From assembly GCA_022496805.1 (NCBI GenBank), contig CM040093.1, positions 1,552,501-1,616,500 of the forward strand: 64,000 nt of DNA. The letters are read 5' to 3'. Position numbers and translations under genes: made by a program. The DNA comes from Pohlia nutans. Lineage: Eukaryota > Streptophyta > Bryopsida > Bryales > Mniaceae. Below are positions 1 to 64,000 of this stretch, one piece after another; within the stretch, counting starts at the first letter, position 1, and every line of letters starts with the position of its first letter. The notes under the pieces were generated by a model. That model did not search any database and was not told the DNA's origin. It worked only from the letters and a program-made list of their open reading frames with translations.

Positions 1-1205
1 TTTTTGGAGGTGTCGAGTTGACCCTCCAGCTCGGTAATCCGCTTTTGGGCGTTCTCATGTTGGCGCTGATGTGCTGCCGGGTTGGAGATGGTGAGTTGTT
101 GAACTTGTGTCTGGACCTCGGTAAGTACCTCAGTCAGCGTGTCTGTTGTGCGTTGAAGGAAGCAGACATTTTGAAACAAGTTCCGAAGGCCATGGAGCCG
201 AATATTCGGAGGGTCGGTGTGCTCCGTTGTGGGAGGAACCGAGGTCAGGGGTGGTGCCATCTGCACAGATGCTTGGAAATCGGTAGTTTGAGTGGCCTCG
301 GTAGCGAGTGTACCTGAAGTCTGCAGTGGCGGGTTCAGTGGCTGCGGTGGTGGATTCTCGCCAATGATCTGTGGTGGTGACGAAGATGAGCGATTTGGTG
401 ACGGATTTGGTGGTGGGGACGGAGTGCTCTGAGAGGATCGGTGCGTAGAGGAGGAGCCACCGCCACGGTCGGTTCGGGGTCGGGGATTCCTGCCAAATTC
501 GTTGAGGGCGTCGGTAAGGTCGAGTCGGTGCTTGCGTTTGGAAGTCGTGGGTGCCGGTGTGATGCGACTGCGGAGTCGAGACGAGATCCCTAAGTCGGGA
601 AAAGTAGAGAAGAGGGGTAGTGAAGTCTGCTGCTTCGGTAGTTCGTACCGATGTACGCGTCCTGGTGTTGGGGAAGGCGGAGTGCGGTTGGCTGTGTTTG
701 TTACTGGTGCCGGTGTTGCTGATGTGGTTGGTGTCGGGACGGTTACCGGTGTTGCTGTTGTGGTTGGTGTCGGGACGGTTACCGGTGCTGCTGGTTCGGT
801 TGTGGTGTCGGCGGCTTCTTGTCTTCGGAGGAGCATGTCCCAGGTTTCCGCTGAGAGACACAGTGGAGAATGGCCTCCCATGATGACGGCGAGGTCCTTC
901 TGAAGCTGTCCGAGCATAAAGAGAGCCCAGTTCCAAGAAGCTCCGGTATCCGTAAGAGAAAGGTCATCGGCCGTGAGTATCTCACGGAGGCACTGCGTGG
1001 ATGTATAGGACTGCTTCCTCTTAAAGTAGATTGATTGTAGTAAAGCATACTTCCGAGGTCGTAACTCCGCCGGTCCCAACAAAACACTGTAACCGTCGGT
1101 ATCGGGTCCGTGAAGAGCTTTATGCCCATTGAGACCGATGCTCCAGTATTTGAACTTCTCCGGATCCGGGTTGTAGTTCACTTCGGTAGTTGTGCCCAGC
1201 GTTGT
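1..1205 (-). CDS. Ty3 element A, downstream ORF segment (partial)
   Basis: One minus-strand frame is open from the TAG at 1206-1208 to the left edge, about 401 codons, so it is incomplete at both ends. It begins with a compact globular part (KYWSIGLNGHKALHG, then LRPRKYALLQSIYFKRKQ and WNWALFMLGQLQKDL). Next comes a proline/threonine-rich linker with a repeated PVTVPTPTT unit, and then a predicted coiled coil ending ELEGQLDTSK. No ATG lies near its upstream end, so it is either a spliced exon or, as I infer, the continuation of the ORF at 5865-6213 after the 1.2-5.87 kb insertion. I do not recognise the domain. In other plant Ty3 elements extra ORFs of this kind occur besides gag-pol. The open frame is certain; the function is unknown. 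Confidence 0.6.
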
Positions 1206-1860
1206 CTATTCTGACGTGACGTGGGCTTTTTGCATCGGTATGTCATGACGCGTCCGTCATGACAGGTCATGACGCGTCAGGATCACGTCAAAATCCTGAC
1301 GCTAGTAAATTTGAAAAAAATTACAAATTGAAATTTACTATTTTTGATTTACTAGATAGTAAAATCTATGGATGAAGTTCGTTGAGTCCGTCGAACTGGA
1401 CCGTCCACTAGACGGCCTGCCCGTCCCTTCGACGACCCACTAGACGGCCTACCCGTCCCTTCGACGGTCCATTAGACGACCTACCCGTCCCTTCGACTGC
1501 CTGCCCGTCCCTTCGACGGCCTACCCGTCCCTTCGACGGCCTACTAGACGGCCTGCCCGTCCCTTGGAGACGGCTTGCCCGTCCATTCGACGGCTAGTCC
1601 GTCCCTTGGGACGGTCCAAATCGTCCACTAGACGGCCTACCCGTCCCTTGGAGACGGCCTATTTGACGGCCAGACCGTCCACTTGACTGCTAGTCTGTCC
1701 ATCCATATCGAGACTCTTTTCATCCAGTTTATTCATCGTGGTAACTATTTTACCCTTGTTTTTGAATATTCGTGAGAATATTCTATCCTGACCGACGTGA
1801 AGTTTGAATACTGACTTTATGACGCGGACGCGTCAGTCGCGACGTGACGTGACGCGTGCA
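1201..1860. repeat. GACG/CGTC-rich block with minisatellite
   Basis: From about 1385 to 1700 an irregular tandem array of roughly 20-bp units of the type GACGGCCTACCCGTCCCTTC is visible, about 14 units with small variations. The flanks (1210-1300 and 1795-1860) are full of GACGTGACG and TCATGACGCGTC motifs in both orientations. No coding potential is seen. It may be the terminal part of the neighbouring element. Confidence 0.7.
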
Positions 1861-2534
1861 ACCCTGGTCGTGCCAATCGGTAGTCGGAGAATTTTGGTGA
1901 TGTCTGTCGTAGCACGTGATACCGGATATTCCCCTAGAACGTACTTTTTCGTATTAAAAACGCTCGTAGAGGTGATTTCCGGGTTATCGTTCCGCGGAGA
2001 TTCTGTGAAGTGGGAAGTTTCCGGAGATGGTCCCAGACTGGTGATCTCTCTCTCTCTCGTCACCAGATGAATTCCTCTTTCCTACTTAACCGGGCCTTCT
2101 CCTTCTGACTGACCCGGTCACGGCTAGATCCGGTTTTCGTCCGAGTTGGGAATTTATCCAACCCTACTCTGTCCGGTCTATCCAAACAACTCAAACCAGT
2201 TTACATTAACCTCTGTTTTCCTTCAGAGGGTTCTCCATTTACATTTAGCGGTGCTGGATTTAAAGACACACCCTTCCTGCTGATTCAAGTGATGGGAACT
2301 TCACTACCTTCCGGTTATTCTAACTCAACTCCTCAATCCGGGTAATTCCCGTGCTGCACTTCAGCTGCAGATTCATCCCAAACCCACAGCCGGTCACTTA
2401 AGCGCAACCTGGTTTTCCCCCTTCTCAAATACTACAACGACTTGATAACCGGGATGGACCCTTATCCGGGGTGTCTGGAATCGGTTGGACTCCTAACAGT
2501 TCGTTTTACTCTGATCCTTCCGGCTCTCCTTATC

Positions 2535-2890
2535 ACATGGTCTACCCGGGTGCTGGCACCTCAACCGGACTACCCGTCCAGGAGTTCTGAGAGGACCGGA
2601 GTACCCCCTCCTATCCACTCAGCCACTAACACAGATTATACCGTGCAACCAAGCACGGGATAATCCGCATTCAAACAATCTCTGAGTTTTCCCCATACCC
2701 GGACTCTTAACTGGATCTACAACAGAACCCGGTTACTCCGATCATTCCGGACTCTTCTGTCACATGGTCTACCCAGGTGCTGGCACCTCAACCGAACTAC
2801 CCGTCCAGGAGTTCTGAGAGGACCGGAGTACCCCTTCCTATCCACTCAGCCACTAACCCGGATTATACCTTGCAACCAAGCACGGAACAA
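2535..2890. repeat. Direct duplication of about 226-bp period
   Basis: The segment at about 2535-2660 recurs at about 2760-2885 with few differences (shared text includes GGCACCTCAACCG and CCGTCCAGGAGTTCTGAGAG). The homologous element at 57.6-60.2 kb has one copy of this segment, near 59410-59510 in the opposite orientation, so the duplication is specific to this copy. Confidence 0.75.
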
Positions 2891-3511
2891 CCCGATCAAT
2901 CCTTCCGGTCACCAAGGGACTAATTGGACCACGGTCTCAATCAACAACCATACACACACACATACACAAGCACTCCGGTCCGTAGAAGAGTATGCCTATG
3001 ATTATTCACAAAGAGAAAATGGTACACAAAAAAGACCCCAGGAATGAGGAACATCCCTGGATAAAAAGAAAACACAAAGCCGACCATATCCGGAAACCCG
3101 CAGATCCTAAAAACCCGGGATCCGGAAAACCGGGGGACTACCCCACGATTCAGTTCTCTGCCTACACTGCAACTAACATTAGAATCCTAACAACCTAACT
3201 CCCAAACGGAGTCCTATCCTACTGCACAAGGGCCCACAAGGCCGGATCCATCAAACCCGGAACCCTAACTACTCAGCCGCTCCCGAGCAGCTGCTCCCGA
3301 TCCGATCCCTCCAATCCGCTTCCTTGCTCACCGCGTTCTCCTACCGTTCGCCTACCGGTTCGCGCCGTTACGCACCATCCGGTTGACCGTCCGGGTCGCC
3401 TCTTGGCCCACCCTCTGGCCTTCCATCCACACCCTATGGGGCATCCGTCTCCGCCATCTCCTCCTCCGGATTCAGAAACCCGGCCAAACTTGCTACTCCT
3501 GGCTCAGCTGC

Positions 3512-4537
3512 CTAAACCGGCTCCATCTCGCCCCTCATCCGGGAGGTCTGATCCGGAGTGGGGCCTCTCACTCCCAGCAGCCGGTCCAACTCTCTTGCCT
3601 GGGGTGCCTCGTCAGACAACCGGAAGTTCCCCTGCAACTCACTTCCGAACAGGGGGGCCCTCCCATCCCTGTGGCTGGTCTCCACCGCTTCTGGTTCAGG
3701 TACGGTTGAACACCTTGTCAGCACCTCTGCTGCCAGCGCCCGCAACTCCACCACTGCCTCTTCCACCCGGGCAGCATACTTCTTCACGATGCTCTTTACC
3801 CGGTCTACGTCTTCCTCCTCGGAATCACTCATCAGCTCATCGTACAGCCGCGCCTTGGTCTGTACTTCCCCATCCGGTCGGAACAACTGGGACACCGTCT
3901 CAAAGCAGGTCCGGTCCTGTTGTTCCCTGGTCCGGATAGTCCGCTTCGCCCACCTCAGCTCCTTCTTCTGTTCCCGCAAGAGCTGGATCACTCCGCTGGC
4001 CTCCTTGCAAGCCCGGATTCCCTCCCGCCAAATTTGCCTGAATATTTCCGGGAACTCCTTCACGTCCGTGCTCCGGAGGACGTTCCCAATTCCCCTCACT
4101 GCGCTGTAGAGTGGAGTGTACTGCTCCTCCACCATATCCAATGCCGTCCGGATTGGCCCGAGCATGACGTCCGCTCTCGCGAGGATCGGTACGTCCGGTC
4201 GTGCCTCCCGGTTTGGCTCTGCTGCAGGGATGGGCTCCTCTCTTTGGTCTGGTGCGTCCTCCCGGTTTCGCTCCCCAGCCTCCGTTTCCGGTCCTGCTCC
4301 CACCTTCTGCTTCCCTTTTTCCTGCGCACTTGCCCTCCGGTTGCTGGGACCAGGTTCTGCGGTGGCACGGTTACCTCTACCATCCACTGGAGTGGTCTTC
4401 ATCCGGGTTGGGGTCTTCTTTCTGAGAGGTGAAGCGTCCTCTCGGGGAGGAGAAATCTCCCGGAGGTCCGAATCGTCCCCTTCGTCACTCCGGATGACCC
4501 GCTTCCGCTTTTGCGGCTGCTGTCCCCGGGCGTGCAC
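3512..4537 (-). CDS. Element copy 1, charged C-terminal ORF (341 aa)
   Basis: This is an intact minus-strand frame of 341 aa. It opens with a basic stretch (QKRKRVIR), then acidic and proline/arginine-rich low-complexity sequence. From about residue 125 to 280 there is a helical, coiled-coil-like region (ALDMVEEQYTPLYSAV, LLREQKKELRWAKRTIRTRE, VKSIVKKYAARVEEAVVEL). It lies directly downstream of the Transposase_32-like ORF but in another frame, so it is either a second exon or was separated by a frameshift. The opposite-strand ORFs across 3.4-5.5 kb are GC-rich shadows. The function is unknown, perhaps a nucleic-acid-binding or multimerisation tail of the transposon protein. Confidence 0.55.
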   Translation of the reverse strand: MHARGQQPQKRKRVIRSDEGDDSDLREISPPREDASPLRKKTPTRMKTTPVDGRGNRATAEPGPSNRRASAQEKGKQKVGAGPETEAGERNREDAPDQREEPIPAAEPNREARPDVPILARADVMLGPIRTALDMVEEQYTPLYSAVRGIGNVLRSTDVKEFPEIFRQIWREGIRACKEASGVIQLLREQKKELRWAKRTIRTREQQDRTCFETVSQLFRPDGEVQTKARLYDELMSDSEEEDVDRVKSIVKKYAARVEEAVVELRALAAEVLTRCSTVPEPEAVETSHRDGRAPLFGSELQGNFRLSDEAPQARELDRLLGVRGPTPDQTSRMRGEMEPV

Positions 4538-4605
4538 GGAGGGACCCTCTCCTTCCGGTCTTGCGTTCTCTACCGGTTCCGTCCTCTCCTTTTGCCTTTC
4601 CTCCG

Positions 4606-5646
4606 CTAGTGGGCTTCTTCCTCCCGGTTGTCTTCCTTCCGGGTCTTCTCTCCTCTTCCTGCGCTCCTCCGGTCGCGGGCTGGTACCTCCTGGTTTCTCC
4701 TGTCTCTTCCTTCGCTCTCCGGTTGGCTCCTTTCATCCGGACGGAGTTTGCGCGCTTTGCCTGGACTCCGGTTGGCTGGAGGCAGGGTTGGTTTCTCCAA
4801 TTTCGCCTTCTCCCTATCCGTGAGACATCCGTGCTTATCATACAGGTGATAAAGGAAAGGGGTAATGGGACAACCTTTTGCTCCTCCGATCTTCATGGCC
4901 TCCCGGTTTACAATTTCATGTATGACAACTCCCCACCCGATTATCCTTTTATAAAGGAGCACGGAGAAGATACCCTTTGCCTATTTGATCGTGACAGTGA
5001 TGGGCTTATCCGGGCTAAAGATGGGTACCGGGAATTGAAGAAGCCGCTTCTCCCGGGGAATCTGGCAATGGTCCACCCGAAATCCGTCCTTCTCTGGGAT
5101 CTCGGAGAACCGTCCCTTCACCCAATCCGAATCTCCTTTCTGGCCAGACTCGAGTCCGTACTCGCTGTCCGGAAGGTTGTATGCTTCGCTCCAGTGCTCC
5201 CAGGTCCAATCCGTACGCTTCCCCCGGATGTAGTTCTCCCGGAAGGCTGGTGGCACACGCTTCCCCTGCACTTCCGCCTGTATTCCGGTGTCCTGGATAT
5301 CCCAGTTCCAGTACAGGAGCTCCTCGCATTGCATGGTCGCGAGGTCGCAGCGCAGCATCTCAAAGTCGCCCGGATGCTGGGGCACTATCGGAATCACCTT
5401 CTTCTCCGTGATTCGGTTTCCTGCAGCACTCTCTCCTCCCCGTGCCATCGCTACAGACTCCGGACGTACTCTCTTCCTCTTCCGCGAACTGCGCCTAAGT
5501 TTCTGGCGCTCCTTCTGCTCTAACTCCGGTCCCACACTATCAACTCTACTGCTATCCGGAAGCACGAAATTCTGCTGGCGTGGAAGACTGGAACTGTAGA
5601 GAGTGAATGAAAAGTGGGTCACCCAATTTAAAGCGGCCCACTTCAA
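4606..5646 (-). pseudogene. Putative plant transposon protein (Transposase_32-like), copy 1
   Basis: A minus-strand frame starts MKWAALNWVTHFSF and runs to 4606, broken once by an in-frame TAG at 4981-4983. Conserved blocks shared with the copy at 57.8 kb are WTWEHWSEAYN, GFRVDHC, RLLQFPVPIFSPDKP, IGWGVVIHEIV and KGCPITPFLYHLYDKHGCLT. The pattern of a P-rich block, then a GWG block, then PLTPF.YHLY resembles the putative plant transposon protein domain family (Transposase_32). That assignment rests on pattern memory and is moderate. After residue about 260 the sequence becomes highly charged (repeated RR/EE). At the TAG the other copy has a leucine codon, so a simple point mutation explains the break. 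Confidence 0.55.
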
Positions 5647-5864
5647 TGCTCAGATCGTGGCCGGGTCCATCGGAGACCCGTCCTCACCTATCCGGTCTCC
5701 CATCCGGTTCCAACCGGAATCCGCTGTCTCTCTAGTCCTGCAGTAATTTCACTAGGCTGCGCAGGGACGCCGCTCTCTCTCCAAATAAATAACTGGGTCG
5801 TTATGGCTATTACTTCTCCTATTTATGGCGGAAAGACTACTCCTAGTTGCCCTAGTAACCCTAA

Positions 5865-6815
5865 CTAGCCGCTTTTGGGAAAACGAGGTTTGGCAATGTC
5901 TTCCAGGGTGATAATGTAGACCCTCCCAATCGCTTCTCCGATGATTGACTGTTGTTTGGTGCTGTGCGCGTTGTTGATAAAATTCTCCACGACATCCTTG
6001 CGGATTTCTTGACCCCACGGTAGGCTGACGAAACCCTCAAGGCCGACTCGGTGAATCGCGCGTTTGTCTGGATGGGTGGCGGCGAATGCTTGCGAGGCAA
6101 CCATGTGTTTGAGCAGTAGGCACGTGAACTCCTTCCAGTTCGGTCCAACCGGGTTACCGCGGGATGAGCTTCCACAGCGACTTTCGACCGGAGTTTTCTT
6201 CTGACTTGTCACCCTGCAAAAACGCACACGAGGAGTCCCTCGCCTTTTCTCTCGGAAGTTGGAAGATAGAGCGGCTATCGAGCAAGAAGGAGGAAGAACA
6301 GTAATCCGCGCTATTCGCCTCGGTCGATTATGTCCGCGGCGGTGAACTGTAGCTACCGGTCGTGGTGGCCGGAGAAGAAGAGAGGGAGACGGAGATGGAG
6401 GGCGGAGGCGGAGAGCTAACCGGGATGGGGAGAGAACCGTGGAGGAAAGTATGTTGACGGAAGGATAAATAGAAGAAGAGGTGGACAAGGAAATGAATGA
6501 ATAGAGTGGGGGAGTGAAAAGAAGTGGAGTAGGTGGGTACGAACTAGGTTGGGAGAGTGGCGGCGCGTTAGGGTTGTATACTGCCGAACCTGGAGCTCGG
6601 TACGATTTCTGCCTCGGTGATACCGAGGTGGTCGGTTCGGTATGTCGTAGCGACGGTTTCGGTGGTGGCTGTGCTGCTGTGGTGGCGGCTGTGATGCTGT
6701 GTTCGGTTAACGAGGTCAGTGGTCGTATTGGGATGGTAGGTCGGGTCGAAAACAATATCGGTTTGGTATCTAGGTACGACTCGGTATCCTGAATTGGTAT
6801 GTCATCAACTGGCAT
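5865..6815 (-). CDS. Ty3 element A, post-protease ORF
   Basis: A minus-strand frame of 316 codons. Only the last about 115 codons look like a folded protein: NWKEFTCLLLKHMVASQAF, FVSLPWGQEIRKDVVENFI, then KQQSIIGEAIGRVYIITLED. A good splice acceptor (TTTTTGCAG) ends just before 6213, so the real exon is probably 5865-6213. The S/P/T-rich upstream part (6214-6815) may be intron, leader or spacer. The frame stops at the junction with the inserted element at 5867, and its natural continuation is probably the open frame at 1-1205. Domain and function are not recognised. Confidence 0.5.
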   Translation of the reverse strand: MPVDDIPIQDTESYLDTKPILFSTRPTIPIRPLTSLTEHSITAATTAAQPPPKPSLRHTEPTTSVSPRQKSYRAPGSAVYNPNAPPLSQPSSYPPTPLLFTPPLYSFISLSTSSSIYPSVNILSSTVLSPSRLALRLRPPSPSPSLLLRPPRPVATVHRRGHNRPRRIARITVLPPSCSIAALSSNFREKRRGTPRVRFCRVTSQKKTPVESRCGSSSRGNPVGPNWKEFTCLLLKHMVASQAFAATHPDKRAIHRVGLEGFVSLPWGQEIRKDVVENFINNAHSTKQQSIIGEAIGRVYIITLEDIAKPRFPKSG

Positions 6816-6851
6816 GTTGCCTTCCGTATAGGTTATGGTTGGTAAGGGGAG

Positions 6852-9485
6852 CTATGTAGTGTTTCCCTGGCACAAGTCGTCAATAGCCAATGTTCCAATC
6901 GAAAGGAGAAACTCTTCTGCTTTGAGTAGAATGAGTTTTTCGTTGTCGGTACGTCCTTCCACGTAGTTGTAGCAGACGAGAGCATCGGGAGTTATGGTTT
7001 CAAAACCTAACGCCCGGTTAATCCGTACTATTTGGGTGGTACCATTACCCATGATCTGTATGTTGTCGTGAGCCCAATCGTGAATGACTCGGGCGTCCCT
7101 GAGCCATGGTCTACCAAGCAACAATGTATACGCCGAATTTACATCCTTGCAAGAAATAACGGTGAGAATAATGATATAGGGAATACAGTGAATGAAGATC
7201 GTGATGTCCCTGAGTAAGCCCAGAGGTTGGATGAGGGAACTATCTGCCATTCTTAATTTAAAAGGTGCCGGTGTTGGGTTCGGTAGCCCAAGTCTTCGTC
7301 GCTCGGTTTCGGTGACGACATTTACTCCCGATCCTCCATCCAACAGGACATCATGTAATTGATGACTCCCAATTTTGGCTGAGATGATTGGCATGTGCCG
7401 GTCTATCGCTACTACCGAATGGACTGCCACTGTTGGTTCCTTGGTAATTGGGATAATTTACGGATTTATCTGACCGAGACGGCGATGGATGTGGTCGGTA
7501 ATACTAGGTGCTATAGTCATAAGGTTTTTTAGACTGACCTGGATGGTTTGTGATTGAATTTGTTGAAGGATAGTTTCGTAGATATCCATGGTGCTGGTCG
7601 GAGTGGTTGGAGTGACGCCGGGTGATGGTGACTCCAATGGCGAGAGGTCTTGTAGTTCACGAACCGTCCTTATCATTTCTTCGCGCAGTTGCTCTTCGGC
7701 CCGCCAATCGAGTGCCTTGGTCGGACGAGGTGCTTCGGTAGGACTGTTCGGAACTACGGAGTCTGGATGTTGTGTCTGGCTCCGAGTGCGAGGGCCCATA
7801 TGAGAGACATCTACAGTATGGACATCGGTGATGATTACCGAGGATCCTGACTAGGTAGGTAGTTTGTTTTGTATGGCTTTTTTAACATCCTCATCCAATA
7901 AAAGTGGACAACGATGTCCCGGATGTTCAAGTGATCCGCATACATTGCATAGATATCGTTGTACCGGGGTTATACTACAAGAAGTACGGCGGTTTTTGGT
8001 ACTTACCGGAGTTGGTGCTGGCTGCGGTTGAATCTGATGAACGGAAGCCGTATCGGTTTTCTTCCCGTAGTCGCTGGCCGGGTTGCGGTAACATGTCCCC
8101 CATTCATGTCCCATACGACCGCAGCCGGTACACTTCAGGTTATGTCGGTGGTTGTCTCCGGTACTAGTCGGTGTAAAGGTCGGTTGTCGTGATTTGGGTA
8201 GACCTTTTTTTGCTGTGCGTGCCGAATCCATAGCTTCGGAAAATGTGTGTCGTTGGAGTCCGACGGTGGCTACCTGCAGATATTCTAATAAGTCGGCGCA
8301 AAAATTGCTCAACATGAACATATCATCCGGAGGTACTGTTAGATTGTCCGCTAGTTGCTGGAGACGTTCGGCGTAATCATCGACAGATTCCTTCGGTTGC
8401 TGGTTGATTGTAAGAAATTGGATATACGTTTGGTCGTCGGTTTTGATGGTTCGGTAGTGCCTTTTGAATGCGGTAAATACCTCCTGCATTGTATTAGTAG
8501 GATGTATCCGTCTATGGTACGCAAACCAATTCGACTCTTTCTCGGTGAGAGAATTACCAAATAATTCCAATTGGACCATGTTTTCCGTTTCGCCATTTAA
8601 TCTAATAGCAGATTCAAACTTACGGCAATGTGTCTCGGGGCACTTACCGGTTTTATACCCTGGATACGGTACCGGTTTCCGAGCGGTCGAGGTAGGGCGT
8701 CGGTCTGCGACTTGAACACTTGGGTCGCCGGCAGGTCGGTAGGTTGGGGTCGGTACTCCGGTCGCCAAAATGCGGCGTGGTTGAGGAAAATTATAGGGAC
8801 AGGAAATAGAAGGGTGATTGGTATGGCCACAGAACGTGCAAAACCGACTAGGAGGTCTAGAACGAACCTGGTGGTAATGCTGTGGAGGAGGATATCCAAA
8901 AAATTGCTGCTGTACCGGGTATTGGTGTCCTGGAATCGGTTGTGGGCGCACCGCGTGATGTATTAATGGAGTACGTCCTTGATCTTGTCGAAACTGGTGT
9001 AAACATAAATTGGGTAGGTGTAATCTTGACGCAGCTAAGTCGAGATCCAATGGAGGAGTCCGTTCGAGGGCTGCGAGAAGTTCTTGATCCGTTGCGTCTT
9101 CTGGTGGGAGTTGTTGAAGTCGTTCTTGGATGGCCGAGGACTGTAGAAATGCCTGGGCACGAAACTGTTCGCGTTCTGCGTCGGTAAGCTGTAAGTTGTC
9201 TCCGGTAGCTGCTGGGTAGTAAAGTACCGGGTCGGAAGATGGCCTCGGCCAAGTGGATGAGTGTGGATGTCTTGCAGTTTGGAGTTCTCGCGGTGTCGGT
9301 AATTCGTCTTGTGTGAGTAAAGGTGGAGGCCGTCGTGTCGGATGAGTCGCTGTGGAGGGAGCGCGGAACATCGGTGACGGTAGCAAATCGTGGATGCTCC
9401 GGTGCATGCGAGTGTTGGAGATTGTGAGAGCCTCGAGGTCGATCTCGGGCGGTGGTCCTGCAGATCTAGTGTGGCGCCGGGCCAT
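6852..9485 (-). pseudogene. Ty3 element A gag-protease, broken by stops
   Basis: A single minus-strand frame encodes gag (9485-7851), a linker (7799-7458) and an aspartic protease (7430-6852), separated by in-frame stops near 7851 and 7458. Gag has a CCHC knuckle before the capsid (CTFCGHTNHPSISC), a retrotransposon capsid domain (GKCPETHCRKFESAIRLN to SVDDYAERLQQLADNL), then two more knuckles (CTGCGRMGHEWGTC and CNVCGSLEHPGHRC). The protease has the retropepsin-like VLLDGGSGVNVV site and a downstream LLLGRPWL. Copy B (48560-50776) has the same order in one intact frame, so the two stops are lesions, both explained by C-to-T change in a glutamine codon. No reverse transcriptase or integrase follows. 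Confidence 0.8.
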
Positions 9486-9640
9486 GGGAAAGTCTGGTCT
9501 ATTAGAGTTCTGGACATCCGGACTAGATAATATTGATAGGACAGATCAAAGGCGTGGTGTCACACAGATGCTAGTTGCTAATAGAGTACCGGGATCGGTA
9601 ACTGCTTTAGTTTGATGCAATGGAGTTCTAGAAATCGAAC

Positions 9641-9657
9641 ACTAGATGGTCGCCAAA
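9641..9657 (-). other. Primer-binding site of Ty3 element A
   Basis: Read on the minus strand this is TTTGGCGACCATCTAGT. The same sequence follows the LTR of copy B at 48395, and a close variant follows the LTR of element C at 47626. Its position just after an LTR end marks it as the tRNA primer site. Confidence 0.75.
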
Positions 9658-9660
9658 TGG

Positions 9661-9664
9661 TAGT
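9661..9664. repeat. Target duplication TAGT, left
   Basis: TAGT directly precedes the left terminal inverted repeat and is repeated at 44444-44447 after the right one. Fusing the two flanks with one TAGT gives an uninterrupted LTR end plus primer site like the one at 48388-48404. Confidence 0.85.
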
Positions 9665-9726
9665 AAGGTCATATTTGTTAAGTTGGGACTATTCCGATGA
9701 TTTGGGACTACTTTTGTGTCAATTTC
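9665..9726 (+). repeat. Left terminal inverted repeat (62 bp)
   Basis: Begins AAGGTCATATTTGTTAAGTT. It matches the reverse complement of 44382-44443 at 60 of 62 positions (differences at positions 12 and 16). Confidence 0.9.
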
Positions 9727-11098
9727 AGCTGTCACCGAGCTCTTCTTTTTAGATTTCTATGACAGTACAGAGTATCCGAGATCGTAAACAACCCTGCCAG
9801 AAGACTACATGCACCATGTATTTGTTACTATTAGGGGCAATGTAGTTGTTGGTTTACATCTTGTTTCTACGTTGTAGATAATTTGATAGTGCAGCTGTTA
9901 GAGGAGGCTACAATGAACTGCTCTCCTACATTGAATGTTTGGGGTATTATACAAAAGCCTTGAAGTATTTCGTATATGTTTTATAAACCTCTAGGTATAT
10001 TTAGAAGGGCCTCATCATGTATGTTGGATTTCAATTATTGTTGGATCGTATATGACATGTAGGATTCTCTAAGTGAGTAGATGTTCTTACTCCTATGCTA
10101 AAACAAATTCCCTACAGTTTATCTCATGGGGGTTTTAACTTTGTGCATACCGCCCTCCACAAATTTCAAGAATACCAAAATGACGGTGTACATTGTCAAA
10201 TATAAATACACAACAGTAACGATTCTCTTGCATGAACACTCTCAGATTCAAAGTCATGGTACTCTCTAAAATATCAAGTTTTACAATATCAGCATCGACA
10301 TTTTAGGTCTTCTACCGTTACTTAATAGTTCAGTCTGTCCTCCTTCATCTCTCGGTTCTAAGGCTAACCTCCTTATAAATATTCTACACTCATATATTCG
10401 ATATTGTACTTTATGTTTCTAGATACTAAAATTGGACTCAGGCGCACTGCGTGCCGGTTACTTCCTGATGCAGCCTCCTATAGGAACTCACTATAATTAT
10501 ACATCCTTTTCTAAAGAACAGGGCACTATTGCGTACTTCTTTTATATGCTTCCAAATCACTGTATTTCCTCTTAGGATTTGATTGTCTATGTTCTCCATT
10601 GCGGTTGTCAGGATTCTCCTTGCAAATGATACACATAATTGGTTAGTTCTTCTGCGTTTTGTTCGCTAGAATTGTTGTTCTTCAAAAACCAACCGTACGA
10701 ATAAGGAACTTTTTGGCCTTCATCTTTAACTTTACATTCACTTTACAGTGCCTTTTTCGCTATGTTTTGCGAGCTCTGTATATACATCATGTCTTCTGCA
10801 TTTTATATACAAAACATATTACAGAGGAATGGGTTTAAAAGGGAGGTGCATAATTACGAGACCATGTTCTTTGTTGTATAGAGTACCCTTCAATACTAAA
10901 TTGTTTTGTGGCCAAAGTAAACCTTGGACTTGAACGATGTCAATCAGCACTGTACATTTGTAAGGTGATAGACATGGCAATTGGCAAAATTTGATGAGAA
11001 AAAAACAGAATACCAGTTGAAAACTGTCATCCCTTGTTGCGTTCAACATATACAGGCGTACATGACCTTCACAACAGTGCTACTATTCCCCTGTAGAA
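9727..11098. other. Left subterminal non-coding region of the giant element
   Basis: AT-rich sequence with no ORF of interest and no copy of the palindrome recognised. It may hold the 3' end of the transposase-like gene transcript and its terminator, but no specific signal can be pointed to. Confidence 0.4.
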
Positions 11099-12961
11099 CT
11101 AGTCACTATCTGATGAGCTCGCTACTTTGGGGGCATCTTCAGTTGCTTGAATGCTACATGCTATTCTCGCTAGCGCTTGCAGAATGTGCTTTTTCGGAAT
11201 GATGACGGTTCTTGCTGCTTGACTTGCTTTTCGTCTCCACGAAGTTAAAATTGATGTTGTACTCGTCATTTGCTCCTCATACAATTCATCCACTTCCCAC
11301 TTGAAGTTGTTGGAAGTGTCCCACTGTTCGTATGACCTACTTTCTCTCCCTCGCCTGGTACATGGCTTATACCATTGCACTCTTATCATCTTGTAATTGG
11401 CATCACCAAATGTCATTATTGGATCCGATCGGGCTTCTGCCAACCACACAGGCGCCGTGCTATCTACTGCTGCTCGCACTAACAATAGATGTCCAGCTCG
11501 ACAATCTCTCGCAACGCGGAACGATGGCCTAGGTCTCAAGCTTCGAGGTCCAATATAATGGTCATCTTCAGCGAATTCATCGCGTAGAATTCCATCCTCA
11601 GTGTATAATGTCTGCACTTCGAATGATTGCCTTGTTTGTGGCCAAAATCCCATACACAGTACATCGACAGCTTCCATTTCAGGTTCTTCCAAAGCTGCTT
11701 TAACCCTTTTCCAATACTCAATGAGGTGTGCGTGTTGTCGCGTATATTCCCCTGACTTGTCTGAATCGCCAACAGACTCCCAGTGCTGTATGAATCCTTG
11801 TAACCCTTTCACTATGTCTGCTTGCCCCTTCATTCCGCGTGGTAACACTGCCTTCGGGATCCCTACTGGCAATTTCGGCTTCCCTTCCTCGTCCTCCTTC
11901 CATAACTTGATACCCTCCGCAGGTCGCCATCTCTCATCTGTGCAACGCAATTTGTACTGCATCAATGGCCAACCACTCGCGTCCCTGTAAAAGCGGAATT
12001 GTCGCCCTTTCGAATGACAAATTAGATGATCCTCGCTAATGAAATCTTTGATGAATGACTTAAAATCCGGCACTTCCTCTATTAAGGCTGGAATGAAGGA
12101 TTCGTCATCTAAGTCCATGTATGACTTCATCAACAATGGTATTGTTGGATAATCGTTCTCTCGCAGTTTCATGCTCCAACGACCAAAGGATGCATCTACA
12201 TCATCGTGCGTGTGCCCTACCACCATGTATGACACTTGAATTTCTTCGAATATTCCTTTCGCAACAAGAAGAGACCAAAAGCATTTGACATGGCGGCTCT
12301 TGTTGTCTTTCCAACAATTGTCCAGTTGGACATGCAGAGTGGGCGGCAGCTTTGTAAAGTCGGCTGTGGGCAGTCCTGGCTTCAAAGGCACAGAAGATAT
12401 ACACACCTCTGATCCGACAAGTATCGCTTCGTATAATTCTGTTGTCCCCGTTCCCGCAAATAGTGAGTTAGGCCTCTCACTCTTTGGTGGCCTCTCAAGG
12501 TCCTGAAGCAGTTTTGCAATCGATCCTATCGTCTGGTTGCTATCAGCGGGATACACATCTAACGCATAATGCGCATACTTCTTGTCACCATGACCATGTG
12601 CAAGCATTCCCGTCACAGACACTGGGAGTTTCATGAGCCCGTCCACCGCCTTGTTTTTTGATGCAAAGCACGGGGATGCTGTTTTTGAATGGTCTACTTT
12701 ATCGTGCATTATACACAACACTTGCGACGGACGATAGCAAGCTAAGGCTCGGCTTAAGTAGTAGTAGGCCCGAGATGCCTCCTGCTCTCGGAGATGACTC
12801 TCCAGGAGTACAAGGACGTGCTTGTACCCGGGCGATCCGAATGCATGGACGTTGCGCAATCTCGTTAATTCATCGCATCTCCCGCAACGAGCAAATGAAT
12901 CACCTCGACGCTTTATCTGGTACTCCGAGAAATGTTCTTTCCGGAGTTTGCTGCAAGTAGA
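11099..12961 (-). CDS. DUF7869-type transposase-like protein, main exon
   Basis: An uninterrupted minus-strand exon of about 620 codons begins at a good acceptor (CTCTCAG) at 12961 and ends with TAG at 11099. After a small cysteine pair (RCGRCDEL) come the blocks MHDKVDHSKTASP (about 12.68 kb), LHVQLDNCWKDNKSRH (about 12.3 kb) and VVGHTHDDVDASFGRW (about 12.2 kb). An acidic residue in each of three blocks, with the GHTHxDxD motif, is the signature I associate with DUF7869-type proteins, which look like RNase-H-fold DDE transposases. This is pattern recognition only. The C-terminal third is less distinctive. It lies 1.4 kb from the left end of the giant element, in the usual place for a transposase. 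The intron upstream (12962-13173) holds a palindrome copy, and both exons meet in phase 0. Confidence 0.65.
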   Translation of the reverse strand, partial: STCSKLRKEHFSEYQIKRRGDSFARCGRCDELTRLRNVHAFGSPGYKHVLVLLESHLREQEASRAYYYLSRALACYRPSQVLCIMHDKVDHSKTASPCFASKNKAVDGLMKLPVSVTGMLAHGHGDKKYAHYALDVYPADSNQTIGSIAKLLQDLERPPKSERPNSLFAGTGTTELYEAILVGSEVCISSVPLKPGLPTADFTKLPPTLHVQLDNCWKDNKSRHVKCFWSLLVAKGIFEEIQVSYMVVGHTHDDVDASFGRWSMKLRENDYPTIPLLMKSYMDLDDESFIPALIEEVPDFKSFIKDFISEDHLICHSKGRQFRFYRDASGWPLMQYKLRCTDERWRPAEGIKLWKEDEEGKPKLPVGIPKAVLPRGMKGQADIVKGLQGFIQHWESVGDSDKSGEYTRQHAHLIEYWKRVKAALEEPEMEAVDVLCMGFWPQTRQSFEVQTLYTEDGILRDEFAEDDHYIGPRSLRPRPSFRVARDCRAGHLLLVRAAVDSTAPVWLAEARSDPIMTFGDANYKMIRVQWYKPCTRRGRESRSYEQWDTSNNFKWEVDELYEEQMTSTTSILTSWRRKASQAARTVIIPKKHILQALARIACSIQATEDAPKVASSSDSD

Positions 12962-13042
12962 CTGAGAGATCACTTTCTCTCCACATTCCCTTTGAACCTA
13001 CGCATGTTATCCAGTTACAATACTTAGTTATACGAGCACTCT

Positions 13043-16000
13043 GTGTGCAATTGCACACTGTCTATTCAACAGTATTGCTTATCGTCACAGCAGACGACAG
13101 TGCCGTCTATAATCATGACATTTCAGCGGACTAATTCCTGGCAACAAAGAGGGGAAAGAATTACGTCATGTACCTTGTTCACTTCATCTAATATGTTCTT
13201 CCACTTCGTTCCAGCCGGCAGAACTTTCTCCACAACCTTCACTCCCTTCATTGCGCCCTTTGCTAGAGTGTGAGTTCTGTGTGGCATAACATCTGCTGAT
13301 GATGCTAATATCATCGACATCGTTTGTACTGCTTGAACGTTTCTTCTTACCAAGTCCTCCATGCTGTTGGGCACGACGTCCTTCTGCTTCATAAGCGCGG
13401 TATCGATAAAAGTCCGTCTTCGACACACCGTACATCATGCGCCATGCGGAGAAACATACGATCTTTCCTTCTACTACACATACTTTCTTTGCTGTCTGGG
13501 GTACATAGTGAGAATTCTTGTGCACTGCAAGTCTGAGATTGTCCTTGAACTTTGTGTCGGAGTGGTGCATCTCATACCTCAAACTCTCTACCACGTCGGG
13601 GGTAACCTGATCCAGGCAACGCCGTTTGCAACAATACGACCTCAGCGCTTTAGTTATGGAGTCCTTCATAACAAGAACATCTTTTCGCTTTGGTTGTTTG
13701 ACATATCCAGTATGGCGAAGCGAGAAGTATTGTCTACTTCCTAGACGATCACCTAATCGGTTAGCTTTTGCTTTAACTACTTCGTTGTGCTTTCATTTTT
13801 GATCATACAAACTGACGCCTTCGTACAATGTTCTCTTTACAGGCCACCTCTGCAGGGTTCGATATGCTAGTGATGTGCATTGTCCATACACTTCACAGAC
13901 CACTACGCCGACGTGGTCACTTCCAAGCGGAAACCTAGCATCTATCGATTGCCATTCCTTTGCAAACTCGACGTAGGCCGTAGCGACGACCTCCCCATTG
14001 TCGTTCACTAGAGAAACCTCTTTTTTGCACCACTCATCTCGGCTGAGACCCCGGCAATGCGGAATGGGCATCTCGTCATCCGGGATGGCGTACACAGTTT
14101 CAGGCTCCTCGACATCAACATCCCTGCCCTGCAAGTGACGATGGTCATTTCTCATGAAAATGCAGCACGCATGACTGACAGCGTCGTCATCATTCACTGT
14201 ATACTAGCACGACTATCAGCGACTAGAGCATCCACACCACATCATGAGCAGTCCACATGGTTTGTCCTCATTTTACCCATCGCCAACACATCCTACAATA
14301 CCTATGTATTCTGTCTTGCAGTAACGGAAACCTCATTTCCTTTGCAAGGCACTGCAACTTTCTTACCGTATCGCTGAAATCCATGTCCTCAACCACTGCA
14401 TACACAGGCTCATCAAGCACGAAACGCAGGCCTCACCTATCAGCACTGAACATGTATCATGCGTATCAGTGCCCACGATACCCAATTATTCAACAGTCAA
14501 AATGTATCATCCTTCATTCACATGTCGCACCCCTCATCAGCACAAATTACATGATTGTACAAGTCATGCATGTCCAGAAATAGAACTTCTACAGAAGATT
14601 TCTTATAATTTCATTTTCATAATGATCTGAAACAAGGAGTACAGTACCTGTTCACTTTCCAGTTGGCAATTCTACGCGTAGTAGTTTCCAATTTCACGGG
14701 TACATACATGAACACCAACCCTACTACTCGAGTGACACTGACAAGCACTTAGATTAGCTACGTCCATGTCAAACTACAAACCTTACAAACTACATAGATG
14801 TCACTAACATCTGAAGTTCAGGCAGTCCTGTCTAATATTCTCATGATGCCTACTCGTACCCACGGTGCAATTGCACACTGACCACAGGAGTCGAGGGTCT
14901 GCTAACGGTGATGAGATAACATGTGCAATTCTGTCGGTTCATACATACTCGGATGCCGGCTTTCGGGTTTCATTAGCCACATGCAGAGGCGGTAAATTCT
15001 AGGTTCTCTTTGTCTGCACTAGTACAACGTGCTCTTTACAGTGCAATTCCCCACTGCCACAGGCCTCGCGTAACATGGTTTTCTCCCGTTTGTTGGTAAA
15101 TTGAGGATCTAGAGGCGTTATAGTATTACGGGATAATCCTCAGACTCTACGTTCGCTGAAGTTCTCTTATCGTTCCCAACAGTGCAAACTAACAGTTTTC
15201 CCTGTCCAAGCACTTAGCAATTGCACATTGGACAAACACCTCAACTCTTGTCTTCCCTCTTGGGATTGAATAAACTCTCCCTCACTGCGATCACTGAAAA
15301 CTTCCGCATTTTCCTAAGGCAAGTCCCCTCCGAGCAAGTTCCCTATGGAGTCACTGACTAGTTTCTCTCTCTACATCCATACGTCAATCTTCTAAACCTT
15401 CTCAGTGTTCAACCACGTACAATCTTGCATGTGCAATTGCAGTCAGGAAGTTACTTATGGAAGCACAGTATGCCTTCCTCGTTGTACCACTGCAGGCCAT
15501 TAATTCCTCTATCTACAAGAGCTACTGTCGCTTTCTGCACTCTTCCCGTTCCTTGCACTCGAAAGGATCTACCATTGTCCCTCTGGGTTTGCAATTTCTA
15601 TGGTAGACCGGGAGTAGCAGTGGCCACCACATCTGTATCACTCGTATCATTTATTCTAATACTTCACAAACTCGACTTCCGCCTCCTGCAATCGCTTTCT
15701 ATAAGCTCTGAGTTGACAACTCCAGGATCTGTCTACAAGTTTACTGCCTTTCAACTCTTAAAAGTCCAGCCCACCCGTGCCTGGAACAGACGTCCACTAT
15801 TCCATGCACTAATCCAATTTTCCTCCAGCCATTCTGAGTAAAGAAAACTCTTCCACTGTCCATTCCGATCTTGCTGCCCAGGTTCCTGCAACTGACTCCT
15901 TCGCTTTCTGCCCGCTCAAAGTGCAAGGATTTTCAGGATTTGGGCGGGCAGCTGCAATCACAATTCTCTCTCGAGCGGCTGAAGACTGCCCGCTACCACT

Positions 16001-16049
16001 ACTTGTAGTGTACCACTGTCCGTTCCCAGTGTGCAATTGCACACTGGGA
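13043..16049. repeat. Palindrome copies, left cluster
   Basis: Copies of the private palindrome: 13043-13058 (in the intron of the transposase-like gene), 14863-14880, 15039-15056 (degenerate), 15216-15232 (half), 15430-15446 and 16024-16049. The last is a perfect 26-bp palindrome whose centre reads CAGTGTGCAATTGCACACTG. Confidence 0.85.
13174..14196 (-). pseudogene. Upstream exons of the transposase-like gene, decayed
   Basis: The minus-strand reading from an acceptor near 14196 (TATACAG) gives a segment with VSLVNDNGEVVATAYVEF and FPLGSDHVGVVVCEVYG, resembling the N-terminal region of plant En/Spm-like transposases. It reaches an in-frame TGA at 13793-13795 and continues in the same frame as HNEVVKAKANRL, GSRQYFSLRHTGYVKQPKR, then VCFSAWRMMYGVSKTDFYRY. 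Near 13330 the conserved reading shifts frame (HGGLGKKKRSSS in one frame, then QAVQTMSMILASSADVMPHR in another), which suggests a one-base indel. It ends LDEVNK at a GTACAT donor at 13173. With one stop and one frameshift this gene copy is probably inactive, unless the model is wrong or the assembly has errors. Confidence 0.5.
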
Positions 16050-17512
16050 CGGTGTGCCAACTGCTCTATGTTCTATACTCCGTACGTCTACGAGTACACG
16101 CCTTGTATACAGTGTCCTCTGATTCGTATATTCAATATTGAAATACGCACTCCTGGAAAATAGCAAAGTATTTATGGTATTCGTAACGTGGAAAGAAACT
16201 TGGCTATAGAAAGAAAAATACGTTGACACTTACAGCTACCGGGGCATTCGTGAATTCTGGAATTCTATTGCTCTTCCGAGTCTCTAACATGTACAAGTGC
16301 CAATGGACTACTGTACACCGGTTGTGCATATCAGACTTCCAGTATAACGCACTCCGAATTCACTGCATACGCCGATTACACCTACTGGAAAGACGGTTTC
16401 GGAACATACCTACTGGCACAGGAGTTGGTGACGACTGCCGCTTGCAAGCATGCCCTCCAGTAGCCAAGACGCCGAAGTCGTTGCCACTGTCCTCTACCAA
16501 TGTGTCCAGTACCGACCACGAGAAAAAGAACTTAGGGTTTTGGCAGCCCGCTCAGCTCCCTCTTTCAAACGTCGCCGCCTTGTTCAACATATCGAATTAC
16601 CCAGCTCCATCCACATGCACTGCAGCATATCACCAGAACCTACAGCTTTTACTACAGCAATATTTAGCAGTGACGACAACAGAAAGCACAACACACGTAT
16701 ATGGATCTTTCTAGGGGAAAACAACCTGCGTGAGTACAAACAGAAGCAATCAACATCATTCAAAACGGCAGTGGCGTTATCAGCATTCAGCCCATTCACA
16801 ACGGCAGTGGCGTTATCAGCATTCAGCCTTTGCGGAAGCAAACCAAAGCAACCAACACATCGTGTGCACACTTACATGATCATGCGGCGCAGAGAATCGG
16901 CGTCATTGTACGTCCACGGACCAGCGGCGCCGGGCGGAAGACGGAAAGAATGTGGCCCAATTCTGAAACAGTGCTCGGGCCTGCGCCACAGTGGCAATGC
17001 GAGGGTTTAGGCCAGGATGTGCCACGTGCAAGAATATTACGGGTTACCCCGGCCCGAGGCCAGGCTGCCATCATTGCAGCCGTCAGGAGGCATTGCTGAC
17101 ATAGAGGCATTGAACGGGGAGTTTTCCAAGGGAACCAGCTAAAATCCAATATTTTACAACGCCAACCGGTTTTCAACAAGAACCCATCCGGTTATTTTCG
17201 ATGTGTCACCTAGATAGCACCGGAGTACCATAAAATTTATCGAGATTTTAACCTAAAACTATGAGTTTCAACCGGTAATTTGGCAATTTCATTCGGCTGA
17301 TTTTACACCAACTGTCGGATCTCCCCATACATTGGATAGGGCGTGGGCTCCTGCGATGAGGACCGTTGATCTGCACCGACGGTCCACATTTGTTGAGGTC
17401 AAACTACGCTGAGGAATGGGCTCAACCACTGGTGAACTGCAAGCGCCGTGGCTCTGACACAGCCAACGTAGTTACTTTAACCCCTAAATGCCTCAAGCCC
17501 TCTTCAAATTCG
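14197..17512. other. Intergenic region with palindromes, no convincing gene
   Basis: Short ORFs on both strands show no recognisable domain. Besides the palindromes listed separately, a 36-bp unit containing ACGGCAGTGGCGTTATCAGC occurs twice in tandem (about 16761-16832). More 5' exons of the minus-strand transposase-like gene could lie here, but I cannot place them. Confidence 0.4.
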
Positions 17513-20112
17513 GCAGTTTTCTCGGGTGGGTCACTCTTCATATCTTTTGGGTACCACGTGCGGCGAGGGTGTGTTTTTTGGGGGGCTATTTACCTCCTAG
17601 CTGAAATTAAAAGGACCCCTATGATTACTTAATGGGAAAAAATGGCCTATATTATGGACTCTATCATTTTTTATAAAACGGTGATCAATGCAATTTTTTA
17701 TATGCTATCTTCCTTGTAAAGGCTTAAATATAATCTAAAAGTAACATGACTTTAAAAATTTGAGAAAAATGGCCTCAAGAAAATGACCAGAACTTAACCT
17801 TCTTTCATACATTCTGGAAAATGTGCACTTCTAGACCTACTTTTCGTCCACCGCGCAGCTGACCGCCCTTTCCTACCAACTGTGCTCCAGCTGTTCCCCC
17901 CCCCCAAAACAAACTGTACTCAGTTTAATACCTTGGATCCCATTCGCAAATCCCTAAATTACATGTACTAAAATCATAATGGACCAAAATTGTGGTGTAC
18001 CTAAATTATTTATAATGGCGTGTACTCTTTCATTGCATTCTATCTTATTTGTAATTTTTTTATAAATTCTTATAAATTTTACTTATGATGAATAAAACCC
18101 ATGCTATTTTCTGCCGCACGTTGTTTGTAAAATGCAGTAAGTGACCCACCCGAGGCAGTTTTGCAAAGATGGATTATAAAATGCAACCTAGAGGGATATT
18201 TTGAACATGATATATGAATAAAAGTTGTACGTTATGAATTTTAGATTCTATCCATACGGTTAGATCTATGATTGCTATTACCAATAATTTTGTATAAAAT
18301 TTGAAACGTGAAATTCAATATTTTTTTGTAATTCAATTACGAATAAGATATTGACAATCTAATAATGAAATTCTTTGTGATTGGTTGAAATGTAATACTC
18401 TTAAGTGTAGTGATTTTTGGAGATTTTTTGGTTGCTTAATTTTATGAGTTGACTTTTTTTTTACCACTTTTACACTGAAATCTTCAAAATTTTGGGTGAA
18501 TCACTACAACATGAAATGAGGCATAAAAATTTCACAAATCATCTCCTTTCTAATCGGATCACATATGCATGAAGCTAACTTCCCATAGAATCTACGGTAA
18601 AAATTCCACACTGCAAAAAATGCATGACGGATGAGAAATTATGGATGAAATCTGTACATCGTCCAAAAACTGGACGTTTAGGCAGTTAGGGGTTAAGTTG
18701 CATCTATTTTGAGATGCATGCGGTTTAGGTCACCACAGTAAGAAGCTCAGAATAGTGAACTTCCGGTTTAATTTTTGTTTAGACTTATTTGTTTTCGTCA
18801 GTATACAGAGAAATAATTTCATACATAACATTGTGAAGTCTGTAATTTTGTACTCCTCTCCGATGCTATGACATGCACGTTGTTGTCAGCTTGTAAGTTT
18901 CTTTTACTTAGTTAAGTCCTACTAAATTCCCTCATATCATGCCGAGTGTAATCTTCCATTGTAGTTTCAAAAAAATATATTATATCGGTACAAATCAAAT
19001 GTTGTTGTTGGGAGTGCAGACCCTACTATTATAGATTGTAATGAAGCTGCACAGTTTTAAAATGAAGCTTTATAATTTATGAAAATCAGTGCCCCCACCC
19101 GTAACTGCCCACAGCCGTAAGTGCCCACATCCTTGTGAAATTTGAAGAATTGCAAAGATGCATTCTAAAATGCATGTACGAGGGATACTTTGAACTTCAT
19201 GCATGCATAAAAGTTGTACTGTACATCAGCAATTTGAGATTCTATTCATACAATTACATGTGCGATTGCTATCAGCAACGATTTTGTATTAATTGTTAAC
19301 TTAGCATGCAAAATGCTATTCTCATTTGATTATGAATATGATATTGACAATCTGCAGATCACATTTGTTGTTGGGGGATGAAATGTAATACCCGAACTGC
19401 AGTGATTATTGAGAGAATAATTCGTTCTATAAGTTTATTATTGGATTTTTTGAAAACCACTTCTGAACTAAGACCTTACATTTTTTGGATTAATCATAGC
19501 AATATGAAACATGCCAACAATAATATTCAACATACGTAAAACTTATGTTTACAATTAGTTAACCCCCAACCGCCCAACCATGCATATTTTGCATGATGTA
19601 AGGATTTGCAGTTCGTTTTCTCATCCATCATGCACATCTTGCACTATGGATTTGTTATTGAAACTTCTATGGCAAGTTAGGTTTGTGCATAATTATGTAA
19701 TCCGATTAGAACGGGGATGATTTGTGAAATTTGTATGCCTCGTGTCATGTTGTACTGTTCCACCCAACATTCCGGAGATTTCAGTTTAAAAGTGCTCTTG
19801 AAAAAGTCAACTACTAAAATTAAGCAACCACAAAATCTTCAGAAATCACTACACTTACAGTATTACATTTCAACCCATCACAATAAAGTTCATTATTATA
19901 TTCTCAATATCCTATTCGTAATCATATTAGAAAAGAATGAAAAAATTTAAGTTTGAAATTGAATACAACAATATTGGTGATAGCAATCGCAATTCTAACC
20001 GTCTGGATAGAATCTAAAATGCATAATGTACAACTTTTATTCATTCATCAACATGAAAATATCCCTCTTAGTTGCATTTTATAATGCATCTTTGGGAAAC
20101 TGCCAAATCTGA
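17490..20112. repeat. Three-copy repeat family forming a large inverted repeat
   Basis: A unit of about 570 bp occurs at about 17490-18697 (interrupted by the hAT-like MITE), partially at about 19130-19520 in the same orientation, and at 19559-20112 inverted. Shared landmarks are TAAAATGCAAC, GAATAAAAGTTGTAC, GAAATGTAATACT and the end GGCAGTTAGGGGTTAA (GGCGGTTGGGGGTTAA in the inverted copy). It is AT-rich and non-coding, probably an unnamed non-autonomous element. Confidence 0.75.
17521..18154. mobile_element. hAT-like MITE, 634 bp
   Basis: Terminal inverted repeats of 15 bp (CTCGGGTGGGTCACT) are flanked by an 8-bp duplication GCAGTTTT at 17513-17520 and 18155-18162. The related sequence at about 20.1 kb (reverse strand) has the undisturbed site, which confirms the insertion. 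An 8-bp duplication is typical of hAT elements. No coding capacity is seen. Confidence 0.8.
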
Positions 20113-20454
20113 ATAGCATGCATGTTCACAAAAGTTTTTTTTCCCTTTGTGAGGCTAATATATCTACAATCAATTGTAATGCATCACCGCATGACTGTAT
20201 TGCAATTGTAATCTTATTGAAATGTGAAAGTGTTCTTGTCATAAATTACTTGAATAAATTGCGCAGATTTCAAAAATGATATGTTTAAGCATTTTCCTTT
20301 GAAGTAAACATCATGCGTGAGTACTGTCACTACCTCTAAAAATACTAAATGTCATTATTCACAGATGCTATTGAATGTAAAATGAAGTGTGACTAACGTC
20401 AGTAACCATTATTGTAGGGGTTATTCTCAATACTCACACGTGATTTTTAATCCA

Positions 20455-20630
20455 ATGGCAATATTCGTTTAGTTGGGACCTCGGTTGGGACTTTTCCATC
20501 ATATTGAGACTTTTTAAAATCTACAACTGGCATAGATCCAGTGGGCAATTCCTCACTGGATCTATGCCAGTTGTAGATTTCAAAAAGTCCCAATATGGTG
20601 GAAAAGTCCCAACTAAACGAATATTGCCAT
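20455..20630. mobile_element. Hairpin MITE sharing the giant element's terminus
   Basis: A near-perfect hairpin of about 176 bp. Both ends begin ATGGCAATATTCGTTTAGTT and continue with GGGAC. The stretch ATATTCGTTTAGTTGGGAC is identical to the right terminus of the giant element. The left arm has a 12-bp extra repeat of the GTTGGGAC block. The loop contains a degenerate version of the private palindrome (CCAGTGGGCAATTCCTCACT). No clear target duplication was identified. Confidence 0.75.
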
Positions 20631-23601
20631 GGCATTCGATCGGTCCTTTTCATTACGTTCTCATGTAGTTCCTTATATATAGATTATATGTGTATGCTAT
20701 TAGTTTTTGTCAATTCATATGCATGATCAATGTTTACAATATCTTCCAATCAATTTGAAATTTTGGTAATGTAGTTCTGCTGGAACTGAAGCTCCAATAA
20801 TCCATTTCCAGAACAAATCACTCATAGTACGGTATGTTCAATTTTTTCCATTTCATATAATTTTTTTAGATGCTTTCTAAGCTCAGATTCTGAAGATAAA
20901 ATGGTACATTGTTTGAAGAAATAAAATCTGACATTGATGATTTCTTGACATTCACAACTTCAAAACCAAATTCATAAATTCTCTACTTCAAATTTCTGAA
21001 ATAATAAATGAGTTTGATATCAAAATGTTGATTTCTACATACTAAGATTATGAATGATTTTCCTGCATTCGCAAATACATTTTTATTGAAGTGAATAAAA
21101 TGACATGAAATGTGCAAAAGAGTGTTAACCCGTACAGGGTCTCACTTGTTTTGTAAATGTCCCAACCTTACAATTTGCATACTTGAAATATCACGTGGTA
21201 TAATAGTTGATTTTTTTGTTCAGGTCATCAACATTATGAGGTGTGCCAAATATTCAACATTATTCGAATATTTACAAGGTCTATCCTGTTAACGAGATGA
21301 AATTTCAAAATAAATATATTTTTGACAATCGTAATATGAACATTTATATTTAAGGTACATCAAAGTTATGTTTACAAGTACATAAAAAATTACAATGCAG
21401 AAATTAATACAGGCCTGTGATTGGGACATCTTTGAAAAACCTTTTTATTTAGGACGGTGTATTCTCCAATTTCAACGGTGAAACGATGTATGAAAACTCA
21501 ATTGAAACAGCTAACTTAAATACCAACTGTAATAAACTTAGAACACCCCGATTTTGAGGTGCCTTCATACTGATAAATGCTTCTACATTCTATAGAGGAG
21601 TATGTAAGAATCTTTCTGGTTATTTGACCATACGGAGAAATATCATGAGAAACTGATAAATTCATCAAACATCATAAGAAATTCAAAACATCATGAGAAA
21701 CTCCGTGGATTTCATGTTCATAACTCGTTGGAGTTGGGCTCCCTCTTGCCCATGGCCGCATGCCCATGCATGCAGGCCCCACATTCCTTCCAAACAGTGC
21801 TATAGGCAGACTTGCCCGCCTTCCAATTCCCCAAAATAACGGTGCCTCAATGAATGACCCCAATTCTATAAGACCCTAAACCCGCCTCCACACAGCCCGT
21901 GGTTCTGATACCGGCCCCGTCATCACATGTGCTGTTGGTGACCCTCGATGGCAATGTACGGCCCTCAGCCCTGCAGCCCACGCTGAAACAGAGCACTGGC
22001 CCGTCGCTAGGGCCGCGTGCGTACCGTTTGGCACTGCAGATTGTCCACTGGGTTGTAATCAACTGGAATCCTGAAATGCCGCCCTGATGAAGAAAATTGA
22101 TCATGAATGAAGTGGAGTTCTGAATTCCCATCCAATTCTTCTTGTAAAAGGCTTTTCTTGTCGCTGTCACCCCTTCCTGTTACATTCTAATAATTGAAGG
22201 TATTTTTACATTCTAATCAATGTATTCCTGTATTTCATAGCATATGTAAAAGAATCGGGTATCTGTAGTACATTTTGTAATACATTACGATCTTCTTTTC
22301 TATCAGTGCATGAAACCATAGTAATTTCAAATTATCAGCACAATTTATGAAAAACTTATGAGTTATAGTAGACATGTGACTTCATGTAAAAAAAAATTAA
22401 ATTCTTATAGTATTTGTAGTCAAGAAATTGAGTGTGGCAGATAAAATATGATTCCATGCGTATAGGCCCACTTGTTATCGGTTCACTGATTCAGGAGTAG
22501 GATAAGTATTGGTTGACCATGCACTACAACAACAGTAATTTCATATCGCATTGAATATTTCAGTATTTTAGATCACTTGCTCAATATTGGTACCTCCTGA
22601 ACTGTTCTTACAGTTCGTCTACATTTACTGGCGTACATCTGAACTTGTTTAGGGTTTTCCATATGTCCTCCTCTGAAGCAAATGTTTGCATTTCACAGAT
22701 ACTGCCGTGAATTACCGAATTTAGAAGCATTTTTTGTTCAATGCTGAGCAATACTACTAAAATCTTTTGTGTAATTATAAATTGTGTCTACTTTGTTTAC
22801 AGTATATCTTGTGTTCTTAAATGGTAAATACCAAAGTTTGGAATCAATAGAACATCATCAGTTTCCAAACTAGGGAGCACCTAAACCACTGTCTGTTATA
22901 TTTGTTTAAGTGGAATTACTCTTTTACTCATACTCTTCGAGATTTACAATGGTTGTACATTAAAAGAGCACATCCTTCTACAATTGTATGAATTATACAA
23001 TCTCACTTATACTGTACAAATATGAGAAAATAAAAAATTTATCTTTCCAACGTACAACTACATATAGGTGATCCAAAGTATACGTAAATTCAATATTGAT
23101 TTTAAACCACCGATAAATGGTGCTTCTATACTGCATTTTAGGTCCTGCCTCCTTTTAGATTATGAAAATGACATTATACAATTCTCCGGTTCTTATGAAT
23201 ATTGGTCCTATAAAGAACATAAACTATTGGGATGTCCACATATTAATTTTGTATTCCCTTCTAACCGCGTATAACTGTATATGATTATATTGATTATATA
23301 TAGTTTTATATATTTATATATGTCACTTTGATTTTTATATATTTGTATTGTTTGGGTTGCGTATTCTAATACTGATAATTTCTTAGATTTCATGATGTTG
23401 TTATTAAATATACTATTATGAAGAAAGTACGCAAGGGTGTGAGGTTTGTGGTTTGGTTCTAGATTGTCCGGAATTCTCGGATGGTACACTAAATATCAAA
23501 AACCTTGCACATCGTATGCTACCTTTTCCTATATTGCACACAAATATACAGTATTGTGTTGTATTAAAAAGCACTTCTATACAATATTTGAACATCTATT
23601 T
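20631..23601. other. AT-rich region with one GC-richer island
   Basis: Mostly AT-rich and non-coding. At about 21720-22090 the composition rises and a plus-strand frame gives a 60-codon open stretch (VLLVTLDGNVRPSALQP onward) that could be an isolated exon or a remnant. Nothing else was recognised. Confidence 0.4.
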
Positions 23602-23859
23602 TATTGAGGTAATTGATGCAACGTAGTATTGCTAGAAGCCAAAGACGTACGGGTGCTAAATAATGGTGTGTGGGAGGAGGGGTTAGGCATGGGCTGATCT
23701 CTAGAGTGTCCTTGTGATGAGTTATCCCATATGGTTTGTCCATGGTGACCTCCTAGTGTACACTACTTAAGGTGGAAGGCCTTTGAGTAAAGATCATCTC
23801 TTTCTACGCATTCCTTGTGTTTGTGTGTGTGCCTTGTGCAATCTTCTCTACCTTCAATA
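23602..23859 (+). repeat. Copia 5' LTR
   Basis: 258 bp with short inverted ends TATTGA/TCAATA. No difference from 28802-29059 was seen. It contains the promoter and, in the 3' copy, the transcript end by general LTR logic; individual signals were not resolved. Confidence 0.95.
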
Positions 23860-23873
23860 GGTTATGGGCCCAC
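23860..23873 (+). other. Copia primer-binding site, half-tRNA type
   Basis: GGTTATGGGCCCAC follows the LTR without a gap. It is complementary to the anticodon arm of plant initiator methionine tRNA (GTGGGCCCATAACC), not to the tRNA 3' end. This matches the half-tRNA priming known for Drosophila copia, Ty5 and Osser. Confidence 0.85.
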
Positions 23874-24680
23874 TCATGTGTGTTTCATGAGTATTAGATT
23901 GCATTTGTGCAAGTATTTTGAGGTCGGTGCGCAACGGGCGGTTTTGGAGCATTGTTGGAGGTTTTGGAGCTTGTTGAAGCGTTGGTGTTTCTTGGAGGTG
24001 TGCATGGGCTGAAGTTACATGTTGGAGCACTCTCTTTGGTCAATTTCTTCCCTTGATCTCCTTCTTTTCTTTCTTCTATCTCTTCGTTGCGAGTGGAACT
24101 TCGTTTGGTTCAATTGTGAGCATTTGAGTAAATGCAAGTGATTTGTGAGGTGTGAAGGCTCTCGTGGAGGGTCTACCATCTGATCCTAGTGATTAGGCAC
24201 TTGCTTTGAGGTGTTGCATGTGTTTCATGCTCTTGGGGTGCTCAAATTTTCATTTGGAGCTAGTTTGTGCACAAAGGTGCGGTTTTGAGCAATTTCAATG
24301 CGATTGGGGTTTTGAGGGACTTGTGTGAGTTCATGTGCATTGAGTGAGTGCTCTTGAAGGACACAAAGGTGTCATTGACGTGCATTGAGTGTTTGGGGAC
24401 ACTAAGGCGTCGTATTGAAGCATTTGGAGTTGTTTTGAGCTCCATTGAGTGATTTGAGGGGTTTTGGTGAGCCTCTTTGCATTTTTTGGGTGAGGGTTCT
24501 CACATTTGAGTGTTGGGAGGCGTGTGTGGAGCACAAAAGTGCTGATCTAGTGTTTGGGGTTGTTTTAAACCCATTGGGTGCACAAAGGTGCAATATCAAA
24601 GCAAAAAAATCACAAAAACAAAGTTGTGTGTTTGAGTTTGAGGTTTCATTTGTGTGGGGAGGCATACGTAAGTGAGGATC

Positions 24681-27600
24681 ATGGCATCTTTTGAGGGTGA
24701 GGGTCCCAAGGTCGTGGACAAGTTCGATGGGGTGAATTTCCACTTGTGGAAGTTCAAAATGGAGATGGTGATGGCCGAGAAGGAGTTGTGGGAGATTGTC
24801 GAGGGTAGTGAGGAACCTCCTTTCTCTTCTACGGATCCTAGGATCATGCAAGCGTACACGAGGAGGGAGAAGAAGGCATTTGCCATTTTGGCACTCAACC
24901 TCGCGGATTCGCAACTTGCGCACATTCGTTCGTGCAAGACACCCGCGGAAGCATGGTCCAAGCTTTGCAACATTCACGAAGCGAAAACATTGGCCAACAT
25001 TTTGTTTTTGAGGCGCAAGTTCTTCACCATCAAGATGGGCGAAGAAGATGACATGTTGGCGCACATCAACAAGGTCAAAGCTCTCGCGGATCAACTCAAC
25101 GGTTGCGACGTGTCGGTTACGGATGGTGACATCGTGATGACACTTTTGGAGAGCCTTCCATCATCATACGAGTACCTCATCGTGGCGATGGAGTCAAGAC
25201 CCATTACGGAGCTCACATTGGACTATGTGACCTCACGGTTGTTGCACGAGCTTTCGCGGCGAAAGGAGAACGAGTCTCGAGAAGATGGAGCGGCACTCGT
25301 GGCGAAGCAATCCAAGAATGGAGGCGGTGGGAGCTCAAGCGACAAGGTGTGCTTCTATTGTGGTAAGAAGGGCCACATTGCCAAATTTTGCTTCAAACGC
25401 AAGAGGGATGAGAAAGGGGAGAGTGCAAACAACACTAAAACTCGTGACGATGATGAGTACGCATTTACGGCTAGATATGAGGCAAGCATGAGCGATGGCA
25501 TCGAGGGTGATGCAAGCATGAGTGATGGTATCGAGGGTGATGCAAGCATGAGTGATTGGATTGAGGTTGGTGATGAGTATGCAAACATGGCAAGCAATGT
25601 ATCGTGCAATGGTAGTACGAGTGATTGGATTGTTGATTCGGGGGCTACAAGCCACATGTCACCACATAAAACTTGTTTTCATTCGTATGCTCTCATTAAT
25701 CCAAGGAGAGTGATTTTGGGAGATGATACGGTGCTTGAGGCCGTTGGCAAGGGCCAAATTGTTGTAGACACCGAGGTGAGGGGTCGTGTGAAGACAATCA
25801 CTATCAAAGATGTCCTCCACGTTCCCAAACTAACGGCAAATTTACTATCGGTGAGGCAACTAGTGGCAAAGCACTTGAGAGTAGAGTTTAGTGATAAGGG
25901 GTGTTATGTGTTGTCACCGAGTCGAGATGAGGTGGCCATCATTGAAGAACACGAGGGCTTGTACCACATCAAGTTCTCCAAGGTGCATTCGAAGGAATCG
26001 GCGGCGTTGGCGCATTCAAACTTGAAGGACGACAAGTTGGCGTTGTGGCATCGTCGACTTGGCCATTTGAACATCAAGAGTGTGAAGACACTACGCGGCA
26101 TGGTAAGCGGTATGGATCTTCATCAATTGAAAGTGGATGCTTCTACATTCACGTGTGAAGGTTGCATTGAAGGCAAGCAACAACGGTTGCCATTTGCGGG
26201 TGAAGGGGCGACACGGGCCACAAAAGTTTTGGAGATCGTGCATTCGGATGTGTGTGGCCCCATGAAGACCACATCGATGGGAGGTTGCAAGTACTTTGTG
26301 ACCTTCATCGATGATTTTTCAAGGAAGATATGGCTCTACCCTATCAAAGCCAAGAGTGAGTGCTTTGAGAAGTTCAAGGAGTTCAAGACATTGGTGGAGA
26401 ACCAATCCGAATTAAAGATCAAGGTGTTTCGGTCGGACAATGGCGGCGAGTACATGTCCAAGAAATTTGACGAGCTTTTGAAGAATGAAGGCATCGCACG
26501 CCAAACTTCGGCCCCGTACACGCCTCAACAAAATGGAGTTGCGGAGCGCGCAAATCGCACCATTGTAGAGATGGCGAGGAGCATGTTGCACGCTCAAAAC
26601 TTGAAGTTGGACCTTTGGGCGGAAGCGGTGGTGAATGCGGTATACACACGCAATCGGTGTCCAACAAGCGCGGTTGAAGGCATGACGCCGGAGCAAGCGT
26701 GGAGTGGGAGGCAACCATGTGTTGCACACATGCGCATCTTCGGATGCATTGCATATGCGAAGGTTCCCGACGAACGGAGGACGAAACTCGAGGCTAAGGC
26801 CTTGAAATGTGTGTTTCTTGGGTATTGTGAAGGTACCAAGGCGTATAGACTCATGTCGGTGGACACGAGGAAGATCATTCGGTCACGTGATGTGACATTT
26901 TGTGAGGAGTCTACGATGGAGGCTCCTTTGGAGGTTGGTCCAAGTGGGAGTAGTGGAGACGTTTTGGTGGACACACCCTCCAAGTCTCCTAGTGTTGTTG
27001 ATGTAGGTGATGATGACGGTGATGACGAAGCTGGCGACACGGAGGTTGTTGAAGCGCCATCGAGCTCAAAGGCCAAGAATGGCGCAAAGGGCACGCAAGA
27101 GGAGCAAGTTTCTTCAAGCGAGCGGCGGTACCCCGAGAGATCGCGCAAGCCACCTGGAGAATGGTGGAAGAACCACATCTTCCCTCAAGTGGAGGACGAG
27201 CATGCGAATGTGGCATTATCGGATGGTCCATTGACCATTCGAGAAGCCATGCAAGGTGAGGATGCGGTCAAGTGGGAGCGCGCCATGCAAGAGGAGTACG
27301 ACTCTCTAATTGCTAACGGTACGTGGCAATTAACTCCCATTCCAAAGGATCGCAACCCCATTGGTTGCAAATGGGTGTTTCGGACAAAGAGGGATGTTTC
27401 GGGTATTGTTGTGCGTCACAAGGCAAGATTAGTAGCCAAGGGGTTTGCGCAAGTGCATGGGGTGGACTTTCACGAGACATTTGCTCCCGTGGCCAAGTTC
27501 ACCACCATTCGATGCATTCTTGCCATTGGAGCGGCCTTGGACTTGGAGATGCATCAAATGGATGTGAAGACCGCATTTTTGAATGGCGATTTGGAGGAGG

Positions 27601-28826
27601 ACATCTACATGGTGCAACCTGAGGGGTTTGTGCAACAAGGTAAAGAGCACCTTGTTTGTAAGTTGCAAAAATCATTGTATGGGTTGAAACAATCTCCAAG
27701 AGCGTGGTACCAAAAGATTGACACGTTCTTGCTTGCACACGGGTTTACTAGGAGCATTGCGGATCATAGTCTCTACTTCATGCAAGAGGGGCAAAATGTG
27801 GTGATTGTGATCATATATGTTGATGATTTGATCATTCTTGCAAGCCTCATGAGTTTAATGAATGCATTAAAAGGCATGCTTGAGAGAGAGTACGAGATGA
27901 GTGATCTTGGAGAATTGCACTTTTGTCTTGGTGTTGAGTTTGTGCGTGATAGGGCTACACGCACTATCACCATGAGTCAAGGCAAGTATGTGATGGACGT
28001 GCTCAAGAGATTCGGGATGGAGGATTGTAAGCCCGTGGCAACACCATTGGATGCAAACTCCAAGCTCGTCAAGCTTTCGGAGGAGGAGTATGCGATGGAG
28101 GCTAAATCGATGGCGGAGGTGCCATACAAGCAAGCGGTGGGGTCGTTGATGTATGCGATGATTGCGACACGGCCCGACCTTGCGTATCCAATTAGCGTGG
28201 TGAGTCAACACATGGCGAGACCGGGCTCGATGCATTGGATGACGGTCAAGAGGATCATGCGTTATTTGAGGGGCACAAGCGATGTGAAGTTGTGTCTTGG
28301 AGGCAAAGACATTGTGTTGAGCGGCTATTGTGACGCGGACTACGCGGGAGACACGAGCGATCGAAGATCGACAACGGGCTACATGTTCAAGGTCGGATCG
28401 GGAGCGGTGTCGTGGAATAGCAAGCGGCAACAAACGACGGCGACATCAACGGTGGAGGCCGAGTACATGGCTACGAGCCATGCCACGAAGGAGGCCATTT
28501 GGTTGAGGCAACTAATGGTGGATGTGGGTTGCACACAAGGTGAGGCTACAACGATTATGTGTGACAACCAAGGGTGCATTTCACTTGCAAAGAACCCTAC
28601 ACATCATTCACGCACGAAGCACATTGATGTGCAATACCACTTCATTCGGGAGAAGTTGGAATTGGGAGTTATACATTTGGAGTATTGCCCAACGGAGCAC
28701 ATGGTGGCGGATGTGCTCACAAAGGGTCTTTGTAGAGACCGACACCAACGATTAGTAATAGCATTTGGACTTAGAGGCTTTGGCTCTACGCAAAGTGGGA
28801 GTATTGAGGTAATTGATGCAACGTAG
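24681..28826 (+). CDS. Copia gag-pol polyprotein (1381 aa)
   Basis: The first ATG of the frame is at 24681 (an in-frame GTG lies three codons earlier). Gag includes a UBN2-like region and a CCHC knuckle CFYCGKKGHIAKFC at about residue 223. An imperfect 11-residue repeat (ASMSDGIEGD, up to three times) follows at about 270-300. The protease site is WIVDSGATSHMS (about 315). The integrase has HRRLGHLN...CEGC (about 456-495) and the catalytic residues in HSDVCGPM, FRSDNGGEY and QQNGVAERANRT (about 520-625). RT shows DVKTAFLNGDLEEDIY (about 961) and YVDDLIILA (about 1047). RNase H shows GYCDADYAGD (about 1215) and KHIDVQYHFIREKL (about 1313). All key residues are present and there is no stop or frameshift. 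The last eight codons and the stop lie inside the 3' LTR. Confidence 0.95.
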   Translation: MASFEGEGPKVVDKFDGVNFHLWKFKMEMVMAEKELWEIVEGSEEPPFSSTDPRIMQAYTRREKKAFAILALNLADSQLAHIRSCKTPAEAWSKLCNIHEAKTLANILFLRRKFFTIKMGEEDDMLAHINKVKALADQLNGCDVSVTDGDIVMTLLESLPSSYEYLIVAMESRPITELTLDYVTSRLLHELSRRKENESREDGAALVAKQSKNGGGGSSSDKVCFYCGKKGHIAKFCFKRKRDEKGESANNTKTRDDDEYAFTARYEASMSDGIEGDASMSDGIEGDASMSDWIEVGDEYANMASNVSCNGSTSDWIVDSGATSHMSPHKTCFHSYALINPRRVILGDDTVLEAVGKGQIVVDTEVRGRVKTITIKDVLHVPKLTANLLSVRQLVAKHLRVEFSDKGCYVLSPSRDEVAIIEEHEGLYHIKFSKVHSKESAALAHSNLKDDKLALWHRRLGHLNIKSVKTLRGMVSGMDLHQLKVDASTFTCEGCIEGKQQRLPFAGEGATRATKVLEIVHSDVCGPMKTTSMGGCKYFVTFIDDFSRKIWLYPIKAKSECFEKFKEFKTLVENQSELKIKVFRSDNGGEYMSKKFDELLKNEGIARQTSAPYTPQQNGVAERANRTIVEMARSMLHAQNLKLDLWAEAVVNAVYTRNRCPTSAVEGMTPEQAWSGRQPCVAHMRIFGCIAYAKVPDERRTKLEAKALKCVFLGYCEGTKAYRLMSVDTRKIIRSRDVTFCEESTMEAPLEVGPSGSSGDVLVDTPSKSPSVVDVGDDDGDDEAGDTEVVEAPSSSKAKNGAKGTQEEQVSSSERRYPERSRKPPGEWWKNHIFPQVEDEHANVALSDGPLTIREAMQGEDAVKWERAMQEEYDSLIANGTWQLTPIPKDRNPIGCKWVFRTKRDVSGIVVRHKARLVAKGFAQVHGVDFHETFAPVAKFTTIRCILAIGAALDLEMHQMDVKTAFLNGDLEEDIYMVQPEGFVQQGKEHLVCKLQKSLYGLKQSPRAWYQKIDTFLLAHGFTRSIADHSLYFMQEGQNVVIVIIYVDDLIILASLMSLMNALKGMLEREYEMSDLGELHFCLGVEFVRDRATRTITMSQGKYVMDVLKRFGMEDCKPVATPLDANSKLVKLSEEEYAMEAKSMAEVPYKQAVGSLMYAMIATRPDLAYPISVVSQHMARPGSMHWMTVKRIMRYLRGTSDVKLCLGGKDIVLSGYCDADYAGDTSDRRSTTGYMFKVGSGAVSWNSKRQQTTATSTVEAEYMATSHATKEAIWLRQLMVDVGCTQGEATTIMCDNQGCISLAKNPTHHSRTKHIDVQYHFIREKLELGVIHLEYCPTEHMVADVLTKGLCRDRHQRLVIAFGLRGFGSTQSGSIEVIDAT
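28791..28801 (+). other. Copia polypurine tract
   Basis: CAAAGTGGGAG directly precedes the 3' LTR inside the coding frame; this is the usual plus-strand primer position. Confidence 0.75.
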
Positions 28827-29059
28827 TATTGCTAGAAGCCAAAGACGTACGGGTGCTAAATAATGGTGTGTGGGAGGAGGGGTTAGGCATGGGCTGATCT
28901 CTAGAGTGTCCTTGTGATGAGTTATCCCATATGGTTTGTCCATGGTGACCTCCTAGTGTACACTACTTAAGGTGGAAGGCCTTTGAGTAAAGATCATCTC
29001 TTTCTACGCATTCCTTGTGTTTGTGTGTGTGCCTTGTGCAATCTTCTCTACCTTCAATA
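28802..29059 (+). repeat. Copia 3' LTR
   Basis: 258 bp, the same sequence as the 5' LTR; followed by the duplicated target TATTT. Confidence 0.95.
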
Positions 29060-29064
29060 TATTT

Positions 29065-32000
29065 TGTTATATATAAAGTTCTTCTACAATCAATATTGTT
29101 ATTACATTAAACATCAGGTTATGTTCATTATTTTATGATAGATTCTATTGATGTCTGGGAATAATTCATTATTGTTAGCTTCATCCACAACTGTTGTCGT
29201 CAGTGTTTTCTTGCTTTTATCATTGTCAGTTCTTCCATTTCTCCTGTCTGAATGTCCCAGTATAACACATACCGTCCGCAGTAATGAGTTTCAGAAAGCA
29301 TTTTTGCACAGAAACATTCGAACAATTTGTTTGTACCATATAATTACTGACATCGTCAATAACCATGTTTCACAATCTTAGAAATTCCCATCGAAACACT
29401 ACTGTACTCAGTACTGAACTACTTGAAGAATTTTGGAAAATACATACAGTTGTTCTAAATCATACAACCTCAAAGGTACGCTGTCGTCTGGGATAATATG
29501 ATTTCGTTATATTGAAATTCGAAGTTCAGGCATGTACAAATTCTCTTCAATTTCAAAAGCACCACATACACGTTAACAACTACTATAATAATTGATATAA
29601 TAGGAAATCATATAAACGAATAGTATTATATATCGTGTATACAAGATCATAATATATTTTCCACACACATCATTCGCACACTCGATAGATTCCATACTGC
29701 AACTGATGATCATTAGTATTGTTGTGGTCAGAAACTTTTTTTGTCGCGTACTGTTCATATTCTGTTCATACCTTTTGAAAGTACAGTCCAGTCCATGTAT
29801 AAAAGTAGAGAAGATTTTTTATGAGAATGACGAACTATCTTTATTAATAGAGAATTAAGTTAATTATTGAATCCAGTGTTACAGAAGAATAAACTTATAA
29901 TACAGTAAATAAAAATAATAGTAGATTACAGAAAATAGAAGTACATGAAATTAACATGAAATAAATATATGTGAAGGAATACGTACCTTGAATAATACAG
30001 GATTAAGTTAATTAGACTATAGTGAATGGTGTATTTACTGTCCAAAATTGAATTTCTCAAATCCTGACACTATTTACTTCCAAGGATATATAGTGTCCTC
30101 GTATGAACAAAGCACTTTATACTTCCAATGACATATTGCAACTTTATACTAAATGTAGCAGGACACCTCATGTCACTACGAATACTTCGAAAGAACAAGG
30201 CATTCTCAATGAAATTGCGAAATACGACTCGCAAACTCCTATCTAGTGTTATAGGGCTCACAATATTTCTCTTCATTTGTGATCCAATTGTACTAAAAGT
30301 GATGAATTATCAGTACAAACTATATACAGCAATGAAGGTAATTCAATTGCTACTGTGAAGGAATTAATGGAATTATTGAATTGTTTTCTGTGGTTTATTC
30401 TTTTTTTTTTTTAAAGAACATAAGGTTATGTAGCTCTTGCGAGGATTCACCGTTTAGCTCTCCCCACATGAAAGACAAGAAATTCAAAACATGTGACTCT
30501 GCATACAGGGCTACTGTACACTTGCAACCCACCATCATCATTCTTTAAATAAATAATGACGTGGCAAGTCCAATATTTTAGAGCCGTCTACAACGATTCT
30601 TATTCCAAGGTACAGTTGAGAAGTGCGACAGAACCCTCTGTAATTTGACTAAACATTGCAACAATTGTCTTTCTATAAAATATGGGGGCGTGTACAATGT
30701 TGTAGTTTTTTGTCGATTAGAAAGGAGACAACATTTGCAATAACTTAGAAAATTAAGTATTATTTTAGTGGTTTTCAATTACAGAGCGCTACTATATTTT
30801 TATATTCACGGTATCCAAAATTGTGACAACAGAAACTTGAAGTGTAGAATATGCTGTGAAATTCGAAACAAATTCAATCCGCAATCAAATGTTGTTCACA
30901 ATTTCGCTCCTTTTGTGTCCAAAAAAAAAACAAACAAATGTTGTTCACAATCTAAATTTTCCAGCGCACCTTCTCAAGCTCTTATATTATATTAATCGTT
31001 CCGAAAGTGAATTTCTTCATATCATGAACACCATTTATATTTTCGTATCAGCACAACTATAAGCAGAAAGAGGAACATGTAAAACATAAATACATGCAAC
31101 AGAAACAGTGCAACAAAACTTGGTTGAACCCCTACATTTTTGAACGACCATATTATGGTTGTTCCAGTTCTTGGGCAGCCGCCAGTGATTTCATATTCTT
31201 CAGAATGTCAATGCCAAATGCAGTGGACCTTACAAAAAGTACACTGTACATGTCGCACTTCGTTCCATGTCATTTCGAAAAGTATTGCAAAATTTATAAG
31301 CACTGGAAGTTTTTGAAGCGAGATCAGGCAGCCAGTTTTTTGTTTTGTTTTTTTTTTTTTTTTTTTTTGTTTTCCAGTATTTCTTTTTTGATTCACGATT
31401 GGTTGATCTTTATGTCCAAATGAAGATTTACATCAACCTAGTTTTAGCAATGGGATAACAGTTATGAGGACATATGTATTTTGGGCAGTTTCGAGAAAAA
31501 AAACTGTGAAGCTCATTTCTGAACTCCGTTTTCAATATTTTGTAATGAAATACAAGGCACTGGGTGAACATTTCCAAGTACAACATTCTCACCGTTAAGA
31601 TTGACATTTTACATTTCTATGTCAAACTTAGTAACGATTTTCTTTTTCCTTTCACTTTGTACCCACTTCTCGTAATTGTTTTTTGAGAAAATGAATATGA
31701 GGTTTTTGCTGACAAGATTTTATTTTTGAAGACTTCCCTCAATTGTTATCATGGCCTTGCCATTAAATGCATTTCGAACCCATTCAAAAAAAGGATATTA
31801 ATTTCTAAACCTTTTGATCTAATATTCAATATTCAATATTACATAAACCTCTTGGTCTACCAAAGAGAATGGGACCTCATTAACCATCATGGATAACCTA
31901 CAAGTTTTACGTAGGGTTGTTCCATGCACTTGTAACTATTGCGCATTGCGTACCTTGTGCCCAAGCTGTCTAACTCATTGCTGACGTCATCAAGGGTTTA

Positions 32001-32996
32001 GTGTACAAGGCGGATACCATGCCGGGTATGGGCGGGTATCAATTCAGGGAGGGCGGTGTAGGGTTTCGCGCCCGGAGGTTCCTGCGTTCTGTCTGTGCTT
32101 GCACTCCCGCTCCTTACCGTTTGCTGTGCGCTGTCGTTGTTGTTGTGAGTGTGTGTTGTGAGGGTGTTGCGGGAGCTGCGCATGAAGGACGTGCGGGAGG
32201 TGCGCGTGAAGTACGCCTGGGAGGTGCGGCAGGAGCGCTCCATAGGCGGCGGGAGGATCGCGTGGAGGACGTGCGAGAGGTGCGGCAGGAGCGGTCGATA
32301 GGCGGCGGGAGGAGCGTTGTCAACTTCGTGGGAGCTGCGCTGCTCGAGGAAGGGGAGCGAGCGTCCGGCAGAAGAAGCGCAAGCGTGCAGGAGGTGCAGA
32401 GGACGGGGCGCGTGAGGAATTTTACATCAAGCCACAGGTGCGTTGAGCTCATACTGTGCACTGTGGCCACGGTATTCTTTTCTGTCTTCGTAGATTTTTC
32501 TGTGCTGGATCCGCGCGCGTAGCGTAGCTGGACCGGAGGACGAGGACAACATAATAAGAGAGTTACATTCAGAGATGCCCAAATGGATACTTCGTTTTTT
32601 TGTAGTATTGCACTCGGGTTTTTCTTACCATCGCTGGGTTTCTAGAGTTCCATTGTAGGGTTTTTGTCATGTCCAATGTGTTTACTAGTCGTTTCAGTTG
32701 GTTTTTTCTCTGTTTGAAATCTTCACGTGTAATAGATTCTTGTGTGGAATCTATGCCACTTGTAGATTTCACATCGTCTGCAAACTCTGGAAGTGAAGAA
32801 GAAGATTTATGAAATTTGCGTCAGTAACGTATACAAGTTATCGGTTTTCTTTCTCGCTATTCTGTCGCAGTACATCTTTCCCATATACCTGGATATACTT
32901 GTGAATATACGCACGCTGTAATTCAATAAAATGTATTTTCAATCGTATACTTAGCGTAGGCTAAACGTATACAACAGTAGACTCCGTAGCCACCCC
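29065..32996. other. AT-rich non-coding region with a GC-rich patch
   Basis: No recognisable gene. A poly-T run lies at about 31349-31368. At about 32040-32520 a GC-rich patch contains a direct repeat (GAGGTGCGGCAGGAGCG plus GATAGGCGGCGGGAGGA type, near 32220-32310) and open frames on both strands without known domains. At about 32745-32770 a short imperfect hairpin resembles the inner arm of the MITE at 20455. Confidence 0.4.
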
Positions 32997-35055
32997 ACTG
33001 TGCAATTGCACACTGGCGGAGGCAGAGAGGCAAGGAAATAAGAGAAGGATTTCGTCTAGAGATAGCCACTTCATTTGCCCGCAATAGAGAGGGCAGACAT
33101 TGGGAAAGGCCTGCCCTGCCTACCCGGGCTTCTTGAAAATTTTCAGGGCACCTGATGTTGTTCTAGTGAAAATAAAGTGAGGCAGTTCATGTGTGGGTCA
33201 AGACGATAACATTCCGTGATGACTGCACGCTGTGCTTTGTGCAAAGCTGCTAATACGATATTGCCCGGTGGCCAATGATGTTTGGTACACACTGTCGGAT
33301 TGTTCCTGTTCGGGGGGGGAATAGACATGCAGGCCCCTGTAGGATTGTCTCTGCTCAGAGAAACACAAGGACATACTGTAGAGCGTGTGCATGGACAGTA
33401 ACCACTGCTGCAGTTGCACGCTAGTAAGGATTCCACTGCAAGTGACCACTGGTGGCAACAGCAATGCTGCCATGGTACAATTGCACAGAAGAGACTTGTC
33501 CGCAGCAAGCATGAGCTTCATGCTGTGTGTCAGGAATTAGACGAGGATTGTAATTTACCTCAGCATAGGATAATGTATGATGTGATCTAATGCGCTTCAA
33601 GAAAGCCACACCATGCAACTCAGCTGCCAATGTGCAATTGCACAATGGCAAGACGTGCCGGCTTACAGTAGGGTTTTAACTTTGATCAAAAGACAAGCAC
33701 TGGGAATTGCATGATGTGTTGTCAGTAGCTTAATAGAATTAATTTATGCTTCGCAAACAATAGCACTCAGACCATGCAGCTATTGTGCAACTGCACACTG
33801 ACTTGACATGCGTATGCTTAGACAGTACGATGACATCGTGCTTCTTATTTTGCAATACTTTGATGAATGATTGCAATACTTGAAGGATGCAACACACCTA
33901 GGACAATTTGTTATTTGCGAGAAGCTTTATTGACGCATACCAATAACACCAAGCTGCCATTGTGCAATTGCATGCTGGAGACTTCCGTGTCCTTAAACTC
34001 TTGGATGTAACAAAGTCACCCCCTGTAACTACGCTGCCATTGTGCAACTGCACAATGGCAAGACGAGTCGGGTAACAGTAGGATTTCAACGTTGATAGGA
34101 AGACGACCACTCGGGACTACGATGTGATGTCAGTTCCTTCAGAGCATGTACACTTCGCAAAGGCAAGCATGAAATCAATGCTGCGATTGTGCAAGTGCAA
34201 ACTCGCGTGACCTGCGTTTTCTTACACTAGGATGTCATCGTGATTTCGAATTTGCAATGTTTAAGTGGAATTATCTCCTAGGAACAGATCGACAAAAATG
34301 TCTAATTCGTAAGAAGCAGCACTGACGCCTAGCATTAAGACAAAGGTGCCACCGTGCAATTGCATGCTGGCGAGACTTGCGTCTGGTTATTCTCTTGGAT
34401 TGCATCCGTGTCATGAAAGCGGGAAGAAGGCAATGCGATGCTATTCCAAAAGATGCAACAGGAGAACCCCACGAGGCTAAGAGGGTACTGTACAATTGCA
34501 GTGGCAGTACTTGCGATTCCTTACACAGTAGGCAATGATCGTGCTACTAGTCGCCAGAAGGGGCGCAAGGATTCAAAATAAGGATACTGCATAGCATAAT
34601 TATACATTACCGCATAGAAAGCTGCAAATGTGCACATGCAAACAGCATTGTCTACATGATTGTAGTCTTAGTGTCATCTACATGTAGTCTTAGTGTCATC
34701 TACATGTAGTCTTAGCGTCGTCTACATGTAGTCTTGGCGTGCAGTCTTGGACTGTCAGGATAGCGGAAACAGGATTCTGAACGCCGTAGAATCAGATGAT
34801 AAATAAGAACCGGTCGAGGTAAACATGCCAGTGTGCAATTGCACACTGACGTGGCTACTGAAACCGAACAAAAGCATGTACACTCTGGCTTTGCAGACCA
34901 TGATAATGAGAAAAGCAATCGCTATGGTGGAACTAAAGTTATGATCGTGATCTGAGTGATCTGAGTGGAAAGTTTGCATTACGTCTGTTGTGTCGTCAAA
35001 CTTCATCAGAACTGGCCTAGTAACCAGAGCTGACGGTGTGCAATTGCACGGTGGC
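32997..35055. repeat. Palindrome array upstream of the ParB-like gene
   Basis: Thirteen copies in 2 kb, at about 32997, 33403, 33470, 33626, 33782, 33953, 34036, 34184, 34348, 34486, 34626, 34826 and 35027. The typical spacing is 135-205 bp. The best copies read CCACTGTGCAATTGCACACT and CAGTGTGCAATTGCACACTG, often with GCC and GGC at the outer ends. Several are degenerate on one arm. The array stops 64 bp before the ATG at 35119, so it could be an operator or centromere-like region. Confidence 0.85.
34651..34740 (+). repeat. 22-bp tandem repeat
   Basis: About four units of ACATGTAGTCTTAGTGTCAT plus CT, the last ones with small changes, inside the palindrome array. Confidence 0.8.
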
Positions 35056-35118
35056 GGAGTCGTGACTATTATCTGCCGTGTAAGTGCTGACAGAAGAAAA
35101 TAAAATTCTCATGCAGGT

Positions 35119-36315
35119 ATGGCGAAGAAGAAGGCCGCAGAGAAGGTGGTAAGTTTGCCATATTTGGGGAACCTGAAGAGACTCTTCCAAATCATACACA
35201 ACGTCAATATCAGGGGCGACTTCAATGAGGGAAATTTTTTTGCCATGAAGGATAACCTCGTGAACAAGCAGTGGTTTGTAGCGTTGGTAAAGCTTCCCAG
35301 AAACAGTGGTTATGCGCTTCAGGTGCACGTTGATGGGTCCCTACTTGTAGGTGAAGGAGAAGCATTCGCTGCGCTGAGTAGCATGACAGTCACCGACGTT
35401 AAAGTGCATAAGCCAGACACCATACTATGGGTTGCAAACGCAGGGGGTGCTGTGGGAAACCTTGTGTTCTCTGGAACCGATCGTTTCCGGGCAGATAAGT
35501 TCATAGACTCCGTCACACTATTCGAGGAAAGCATTCAAGAAGTTACGAAGAAACCTATGCTCCCTAAGAACTGTGTGGAGAACCTAAGCGGTGATGCTGT
35601 CAGACTAACTCGTGCACTTAAAGCCTTCATGAAGAATATGAATGAGACCAACAAGCTAATCCTCAAAGCTGGGAAGGTAATCGGGCCAAAACGAAAGGCA
35701 CCAAGTCAGGAGGCAGTCACGCCGGCCCTAAGCCGCGACAAGCGCAAAGACGCGGAAGTACAGGCAGTGCCTGCGGGCGACACTATAGAAGAGGAGATTA
35801 TCGAAGAGGAGATTGACGAAGAGGAGCGTGAGGAGGAAATGCTGATTGAATCTACAGCGCCCGACACCGAAGAAGCCCAAGAAGACAATGTCGCAGCGGA
35901 TGTCGAGGGTGAAAGAGAAGGCGGCGATGAAGATGACAATGAGGATGCAGCCCACGACGAGGGCGACGAAGAGGAAGGCGGGCCATCGGAAGAGCTTTCC
36001 GAGACCCGAACGAAGAACAGAGGGGACGCGGAGGAGACGTCCCAACCACAGAATGTGGAGGAAAGAATTGAGCTGTCCTCAGGTGAAGAGTCAGAGGACA
36101 AAAACTACCAACGCGAGGCTGAACCATCAAGTGAGGATGAACATCTGGATGAGGAGGAGGAGGCTCCCGCCGATCCCACAGAGGAGGAGGAGGAAGTTGA
36201 CCCAGAGAACGCACCAAAGAGGAGGAAAGTCACGAGGCGGAAGTCGACGGCCAGAAACATGCGAACCGTGGCCGACCTGATTGATGCAGAGCTCGGGGTA
36301 CCTTTGCTGAATTAG
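35119..36315 (+). CDS. Acidic nuclear-type protein, ORF1 of the giant element (398 aa)
   Basis: The ATG at 35119 has a good context (G at -3 and +4) and follows a possible acceptor TCTCATGCAG. Residues 1-190 look globular (LPYLGNLKRLFQIIHNVNI, YALQVHVDGSLLVGEGEAF, DTILWVANAGGAVGNLVF). Residues about 215-365 are extremely acidic (repeated EEE and DE). Near residue 365 lies PKRRKVTRRKST, which resembles a classical nuclear localisation signal. The frame ends in TAG at 36313-36315. The same frame reopens with ATG at 36319, so this ORF and the ParB-like gene may once have been one protein of about 1,680 aa. The domain is not recognised. Minus-strand ORFs across 35.7-36.1 kb are shadows of the acidic repeats. 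Confidence 0.7.
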   Translation: MAKKKAAEKVVSLPYLGNLKRLFQIIHNVNIRGDFNEGNFFAMKDNLVNKQWFVALVKLPRNSGYALQVHVDGSLLVGEGEAFAALSSMTVTDVKVHKPDTILWVANAGGAVGNLVFSGTDRFRADKFIDSVTLFEESIQEVTKKPMLPKNCVENLSGDAVRLTRALKAFMKNMNETNKLILKAGKVIGPKRKAPSQEAVTPALSRDKRKDAEVQAVPAGDTIEEEIIEEEIDEEEREEEMLIESTAPDTEEAQEDNVAADVEGEREGGDEDDNEDAAHDEGDEEEGGPSEELSETRTKNRGDAEETSQPQNVEERIELSSGEESEDKNYQREAEPSSEDEHLDEEEEAPADPTEEEEEVDPENAPKRRKVTRRKSTARNMRTVADLIDAELGVPLLN

Positions 36316-36318
36316 GCG

Positions 36319-39300
36319 ATGAAACACCCACTCAGAACACCTCTTGGAAAGGCAATGAAGATAGAGGAGTACCAGTTGGAGCTTCGGCAATTCAAGACCC
36401 GATTCGCGGATATGTACATCTGGGGCGAGGACCACATCAAGGAAGTGAGCATAGATCAGATGGAGCCTGCGCCTATTACTCACAAGTATCGGCCATTTCA
36501 CGACAGCCTGGCGGAATCACCGCTCCAAGTGTTTCTGTCCCAGCTGCAACCAAACAAAGAGAGGCTCACCCTCATGCCAAAAACAAACGAGAAGCCAAAG
36601 ACATGGGAGAAGGTAGCGGGGGGAACCTTCTACATCATCAACGGGCAACACTCATGGTCAGCTGCCAAAAGACTGGTGCGTAGCGACAAAGTCGCACCTA
36701 GTGTGAAGGCAAAGTACAAGACCTTCCAGTGTGAGTTTGTGTGGGGATCAAACTACGAGAGACTGTCGGAATTGTCGAGGCGCACGAACAACACAAATCA
36801 GCACCACTGGGACTCGCCGGAGTATTTGCTGCACATTGAATATGCTCGGGCCCTGTTCAACAAGTACAAGCGACCGAAGGCGCCGAAGGCTGGCGAAAAG
36901 ATGTCCAAAGCAGATAGGGAGAAATTCAAGGTATGCTATCAGTCTACGTTAAGACCTCGTCGAAGTTTTGAAGTTCTGAAGTCCCGCCAGTGTGCAACTG
37001 CACAGTGGCCTGTCGGCAATGCAGGACGTGTCATGTGTCCCGGGCTTGGATGGATTGTGATATCCCAGGGACAGCGGTTTCTGATAAGAGTTGGTACGAG
37101 TTCTGGAGTCCCGCCAGTGTGAAATTGCACAGCGGGAAGTCAGCAATGCAAGATGTGTGGTGCAACCCTCTGATACCCAGGGACACTTGAGTTATGGATT
37201 CTCATACCCAGGGACACATCATTATCTGTTAATAGTTCGTCAGCGTTATAAAGTTCTGGAGTCAGGCGCTGTTGTGAGTTTTTTCGTGATGACATTCATT
37301 GGCGGCATTGTGGTGCAGTAATTTCAAAACAAGGCGGTCGAGACCTTGAACGCCATGACGTTCAAGAACGCCAGGAGAACCGCAAATCAGTACGTTGGGG
37401 AACTTCGAATCATTTCCGCCGATGACCATCTCTATGACACCGTCATGAAAGCATTCAAGTGGTATGAGAGCGGGGATCTGATCAACCCAGACACTGGCAA
37501 TAAGTGGCGTGACGACGCCAAAGACACCTGGACGCGAAAGTTTGTTGTGGCCTACCAGTTCAAGGCGTGCAGGGGACTGGGGGCAGAGTCAATCCTGGAG
37601 GCCGCTCAGAAGATAATGGCGGGTCTATCACCGGATGGGGAAGTGTTGACGTCGGGGGATGTGCCTAAAATATATGTGGGGACGAACCGACCAAAGAACC
37701 CGTACTGCTACAGTCTGAAAGAGTGGATGGACCGCAAGAAGGCGAAAAACGGAGTAGTGCGCTTGCTGCACAGGGAAGTCCCGGGGGGCCTCTGGATCGA
37801 TGACGATATTAACCAGACTGCGTGGTCGAATTTCAAAGCCCAGCACGGGTTCACTTCCGCTAACATGGACGAGCTAATTCATCGCGCCATGAGAACTTTC
37901 CTGAAGAAATTCATGAGGGCCAGCGACAAACCCAAACGCGAGCAGGACGCCGTGCCCCAGGCCTTCACGGCGGAGATGCGCAGGGTTGTCTCGAAAACCA
38001 GGGACAAGGCAATGGAACTGACTCCCCTCATTGCTGTGTACAACTTCACAGGGACGCTGACCCCATTCAAGATGCCAAGCCTCATGCACATGGAGAAAGG
38101 GAGAAGTACTCCTGCCCATGACGACGCCTCCCACTGGTTTCCTGAATCGACCTCTAGGATCATGTTCGTGGGAGGGATAATTGACTTCAGGCCTGTGGAT
38201 AAGGTCTTTCAGCGGAAAGATTATGTGGTGGACGTTGAGCACGGAAGGTGTTACAGTGGGTGGCTGAAGAAGTTCGTGGCGGATGTGAACGTCTTGAAGT
38301 CTTGTCCGCACTGGATGGTTATATCGCACGCCAACACTGGAAAAGAAGCTCTCGCCGCGATGCTGGATCATCCGAAAGAAGGGGCATGGACCGTCACACA
38401 CAGCGGGTATGTGGCAGCAGCAGCTGAGGCTTACTTCTTCAAACCCACAACCATAAAGAAAGGAAATGGCGTTGATATCTTCATACTCAGCGCCACGCCA
38501 TGGGAAGCACTGGACTGGCCATTACTAGTCAGGTCTCCCGAGAGGAGCAAGAAGTTTGGTCTTGTACGAGAGTACCAGTTGCATAGGGATGAGCTGCGAA
38601 TGGAGGTGTACTTGGACTTCGTGCAGCTGTTGCCCAAGGAGAATCCGGGGCGGGACTCTGTTGGCCCTCGAAGCGTTCTGTGCATCACCGCCGGGCGGAA
38701 GTGTATGATAGCGGCTACTGTAAGTGAATTCTGCCATTTCTATTGTTGTTGATTTATGCATGTTGCCGGTCATGGAAGGCCACTGTGCAATTGCACACTG
38801 GCCAGTCAAAGGTTACCTGCTAACAATGATGTTGTGGTACTGGCAGATGCTTGGCATTAGACCTGCGGCTGTGCTTCTACCGACGGACGATTTGCAGGGT
38901 CACGTCAGCAGCCATGAAACTGGCTGTTACCTTACAGGTTTTGAGCACGTCTTCCACACTGAAACATATGCAGAGACTGCGGACGTACCGGAAGCTTTGG
39001 GGATATTATCAATTGTCCCGGGTACTTCTAGAGCTGGATTGGAGAGGCACTCCAAGCACCGTCAAGATACATCAGACGCATCTGTGGACGAAGGCGAGGA
39101 CGCCCGTGACAAAAGCCCTTCTGTTTCCGGGGCACGTGTTGATGAAGACTGCGCTGCCGCTGAAGGGGACGGAGGTGACAGGACCGACAGCGTTGGTGGA
39201 GTACACGGGACACCCACAGACGCGAGGGATGGGCCTCCTGTGCCTGCTGGTGGCGATGCTGACGAAGATATGGCTGACGTAGAGGTGCCCGCACAGACTA

Positions 39301-41501
39301 TTGCTGTAACTCTAGAGTCCCCTGCTGACGTAGAGGTGCTCGCACAGATTGGCGCTCTAACTCTAGAGTCCCCTGCTGACGTAGAGGTGCCCGCACAGAC
39401 TGCGGCTCTAACTCTAGAGTCCCCTGCTGACGTAGAGTTGCCTGCACAGACTGCCGCTGTAACTCTAGAGTCCCCTGCTGCCGAGGTATTAAAGCGGTCC
39501 GAGAACGCAGAGGCTATCATCCTGGAGACGCAATTTTCTGGACATGTGGCGCAGTGTCCCAGAGGCGACGATGAGTCTCCGTATGACTTTTTATACGAGA
39601 ATTTAGAGCCCTCCGTCATGCCAAACTTGCCGGAGTCGCCGGAGAATGTCTCACACAACACTATTGCTAGGGAAATAGTGCCCGAGACGGCGCCGGCGGA
39701 CATTTCCGTGCGCAGCGTGCAGGCGGAAGAAGTGTTCGTACTTCGTGGGCCACATACATTGCAGTTTGGTGGAGCGGCCGGTGACCCCATGGAAGTGGAC
39801 TCCAGTGGGGTGATGCTGGGCTCGAATGTGTTGGTGAACCTATCAACCCCTCCAGCGGCGGAAGCCCCCGTGGCCGACGAGTGCGCAGTCCATGTAGAGC
39901 TTAGTATGTCTGCACTGGCGCCCAGCATCACAGAGGGTAGGGACAAGGAACCAGCGGAGGATCCGGAGCTGGAAATTACCAAGGTGGGAGTTGAGGTTCT
40001 GAGGTCAATTAAGGCGGACCCAGACGCGCAAGGTCAGCCGTCAGATCCTGTGGCACCGTCAAACAAGGACGATCCTATTGAGGTGTCGACGGACTCCGAA
40101 GAGGAGTTCCGGGAGAGTAGCCGGCGTGCCATACCGTCGGATGATGAATCGGACATCTTCGATACTCCGGTTGAGGAGGGAGAGTCTGAACAGAAAGTGG
40201 ATCCCTTAAGGATCCAACTGCGCAAAGTCGGAAAGGGAAAGCTGTCGGTCAACAGGGGAACTCGTCAGACGGCCCGACAGCTGCACACTGAGAACCAAAT
40301 TTTGCTGAAGAAACTGGAAATGGAGAGGAAGCGCCGGGAGGAAGCGGAGCAAACCCTTCGAACGGCCGGCCTGGACTCCACGGTGAGTGGATCCGCCTTC
40401 ACCGCAACTCCCTCAACGTTGACAACTTCAATGGCCTCTGCACCGGCGGCTTCTGTATCGGAAGCAGTAGTACGCCTTGGTACGGAAGGTGGAGAGGACT
40501 GCATACCCGCTACACAGGTGAGACCCGCCCGCATCCTTGAAGCGCTGCACGGTGACACTCCCGCTGTGCAACTGCACAGTGGCAAGAAGTAGACGCAACT
40601 AATTACTGTCGTTGATGGTTGAATGTTGTCCTTGCAGGAGTCCACATTGTTCGTGTCCAGTGCAGACATCACTCCCGGAAAATCTACAGAGGTAAGCTTG
40701 TTTGTCTTTCTGTATTGCTGCCGCTTTCTGAAATGGATTTGATGCTGCTAATGAATTTAGCGCCCACATTAAGGGTTAAGGCGCGGTCTGTTTCAGGGCA
40801 TATGAATATTTGCAGAAATCTGAGGACGAGAAGAAGGTATGGACAAGGTCCTGACGACACCGATGACAGTAAAACGCCGTTACCAGGGCCTGAACCATAT
40901 CTCCCGTCTGTACAACACGAACAGTTTTTGGTATTCGAATAGTACTAGCCTCGTAGAGTGAAGCTGTCACTTGCAGCCTAAACGGTTGCGATAATATAAA
41001 TCCTTAGGAGTTTGTAAATCTGGCTTGCTGGACCTGGTGCCATCGGACGGACTTGTAAACGATGTACCGCACACTTTTGAGACTGTATGGACATAGCGGT
41101 GCTATGCCTTGCAGGGAAGCCTTTGTACAGTGTTGTCAACAACATACTGCTGCACAGAGAGATGTGAACGCTATGATTAACAATGCGGAATTTCCGCTGT
41201 GTTTGCAGTGTTTAAACGTACATAGCTTGTAGATGTTTCCACTGGATCTTACCGTTCACCTACTCATCTCGTGATATACAATGTCGTGCCATGCCCAGGG
41301 TAAAACAGAATTCTGGCTGGATGTACGATATCATCAGCAAAAGGTAAGGTTGTCTATTTTACCTAGAGCACTTCATGGAGTTGCTAGCTGATCGTATGGA
41401 TTAATTCTTGACTATGCGAAGTCGTGTGTTGGTTTACCATGCAGCGAATAATATGGAGGAGGCTCACTAGAGAGATCTCTGACACGGAGTCGTCGTCTTA
41501 A
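36319..41501 (+). CDS. ParB-like domain protein with methyltransferase-like region, multi-exon
   Basis: Proposed exons: 36319-36930, 37334-38719, 38847-40517, 40638-40691, 40816-40836, 41299-41343, 41445-41501. All junctions are phase 0, giving about 1,281 aa. Exon 1 reads like a ParB/sulfiredoxin-fold domain: EVSIDQMEPAP (about residue 41), a spacer, GGTFYIINGQHSWSAAKRL (about 103-121), then LSELSRRTNNTNQ (about 149). The usual G-x-H-R has S in place of R. Exon 2 has GVDIFILSATPWEALDW (about 583) followed by SVLCITAGRKCMIAATMLG (about 650, crossing into exon 3). This has the motif IV then motif I order of beta-class N4/N6 DNA methyltransferases but without DPPY or the GxG loop, so it is probably inactive. 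Bacterial ParB-methyltransferase fusions are known. Exon 3 is a long acidic linker ending in a coiled coil (ENQILLKKLEMERKRREEA). The three longer introns carry palindromes. The 21-bp exon at 40816-40836 (donor GTATGG) is the least certain junction. Confidence 0.6.
36986..40582. repeat. Palindrome copies inside introns of the ParB-like gene
   Basis: Copies lie at 36986-37009 and 37112-37136 (intron 36931-37333), 38778-38803 (intron 38720-38846) and 40558-40582 (intron 40518-40637). None lies in a proposed exon. The intron at 36931-37333 also has three copies of a short ATACCCAGGGACAC-type repeat. Confidence 0.8.
39273..39479 (+). repeat. 51-bp coding repeat, four units
   Basis: Four tandem units encode the 17-residue repeat ADVEVPAQTAALTLESP with small changes, in the acidic linker of the ParB-like protein. 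Multiples of three keep the frame. Confidence 0.9.
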
Positions 41502-42212
41502 AGCCGCCACCGGCGTGGGCAAACGCATACGTGCGGGCAACATGCACTCAATTTTCGTGTCAAAGTGAAAACACTGAATTCAGTGTAGAGAGTACTAATA
41601 AAGAACCCACGTTTCTACTCAGATGCAAGGCATAAATTCAAATATACAGCACAGTTCTACAATTCTAGTTACTGTCTGCAATACTCGTCATGCTAATGTC
41701 CCAGTTCGTTGATAGTAAATAGCAGTCCGTGAGGATATTTCAAACCGATTACGTACAAAACTATCTCTGCAGTGTAGTTCAGTAATAGTGCTGTCAACCA
41801 CATGTTACAGTGCCGAGGCGAGAGTATACAGTCGGTGATATTTTACAGAACCGCTGCTCCATTTTAGGGGCTTTCATAAAGCACGATCATGTATATTGTC
41901 AGCGTAGCAACACGGATTCATTGAAATCATTGATTTGTACATTCCTGCACACTGATTATTGAATGACGAAATGTGTAGTCCCAGTGTTCCTTTCTGGTGG
42001 GCGGAGAGAATTGCTTGCCTTGCGTATCTGAATCCCCAAGTGGATCAGTGGGATGGCTTTCTGTCCGAGTCGCATTATTCTATTTGCGAAACTCTGGTGT
42101 TCCACTTTCCCGGCGATGGAATTCTTCAGTATATTCCAGGTGTGCAATATCAGTTGTACGGTTCCGGAACTCAGAGATTGTATGATTTTCACAAGAAATG
42201 ATAAGTTCCATT
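41502..42212 (+). other. 3' flank of the ParB-like gene
   Basis: No gene recognised. It probably contains the 3' UTR and transcript end of the preceding gene; no specific polyadenylation signal was fixed. Confidence 0.35.
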
Positions 42213-42785
42213 TGCTGGGACTCCCGGGACAGTCCCATTTCACTGAAAGTCCTTTTGGGAGTCCCGGATCACTCCCATTTGTACTGAAATTTCCTTTGGG
42301 ACTCCCGGGACACTCCCATTTGACTAGAATTCCCTTCGGGAGTCCCGCAGTACTCTCTTTTCCACTGAAACTCCTTCTGGGAGTCCCGGGACACTCCCAT
42401 TTCTACTCATATTCCCTGTGGTAGTCCTGGGACACTCCCATTCTCACTGAAATTCCCTTTGGGAGTGCCGGGACACTCTCAGTTTCACTGAAATTCCCTT
42501 TGGAAGTTACGGGACACTCTCCTTTTCACTGAAATTCCCTTTGGAAGTCCCAAGACCCTCCCATTGCACTGATGTTCCATTTGGGAGTCCCGGGACACTC
42601 CCATTTCACTCAAATTCCCATTGGAAGTCCTGCAATACTCCCATTTCACTGAAATTTTTTTTGGGACTCTTGCAATACTCCCATTTCCTCAAAAATTCCA
42701 CTTGGGAATCCAAGGACACTTCGAAGCCATTGGAACTGTTCTTGGGAGTCCCGGAATACTCCCATTTCCACTAACACTCCTATTT
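42213..42785. repeat. Palindromic minisatellite, about 41-bp period
   Basis: About 14 units, each containing a near-palindrome of the type GGGAGTCCCGGGACACTCCC followed by a less conserved ATTTCACTGAAATTCCCTTT spacer. The central units are best preserved. Open frames across it are products of the repeat. Confidence 0.9.
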
Positions 42786-44381
42786 AGACTCCTCCATTAT
42801 TATTTTTTAAAGAACATGGTGTCTCTTCACTCATATGGTACCCCAAGATATAAGATATACTTCGAAATGGAGTCCCGGTACTCATCGCTGCATTGGGCAC
42901 TAATTGCAAATCGTACTCAAAAAGCATAGAGTCAGCGACTTCCCAATAACTTATGGAAAAATATTTTTCAAAACAACATAAAGAATTGGAGGGTGTTCCT
43001 TATGTTGTAAGGCACCCATAATGAGAACAAACAAAAATAATTTCGACATGGTATTGCATTTCTTAGAGTAGCCGTCCGCATATGTCGATTACGGCATAGT
43101 GACCACTCATAGCAAACGAATCGAGACATGTCTGCTCCACCTTCCCTGTACAAATGGGTGAACTTGACGACTACTACTTGTAGGGTGGTCACGCATGACA
43201 TACATAAGCATGAGGCAGTACTAAGTTCAATCTCGTCAGTATACAGAGCCCACTTTGGTAATTAAACTGTCGGCAATCCAGGGTGGAACATGTAATGAGC
43301 AAATTGTGTTGGAAGGGTTAACTTTGTAGGTTGCATGAATATAGAGAACCAGTGGAAATAATTCTGGACAGTCGGTTGTCTGACAGTGATAATTCCAGCC
43401 TGAATAGGGAATCCTGTAATGTAGTAGGATCATACAATAATAGCATCAACAAATACTTGTCAGTTGGGACATGTTGGATCAGGAATAGCAGTTCCGTGAT
43501 TCCCGCAATGACGAATATCTCCCTGCAGATGGTAAAGGTACAGCTCTATTTTGTCCCCGAGGTATATAATTGTGGAAGCTGACCTCAAGTTTAATAGCTG
43601 AGTGTGGACTTCCGGTCGGTCAGTTCTTGCTTTGCGTTGGTTCTCCCCACCAGGCCAGCAGTGGCTGCTTGGTATGTATTGTGCCCTTCGCGGCAAATTC
43701 CCTTTCATTTGTTTCAAAAACGAATGAAATAAGTTGAGTGTGGACATGCATACAAAGAGTGGGCTGCCTTTTTTAAGTTCCAATGTATGTGCCCCTATGG
43801 CGGATTTCAGAGGCGCACGTGGAGTTTAAGGACGTGGGCGAGTATTTCAGATTTGTCGTAAATACATAGTTTCAGATTGAGACCTGAACCGCATGTAACG
43901 CATCATGTCGGTGTGATTTCCAATACCATAGTTCGTCTGATACTTGTAGGTATTATAGAGACCCATACCGAAATAACTATATGCGGATGAGATTGGCAGT
44001 GGCAAGCGTTATAAATCGCGTCGAAGACCAATTGCAACACCCAGGCCAGCGTATAATTTCCTACAATGTATGTTGCCCAGCCACTTCCTGTGTGCGGTAC
44101 TCCTAGCTAGAAGTATTGGCCCGAAATTCCAGGTTTGGTGCATGTTTACAGGGACCGTGACCGGTTCTTCAAGTCCGGGGCTTGGACCGAGGGTTTCATT
44201 GGAATTCTATGGGCAGTACTTCCCAATAGGTGCATTCATTTCTTATTTCAGACCACCGTCATAACTCCTGCAATGGTTTAGGGTTTAGGGTTACTCAAAT
44301 TTGGCATTTCAGTGCAATATGATGTATATAACGAGGACGTTTCAGACAATGGAAGCCTTTCTACAAGTGCTTTGGAAGCCC
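42786..44381. other. Right subterminal non-coding region of the giant element
   Basis: No gene recognised. A short telomere-like run (GGTTTAGGGTTTAGGG) lies at about 44276-44291. Confidence 0.4.
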
Positions 44382-44443
44382 GAAATTGACACAAAAGTAG
44401 TCCCAAATCATCGGAATAGTCCCAACTAAACGAATATGACCTT
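44382..44443 (-). repeat. Right terminal inverted repeat (62 bp)
   Basis: The reverse complement begins AAGGTCATATTCGTTTAGTT and pairs with 9665-9726 over 62 bp with two differences. It is followed by the TAGT duplication at 44444-44447. Confidence 0.9.
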
Positions 44444-44447
44444 TAGT
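44444..44447. repeat. Target duplication TAGT, right
   Basis: Second copy of the 4-bp duplication that flanks the giant element. Confidence 0.85.
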
Positions 44448-44842
44448 TCCTCTTGGTAAGGTACCTATTCGGTAATCAGTACCGGGAGGTTTAATAACTA
44501 CTGAGGAAAAGGAATTTAGCAGAATGAATAATCAAACACTAAAAACTAGGTTGATTATCACAAAACTAAGGAATGATAAGTTGATCAGAGTATACAAAGG
44601 ACACACAAAAGACTGCTCGGTAGAGAAAAATCGATCTAGCAAGAAATCAATGATCTAGGAAAATGAGGCGTGCCAATGAGGTCGGCTCTATTGCTTTTAT
44701 TCCATAGTACAACCAGATCTGACAGTTAGGTCAGATCGGTAAAAAGTGTTTCCTAGATCTACCTACTGGGGTAACTTGGAAAATTACCCAGGTAAGATTC
44801 AAATCGGTAGCCTTACCGATAACTCCTAAATTACGGTTAACA
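44448..44842 (-). repeat. LTR of Ty3 element A
   Basis: On the minus strand it starts TGTTAACCGTAATTTAGGAG and contains blocks shared with the LTRs of copy B (CCAAGTTACC, TAGATCTAG, ACCGATCTGACC, CTCATTGGCA). Its last bases (ACTACCA) lie on the far side of the giant element at 9658-9664. Confidence 0.85.
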
Positions 44843-44871
44843 ATCGTTTGCTGCGGTAATGCATCCACGTC

Positions 44872-47366
44872 CTAGTCGAGTGAGGGTGAGCCCTCAGTCG
44901 ACTTTGGGTCTTTAGTGGAAGTCGTTTTTTCCAACTCATCTTGGAGTTGACGAACTTCCTACATCATTTGATCACGTAGTAGTTCCTGGGTAGTCCAGTC
45001 AGTCGTCTCTGCGGTTTCGTCAGGAGTCGACTGCTCTGGAGTTGACTGGCTTCGGGTAATCGCCGCGACCGTCAGAACGCCAACCGTAGTGTTCGGTAGT
45101 TCTTCGATGATGACAGAAGACGGTTTGGGCTTGTTCTCCATCTGCTGACTATGGTATTTGACCACCTTCGGATCCTTGAGCATGGGACACATGTGTGTCG
45201 GATGGTCCAGGGTTTTGCAAAGAGAACATGGGAATATGCGCCGCGGTGTGCCATCTCAGGGCGGTCGACCCCTCGATTCGGATGTAGTCGATACTGGTGT
45301 GGCTGCTGCTACCGGGACTGTCGCGTTTGCCGCTGCACTCCTTTTGCCAATCTCGCTCTCCGGGTTGAGCCAGCAATCGCGTTCGGTATGGCCGGTCTTC
45401 TTGCATCGGTTGCAAAATACCCTCTTGGTGTTCTCGGCTCGATCGGTAGTAATGGTCGAGTCGGGTTCCTTGGGTAGTCCACTTTCTGCTAGCTTGGCCG
45501 ACTTTTTGGCCTGAGCTAGTGTCGATCTGGGTAGTCCGACTGTGGCTACCTGCAAATACTTCAACAAATCAGCTCGGAAATTGCTTAGTAGAAAATTATC
45601 AGCCGGATGGACCTCAAATTGGCTGGCGAGTTTCATCATCCGCTCGTAGTAGTCGTCAACCGACTCCTTCGCGTCCTGTTTTAGACTTCGGAAACGTAGG
45701 TACGCCTGGTCGTCATTGTCGATCTCTTGGTATCGATGTTTGAAGGCATCGACTACGGCATGTAGGTCCTGGTGTGGGTAAGACGCTTGCTGGGTAGTAA
45801 ACCAGTTGTAGTTACTGGCATCGACTAACAAGTTCCCAAACAATGCAATAGTAATAGCCTCATCTCTTTCACCATTCAAAGTAAGTGCATTGAGAAATCG
45901 ATTTACATGAGTTATGGCACACTTACCTTCCTTGTAGGTGGGCATGACTACCGGTTTACGAGCAGTTGTGCGGAATGGGACTGCTGCCGCTGGGTAAGAA
46001 GGTTGAGGTGGGATCTGTACTGCAGGTACCGAGTATGCTATCGACCGAGGGTTGTACATTGCGCACTGCTCAGTGTAGTGACCGTAGGAACCACAAGATG
46101 CACACAGGGGTAGTGCGGGTCGGTACTCGTTGACGATCGGTAGGATCGGAGGCTGGGGAACTACCGGTCGACTGTAAGTGGTCTGTGGTAAAGGCCTGGT
46201 GTAGGCCTGTGAAAACGATGGTTGGGTATTGGTCTGGTTAATGGGGATGCCTAGTGCGGGCTGGTTTTGGTAACTAGGTGGAAGACTAGTTCTGGGTGTC
46301 GACACTCAAGGGGTTGTAGTTTGGGCTACTCCCGAATGTTCTAGGTTCAGAATATTTGGCTCATGAGTGTGAGTACGAATAGTCGGTAGTGTGGGTCGAG
46401 ATACTACCGGGTCGCCTCTTTGGTTAGAGTTAAAGATTTCTCTGATCCTCGCGACTAGGTCAGTCTCAAAGTCTTCTGGGCCAGTCGGGTACTGGTTTTC
46501 GTTTACAGGTGTCCCTGGTCGACTATTCATTTGACCAGGAGAACTGGGTTCCTGGTGAAATGTAGTCAACTGGTCCTGCCGACCTGGCTGAGATTCCAAG
46601 TAGACTTGCTCTGGAGCCGGGTCATGGTTTGATAAGAGACATGCAAGGCGGGAGTCTAATTCTTCCCGACTACGACGTAATTGGTTGATCTCTATCTGTC
46701 GTTGATGATAAATGATAGGAGGGCCGGTACTGTACCTTACTAGTCTGTGATTTGCACTGGAAGGTCGTTCCGGTACGTCGAGTGGGTCTTCTTGAACTCG
46801 ACGTGGAGAAGGCGGGTTGGACATCGCCTGTAACGCCACAGTTGGGCAGGTGTATTGATGAGCCGTGCTATACATAGTGGGTAGTATAGCCAGGGGTCGG
46901 GTCGGGAGAGTCGCGATTCCTCGTCCCATGGGTACGGAAGTCTCGTGAAAAATGGCACCTTCTGGGTTATCCATCATTCCTTGTGTGAATTTCATGTAGT
47001 GTTGTAGTGATGGGTCGGTAGAGGTCGATGGTGCGACTTGCCGCCTCATGTCGTATGTCGGTCGGGTGTCCATTGCCGAGGTAGCATCTCGTACTACTGC
47101 TGGTGGACTCATCTCTGATTGCAAATTTTGCCATTCTCTATAAAAAAAAGGGGGTTAGTGAGCTGGTCGGTGGTCAGTTCTAGTGGCAAGGGTGAGCCGG
47201 TGGCACGTGTACGCGGTCCTGTCATAGTGGTGGCGTGAAAGTTTTCAGATCTAGATCTGAATCTGGATCTTGATCTGGCTGGTAGGGGTCGGGCTGTGAG
47301 ATCTGCTTGGCTAGCCTTTTGTGTGGGTTCAGTTGGTTGCACTTTGACACCGTAAACCTCTTCCAT
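44872..47366 (-). pseudogene. Ty3 element C gag, broken
   Basis: The minus-strand reading starts MEEVYGVKVQ at 47366. It shifts frame at a T-run near 47150, continues from 47124 to 44872, and is broken by in-frame stops at 46306, 45256 and 44959. It has the same plan as the gag of A and B: a knuckle CASCGSYGHYTEQC, the capsid domain (GKCAITHVNRFLNALTLN to SVDDYYERMMKLASQF), then CNRCKKTGHTERDC and CSLCKTLDHPTHMC. Each stop is explained by a C-to-T change in CGA or CAG. It is more diverged from A and B than they are from each other, so C is a separate lineage. Confidence 0.75.
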
Positions 47367-47612
47367 AGACTGCTTTTACAGATTCCTGGTCAGAAGCATT
47401 ATCGACTGGTCACTACACTGGCCGACTGTCACACACAATGATCTCCGAGGCGTTTTTGGAATAGCCGTGCTCTGTAGCTTGCTTAGAACCGCAATTTTTT
47501 GTGTAGGAAGCAGATGATTGCTGTTTTCCAGGGACGTATAGCACCTAGCGATAGCCGTCAGGACGGACTACTGACTAGACTTACAGGAAGGCTGGTTTCT
47601 GAGCTGAACTTT

Positions 47613-47626
47613 GCATGGTCGCCAAA
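47613..47626 (-). other. Primer-binding site of Ty3 element C
   Basis: Read on the minus strand, TTTGGCGACCATGC directly follows the LTR end TTAACA; the first 12 bases are the same as in A and B. Confidence 0.7.
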
Positions 47627-47955
47627 TGTTAAGGGGGTTTTTCTAGGAACCGATCTTAACTAATGAGACTACTTCTCGCAATAACACTCGACTTTAGACT
47701 AGTAAATGGAGATTGAGAGGAGTAGTAAGAGAGTTTCAATGAAGAAGAATGTCCTGTTGACTAGAAATAACAACAGTATACCTGCAAGTCGACTCCTGCA
47801 TAACTCACAGACTGCTGCAACTAGCCAGGATTCAAACACAATAAGCAATACAAGAGCAGGAAATAACACTCCTACCACAGTAGTCTAGCATACTAGAACA
47901 CACACGAAGGTATAAGACAAGAAGGAAGTACAATTGAGGCTGCCAGTAAAGAAGA
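47627..47955 (-). repeat. LTR of element C, inner part
   Basis: Ends TTAACA on the minus strand next to the primer site. It is interrupted by copy B; the other part is 51280-51496. Confidence 0.65.
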
Positions 47956-48394
47956 TGTTAACGGTAACTTAGTAATATCCGGTAGCCTACCGATTTGGAT
48001 ATTTTACTACCCCGGTAAAATTCCAAGTTACCACAGGAAGTAGATCTAGAAAAACACTTTTTTACCGATCTGACCTAACGGTCAGATCCGGGTGTACAAA
48101 TGTATATAAGCAATGAAGCCAAACTCATTGGCATGGTCCATTTTTCAGGATATATGTTTGTGTTATACTTCTTCTTCCTACTCGATTAGTTCACTTACCG
48201 AGTGTATTCCTTCCGGGTATTTGTATTTGATGATTCCAGTTTTTACTATACTGAATTGAGGAACTACCGACTGAGTTCCGGTTATCTTATTATTTGTCCA
48301 TCGACTTAGAACTGTTGTTCTTGTATTCAGGATCTGTTTCTTCATTGTTTCCGGTAGCGATTACCGAGCAGACGATTAGTAAAGGTAACTACCA
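47956..48394 (+). repeat. Element B 5' LTR
   Basis: 439 bp from TGTTAACGG to AACTACCA; the same as 50836-51274 except one C/T difference near 48320/51200. Confidence 0.9.
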
Positions 48395-48559
48395 TTTGGC
48401 GACCATCTAGTGTTTCGAATTCTAGAATCTTTTGTTTTTCTAGTTACATCAACAAATCTTGTTACATATCGTTTTGCCAAGACCGCGCGAGACAATCCGG
48501 AAGAGCGAGTACCGAACCAAGTACTATAACCCAAGTCACTGGAAGAGCTATCCTGTTTC

Positions 48560-50776
48560 ATGGCTCATCAACACACTCGCGCGGCAAGCTCACTACCAGG
48601 CACCGATCCGGTCCTATACACAAGAGTCCCAGCACACCTTCACCACGACGAATACGAGCAGACATCCACTCCAATCCTACCTCACAACCGATTACCAGCA
48701 CCTGTCACCTATCCGCAACAACAACAACCACATCAGGTACATTACCACCCTACTATGAATTTTTGTTCATTTTGTAGCAAATCCAACTATCATACCCGGG
48801 CATGTCCCCATTACTATCCACAACACCGACGGATCGTGGCGCCCGGAGTACCGACCCAAGTCTATCAACCTTACCAAGAATGGGAGGAGATACCACAGCA
48901 ACTATGCCATCACCCGGCCCCTACAGCCAGGAAAGCCGTTCCGTATCCCGAATATAAGACAGGTAAGTGCCCAGAAACCCACTGTCGGAAATTTAGAGCA
49001 GCTTTATTGCTGAACGGTGAGAATCAAACGCTCGATCAACTTGAATTGTTCGCTAATTCTCTAACCGACAAGGAATCCAATTGGTTTGCGTATCACAGGA
49101 AACTACACCCGGCTATCACTCTCCACGAAGTTTTCACCGCATTCAAACGACGTTACCGAACCATCAAAACCGATGGTCAGACCTACATTCAGTTCCGAAC
49201 CCTCATTCAGCTACCAAATGAATCCGTCGATGACTATGCCGAACGTTTGCAACAACTAGCAGAACACCTAACAGTTCCTCCTGACGATATGTTTATGTTG
49301 AGTAACTTCCGTGCAGGATTGCTAGAATACCTCCAAGTTGCCACGGTCGGTTTAAACCGCCCGACGTTTTTGGAAGCGGTAAATGCGGCTCGAACAGCGG
49401 AAGAAGGACTTCCGAGGTCAGCACGATACAACCACCCTACACTCAGTACCAAAGACCACCCCCGGCGAAAAATGACGTGTTCCGGTTGTAGACGAACGGG
49501 ACACGACTGGGAAACATGCTTTCGAAACCCAGGTAGCAAGCACGGAAAGAGAACCGACGCGGCAACAGTCCTTCCGATCCAACCACAACCCCCGCATAAC
49601 CAGGTAAGCAACAACAAACCAGGCCATTTTTTCCTCAACACACCAATCCAGAGGTATCCATGCAACATTTGTGGATCAATGGAACATCCAGGGCATAAAT
49701 GCCCATTACTACTTGATGACGACGTGAAGAAAGCAATTCAGAAGAAACTACCACAACCAACAGTATCCTCGGTAGACATTACCGCGGTACACACTATCGA
49801 TACATCCCATATACTGCCTCGGACAACCGGAGATAACGATCAACACTCACACCCAGAGGAAATGAGCAACAACCTTACCACCATCGACCTATGCGACAAC
49901 ATTCTGCAACAAATCGACTCGCTAACTATCCAGGTATCCCTAAAAAACCTGATGTCCATTGCTCCTGTTATTTCCGAGCACGTCCAACGCCACCTCTCCA
50001 AAAAAGGAGAATTACCGCTACCGGTCCTCGACGACACACCCATTGATGTTCACTCGGTGGTCGCTATTGAGCGACACATACCCGTTATCCCGGTAAATAT
50101 CAGGAACCAAGAGATTCACGAAGTACTTCTAGATGGCGGGTCCGGAGTCAATGTCATCACGGAAGCAGAACGTTGTCGACTCGGCCTACCGGAACCGACA
50201 CCAGCTCACTTCAAATTACGAATGGCAGATAGCTCCCTGGTACAACCGACAGGACTTCTCCACGACGTAACAATCTCTATATACGGTATTACCTACACCA
50301 TAATCCTTACAGTCATTTCAAGTAAAGACGTGAATTCTGCATATACATTACTTCTCGGTAGACCTTGGCTCCGAGCTGCTCGAGTCATTCACAACTGGGC
50401 CAACGATCATATCCAAATCATGGGAAATGGAAAAATGCACACCATCCACATCAACCGACAGGTAGGGTTGGAAGCAAATTCCCAGGCCACACTGGTTTGT
50501 TACAACCACGTGGAAGACATTACCAAGGGTGGAGAATCAATCCTGGGGAAGGCCGAAGAAGTCACAGTAATCCGAACTTCCGAACCACCAGATACACACT
50601 TCTACCCGGTACCAACTACCGGACATCGTACCTTGATTTCCCCATCGGTAAGTCCACTTCTCGAAAAAAATATGTCGGTAACCGAAGTATCAAACTGGAC
50701 AAATGAAGCCCTAGAAAAAAAATCCCAGGCTGATGTTCACATCAGAAACTCCTACCACAGTAGTCTAGCATACTAG
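48560..50776 (+). CDS. Ty3 gag-protease polyprotein (738 aa)
   Basis: The ATG at 48560 starts an intact frame. Order: a knuckle-like CSFCSKSNYHTRAC (about residue 72), capsid domain (KCPETHCRKFRAALLLNGE to SVDDYAERLQQLAEHL, about 135-250), knuckles CSGCRRTGHDWETC (about 308) and CNICGSMEHPGHKC (about 370), then a retropepsin-like domain with EVLLDGGSGVNVITEAERC (about 523) and TLLLGRPWLRAARVIHNWA (about 596). A CCHC motif upstream of the capsid is unusual. The last nine codons, including the stop, are encoded by the duplicated flank at 50748 onward, so the natural C-terminus is missing. The active site has DGG in place of the commoner DSG/DTG, as seen in many plant Ty3 elements. Confidence 0.85.
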   Translation: MAHQHTRAASSLPGTDPVLYTRVPAHLHHDEYEQTSTPILPHNRLPAPVTYPQQQQPHQVHYHPTMNFCSFCSKSNYHTRACPHYYPQHRRIVAPGVPTQVYQPYQEWEEIPQQLCHHPAPTARKAVPYPEYKTGKCPETHCRKFRAALLLNGENQTLDQLELFANSLTDKESNWFAYHRKLHPAITLHEVFTAFKRRYRTIKTDGQTYIQFRTLIQLPNESVDDYAERLQQLAEHLTVPPDDMFMLSNFRAGLLEYLQVATVGLNRPTFLEAVNAARTAEEGLPRSARYNHPTLSTKDHPRRKMTCSGCRRTGHDWETCFRNPGSKHGKRTDAATVLPIQPQPPHNQVSNNKPGHFFLNTPIQRYPCNICGSMEHPGHKCPLLLDDDVKKAIQKKLPQPTVSSVDITAVHTIDTSHILPRTTGDNDQHSHPEEMSNNLTTIDLCDNILQQIDSLTIQVSLKNLMSIAPVISEHVQRHLSKKGELPLPVLDDTPIDVHSVVAIERHIPVIPVNIRNQEIHEVLLDGGSGVNVITEAERCRLGLPEPTPAHFKLRMADSSLVQPTGLLHDVTISIYGITYTIILTVISSKDVNSAYTLLLGRPWLRAARVIHNWANDHIQIMGNGKMHTIHINRQVGLEANSQATLVCYNHVEDITKGGESILGKAEEVTVIRTSEPPDTHFYPVPTTGHRTLISPSVSPLLEKNMSVTEVSNWTNEALEKKSQADVHIRNSYHSSLAY

Positions 50777-50835
50777 AACACACACGAAGGTATAAGACAA
50801 GAAGGAAGTACAATTGAGGCTGCCAGTAAAGAAGA
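50748..50835 (+). repeat. Duplicated left flank of element B
   Basis: 88 bp that appear identical to 47868-47955, including the GAAGA target, placed immediately before the 3' LTR. It belongs to the host LTR of element C, not to element B. Confidence 0.85.
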
Positions 50836-51274
50836 TGTTAACGGTAACTTAGTAATATCCGGTAGCCTACCGATTTGGATATTTTACTACCCCGGTAAAA
50901 TTCCAAGTTACCACAGGAAGTAGATCTAGAAAAACACTTTTTTACCGATCTGACCTAACGGTCAGATCCGGGTGTACAAATGTATATAAGCAATGAAGCC
51001 AAACTCATTGGCATGGTCCATTTTTCAGGATATATGTTTGTGTTATACTTCTTCTTCCTACTCGATTAGTTCACTTACCGAGTGTATTCCTTCCGGGTAT
51101 TTGTATTTGATGATTCCAGTTTTTACTATACTGAATTGAGGAACTACCGACTGAGTTCCGGTTATCTTATTATTTGTCCATCGACTTAGAACTGTTGTTC
51201 CTGTATTCAGGATCTGTTTCTTCATTGTTTCCGGTAGCGATTACCGAGCAGACGATTAGTAAAGGTAACTACCA
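50836..51274 (+). repeat. Element B 3' LTR
   Basis: 439 bp; ends AACTACCA, followed by the duplicated GAAGA. Confidence 0.9.
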
Positions 51275-51279
51275 GAAGA

Positions 51280-51496
51280 TGTACAAAATGTATAGCAACA
51301 ACTCTCTCAAAGAGAGGGAAAGTACATATAGGAGACTGGTCTGACAGTAGTGTCAGACCTGGTCGACCGGGTTAGTCGGGTCGACCAGCCTGTACCAGCC
51401 TGTACTACTGGGTATCACCTGCCGGGTCTATTCCTGCCGGGTATAGACTAGCCTACTCTTAGCCTAAGGGAATATCCAACGAATATTCGGTTAACA
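51280..51496 (-). repeat. LTR of element C, outer part
   Basis: Starts TGTTAACCG on the minus strand at 51496 and is cut by element B at its left side. Confidence 0.6.
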
Positions 51497-54477
51497 GGTA
51501 CATCGGCAATGAGAAGATCAATAGCAGCACGTGTATTTGAAGTTACTGGCAAGCCCTCAAACATCTTTGTACGACCTTGTCCAACCTATACACCATCAAA
51601 TTTAATATTAGATATAACTCATTCATTAAAAAATCATCAACAAAATGCCAACACGTTGCCTAAACATAAATGAATACTCACCTTAGATATGAAATCGAAG
51701 GCCTACTTGTGTTCGGGACGCTTAGAGCCATCACGAAGTAGTTCAACATTCAATTTTGTAATTGAATCATTCAAAATCGATACCTCAATGTCATCATCGT
51801 CTAAAGGTTCTTTCATTTGAGCCTTGCCAACAAAAATAGATTTTTGAGTAGCATTGATAATGCGTGAAGCAAGAGTTGAATAATCTTGATCTCTTGGAAG
51901 CTTCTCAATGTAGGGAGGTGATTTAAGAGAACTCGTACATGTAGAGGAAGGAAACTTTCGAGTATCTGAAGGTACAGATTTCGATGCTTTCTTTGTTGCC
52001 CTCTCAACTTTAGCCGATTCCTTTGCCTTGACCTTCTCACCCATAAAAGCCTCCTTTAATGCCACACGCTGCGATTTCTTTGCCTCTTTGGCTGTCAATG
52101 GAACATCTTTAGAAGCTAAAGCAGATGGTGGTTTTTCAACAGCTTGAACATCTTCATCTGAATCATCAAGAAGTACTCGAGCAACATCTTCTTCAGAAGA
52201 TGTATTGTTGATTGAAGTAAAGAGAGAATCTTCCTCAGCTGGAATAAACTGGCCACCACACTCCAAGTACCATGCCCCACTTTGCAGATGAGGAAGACTA
52301 AATTTCTTCAATTGTGCGGGGGTGTAGATACAACTCTCAAAATTCTTATTAATCCAAGAATCGAAATTTTTTGGCATGTCCCTTTTTTGAATTGCCTTTA
52401 GTGGGAGCAAATGCCTCTTGAAATACCTACATATTTTGTTGAACTGAGTCAATGCATTGAATAAGTGTCAAAACAAAACATGCAATCAATTGAAATTAAT
52501 TCAATGAATTAATCTACATGAGTTTGAATACCTGTAAAGGAGCCGTTTCATAGCCAACTCACTCCCCTCATAGGTCAAAAATACTGTCAATTTGAGAAAT
52601 CCTTTTTGTCCAATGAAAAATGGCTTATAAGCTTTGTCCTAAAGAAGAATTCTCCATTTCTCTAGATAATCTTCCAATGAATCTGGCTCTTCCTCTCCAG
52701 TCGTGACAATAGTAATATTGTTACCCTCAACAATTGAATTGAATTCTTTCATCACCATTTCCTCCAACTGAACACTCAAACAAAATAGCATTATAACTTT
52801 ATTGAATAAATGAAAAGATAATATAAAGCCAAAAACCATGTAAGTATAACAACACAGTGAAATGAAGTGAATACTTACACCAGCATAGAACGAAGCCCGA
52901 TTCAACCACGGTAAAAGAGAAATGGGTGCAACCGGTGCCTTTGGAAACTTTATGGCTAACTTGTTCATGGTACTGGAATTCCACCAACGTAGCCATCGCA
53001 CCTTATATGCAGGTTCAAGCTCTGCTGTTGCAATGCTTTGGAGCTTGTCCAAATGCATTTCTGGTTTTGAATAAACGTTGTAATGCGCTTGCACCTACCG
53101 TAGGCAGTTCCAAAGTTTAAGTCAATTTTATTTTAAATTTTTTTCAAAGTTCTACTTATCAATCACAAAAATGAGTGAAAATAAAATCTGTTCAAGAAAT
53201 CCTGGTGTGAGCGCAGGATCTGCAACAGCGGACCATTTCTCGAACTTCTTTACAAGTCCCTTAGTGGTACTCATAGCAGCATTGTGCATCATTTCAGATA
53301 GCGCTTTAGAACTCCTCTCTTCCAATGGCGTATTTTCTTTGTAAATCCGAGCTGCCTCGTCTCATGCGGCACTAATTTCCCTCTACATAGAAAATCAGAT
53401 CATCAACTGCTACTATATCATAATAACAAATGTAAAAGAGAAATCATCACTGAATGAAGATATCTCACCTTAAATAGAAAAGTCATAAAAACATCAGCAA
53501 TCAGAGGAAACCAAAATGATTTTGTCCTCTTCTTACATCGAGCATAGCTCTCCGGAGATATTAGTGTCCGATAGCTTTCTAGTGGAAGCTGCCCATAGTA
53601 GCTAATGCGATGAAGAGTATGGACAAGATTTGTCTTGACGTGAATTTTCAACAGAGCTGCAAATACAAACCGAAAAGAAATTAAAATCTTTCAAAGTCCA
53701 TATTAGCCAAATGAATGGATAGTCAAAACCAAATAGACTTACTCATTAGTACTTTGCATGGCATCCAAAAGGAGGCCTGCACTCTCCTTTGGATCAAGGC
53801 AAATGGAATCCACTGAGTAATGCCATGAAGGTTCATCACCATGCTTCGCACCAATGACATTCATCCAAGCCTGCAGTCTGTGATTCCCATCCCAAACGAA
53901 AAACATTTTGTTTGAAAACATAGCTAGATCAGGGTCAAATAAAAGGAGACGTTCGAATTTCTCATTTTCGGCAATCCATAAAGGATCCCAAGTAGCCTTC
54001 TCCACTTCTGATACTTCAAGCACAGTTCCTATTGCATTGAACATGGATACATAAAACACCCTATCTGCTTCGCGATATCCATGTAGGAAGTCAGCCTCCA
54101 ACTTCTCAATATCTGTTTTTTAGACTTGGCCGTACAAAAAGCATCTTAGTCATCCGACACAAAGGAATTTTCATGCGAGATTTCTCAAATGGGAAGATGC
54201 GCAATGAGTTTATCAACGCCGTAAAATTATAATTCTACTTTGAACGAATGTCATCTTCCGCTACTTCAATAGACACTGGAGTATCAGCAATATCAGTCTC
54301 CAATGCCTCCAAGCTCTCAGGAGCCTCCGTCTCCATCATTGAAACATCTCCTGCCATCAAATCCTTTAAGGACATAAAAGCATGGAAATTAGAACCCAAT
54401 CTAGCACCAAATGCTGTCAGTTTACCGCCATTAAAGACACATACAAGAGTATCAACCCTTCCTTTGAGAGCAGGCAT
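51497..54477 (-). pseudogene. R1: ParB-like (DGNHR) multi-exon gene, decayed and truncated
   Basis: Minus strand. The first exon starts at the ATG at 54477 (MPALKGRVDTLVCVF). The clearest exon is 54112-53743, with TWDPLWIAENEKF then MFFVWDGNHRLQAWMNVIG, a standard ParB/sulfiredoxin-fold signature with an intact DGNHR. Further exons are about 53660-53470, 53390-53210 (SSKALSEMMHNAAMSTTKG), 53097-52875, 52777-52550, 52432-51670 (lysine-rich tail) and 51595-51497, the last cut by the LTR of element C. In-frame stops at 54235, 53362, 52639 and 51703 sit inside otherwise coding-like sequence, and at least the last three fit CAG/CGA changed to TAG/TGA. One exon junction does not keep phase. It is probably a dead relative of the ParB-like gene in the giant element, or a dead host gene. 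Exon limits are approximate. Confidence 0.6.
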
Positions 54478-54878
54478 GCTCAATCAATATTGCAATATAA
54501 AATCAAATTTCTCCAGCTAGGGGAGGTCTCTTCCACTTTTGACAGCTTCTCCAGTGGTTCCTCGTTACCGAGAGAGAGTTTTGTGCCTTCCTAGAATCAT
54601 GGTGTAGTGTATCAATAAATCGAAGAACTGATTATAGTCTCCATCTAGGAAGGGCCCCCAAGATTTCCCTGGGCTTTTGAAGAAGTTCCTCGTCACCAAG
54701 AGAGACTTGTTCCCCTCCCCCAAATTATTTTCAAACACAAGTTTTAATTCACAAACAATTGCTTGTACATGCCTAGACCAATTCGAGTGTACATTATTTT
54801 CACCATGCCTCATGAATTAAATTAAAAACTAAAAAAAATATATATATAATTTTGAGAAATGAACACCCTAGGAGAGGA

Positions 54879-56660
54879 CACTCGATATCGAGGGTGCCTT
54901 GGAACCCCTCCCAAGATAAAGATGGACACAATAGATGAAATAATAATTTAAGAAATTATTCAATCTTTTACATAATTGTTATTAAAACAAAATTGATTTC
55001 AAAAAATAGGGAAAAAGTACCCTTGGAGAAGACCCTCGACAACGAGGGTACCTAGATTCCCCTCTTAAAGAACAATAAAATTTAAAAAATCATGGAACAT
55101 AAAATTAACAAATCAATGAATATAATAAATAAATAAATAAATAGCCTAGAGAATACCTTCAACACTGAGGGTGCTTTAGGACCCTCCCTAGCAACAAGAC
55201 AGCTGCAATTTAATCAAGGTAATGATTCGTAAAAGTATTAAGTTAATTTTTATTATTTGACAATTGATTCAAAATAAATTGCTCTTACAGACAACCCTCG
55301 ACAACGAGGGTCTCTTGAGGCCCCTCCACAAGACCTTAGAGTAGACATCTTGGCAGAGGACCTTGTCTACCTAGCAAAAGAACTTTAAAAATCAAGATGT
55401 TGCTTCCAGCTAATTTTCAGGTTCTTGCTAATTTCGCTGCTTTTCACTAGTACCATTCTCTGCACATGTTTAAATACTATATCTTCTAATGAACATGTTC
55501 ACGTCTGCTTGTCCTCACATCTTCATGCTCACAACCAACAATTTCAACAATGGTCCAATTCAAAATTGAAATTATTGTTTATACCCTCTGAACTTGTAGT
55601 TATCACACTTCCTAATAGTCACATAATTCCTTGCCAAATAGTGATATAAATGAGTTCTGAGGGTACCTCAAGCTTTGAAAAATGCTACATTCTTCCAACA
55701 AAGCGGTAGCTGCATCATGACACATCTACTCTAGCCCTCATGATGTAGTAGTTTCACATGTATAGAGCATTCTACTACATCGTTAACATCATCACCCAAC
55801 TGTCAATTCCGGTTGCATATTGCTTGACTACAACAATCTGAAACTAGGGAGTATTGAGCTCTTGCTAGCCAAAGAATAACCACCATGCTTCTCAATCCCA
55901 GCAGCAATGCTCAACTTTACGGAATGCTCTTTGTCCCAACTTTTCTCTGCTAGTGAATAATAGACGCCGGAGTATGTGCGTTAAATTTCTCGTGCAAGCA
56001 TTCCATAGATCTTCAGAGATGATATCGAGTGCACTAATGTAGCAACCGGATCATTGACTCTTCAAATTGAAGCTAGCACAATGGATCCACCACTGTATAC
56101 TCAAATATATCAAATATATTGCACAGACTAGAATATCAAAGCAATCTAATAACTCTCCCTCGATGCACAAAGCTCTCGCAAGATTCAAAAGAGGCAATGC
56201 AATTTTCAAAATCCTTCACTCTGTATTAATATATCACGCGCACATGAAAGCAGATAAAGAAAGATTGGAACTGACCTACACAATCAGTAGCCAACCCACA
56301 CAACTAAGAAGCTTACATTATAGACAGATGAAAACACGCCCTTGTCGTCGTCGGTAACAAATGTTCAAACTCCACCTACCGCTGTTCTGCCAGCTACCTC
56401 CATCGAAGCCCCCAAAGCACATTACAGACAGAAAACTCTCACCCCTTACGACATCTTCAATCTTGCCAGTTACCAACGAAGATCTCTCATACAGACATTG
56501 CACTCTCACGCACTTCGCTCTCTACCCGACGGAAACTATGGAATTGCGTCCATCTTCGATCCAGCCAGGAATCTACATGCCCTGTGCAGGCTGAGTTGGG
56601 AAAGACTGCGGCCAGAAATTATACACCCTGTGAGACATCCCTCGTCAATGAGGGTGCCCT
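54879..56660. repeat. Second palindromic repeat array, upstream of R1
   Basis: Five copies of a palindrome of the type CCCTCGACAACGAGGGT, each followed by a GCCTTGGGACCCCTCC-like tail, at about 54879, 55031, 55153, 55291 and 56634. Two weaker relatives (CTCGTTACCGAGAG near 54562, CTCGTCACCAAGAG near 54690) lie closer to the gene. Spacing of the first four is about 120-150 bp. The sequence is unrelated to the palindrome of the giant element but occupies the same position relative to a ParB-like gene. Confidence 0.75.
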
Positions 56661-57530
56661 GGGACCACTCGATCAAGCCACTAAAATTGTGCTGACGCAC
56701 CAGGCACGTGGAAAGTCGTGATACTCATCAATCATCATCGATTGTCGATCCTACTGTCTTTGACGGTTGCAATTCAAATGACGGTGATGGCAGGCTGGCC
56801 TGCTCACGTTGAAGTTAATTTTAATTTTGGCGACCAAAAAGTCTCGGCAAGGCTCGGCGACCACTTTGGAGTAATCTGGACACAATCTTCGACAAGGCAG
56901 GATGTCTGAATCTACTGCAGTCGTCTTTGTTTTTATGTAACGATCTAGTCATTTGCAGATCGACTGCCAACAATGTTGACCAGGACAATTCTCTGCAATT
57001 AATTATTTAACATGCTCGATCAACTTTGTAGACTTAATCACTTAAAAACAATCCTCACTGGCTTTGTACGGAGCTAGCGGTCCGTTGTAACTTACTCTCT
57101 TGGTATTTAGTACGTACTAAGATCGATCATCATGCACTTTACATGATGCAACTACCAACTTACTAGTAAGATTTAAATTTCAAATGGGTCTGTCAATGCA
57201 GTTTGGGGTTTTAACTCCGCGAGTCGGGACATGCACAAACAGGCAAAGAGTAAGAGTTTTCTTAATACGACGTAAGTTGGGGGTAAGTTACTACAGATCG
57301 ATCATCACTGGCTGTGTACGTCCTACTCCCGGCTTATCCAACTTAATGACGACTCTTCGTAATCTGTAACTGTTACTAGTCTTACGCATATCATGACGAA
57401 CTGAACACTGGAACTAACCAGTTTGATTTTTTAGAGAGCTTGCAGTAGTTGTACTCTCCTTGCTCCAGTCATATCGATCCTAGTTTGAAAAGAAAATTGG
57501 AATAATAGCCATCTGGATTTCCTACATTGA

Positions 57531-57546
57531 TAAGGCCATATTTGTT
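57531..57546 (+). repeat. Orphan terminus related to the giant element
   Basis: AAGGCCATATTTGTTA matches the first 16 bases of the left terminal repeat with one difference; the similarity stops there. No partner was found in the window. Confidence 0.4.
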
Positions 57547-57589
57547 AGATAGATATTGTCGAACCTCGTTCGACCTAGAAGTAGAGAGT

Positions 57590-60200
57590 TAGGGTTTTAG
57601 AGTAGCTAGGAGTAGCCCAAATCTCCATAAATGAGTGTGGGAGTGACCGTAATGGCACATTTAGTTATTTATGTAGAAGAGGCGCTCGTGCGCGCTGTAG
57701 AGTTATTGCTAGGGTCCGGTTTTGACGGCTGGTGTCCGGGTTGGGCACGGGACCCGGACTGGAAACCGGGTAGGGGTTGGACGGGTCAGGGATGGACCCG
57801 GCTACATTTCGCGCCTTGAAATGGGCGGCTTTAATTAGGGCGGTTCACTGTTCATTTTCGCATAGTGTTTCCAGTTCACCCCTGCGCCAGATTTTTGCGT
57901 TTCCGGATACTGTGAGAGAAGAGGAAGAGCGACCGGGCGGCGAGCAAGCATTCCGGGAGCTTAGGCGGAGCGCGCGCAATCGAGGGAAGGAAGTTTTGGA
58001 GCCAGCGGCGATGGGACGGAAGGACGATTGGAGGCTCGGACTGCCGGTTCCGGAGAAATTGGTGCGCCCGGTTGCTCCGGCCAATGCGGGACATAGGGAG
58101 CAGCTGCGGAAGGATTTGCACAGAATTGGTTGTGAGGAATTGCTGTACCTACCATGGGATCTCCACAGTGATGCTATATTGCAGGAGTTAGGTGGAAAAC
58201 AAGTGGTGGCGGAATTCCGGGACAGCGAAATCCGGGGGTAGTGGAAGAAGTGGACCTCGAAACATTGGCGCGTGACGTACAAGTTCCTCAACAGCCCGTT
58301 TGGATATGACAAGAGTAAGCAGGATTTCGGATGGGTGAAGGCAAGGTTTTCTTAACCGGTTTCGAAGAAGGACGGATTCCGGGTGGAGGACTGCATAGAC
58401 GACCGGAAGAGGCGCCTACTGCGGTTTTTGGTGCCTATCTTGAGCCCGGACAAACCCACCACCTGCACGATCAAACTGATGAAGGCCATTTATGAGGCCT
58501 ACCTCAACGACCGGAAAACCGGATGGGGACTCATCGTGCACGAGTTGGTGATCCGGGAAGTGCGCAAACTCGGGAACAAAAAGGGATGTCCTCTAACCCC
58601 TTTTATTTATCATTTGTATAATGAGCACGGACTCCTCACGACCAGGGAGAGAGCAATGGGAGAGCTGTTGGAGGATCATGGACTGGGAGCCGCCAAGGAC
58701 CCGGGAGGGGAATCCGGATGAGAGCGAGGACGAGGACAGCCCGGACGAGGAAGAACGGGAAGAGCAGGAAGGAAGAGGAGCGGACGAACAAGCAGCGGTC
58801 GATCCGGATACAGGGGAAGGCGACCAGGAAGAAGTCCGGGAGCGCCGGTCCAAGAAGAAGGAGGATGCTTCCCCGAAGTCCAACCCGGAAGGGGAAGGGG
58901 GCTCTGACGGCGACAGGGTCAGTGGCCCGGAGGGGCAGGAGGATCAGTAGGATCCGGGTTGCAGTGCGAACCGGATCAGGCTAGGTGGTAGTCATTAGAC
59001 TAGGTAGACTAGCCCGCGTGTACATAGGACCTTTTTGTGTGGTAGGTTAGGCGCTTTTGCCAGTAGGATAGGATTGGGATCTTTTGTTGTGATTTCCCTT
59101 GATTTCCGGATCCCGGGTTTGTAGGATCTGGGCGGGAAATCCGGTCCGGTGGTTGAGGACCACCACTTGCCCAGGAATGCTTGGCATTCTTGAGGTCTTC
59201 TTGTATTACTGTTTCCTTGAAAGCAAAGTGCTGTAGAGCATTATCCGGAAATTGTGTATGTGTTGTGTGGTTGTTCGTGGAATGGTACAGTGGTCAAGAG
59301 TCCCTTGGTAACCGGGTAGGCAGGCCGGGTCCTCGAGTGATTCGGGTTTGAAGTCTGAATACGGGTTTCTGGGTGATTTGAGGACTGTTTGAAAGAGTGG
59401 TTTCCAAGTTCCGTACGCTAGGTAATCTGGGTTAGTGGCTGGGCAGGTAGGAGGAGGTACTCCGGGTTGCACAGAACTCCTGGACGGGTAGTCCGGTTGA
59501 GGTGCCAGCACTCGGAAGGTCCAGGCGAGGAGAAATACGGGATCACGGGAGTAAGACAGGGCGCTAGAATTCCTAAATGTTAGTTTCGGACTCCCTGGAT
59601 AGTGTCTATTTCGGTTAGTAAGTCGTTGTAGTAATTGGGGAAAAGGGGAAACCGGGTTGCGCTTGCGTACACGGCTGCCGGTTGGGTAAAACTAGCAGTT
59701 GAAGGGCAGTACGGTAAGTACCCGGGATTAGGAGTTTTGTGAGTTAAACCGGAAGGTAGTGAAGTTCCCATCACTTGAATCAGTAGGGAGGGGTGTGTCT
59801 TTCAATCCAGCACCACTAATGTGAATGGAGAACCCTCTGAGGGGAAACAGAGGTTAAACGAAACCGAATCAGGTCACAAAGGTGGACCGGGGAGAGGAAG
59901 GATAGTGAAGAATCCTCCCCGGAAGGATACCGGATCTAGTTGCAACCGGGTCAGTCAGTAGGAGAAGACCCGGTTCAGTAGGAAAGAGGAATTCAGCTGG
60001 TGATAAGAGAGAGAGAGATCACCAGCCCGGGACCATCTCCGGAAACTTCCCACTTCACAGAATCTCCGCGGAACGATAACCCAGAAATCACCTCTACGAG
60101 CGTTCTTAATACGAAAAAGTGTGTTCTAGGGGAGTATCCGGTATCACGTGCTACGACAGATATGAACTCTGGTCCTCTTTCGAGGCCGGCGTGAATAAAG
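57590..60200 (+). mobile_element. Plant-transposon-protein element, copy 2
   Basis: Plus-strand relative of the element at 1.2-5.87 kb. It has a TTAGGGTTTTAGAGTAGCTA-type leader from about 57590, a broken protein gene (57777-58950), a GC-rich 3' region, and the conserved tail around the ACGTGATACCGGATAC motif (minus strand, near 60130-60150). It is shorter than copy 1 and lacks the 341-aa downstream ORF. Boundaries are approximate; no target duplication was found. Confidence 0.55.
57777..58950 (+). pseudogene. Putative plant transposon protein (Transposase_32-like), copy 2
   Basis: Homologous to the ORF at 4606-5646. The first part (RALKWAALIRAVHCSFSH to CEELLYLPWDLHSD) ends at a TAG at 58239. 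A middle part is readable in a second frame and has a TAA near 58353. The conserved part from 58383 (RLLRFLVPILSPDKP, GWGLIVHELVIREV, KKGCPLTPFIYHLYNEHGLL) is intact to 58721, and an acidic, lysine-rich tail is open in another frame to 58950. The several stops and frameshifts mark it as dead. Where copy 1 has a TAG, this copy has a leucine codon. Confidence 0.6.
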
Positions 60201-60516
60201 TGTCTGTTCGTCTTGACAATGAGCCAGTGCCCACCGGACAAAGGGCCATTGGTACAAGACTACTCACCTCTTTCGAGAATAGACACTTTAGTGACCAGAG
60301 AAAAATACTAGTAACACTAGTAAAATTCATTAGTTAGAACTAGCGCGGGTATAAATTGGTGTTTGTTTTGCTGGTGGTTGCCAAGTCATGGTTCCAAGGT
60401 TGGTTGGAGAAGGACGTTTATGTTACAATTGTACGGTCCGGGTTTGATTCCCGTTGAGTCCGTCTGAGCGTTTATTGTGATATACGTGGCTTGGTGCTGC
60501 TAGTGAATTAATCATA

Positions 60517-60880
60517 TGTTAACCGTAAATTAGGAGCTACCGGTAGGTCTACCGGTCTGAGTTTTTACCCCGGTAATTTTCCAAGTTACCCCAGCAGGTA
60601 GATCTAGGAAATACTTTTGTACCGATCTGACCCAACCGTCGGATCTGGTTGTACTATGGTATAAAAGCAATAGAGCCAAACTCATTGGCACGACACATTC
60701 TCCAAGATACTTGATGATTTTTCTGTCCTCTGTTTCTGTACCTACCGAGCAGTGTTTGTTCATGTTTCTGCTATCTGATTAGCCCTTTGTCTCCCTAAAC
60801 TTGCGATTACTGAGTTAGTTCTAGTATTATCATACTGAATTCCACTTTACTCCTTCTCCTCGGTAGCTAATGTACTCTCC
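60517..60880 (+). repeat. Ty3 LTR fragment
   Basis: Starts TGTTAACCGTAAATTAGGAG and shares blocks with the LTR of element A (TTTTCCAAGTTACCCCAG, TAGATCTAGGAAA, AAAAGCAATAGAGCC). It loses similarity before the normal end, near 60880. It is a solo or truncated LTR. Confidence 0.7.
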
Positions 60881-61273
60881 GAGGGTGCTAGTATGTGAGC
60901 CCAAGAGCGGAGAGCGGAGAGCGTAGATTTTTTTGAGAATTTTTTCTGGCAGTTAAGAAAAGTACCTATGACCGTGGGGCAAGGGTGTTTGACCGTGGGA
61001 CCATTAGGAATAGTGATTGAGTGATTTAGGATTATAAATATTGTATCCATACAAAATTAGTTTGAATTTTAGATCAGCGTTTAGGGTTTAGGGGTGAGCT
61101 CAATCGTGATGTAGGTGAACGTTGTAGAAAGTATATATCAGTCCGTGAATGCATCAAGGACCACAAAAGACAGTGACGTGAAAAAAGAATGCTGGCATGA
61201 GAACATAAGTGTAGTGGCCCTTTTAGTCTCACTACCAATCAGAAAATAACATAGAAATGCAAAATACAGTACA
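60881..61273. other. 3' flank of R2
   Basis: No gene. A motif GCTAGTATGTGAGC followed by short GAGCGGA repeats (about 60887-60925) has a counterpart at 63267-63290, marking the edge of a tandem duplication unit. A TTTAGGG-type pair lies at about 61080-61095. Confidence 0.5.
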
Positions 61274-63244
61274 CTACGAGGAATCATCAGAGGAGTCTTC
61301 ATGTGTAGAAGATGATGTTCTAGAAAAAGAGCTAGAACTATGGGTGCGAGAAGACTGGGCAGCCTCTACGTCCATGAACTGTGAAACGCCGGTATCAGCT
61401 ACTCCGTCAGTCATGTCCACGTCATCTAGACTATGCTCTGCAAATGCCCTAGCTAGTGGCTCCACGTACATCGGGAGCTCAAATTGTTTCGGGAGAATCG
61501 GAAAGAAACTCCGAGTAGCAAAAAAAGGCTTGTGTCGAGGAGGGCTCAGTCCAATTGAATAGCTATAATACATATGGATAACATTAGTACATTCAGCTGC
61601 ATGAAATCAATTTATGTGCATGGAGCTAGGGAATTTGAATTAAAAAAAACTTACTTACTCTGACGTCTTCTCTTGACCTGCGTTGGTACGATCTCCATGT
61701 TGTCTGGATCCTGAGAACGCTTCGATCTGGAAGGCTGTGGCGATGAAGGGGTAGCCTTCGCACGCGCCAGAGGAGCGATGAGTGCATCAAAGATGGCTTT
61801 GTCCTCGTCTAAAGCCACAATATGGCGATTGACATTTTTGCAAGCATGAATGGAAGCGCCTGGAATACACATAAAATGTATATGAAAAACGTACTATGAA
61901 TAGATAGATAGAATCACGTCGATTCAATGTAAAAAATTCAAAGCTATATAGGGTGGTAGGGATTAACCAGTCATAGCGTGGCAATCTAAAACAATGTCTC
62001 CTGGCTTGGAACAAGCCTCGATGAGAACTTGCCAAAAGCCTTTGCTCTTCTCTCTGGGTCCACGCCAGGGCTTGGAGCCGTTCATAGCTTGGTCAATCTT
62101 GGTGGTGTAGTTCTGCAGCCACTCGTCCGAACCAGGGTCCACTCCGAACTCGTTCATGGACGACACCGGATTGAATTGGAAGGTAGAACCCTCACTCCTC
62201 ACCAAAAGGTAGGCACCGAATCTCTGCGTCTGTAACATCACAAGACAATGAAAACTAGAAACACAGAAGCCAAGGCAATTATATTGAGAGTGATGACAAA
62301 TGGACAAGTTGAGGTAAAGGTCTTAGACAGACGTACCGTCAACTCCTGCTTACTCGGATGACACAAGTGCAAGCGATTCATGCAAACCCAGTTTTTCCGC
62401 TCCATGAACCCATAACTCTTCGCGTATCCGAGTATGGAAGACTTCACCACCACGTCGTAAGGGTAGATGACGACCATGGCCCCACCGTCATGAATGTGGT
62501 GATCTGCGAAGTCAAAAATGGCATCCAAAGTAGCAGGATCCAATTTGTTCCAATGTGGAATCTCGTCGGAAGGGTCCGATACACTCGGGACGCGCAGATC
62601 CTCCGGGTAGTCCACCAACATCAGGTCAACGGTGGCTTTTGCATTGCGGCGACCTTTGAACACTTGATCCTGGTCTCCACGATGCTGTATCAGAATTTAA
62701 GATATGGAGGCAACTACGTTAGAGGACTAAGGGATGATTTATTCAAGGAAATTAAGGTTGATAAGACAATAAAGCAATATTGAGAGACTAGCAGTACCTT
62801 CTCCAAAAATGCCACGATGTCTTTGAAGGCAGGAAGTGGCGGTTTGTCCTCCGGCAAGAGAGATGAAAAAGACGAATTTAGAAAGAATTCGTCGTTCGTT
62901 GAGTGAGAGGCTGATGCTACCTCATCAACAACGGGACCTTGAGTGAGGTGTTCTTGCGTGGAAGAGATCAGAAGGACTTTCTGAGTCTTGTCAGCATCCT
63001 TTGGTGCCCGGTTGCTCTGAGCCTCGTCAACCACCGTGGAATCGTTCGTCTTGACAACCTTGTTTTTTTCGGCCCGTTTCAATCTGGTCTTCTCATTTTT
63101 TGCTTGTTTCCTCTCGGCTTCTTTAATCCGTTTCGCTTCTTCTTTAGCAAGTCGTTTTTTAGCAAGGGCCGCCATCTGCTCCTTCTTCTTGAGATCTTGG
63201 GCATGTATCTTTGCTATCGCTTTGGCTTTCGCAACCTCGTCCAT
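61274..63244 (-). CDS. R2: N4/N6 DNA methyltransferase-like protein (516 aa, 5 exons)
   Basis: Exons on the minus strand: 63244-62798, 62684-62337, 62229-61968, 61859-61655, 61562-61274. All have GT-AG borders, phases agree, and the total is 517 codons with the stop. Residues 1-60 form a lysine-rich helix (MDEVAKAKAIAKIHAQDLKK). The fold begins at about 165: VDLMLVDYPED (174-176 DYP in the place of DPPY, motif IV), DGGAMVVIYPYDVV, then EKSKGFWQVLIEACSKPGD and IVLDCHAMTGASIHACKNVN RHIVALDED (motif I with a GxG-like loop, about 341-370). Motif IV before motif I is the beta-class order of N4-C and N6-A methyltransferases. The missing DPPY makes activity doubtful. A basic patch (KRRRQ) and a serine-rich acidic tail follow. 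It is the best intact non-transposon gene model here; it could still be element-derived. Confidence 0.75.
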
Positions 63245-63249
63245 TGAGC

Positions 63250-63766
63250 CGTCGGGGGGAATGCTAGTATGTGAGCAGTGAGCAGTGAGCAGAAAATTTT
63301 GAAAAAAATTCAGGGTTTAGGATTATGAAGCACATCCTATTACTGCGGATTTTAGGGTGTAATAAATGAATATTTGTGGTTTATAGTCTTAATAAAAGGT
63401 CCTGTAGCTGTGGTTTAAAGAGCCTATTTGCAAGTAGATTAGAGAATTTTAGTAGCTTCAAAACAATGATAACCTTCACAGATTTTGGGTGTACGCATTC
63501 AAATGTGTTTGAACGTTTAGAGTTTAGGGTCATTCAAATGGTTTAGGATCTCGACAGACACCAAAGCATACAATGACATTTAAAAATATTCAATCAATGA
63601 TTTGAAAAGACAATACATTCTAAATCATTCTAAACTTTTAAATGATTTGAAAAAACAATGCATTCACATTCAAGCTCTACATGCAAATGATTTGTAAAGA
63701 GAATGTATTCAAGCTCGTTATAGACTGAAAAAATGATTTGTAAATAAACACTCTCAAACCGTACAA
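63250..63766. other. Spacer between R2 and R3
   Basis: AT-rich spacer with GCTAGTATGTGAGC and three GAGCAGT units (63267-63292), paralogous to the 3' flank of R2. The R2 promoter must be here; no specific signal was fixed. Confidence 0.5.
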
Positions 63767-64000
63767 TCAAAATGAATCTGCATCAGATTCAATAGCCCTC
63801 ACATCGACATTTGAGAGCACTTGTGGATCATAGTGTCGATGCGGTGTGGAAAAACATGAGGACCTACTAGAGCTAGCATTGGCAAAGGCTGTTGCCAATG
63901 CTTCGGCATACACTGGCAGTCCTTGAGGAGAACTGTCAGGACTAAGCAAACTCTGGAACGACTGTTTACGAATAAAACGGCGCCGTTGTAGTGGTTTAGG
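63767..64000 (-). CDS. R3: last exon of a tandem R2 paralogue (partial)
   Basis: The minus-strand frame is open from the window edge to a stop at 63767. It reads RRRFIRKQSFQSLLSPDSSP then LPVYAEALATAFANASSSR and ends ESDADSF. It aligns with the last exon of R2 (LPMYVEPLARAFAEH and a serine/aspartate-rich end), and is in the same orientation and of similar length. It is therefore the 3' exon of a second gene of the family, head to tail with R2. The methyltransferase-like part would lie beyond the right edge. Confidence 0.6.
   Translation of the reverse strand, partial: PKPLQRRRFIRKQSFQSLLSPDSSPQGLPVYAEALATAFANASSSRSSCFSTPHRHYDPQVLSNVDVRAIESDADSF

Follow-up and report, generated by a model that had tools for sequence, protein, structure and literature searches.

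A probably Sola1-like DNA transposon of 34.8 kb with a predicted DUF7869 transposase gene, a ParB-like accessory gene and dispersed palindromic dyads

DNA transposons larger than 10 kb, some of them larger than 30 kb, have been reported in a brown alga (PMC12477816; statements on this and the other papers cited here refer to the accessible parts of their text). One of them, Sola1-1_Ec32 of Ectocarpus, is 21.5 kb long and encodes a transposase on one strand and a 1104-residue gene product on the opposite strand, and this opposite-strand protein has ParB-like and N4C/N6A methyltransferase domains (PMC12477816). For accessory genes that pair ParB-like and methyltransferase domains in giant transposons of algae, binding and modification of their own element has been proposed, and the giant families in Ectocarpus often contain nested insertions and broken transposase genes (PMC12477816). 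The Sola superfamily is defined with 4-bp target site duplications (PMC10741241). Most plant Sola elements reported are 2-9 kb long, some exceed 15 kb, and their terminal inverted repeats range from 11 to 1124 bp (PMC9033089, PMC10741241); Sola is not mentioned in the accessible part of PMC7466625.

We analysed a stretch of 64,000 nucleotides, called the window here, in which the original prediction had placed matching 62-bp ends 34.8 kb apart, each bordered by TAGT. The ends and the insertion site are as follows.

9661..9664, left target site duplication TAGT, read directly and in the junction test
9665..9726, forward strand, left terminal inverted repeat of 62 bp, identical to the right end at 60 of 62 positions
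44382..44443, reverse strand, right terminal inverted repeat of 62 bp
44444..44447, right target site duplication TAGT, from the junction test

Self-BLAST of the window paired 9665-9726 with 44443-44382 (62 bp, 96.8% identity, E 1.9e-22), and a letter-by-letter count gave 60/62 identities, which bears out the claim. No further match of the terminus appeared in the self-BLAST list of the window (E up to 1e-8, at least 40 columns). The left flank, 9626-9664, matches 48427-48388 of another LTR-bearing copy in the window, copy B, at 95% over 40 columns; the original prediction labels these LTR elements Ty3, a putative assignment. When the two flanks were joined with one TAGT, the end of an LTR was followed by ACTACCATTTGGCGACCATCTAGTG, and 25 letters at the rebuilt junction are the same as copy B at 48388-48412, within a longer alignment to the LTR of copy B. 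It had also been predicted that removing the element with one TAGT leaves a copy-B-like LTR/primer-site junction, and this held. The LTR of the right flank has approximately 78% identity to that of copy B over 190 columns, so that, judged from this divergence, it is related to copy B's LTR but differs from it in age. A further gag-like frame (gag from our reading of the frame) lies to the right of this LTR in the same orientation at 45256-47154, and therefore the LTR may have been common to two tandem copies; a single uninterrupted LTR is rebuilt whether or not they shared it. A target site duplication and a restorable empty site are what is found for a class II transposon with terminal inverted repeats, and we read the locus as a transposon that entered an LTR at its end, where the 4 bp TAGT were duplicated; insertion and duplication are both visible in the sequence. 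Could the two ends instead come from different copies or from an assembly join, with unrelated DNA between them? A single copy was seen, as such a join would have it, but both flanks rebuild one LTR junction. Furthermore, both arms share a palindromic dyad, described below, that is absent from the rest of the window and ties both ends to a single element as a sign independent of the ends themselves. We regard a join as extremely improbable.

Near the left end of the element lies a gene for a protein with the domain DUF7869.

11099..14128, reverse strand, transposase gene (DUF7869, PF25273), with an exon at 11099-12997 and upstream coding sequence to ~14128; limits set by reading

DUF7869 was matched with a Pfam E of 1.1e-43 and was the only family above cut-off, all other rows for the pieces, the relatives and the spliced protein being below the curated cut-offs. 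In total, 204 relatives of the protein were found, and the named hits, at 41-47% identity, suggest that the host is a moss or related to mosses. PDB sequence searches with DUF7869 gave no credible relative. Structure prediction gave an RNase H-like DDD transposase fold, and in 36 aligned sequences the triad is conserved as D99 (35/36), D226 (36/36) and D268 (36/36), with the choice of catalytic residues deduced from the model. The DUF7869 protein would be the DD(D) transposase of the element: its family is observed, its fold is predicted and its catalysis is putative. The C-terminal part, approximately residues 491-605, is tentatively BAH-like; in the structure comparison the BAH-like rows stand beside MazF and chromo-barrel rows. 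These results give DUF7869, an uncharacterised domain, the candidate function of a transposase. The predicted DDE/D-type transposase, the matching ends, the 4-bp duplication and the restorable empty site all support the earlier reading of the locus as a DNA transposon.

The element probably belongs to the Sola superfamily and is Sola1-like. It has a 4-bp target site duplication, seen at one insertion, and a DDD triad, with positions taken from the model. Like Physcomitrella Sola1 among the plant Sola elements, it combines a 4-bp duplication, a DDD transposase and a probable moss or moss-like host, and its 62-bp repeats fall inside the plant range (PMC9033089, PMC10741241). The giant algal KDZ and EnSpm elements also exceed 10 kb and carry additional genes and nested insertions, but they have other transposases (PMC12477816); for the transposase described here Pfam gave DUF7869 and nothing else. 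DUF7869 is an uncharacterised Pfam family whose name is absent from the literature searched, and the element could accordingly belong to a DDE/D superfamily not yet described, with DUF7869 as its defining domain and an accessory gene acquired independently. We consider this rather unlikely, since the 4-bp duplication, the repeat length, the DDD triad, the occurrence in moss and the ParB plus methyltransferase partner all fit Sola1 as described in the accessible sources. A virus-derived origin was considered and rejected; a single PHROG row (E 0.08) turned up, comparison with viral structures yielded nothing at E <=0.001, and the viral contigs scanned held no relative of the transposase or the accessory protein.

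On the strand opposite to the transposase gene, the right arm contains a multi-exon gene.

35119..40991, forward strand, accessory gene; a gene model whose exons are predictions made without transcripts
35119-36312, forward strand, N-terminal part with an acidic stretch
36313-36315, forward strand, in-frame TAG
36319-36930, forward strand, ParB-like part
37334-38719, forward strand, methyltransferase-fold exon
38847-40517, 40638-40691, 40816-40836 and 40977-~40991, forward strand, further exons

Cargo genes had been predicted for the element. An additional gene is present, but it is a single accessory gene with relatives elsewhere and a published counterpart, and not a set of captured host genes. 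A profile search with its protein found nine proteins, two of them new, and relatives carry the N-terminal and ParB-like parts in one frame. IINGQHSW, a motif that we take to resemble ParB, is present in 7/7 sequences covering the ParB-like part; this part matched no Pfam family, PDB profiles gave nothing credible for it, and a PDB sequence search with it gave no credible relative. The same search with the methyltransferase-fold exon also gave no credible relative (CagD at E 0.031), and structure prediction gave a beta-class amino-methyltransferase fold with the corresponding strand order. N6A/N4C amino-methyltransferases usually have the catalytic motif (D/N/S)PP(Y/F/W). This motif is absent from all eight sequences covering the methyltransferase-like domain, and on this ground we would not class the accessory protein as an active methyltransferase. 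As the motif is missing in every available sequence, this part more likely serves binding or scaffolding than methylation, which suggests a methyltransferase possibly turned into a non-catalytic binder.

The likeness to Sola1-1_Ec32, by description, is that both are giant and pair a transposase with an opposite-strand ParB-like/methyltransferase gene; they differ in that the host here is land-plant-like, the 34.8 kb include nested DNA and the methyltransferase domain is without the usual catalytic motif (PMC12477816). The pairing, already published for Ectocarpus Sola1, is extended here to a host that seems to be a land plant. The new part is a dispersed, element-specific dyad: the accessible text of PMC12477816 mentions no dispersed dyads or binding sites for the Ectocarpus elements, and the word palindromic is absent from it.

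13041..16046, three left-arm dyad sites, starting at 13041, 14861 and 16027
32996..40581, fourteen right-arm dyad sites, starting at 32996, 33471, 33628, 33781, 33958, 34038, 34185, 34350, 34829, 35034, 36988, 37115, 38781 and 40562

The dyad, with the consensus TGCCAGTGTGCAATTGCACACTGGCA, was found at 17 sites, all within the element and in both arms; none lies in the 29 kb of the window outside the element, and none of the 17 lies in a predicted exon. One sub-threshold dyad is at 20539, in the AT-rich middle. Several right-arm dyads lie in two duplicated blocks of ~400 bp (33599-34006 and 34009-34400, 70% identical). Neighbouring sites are not independent of each other, and for this reason we place no weight on naive chance figures for the dyads. 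The duplicated blocks would fit palindromes that spread as a tiny mobile or duplicating sequence and are not binding sites. We think this very unlikely, because the symmetry fades beyond ~13 bp from the centre, the flanks examined share little, no dyad occurs outside the element, and a diverged locus, L001, carries another dyad at comparable places. L001, a second DUF7869 locus and the single one obtained by a profile search of genome contigs with the transposase alignment, has the dyad TTTAGCTCGA-N-TCGAGCTAAA. The dyads are most likely binding sites of a dimeric protein encoded by the element, and the accessory protein would be the first choice. Nevertheless, it is quite possible, at somewhat under an even chance, that they are sites for the transposase or a transcription factor and that the accessory protein is uninvolved: L001 has its own dyad and no accessory-gene relative within its 4.3 kb, and the dyads adjoin both genes and sit in introns of both. 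Against this, sites for end binding would be expected at the ends themselves, but the nearest dyad lies 3.4 kb inward of the left end and, on the other side, 3.9 kb inward of the right end. In addition, 7/15 accessory relatives and 0/120 transposase relatives contain peptides expected from translation of a GGGCAAYTGCCC-type dyad, with the pattern chosen after it had been seen; these peptides would point to a GGGCAA-type dyad in the relatives.

In bacterial ParB-parS partition systems, one mobile DNA has both ParB and repeated palindromic sites. The locus resembles them, as an idea of how it might work, in having a ParB-like motif and repeated palindromes on one mobile DNA; it differs in that no ParA was found among the frames read here, the ParB fold is putative and any role in partition would be hypothetical. 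Taken together, we hold it to be likely that the locus is a single giant DNA transposon of the cut-and-paste type, probably Sola1-like, in a bryophyte-like plant genome, with a DUF7869 transposase, an accessory protein joining ParB-like and predicted amino-methyltransferase-like parts, and dyads for self-recognition. By occupying the 17 dyads in non-coding DNA, the accessory protein would allow the element to recognise its own DNA. More tentatively, and on the doubtful side, the element might have a eukaryotic counterpart of ParB-parS, in which a ParB-like protein whose methyltransferase fold is without the catalytic motif binds an element-specific dyad, site and protein co-vary by family (TGTGCAA-TTGCACA here, the GGGCAA type, and the L001 dyad), and binding protects, silence-proofs, pairs or partitions the element's own DNA. 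The 17 sites in one element are a concrete candidate binding site, and together with the different dyad at L001 they make self-binding directly testable by binding assays.

The predicted size of 34.8 kb stands as the span from terminus to terminus, but at least 5.46 kb of it is a nested Copia-like insertion.

18000..32000, AT-rich middle, defined by composition, with no above-threshold palindrome site and with nested insertion(s) inside
23602..29059, forward strand, nested Copia-like retrotransposon with identical 258-bp LTRs and TATTT on both sides

The nested element is 5.46 kb long with a 1,384-residue frame, from the reading of which it was assigned to Copia. Other stretches of the AT-rich region at 18-32 kb may be nested insertion as well; terminal repeats marking nested boundaries were looked for there and not found. 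An in-frame TGA (13793-13795) and, near 13.35 kb, a frameshift interrupt the transposase gene. The copy looks degenerate, and the in-frame stops in both genes and the nested Copia-like element suggest that it is now probably non-autonomous. In the right arm, a tandem array of an 81-bp unit in 6.9 copies occupies 42216..42772.

Inverted repeats of 62 bp (9665-9726 and 44382-44443), which differ at 2 of 62 positions, form the ends of the element, and both are bordered by a duplicated TAGT. In minus-strand orientation, an LTR with the end ...GAGGAACTA makes up the right flank, and the left flank starts with ACTACCATTTGGCGACCATCTAGTG. Joining the flanks with a single TAGT (ACTA on the minus strand) restores the LTR-end/primer-site junction of copy B, an LTR element in the same window: ...GGTAACTACCATTTGGCGACCATCTAGTG. 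Repeat alignment and the junction join therefore bear out the original prediction of paired inverted repeats, TAGT borders and a rebuilt copy-B-like junction. The right-hand LTR shares only ~78% identity with that of copy B over 190 columns, and a second gag-like frame lies beyond it in unchanged orientation. Because of these two features, this LTR may have been common to two tandem copies; the restored junction is independent of whether it was. Copy B itself (47868-51274) is young, with 99.8% identical LTRs. Its ~2.35-kb interior holds a single 748-residue frame, gag/protease-like on reading, leaving little space for a polymerase, and it is probably non-autonomous. A ~740-bp repeat lies near both window ends as inverted copies (1900-2638 and 59423-60163; 80%).

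The region of the DUF7869-family transposase contains an in-frame TGA (13793-13795) and, by comparison with relatives, a frameshift near 13.35 kb. The accessory gene on the opposite strand is interrupted by TAG, and one further element is nested inside:

23602-29059, nested Copia-like element; its two 258-bp LTRs are identical, and TATTT borders each side

Because of these defects, this copy is probably non-autonomous, unless some of them are sequencing errors. The Ectocarpus transposable element paper (PMC12477816) describes nested insertions in most giant families and transposase genes that are often broken. According to plant reviews (PMC9033089, PMC10741241), Sola elements have a DDD motif, 4-bp duplications and TIRs of 11-1124 bp, with Physcomitrella Sola1 as the plant example. 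Compared with these descriptions, our element agrees in all tested features except the methyltransferase catalytic motif, which the Ectocarpus methyltransferase protein is predicted to use and the element's protein lacks.

A palindrome (dyad) was first noticed by reading the element's introns. Scanning for CAGTGTGCAATTGCACACTG with ≤4 mismatches gave 17 matches in 64 kb, all 17 within the element, and none in any of 10 Markov-simulated elements. A position-weight search, with its cut-off at the maximum over 20 simulated windows, also found 17 sites, every one within the element and 15 common to both lists; 15211 and 20539 fell under the threshold, and 33471 and 34185 were gained. By this search the sites are distributed as follows:

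13041-16046, left arm, 3 palindrome sites
32996-40581, right arm, 14 palindrome sites

Predicted exons account for 38% of the two arms taken together, and 0/17 sites overlap them; one of four sub-threshold matches, at 38034, falls in an exon. At distances 1-7 and 9-11 from the centre, 12-17 of the 17 sites have a symmetric pair; distance 8 has one in just 5 sites, distances 12 and 13 in 10 and 8 respectively, and positions farther out in 3-6. Every base of the half-site TGTGCAA is conserved in 28-34 of 34 half-sites, counts from sites that are not independent because several copies fall in two duplicated blocks. When exactly repeated dyads with 6-bp arms were looked for, the element's two overlapping core words occurred 10 and 8 times, the right flank had one dyad, occurring twice, and the left flank had none. 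The element also has a fold-back arrangement at 18154-20104 (18154-18696 inverted relative to 19559-20104, 80%; related stretch at 19150-19509), a near-palindrome at 20449-20636 and an array of 81-bp tandem units near its right end (42216-42772).

Relatives show possible traces of similar palindromes. The peptide (G/W)QLPT, expected from a GGGCAAYTGCCC-type palindrome, is encoded by 7 of 15 accessory-gene relatives (three of the seven closely related to one another), in a low-complexity linker or beyond the predicted exon end; it was found in 0/120 transposase relatives. VQLH is expected from the TGTGCAAYTGCACA type at 40562, and neither it nor AQLH, the element's own-type peptides, appeared in the 15 accessory-gene relatives. 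Judging from the peptides, both half-sites would carry a matched change between the two types.

L001, a second DUF7869 locus (gene 46% identical), lies on a 4,327-bp contig labelled cyanobacterial in a metagenome assembly; a moss-like eukaryotic contaminant is its probable source. L001 carries a different dyad, TTTAGCTCGA-N-TCGAGCTAAA, with 7 matches at ≤5 mismatches and 10 at ≤6, every one outside the coding region (595-3438); at ≤6 mismatches, 44 of 50 simulations gave zero and 6 gave one. This dyad has zero matches in the 64-kb window, and the core of the element's dyad is absent from L001. Two DUF7869 loci each have locus-specific dyads in non-coding DNA.

The terminal repeats, the TAGT duplication, the rebuilt insertion site, membership in DUF7869 and the dyads are demonstrated here. 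We propose that DUF7869, whose fold is predicted, would cleave at the TIRs and insert with a 4-bp stagger, and that the accessory protein, with a ParB-like motif and a predicted methyltransferase fold, may bind dyads throughout the element. Such binding could protect from silencing, draw the ends together across tens of kilobases or control copy number. A tblastn search of L001 for an accessory-gene relative found none (best E 0.042), and therefore the transposase stays an alternative candidate dyad binder. That the element is a transposon with an accessory partner is well favoured; the full reading, in which it recognizes itself through its dyads, is speculative. Within the accessory coding sequence there is a 51-bp repeat (39273-39480). 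In structure comparisons, the C-terminal part of the transposase (~residues 491-605; 11099-12997 translation) matches the BAH domains of EBS, SHL and AIPP3, which are chromatin readers of plants, and also MazF and a chromo-barrel; it is possibly a chromatin-reading module.
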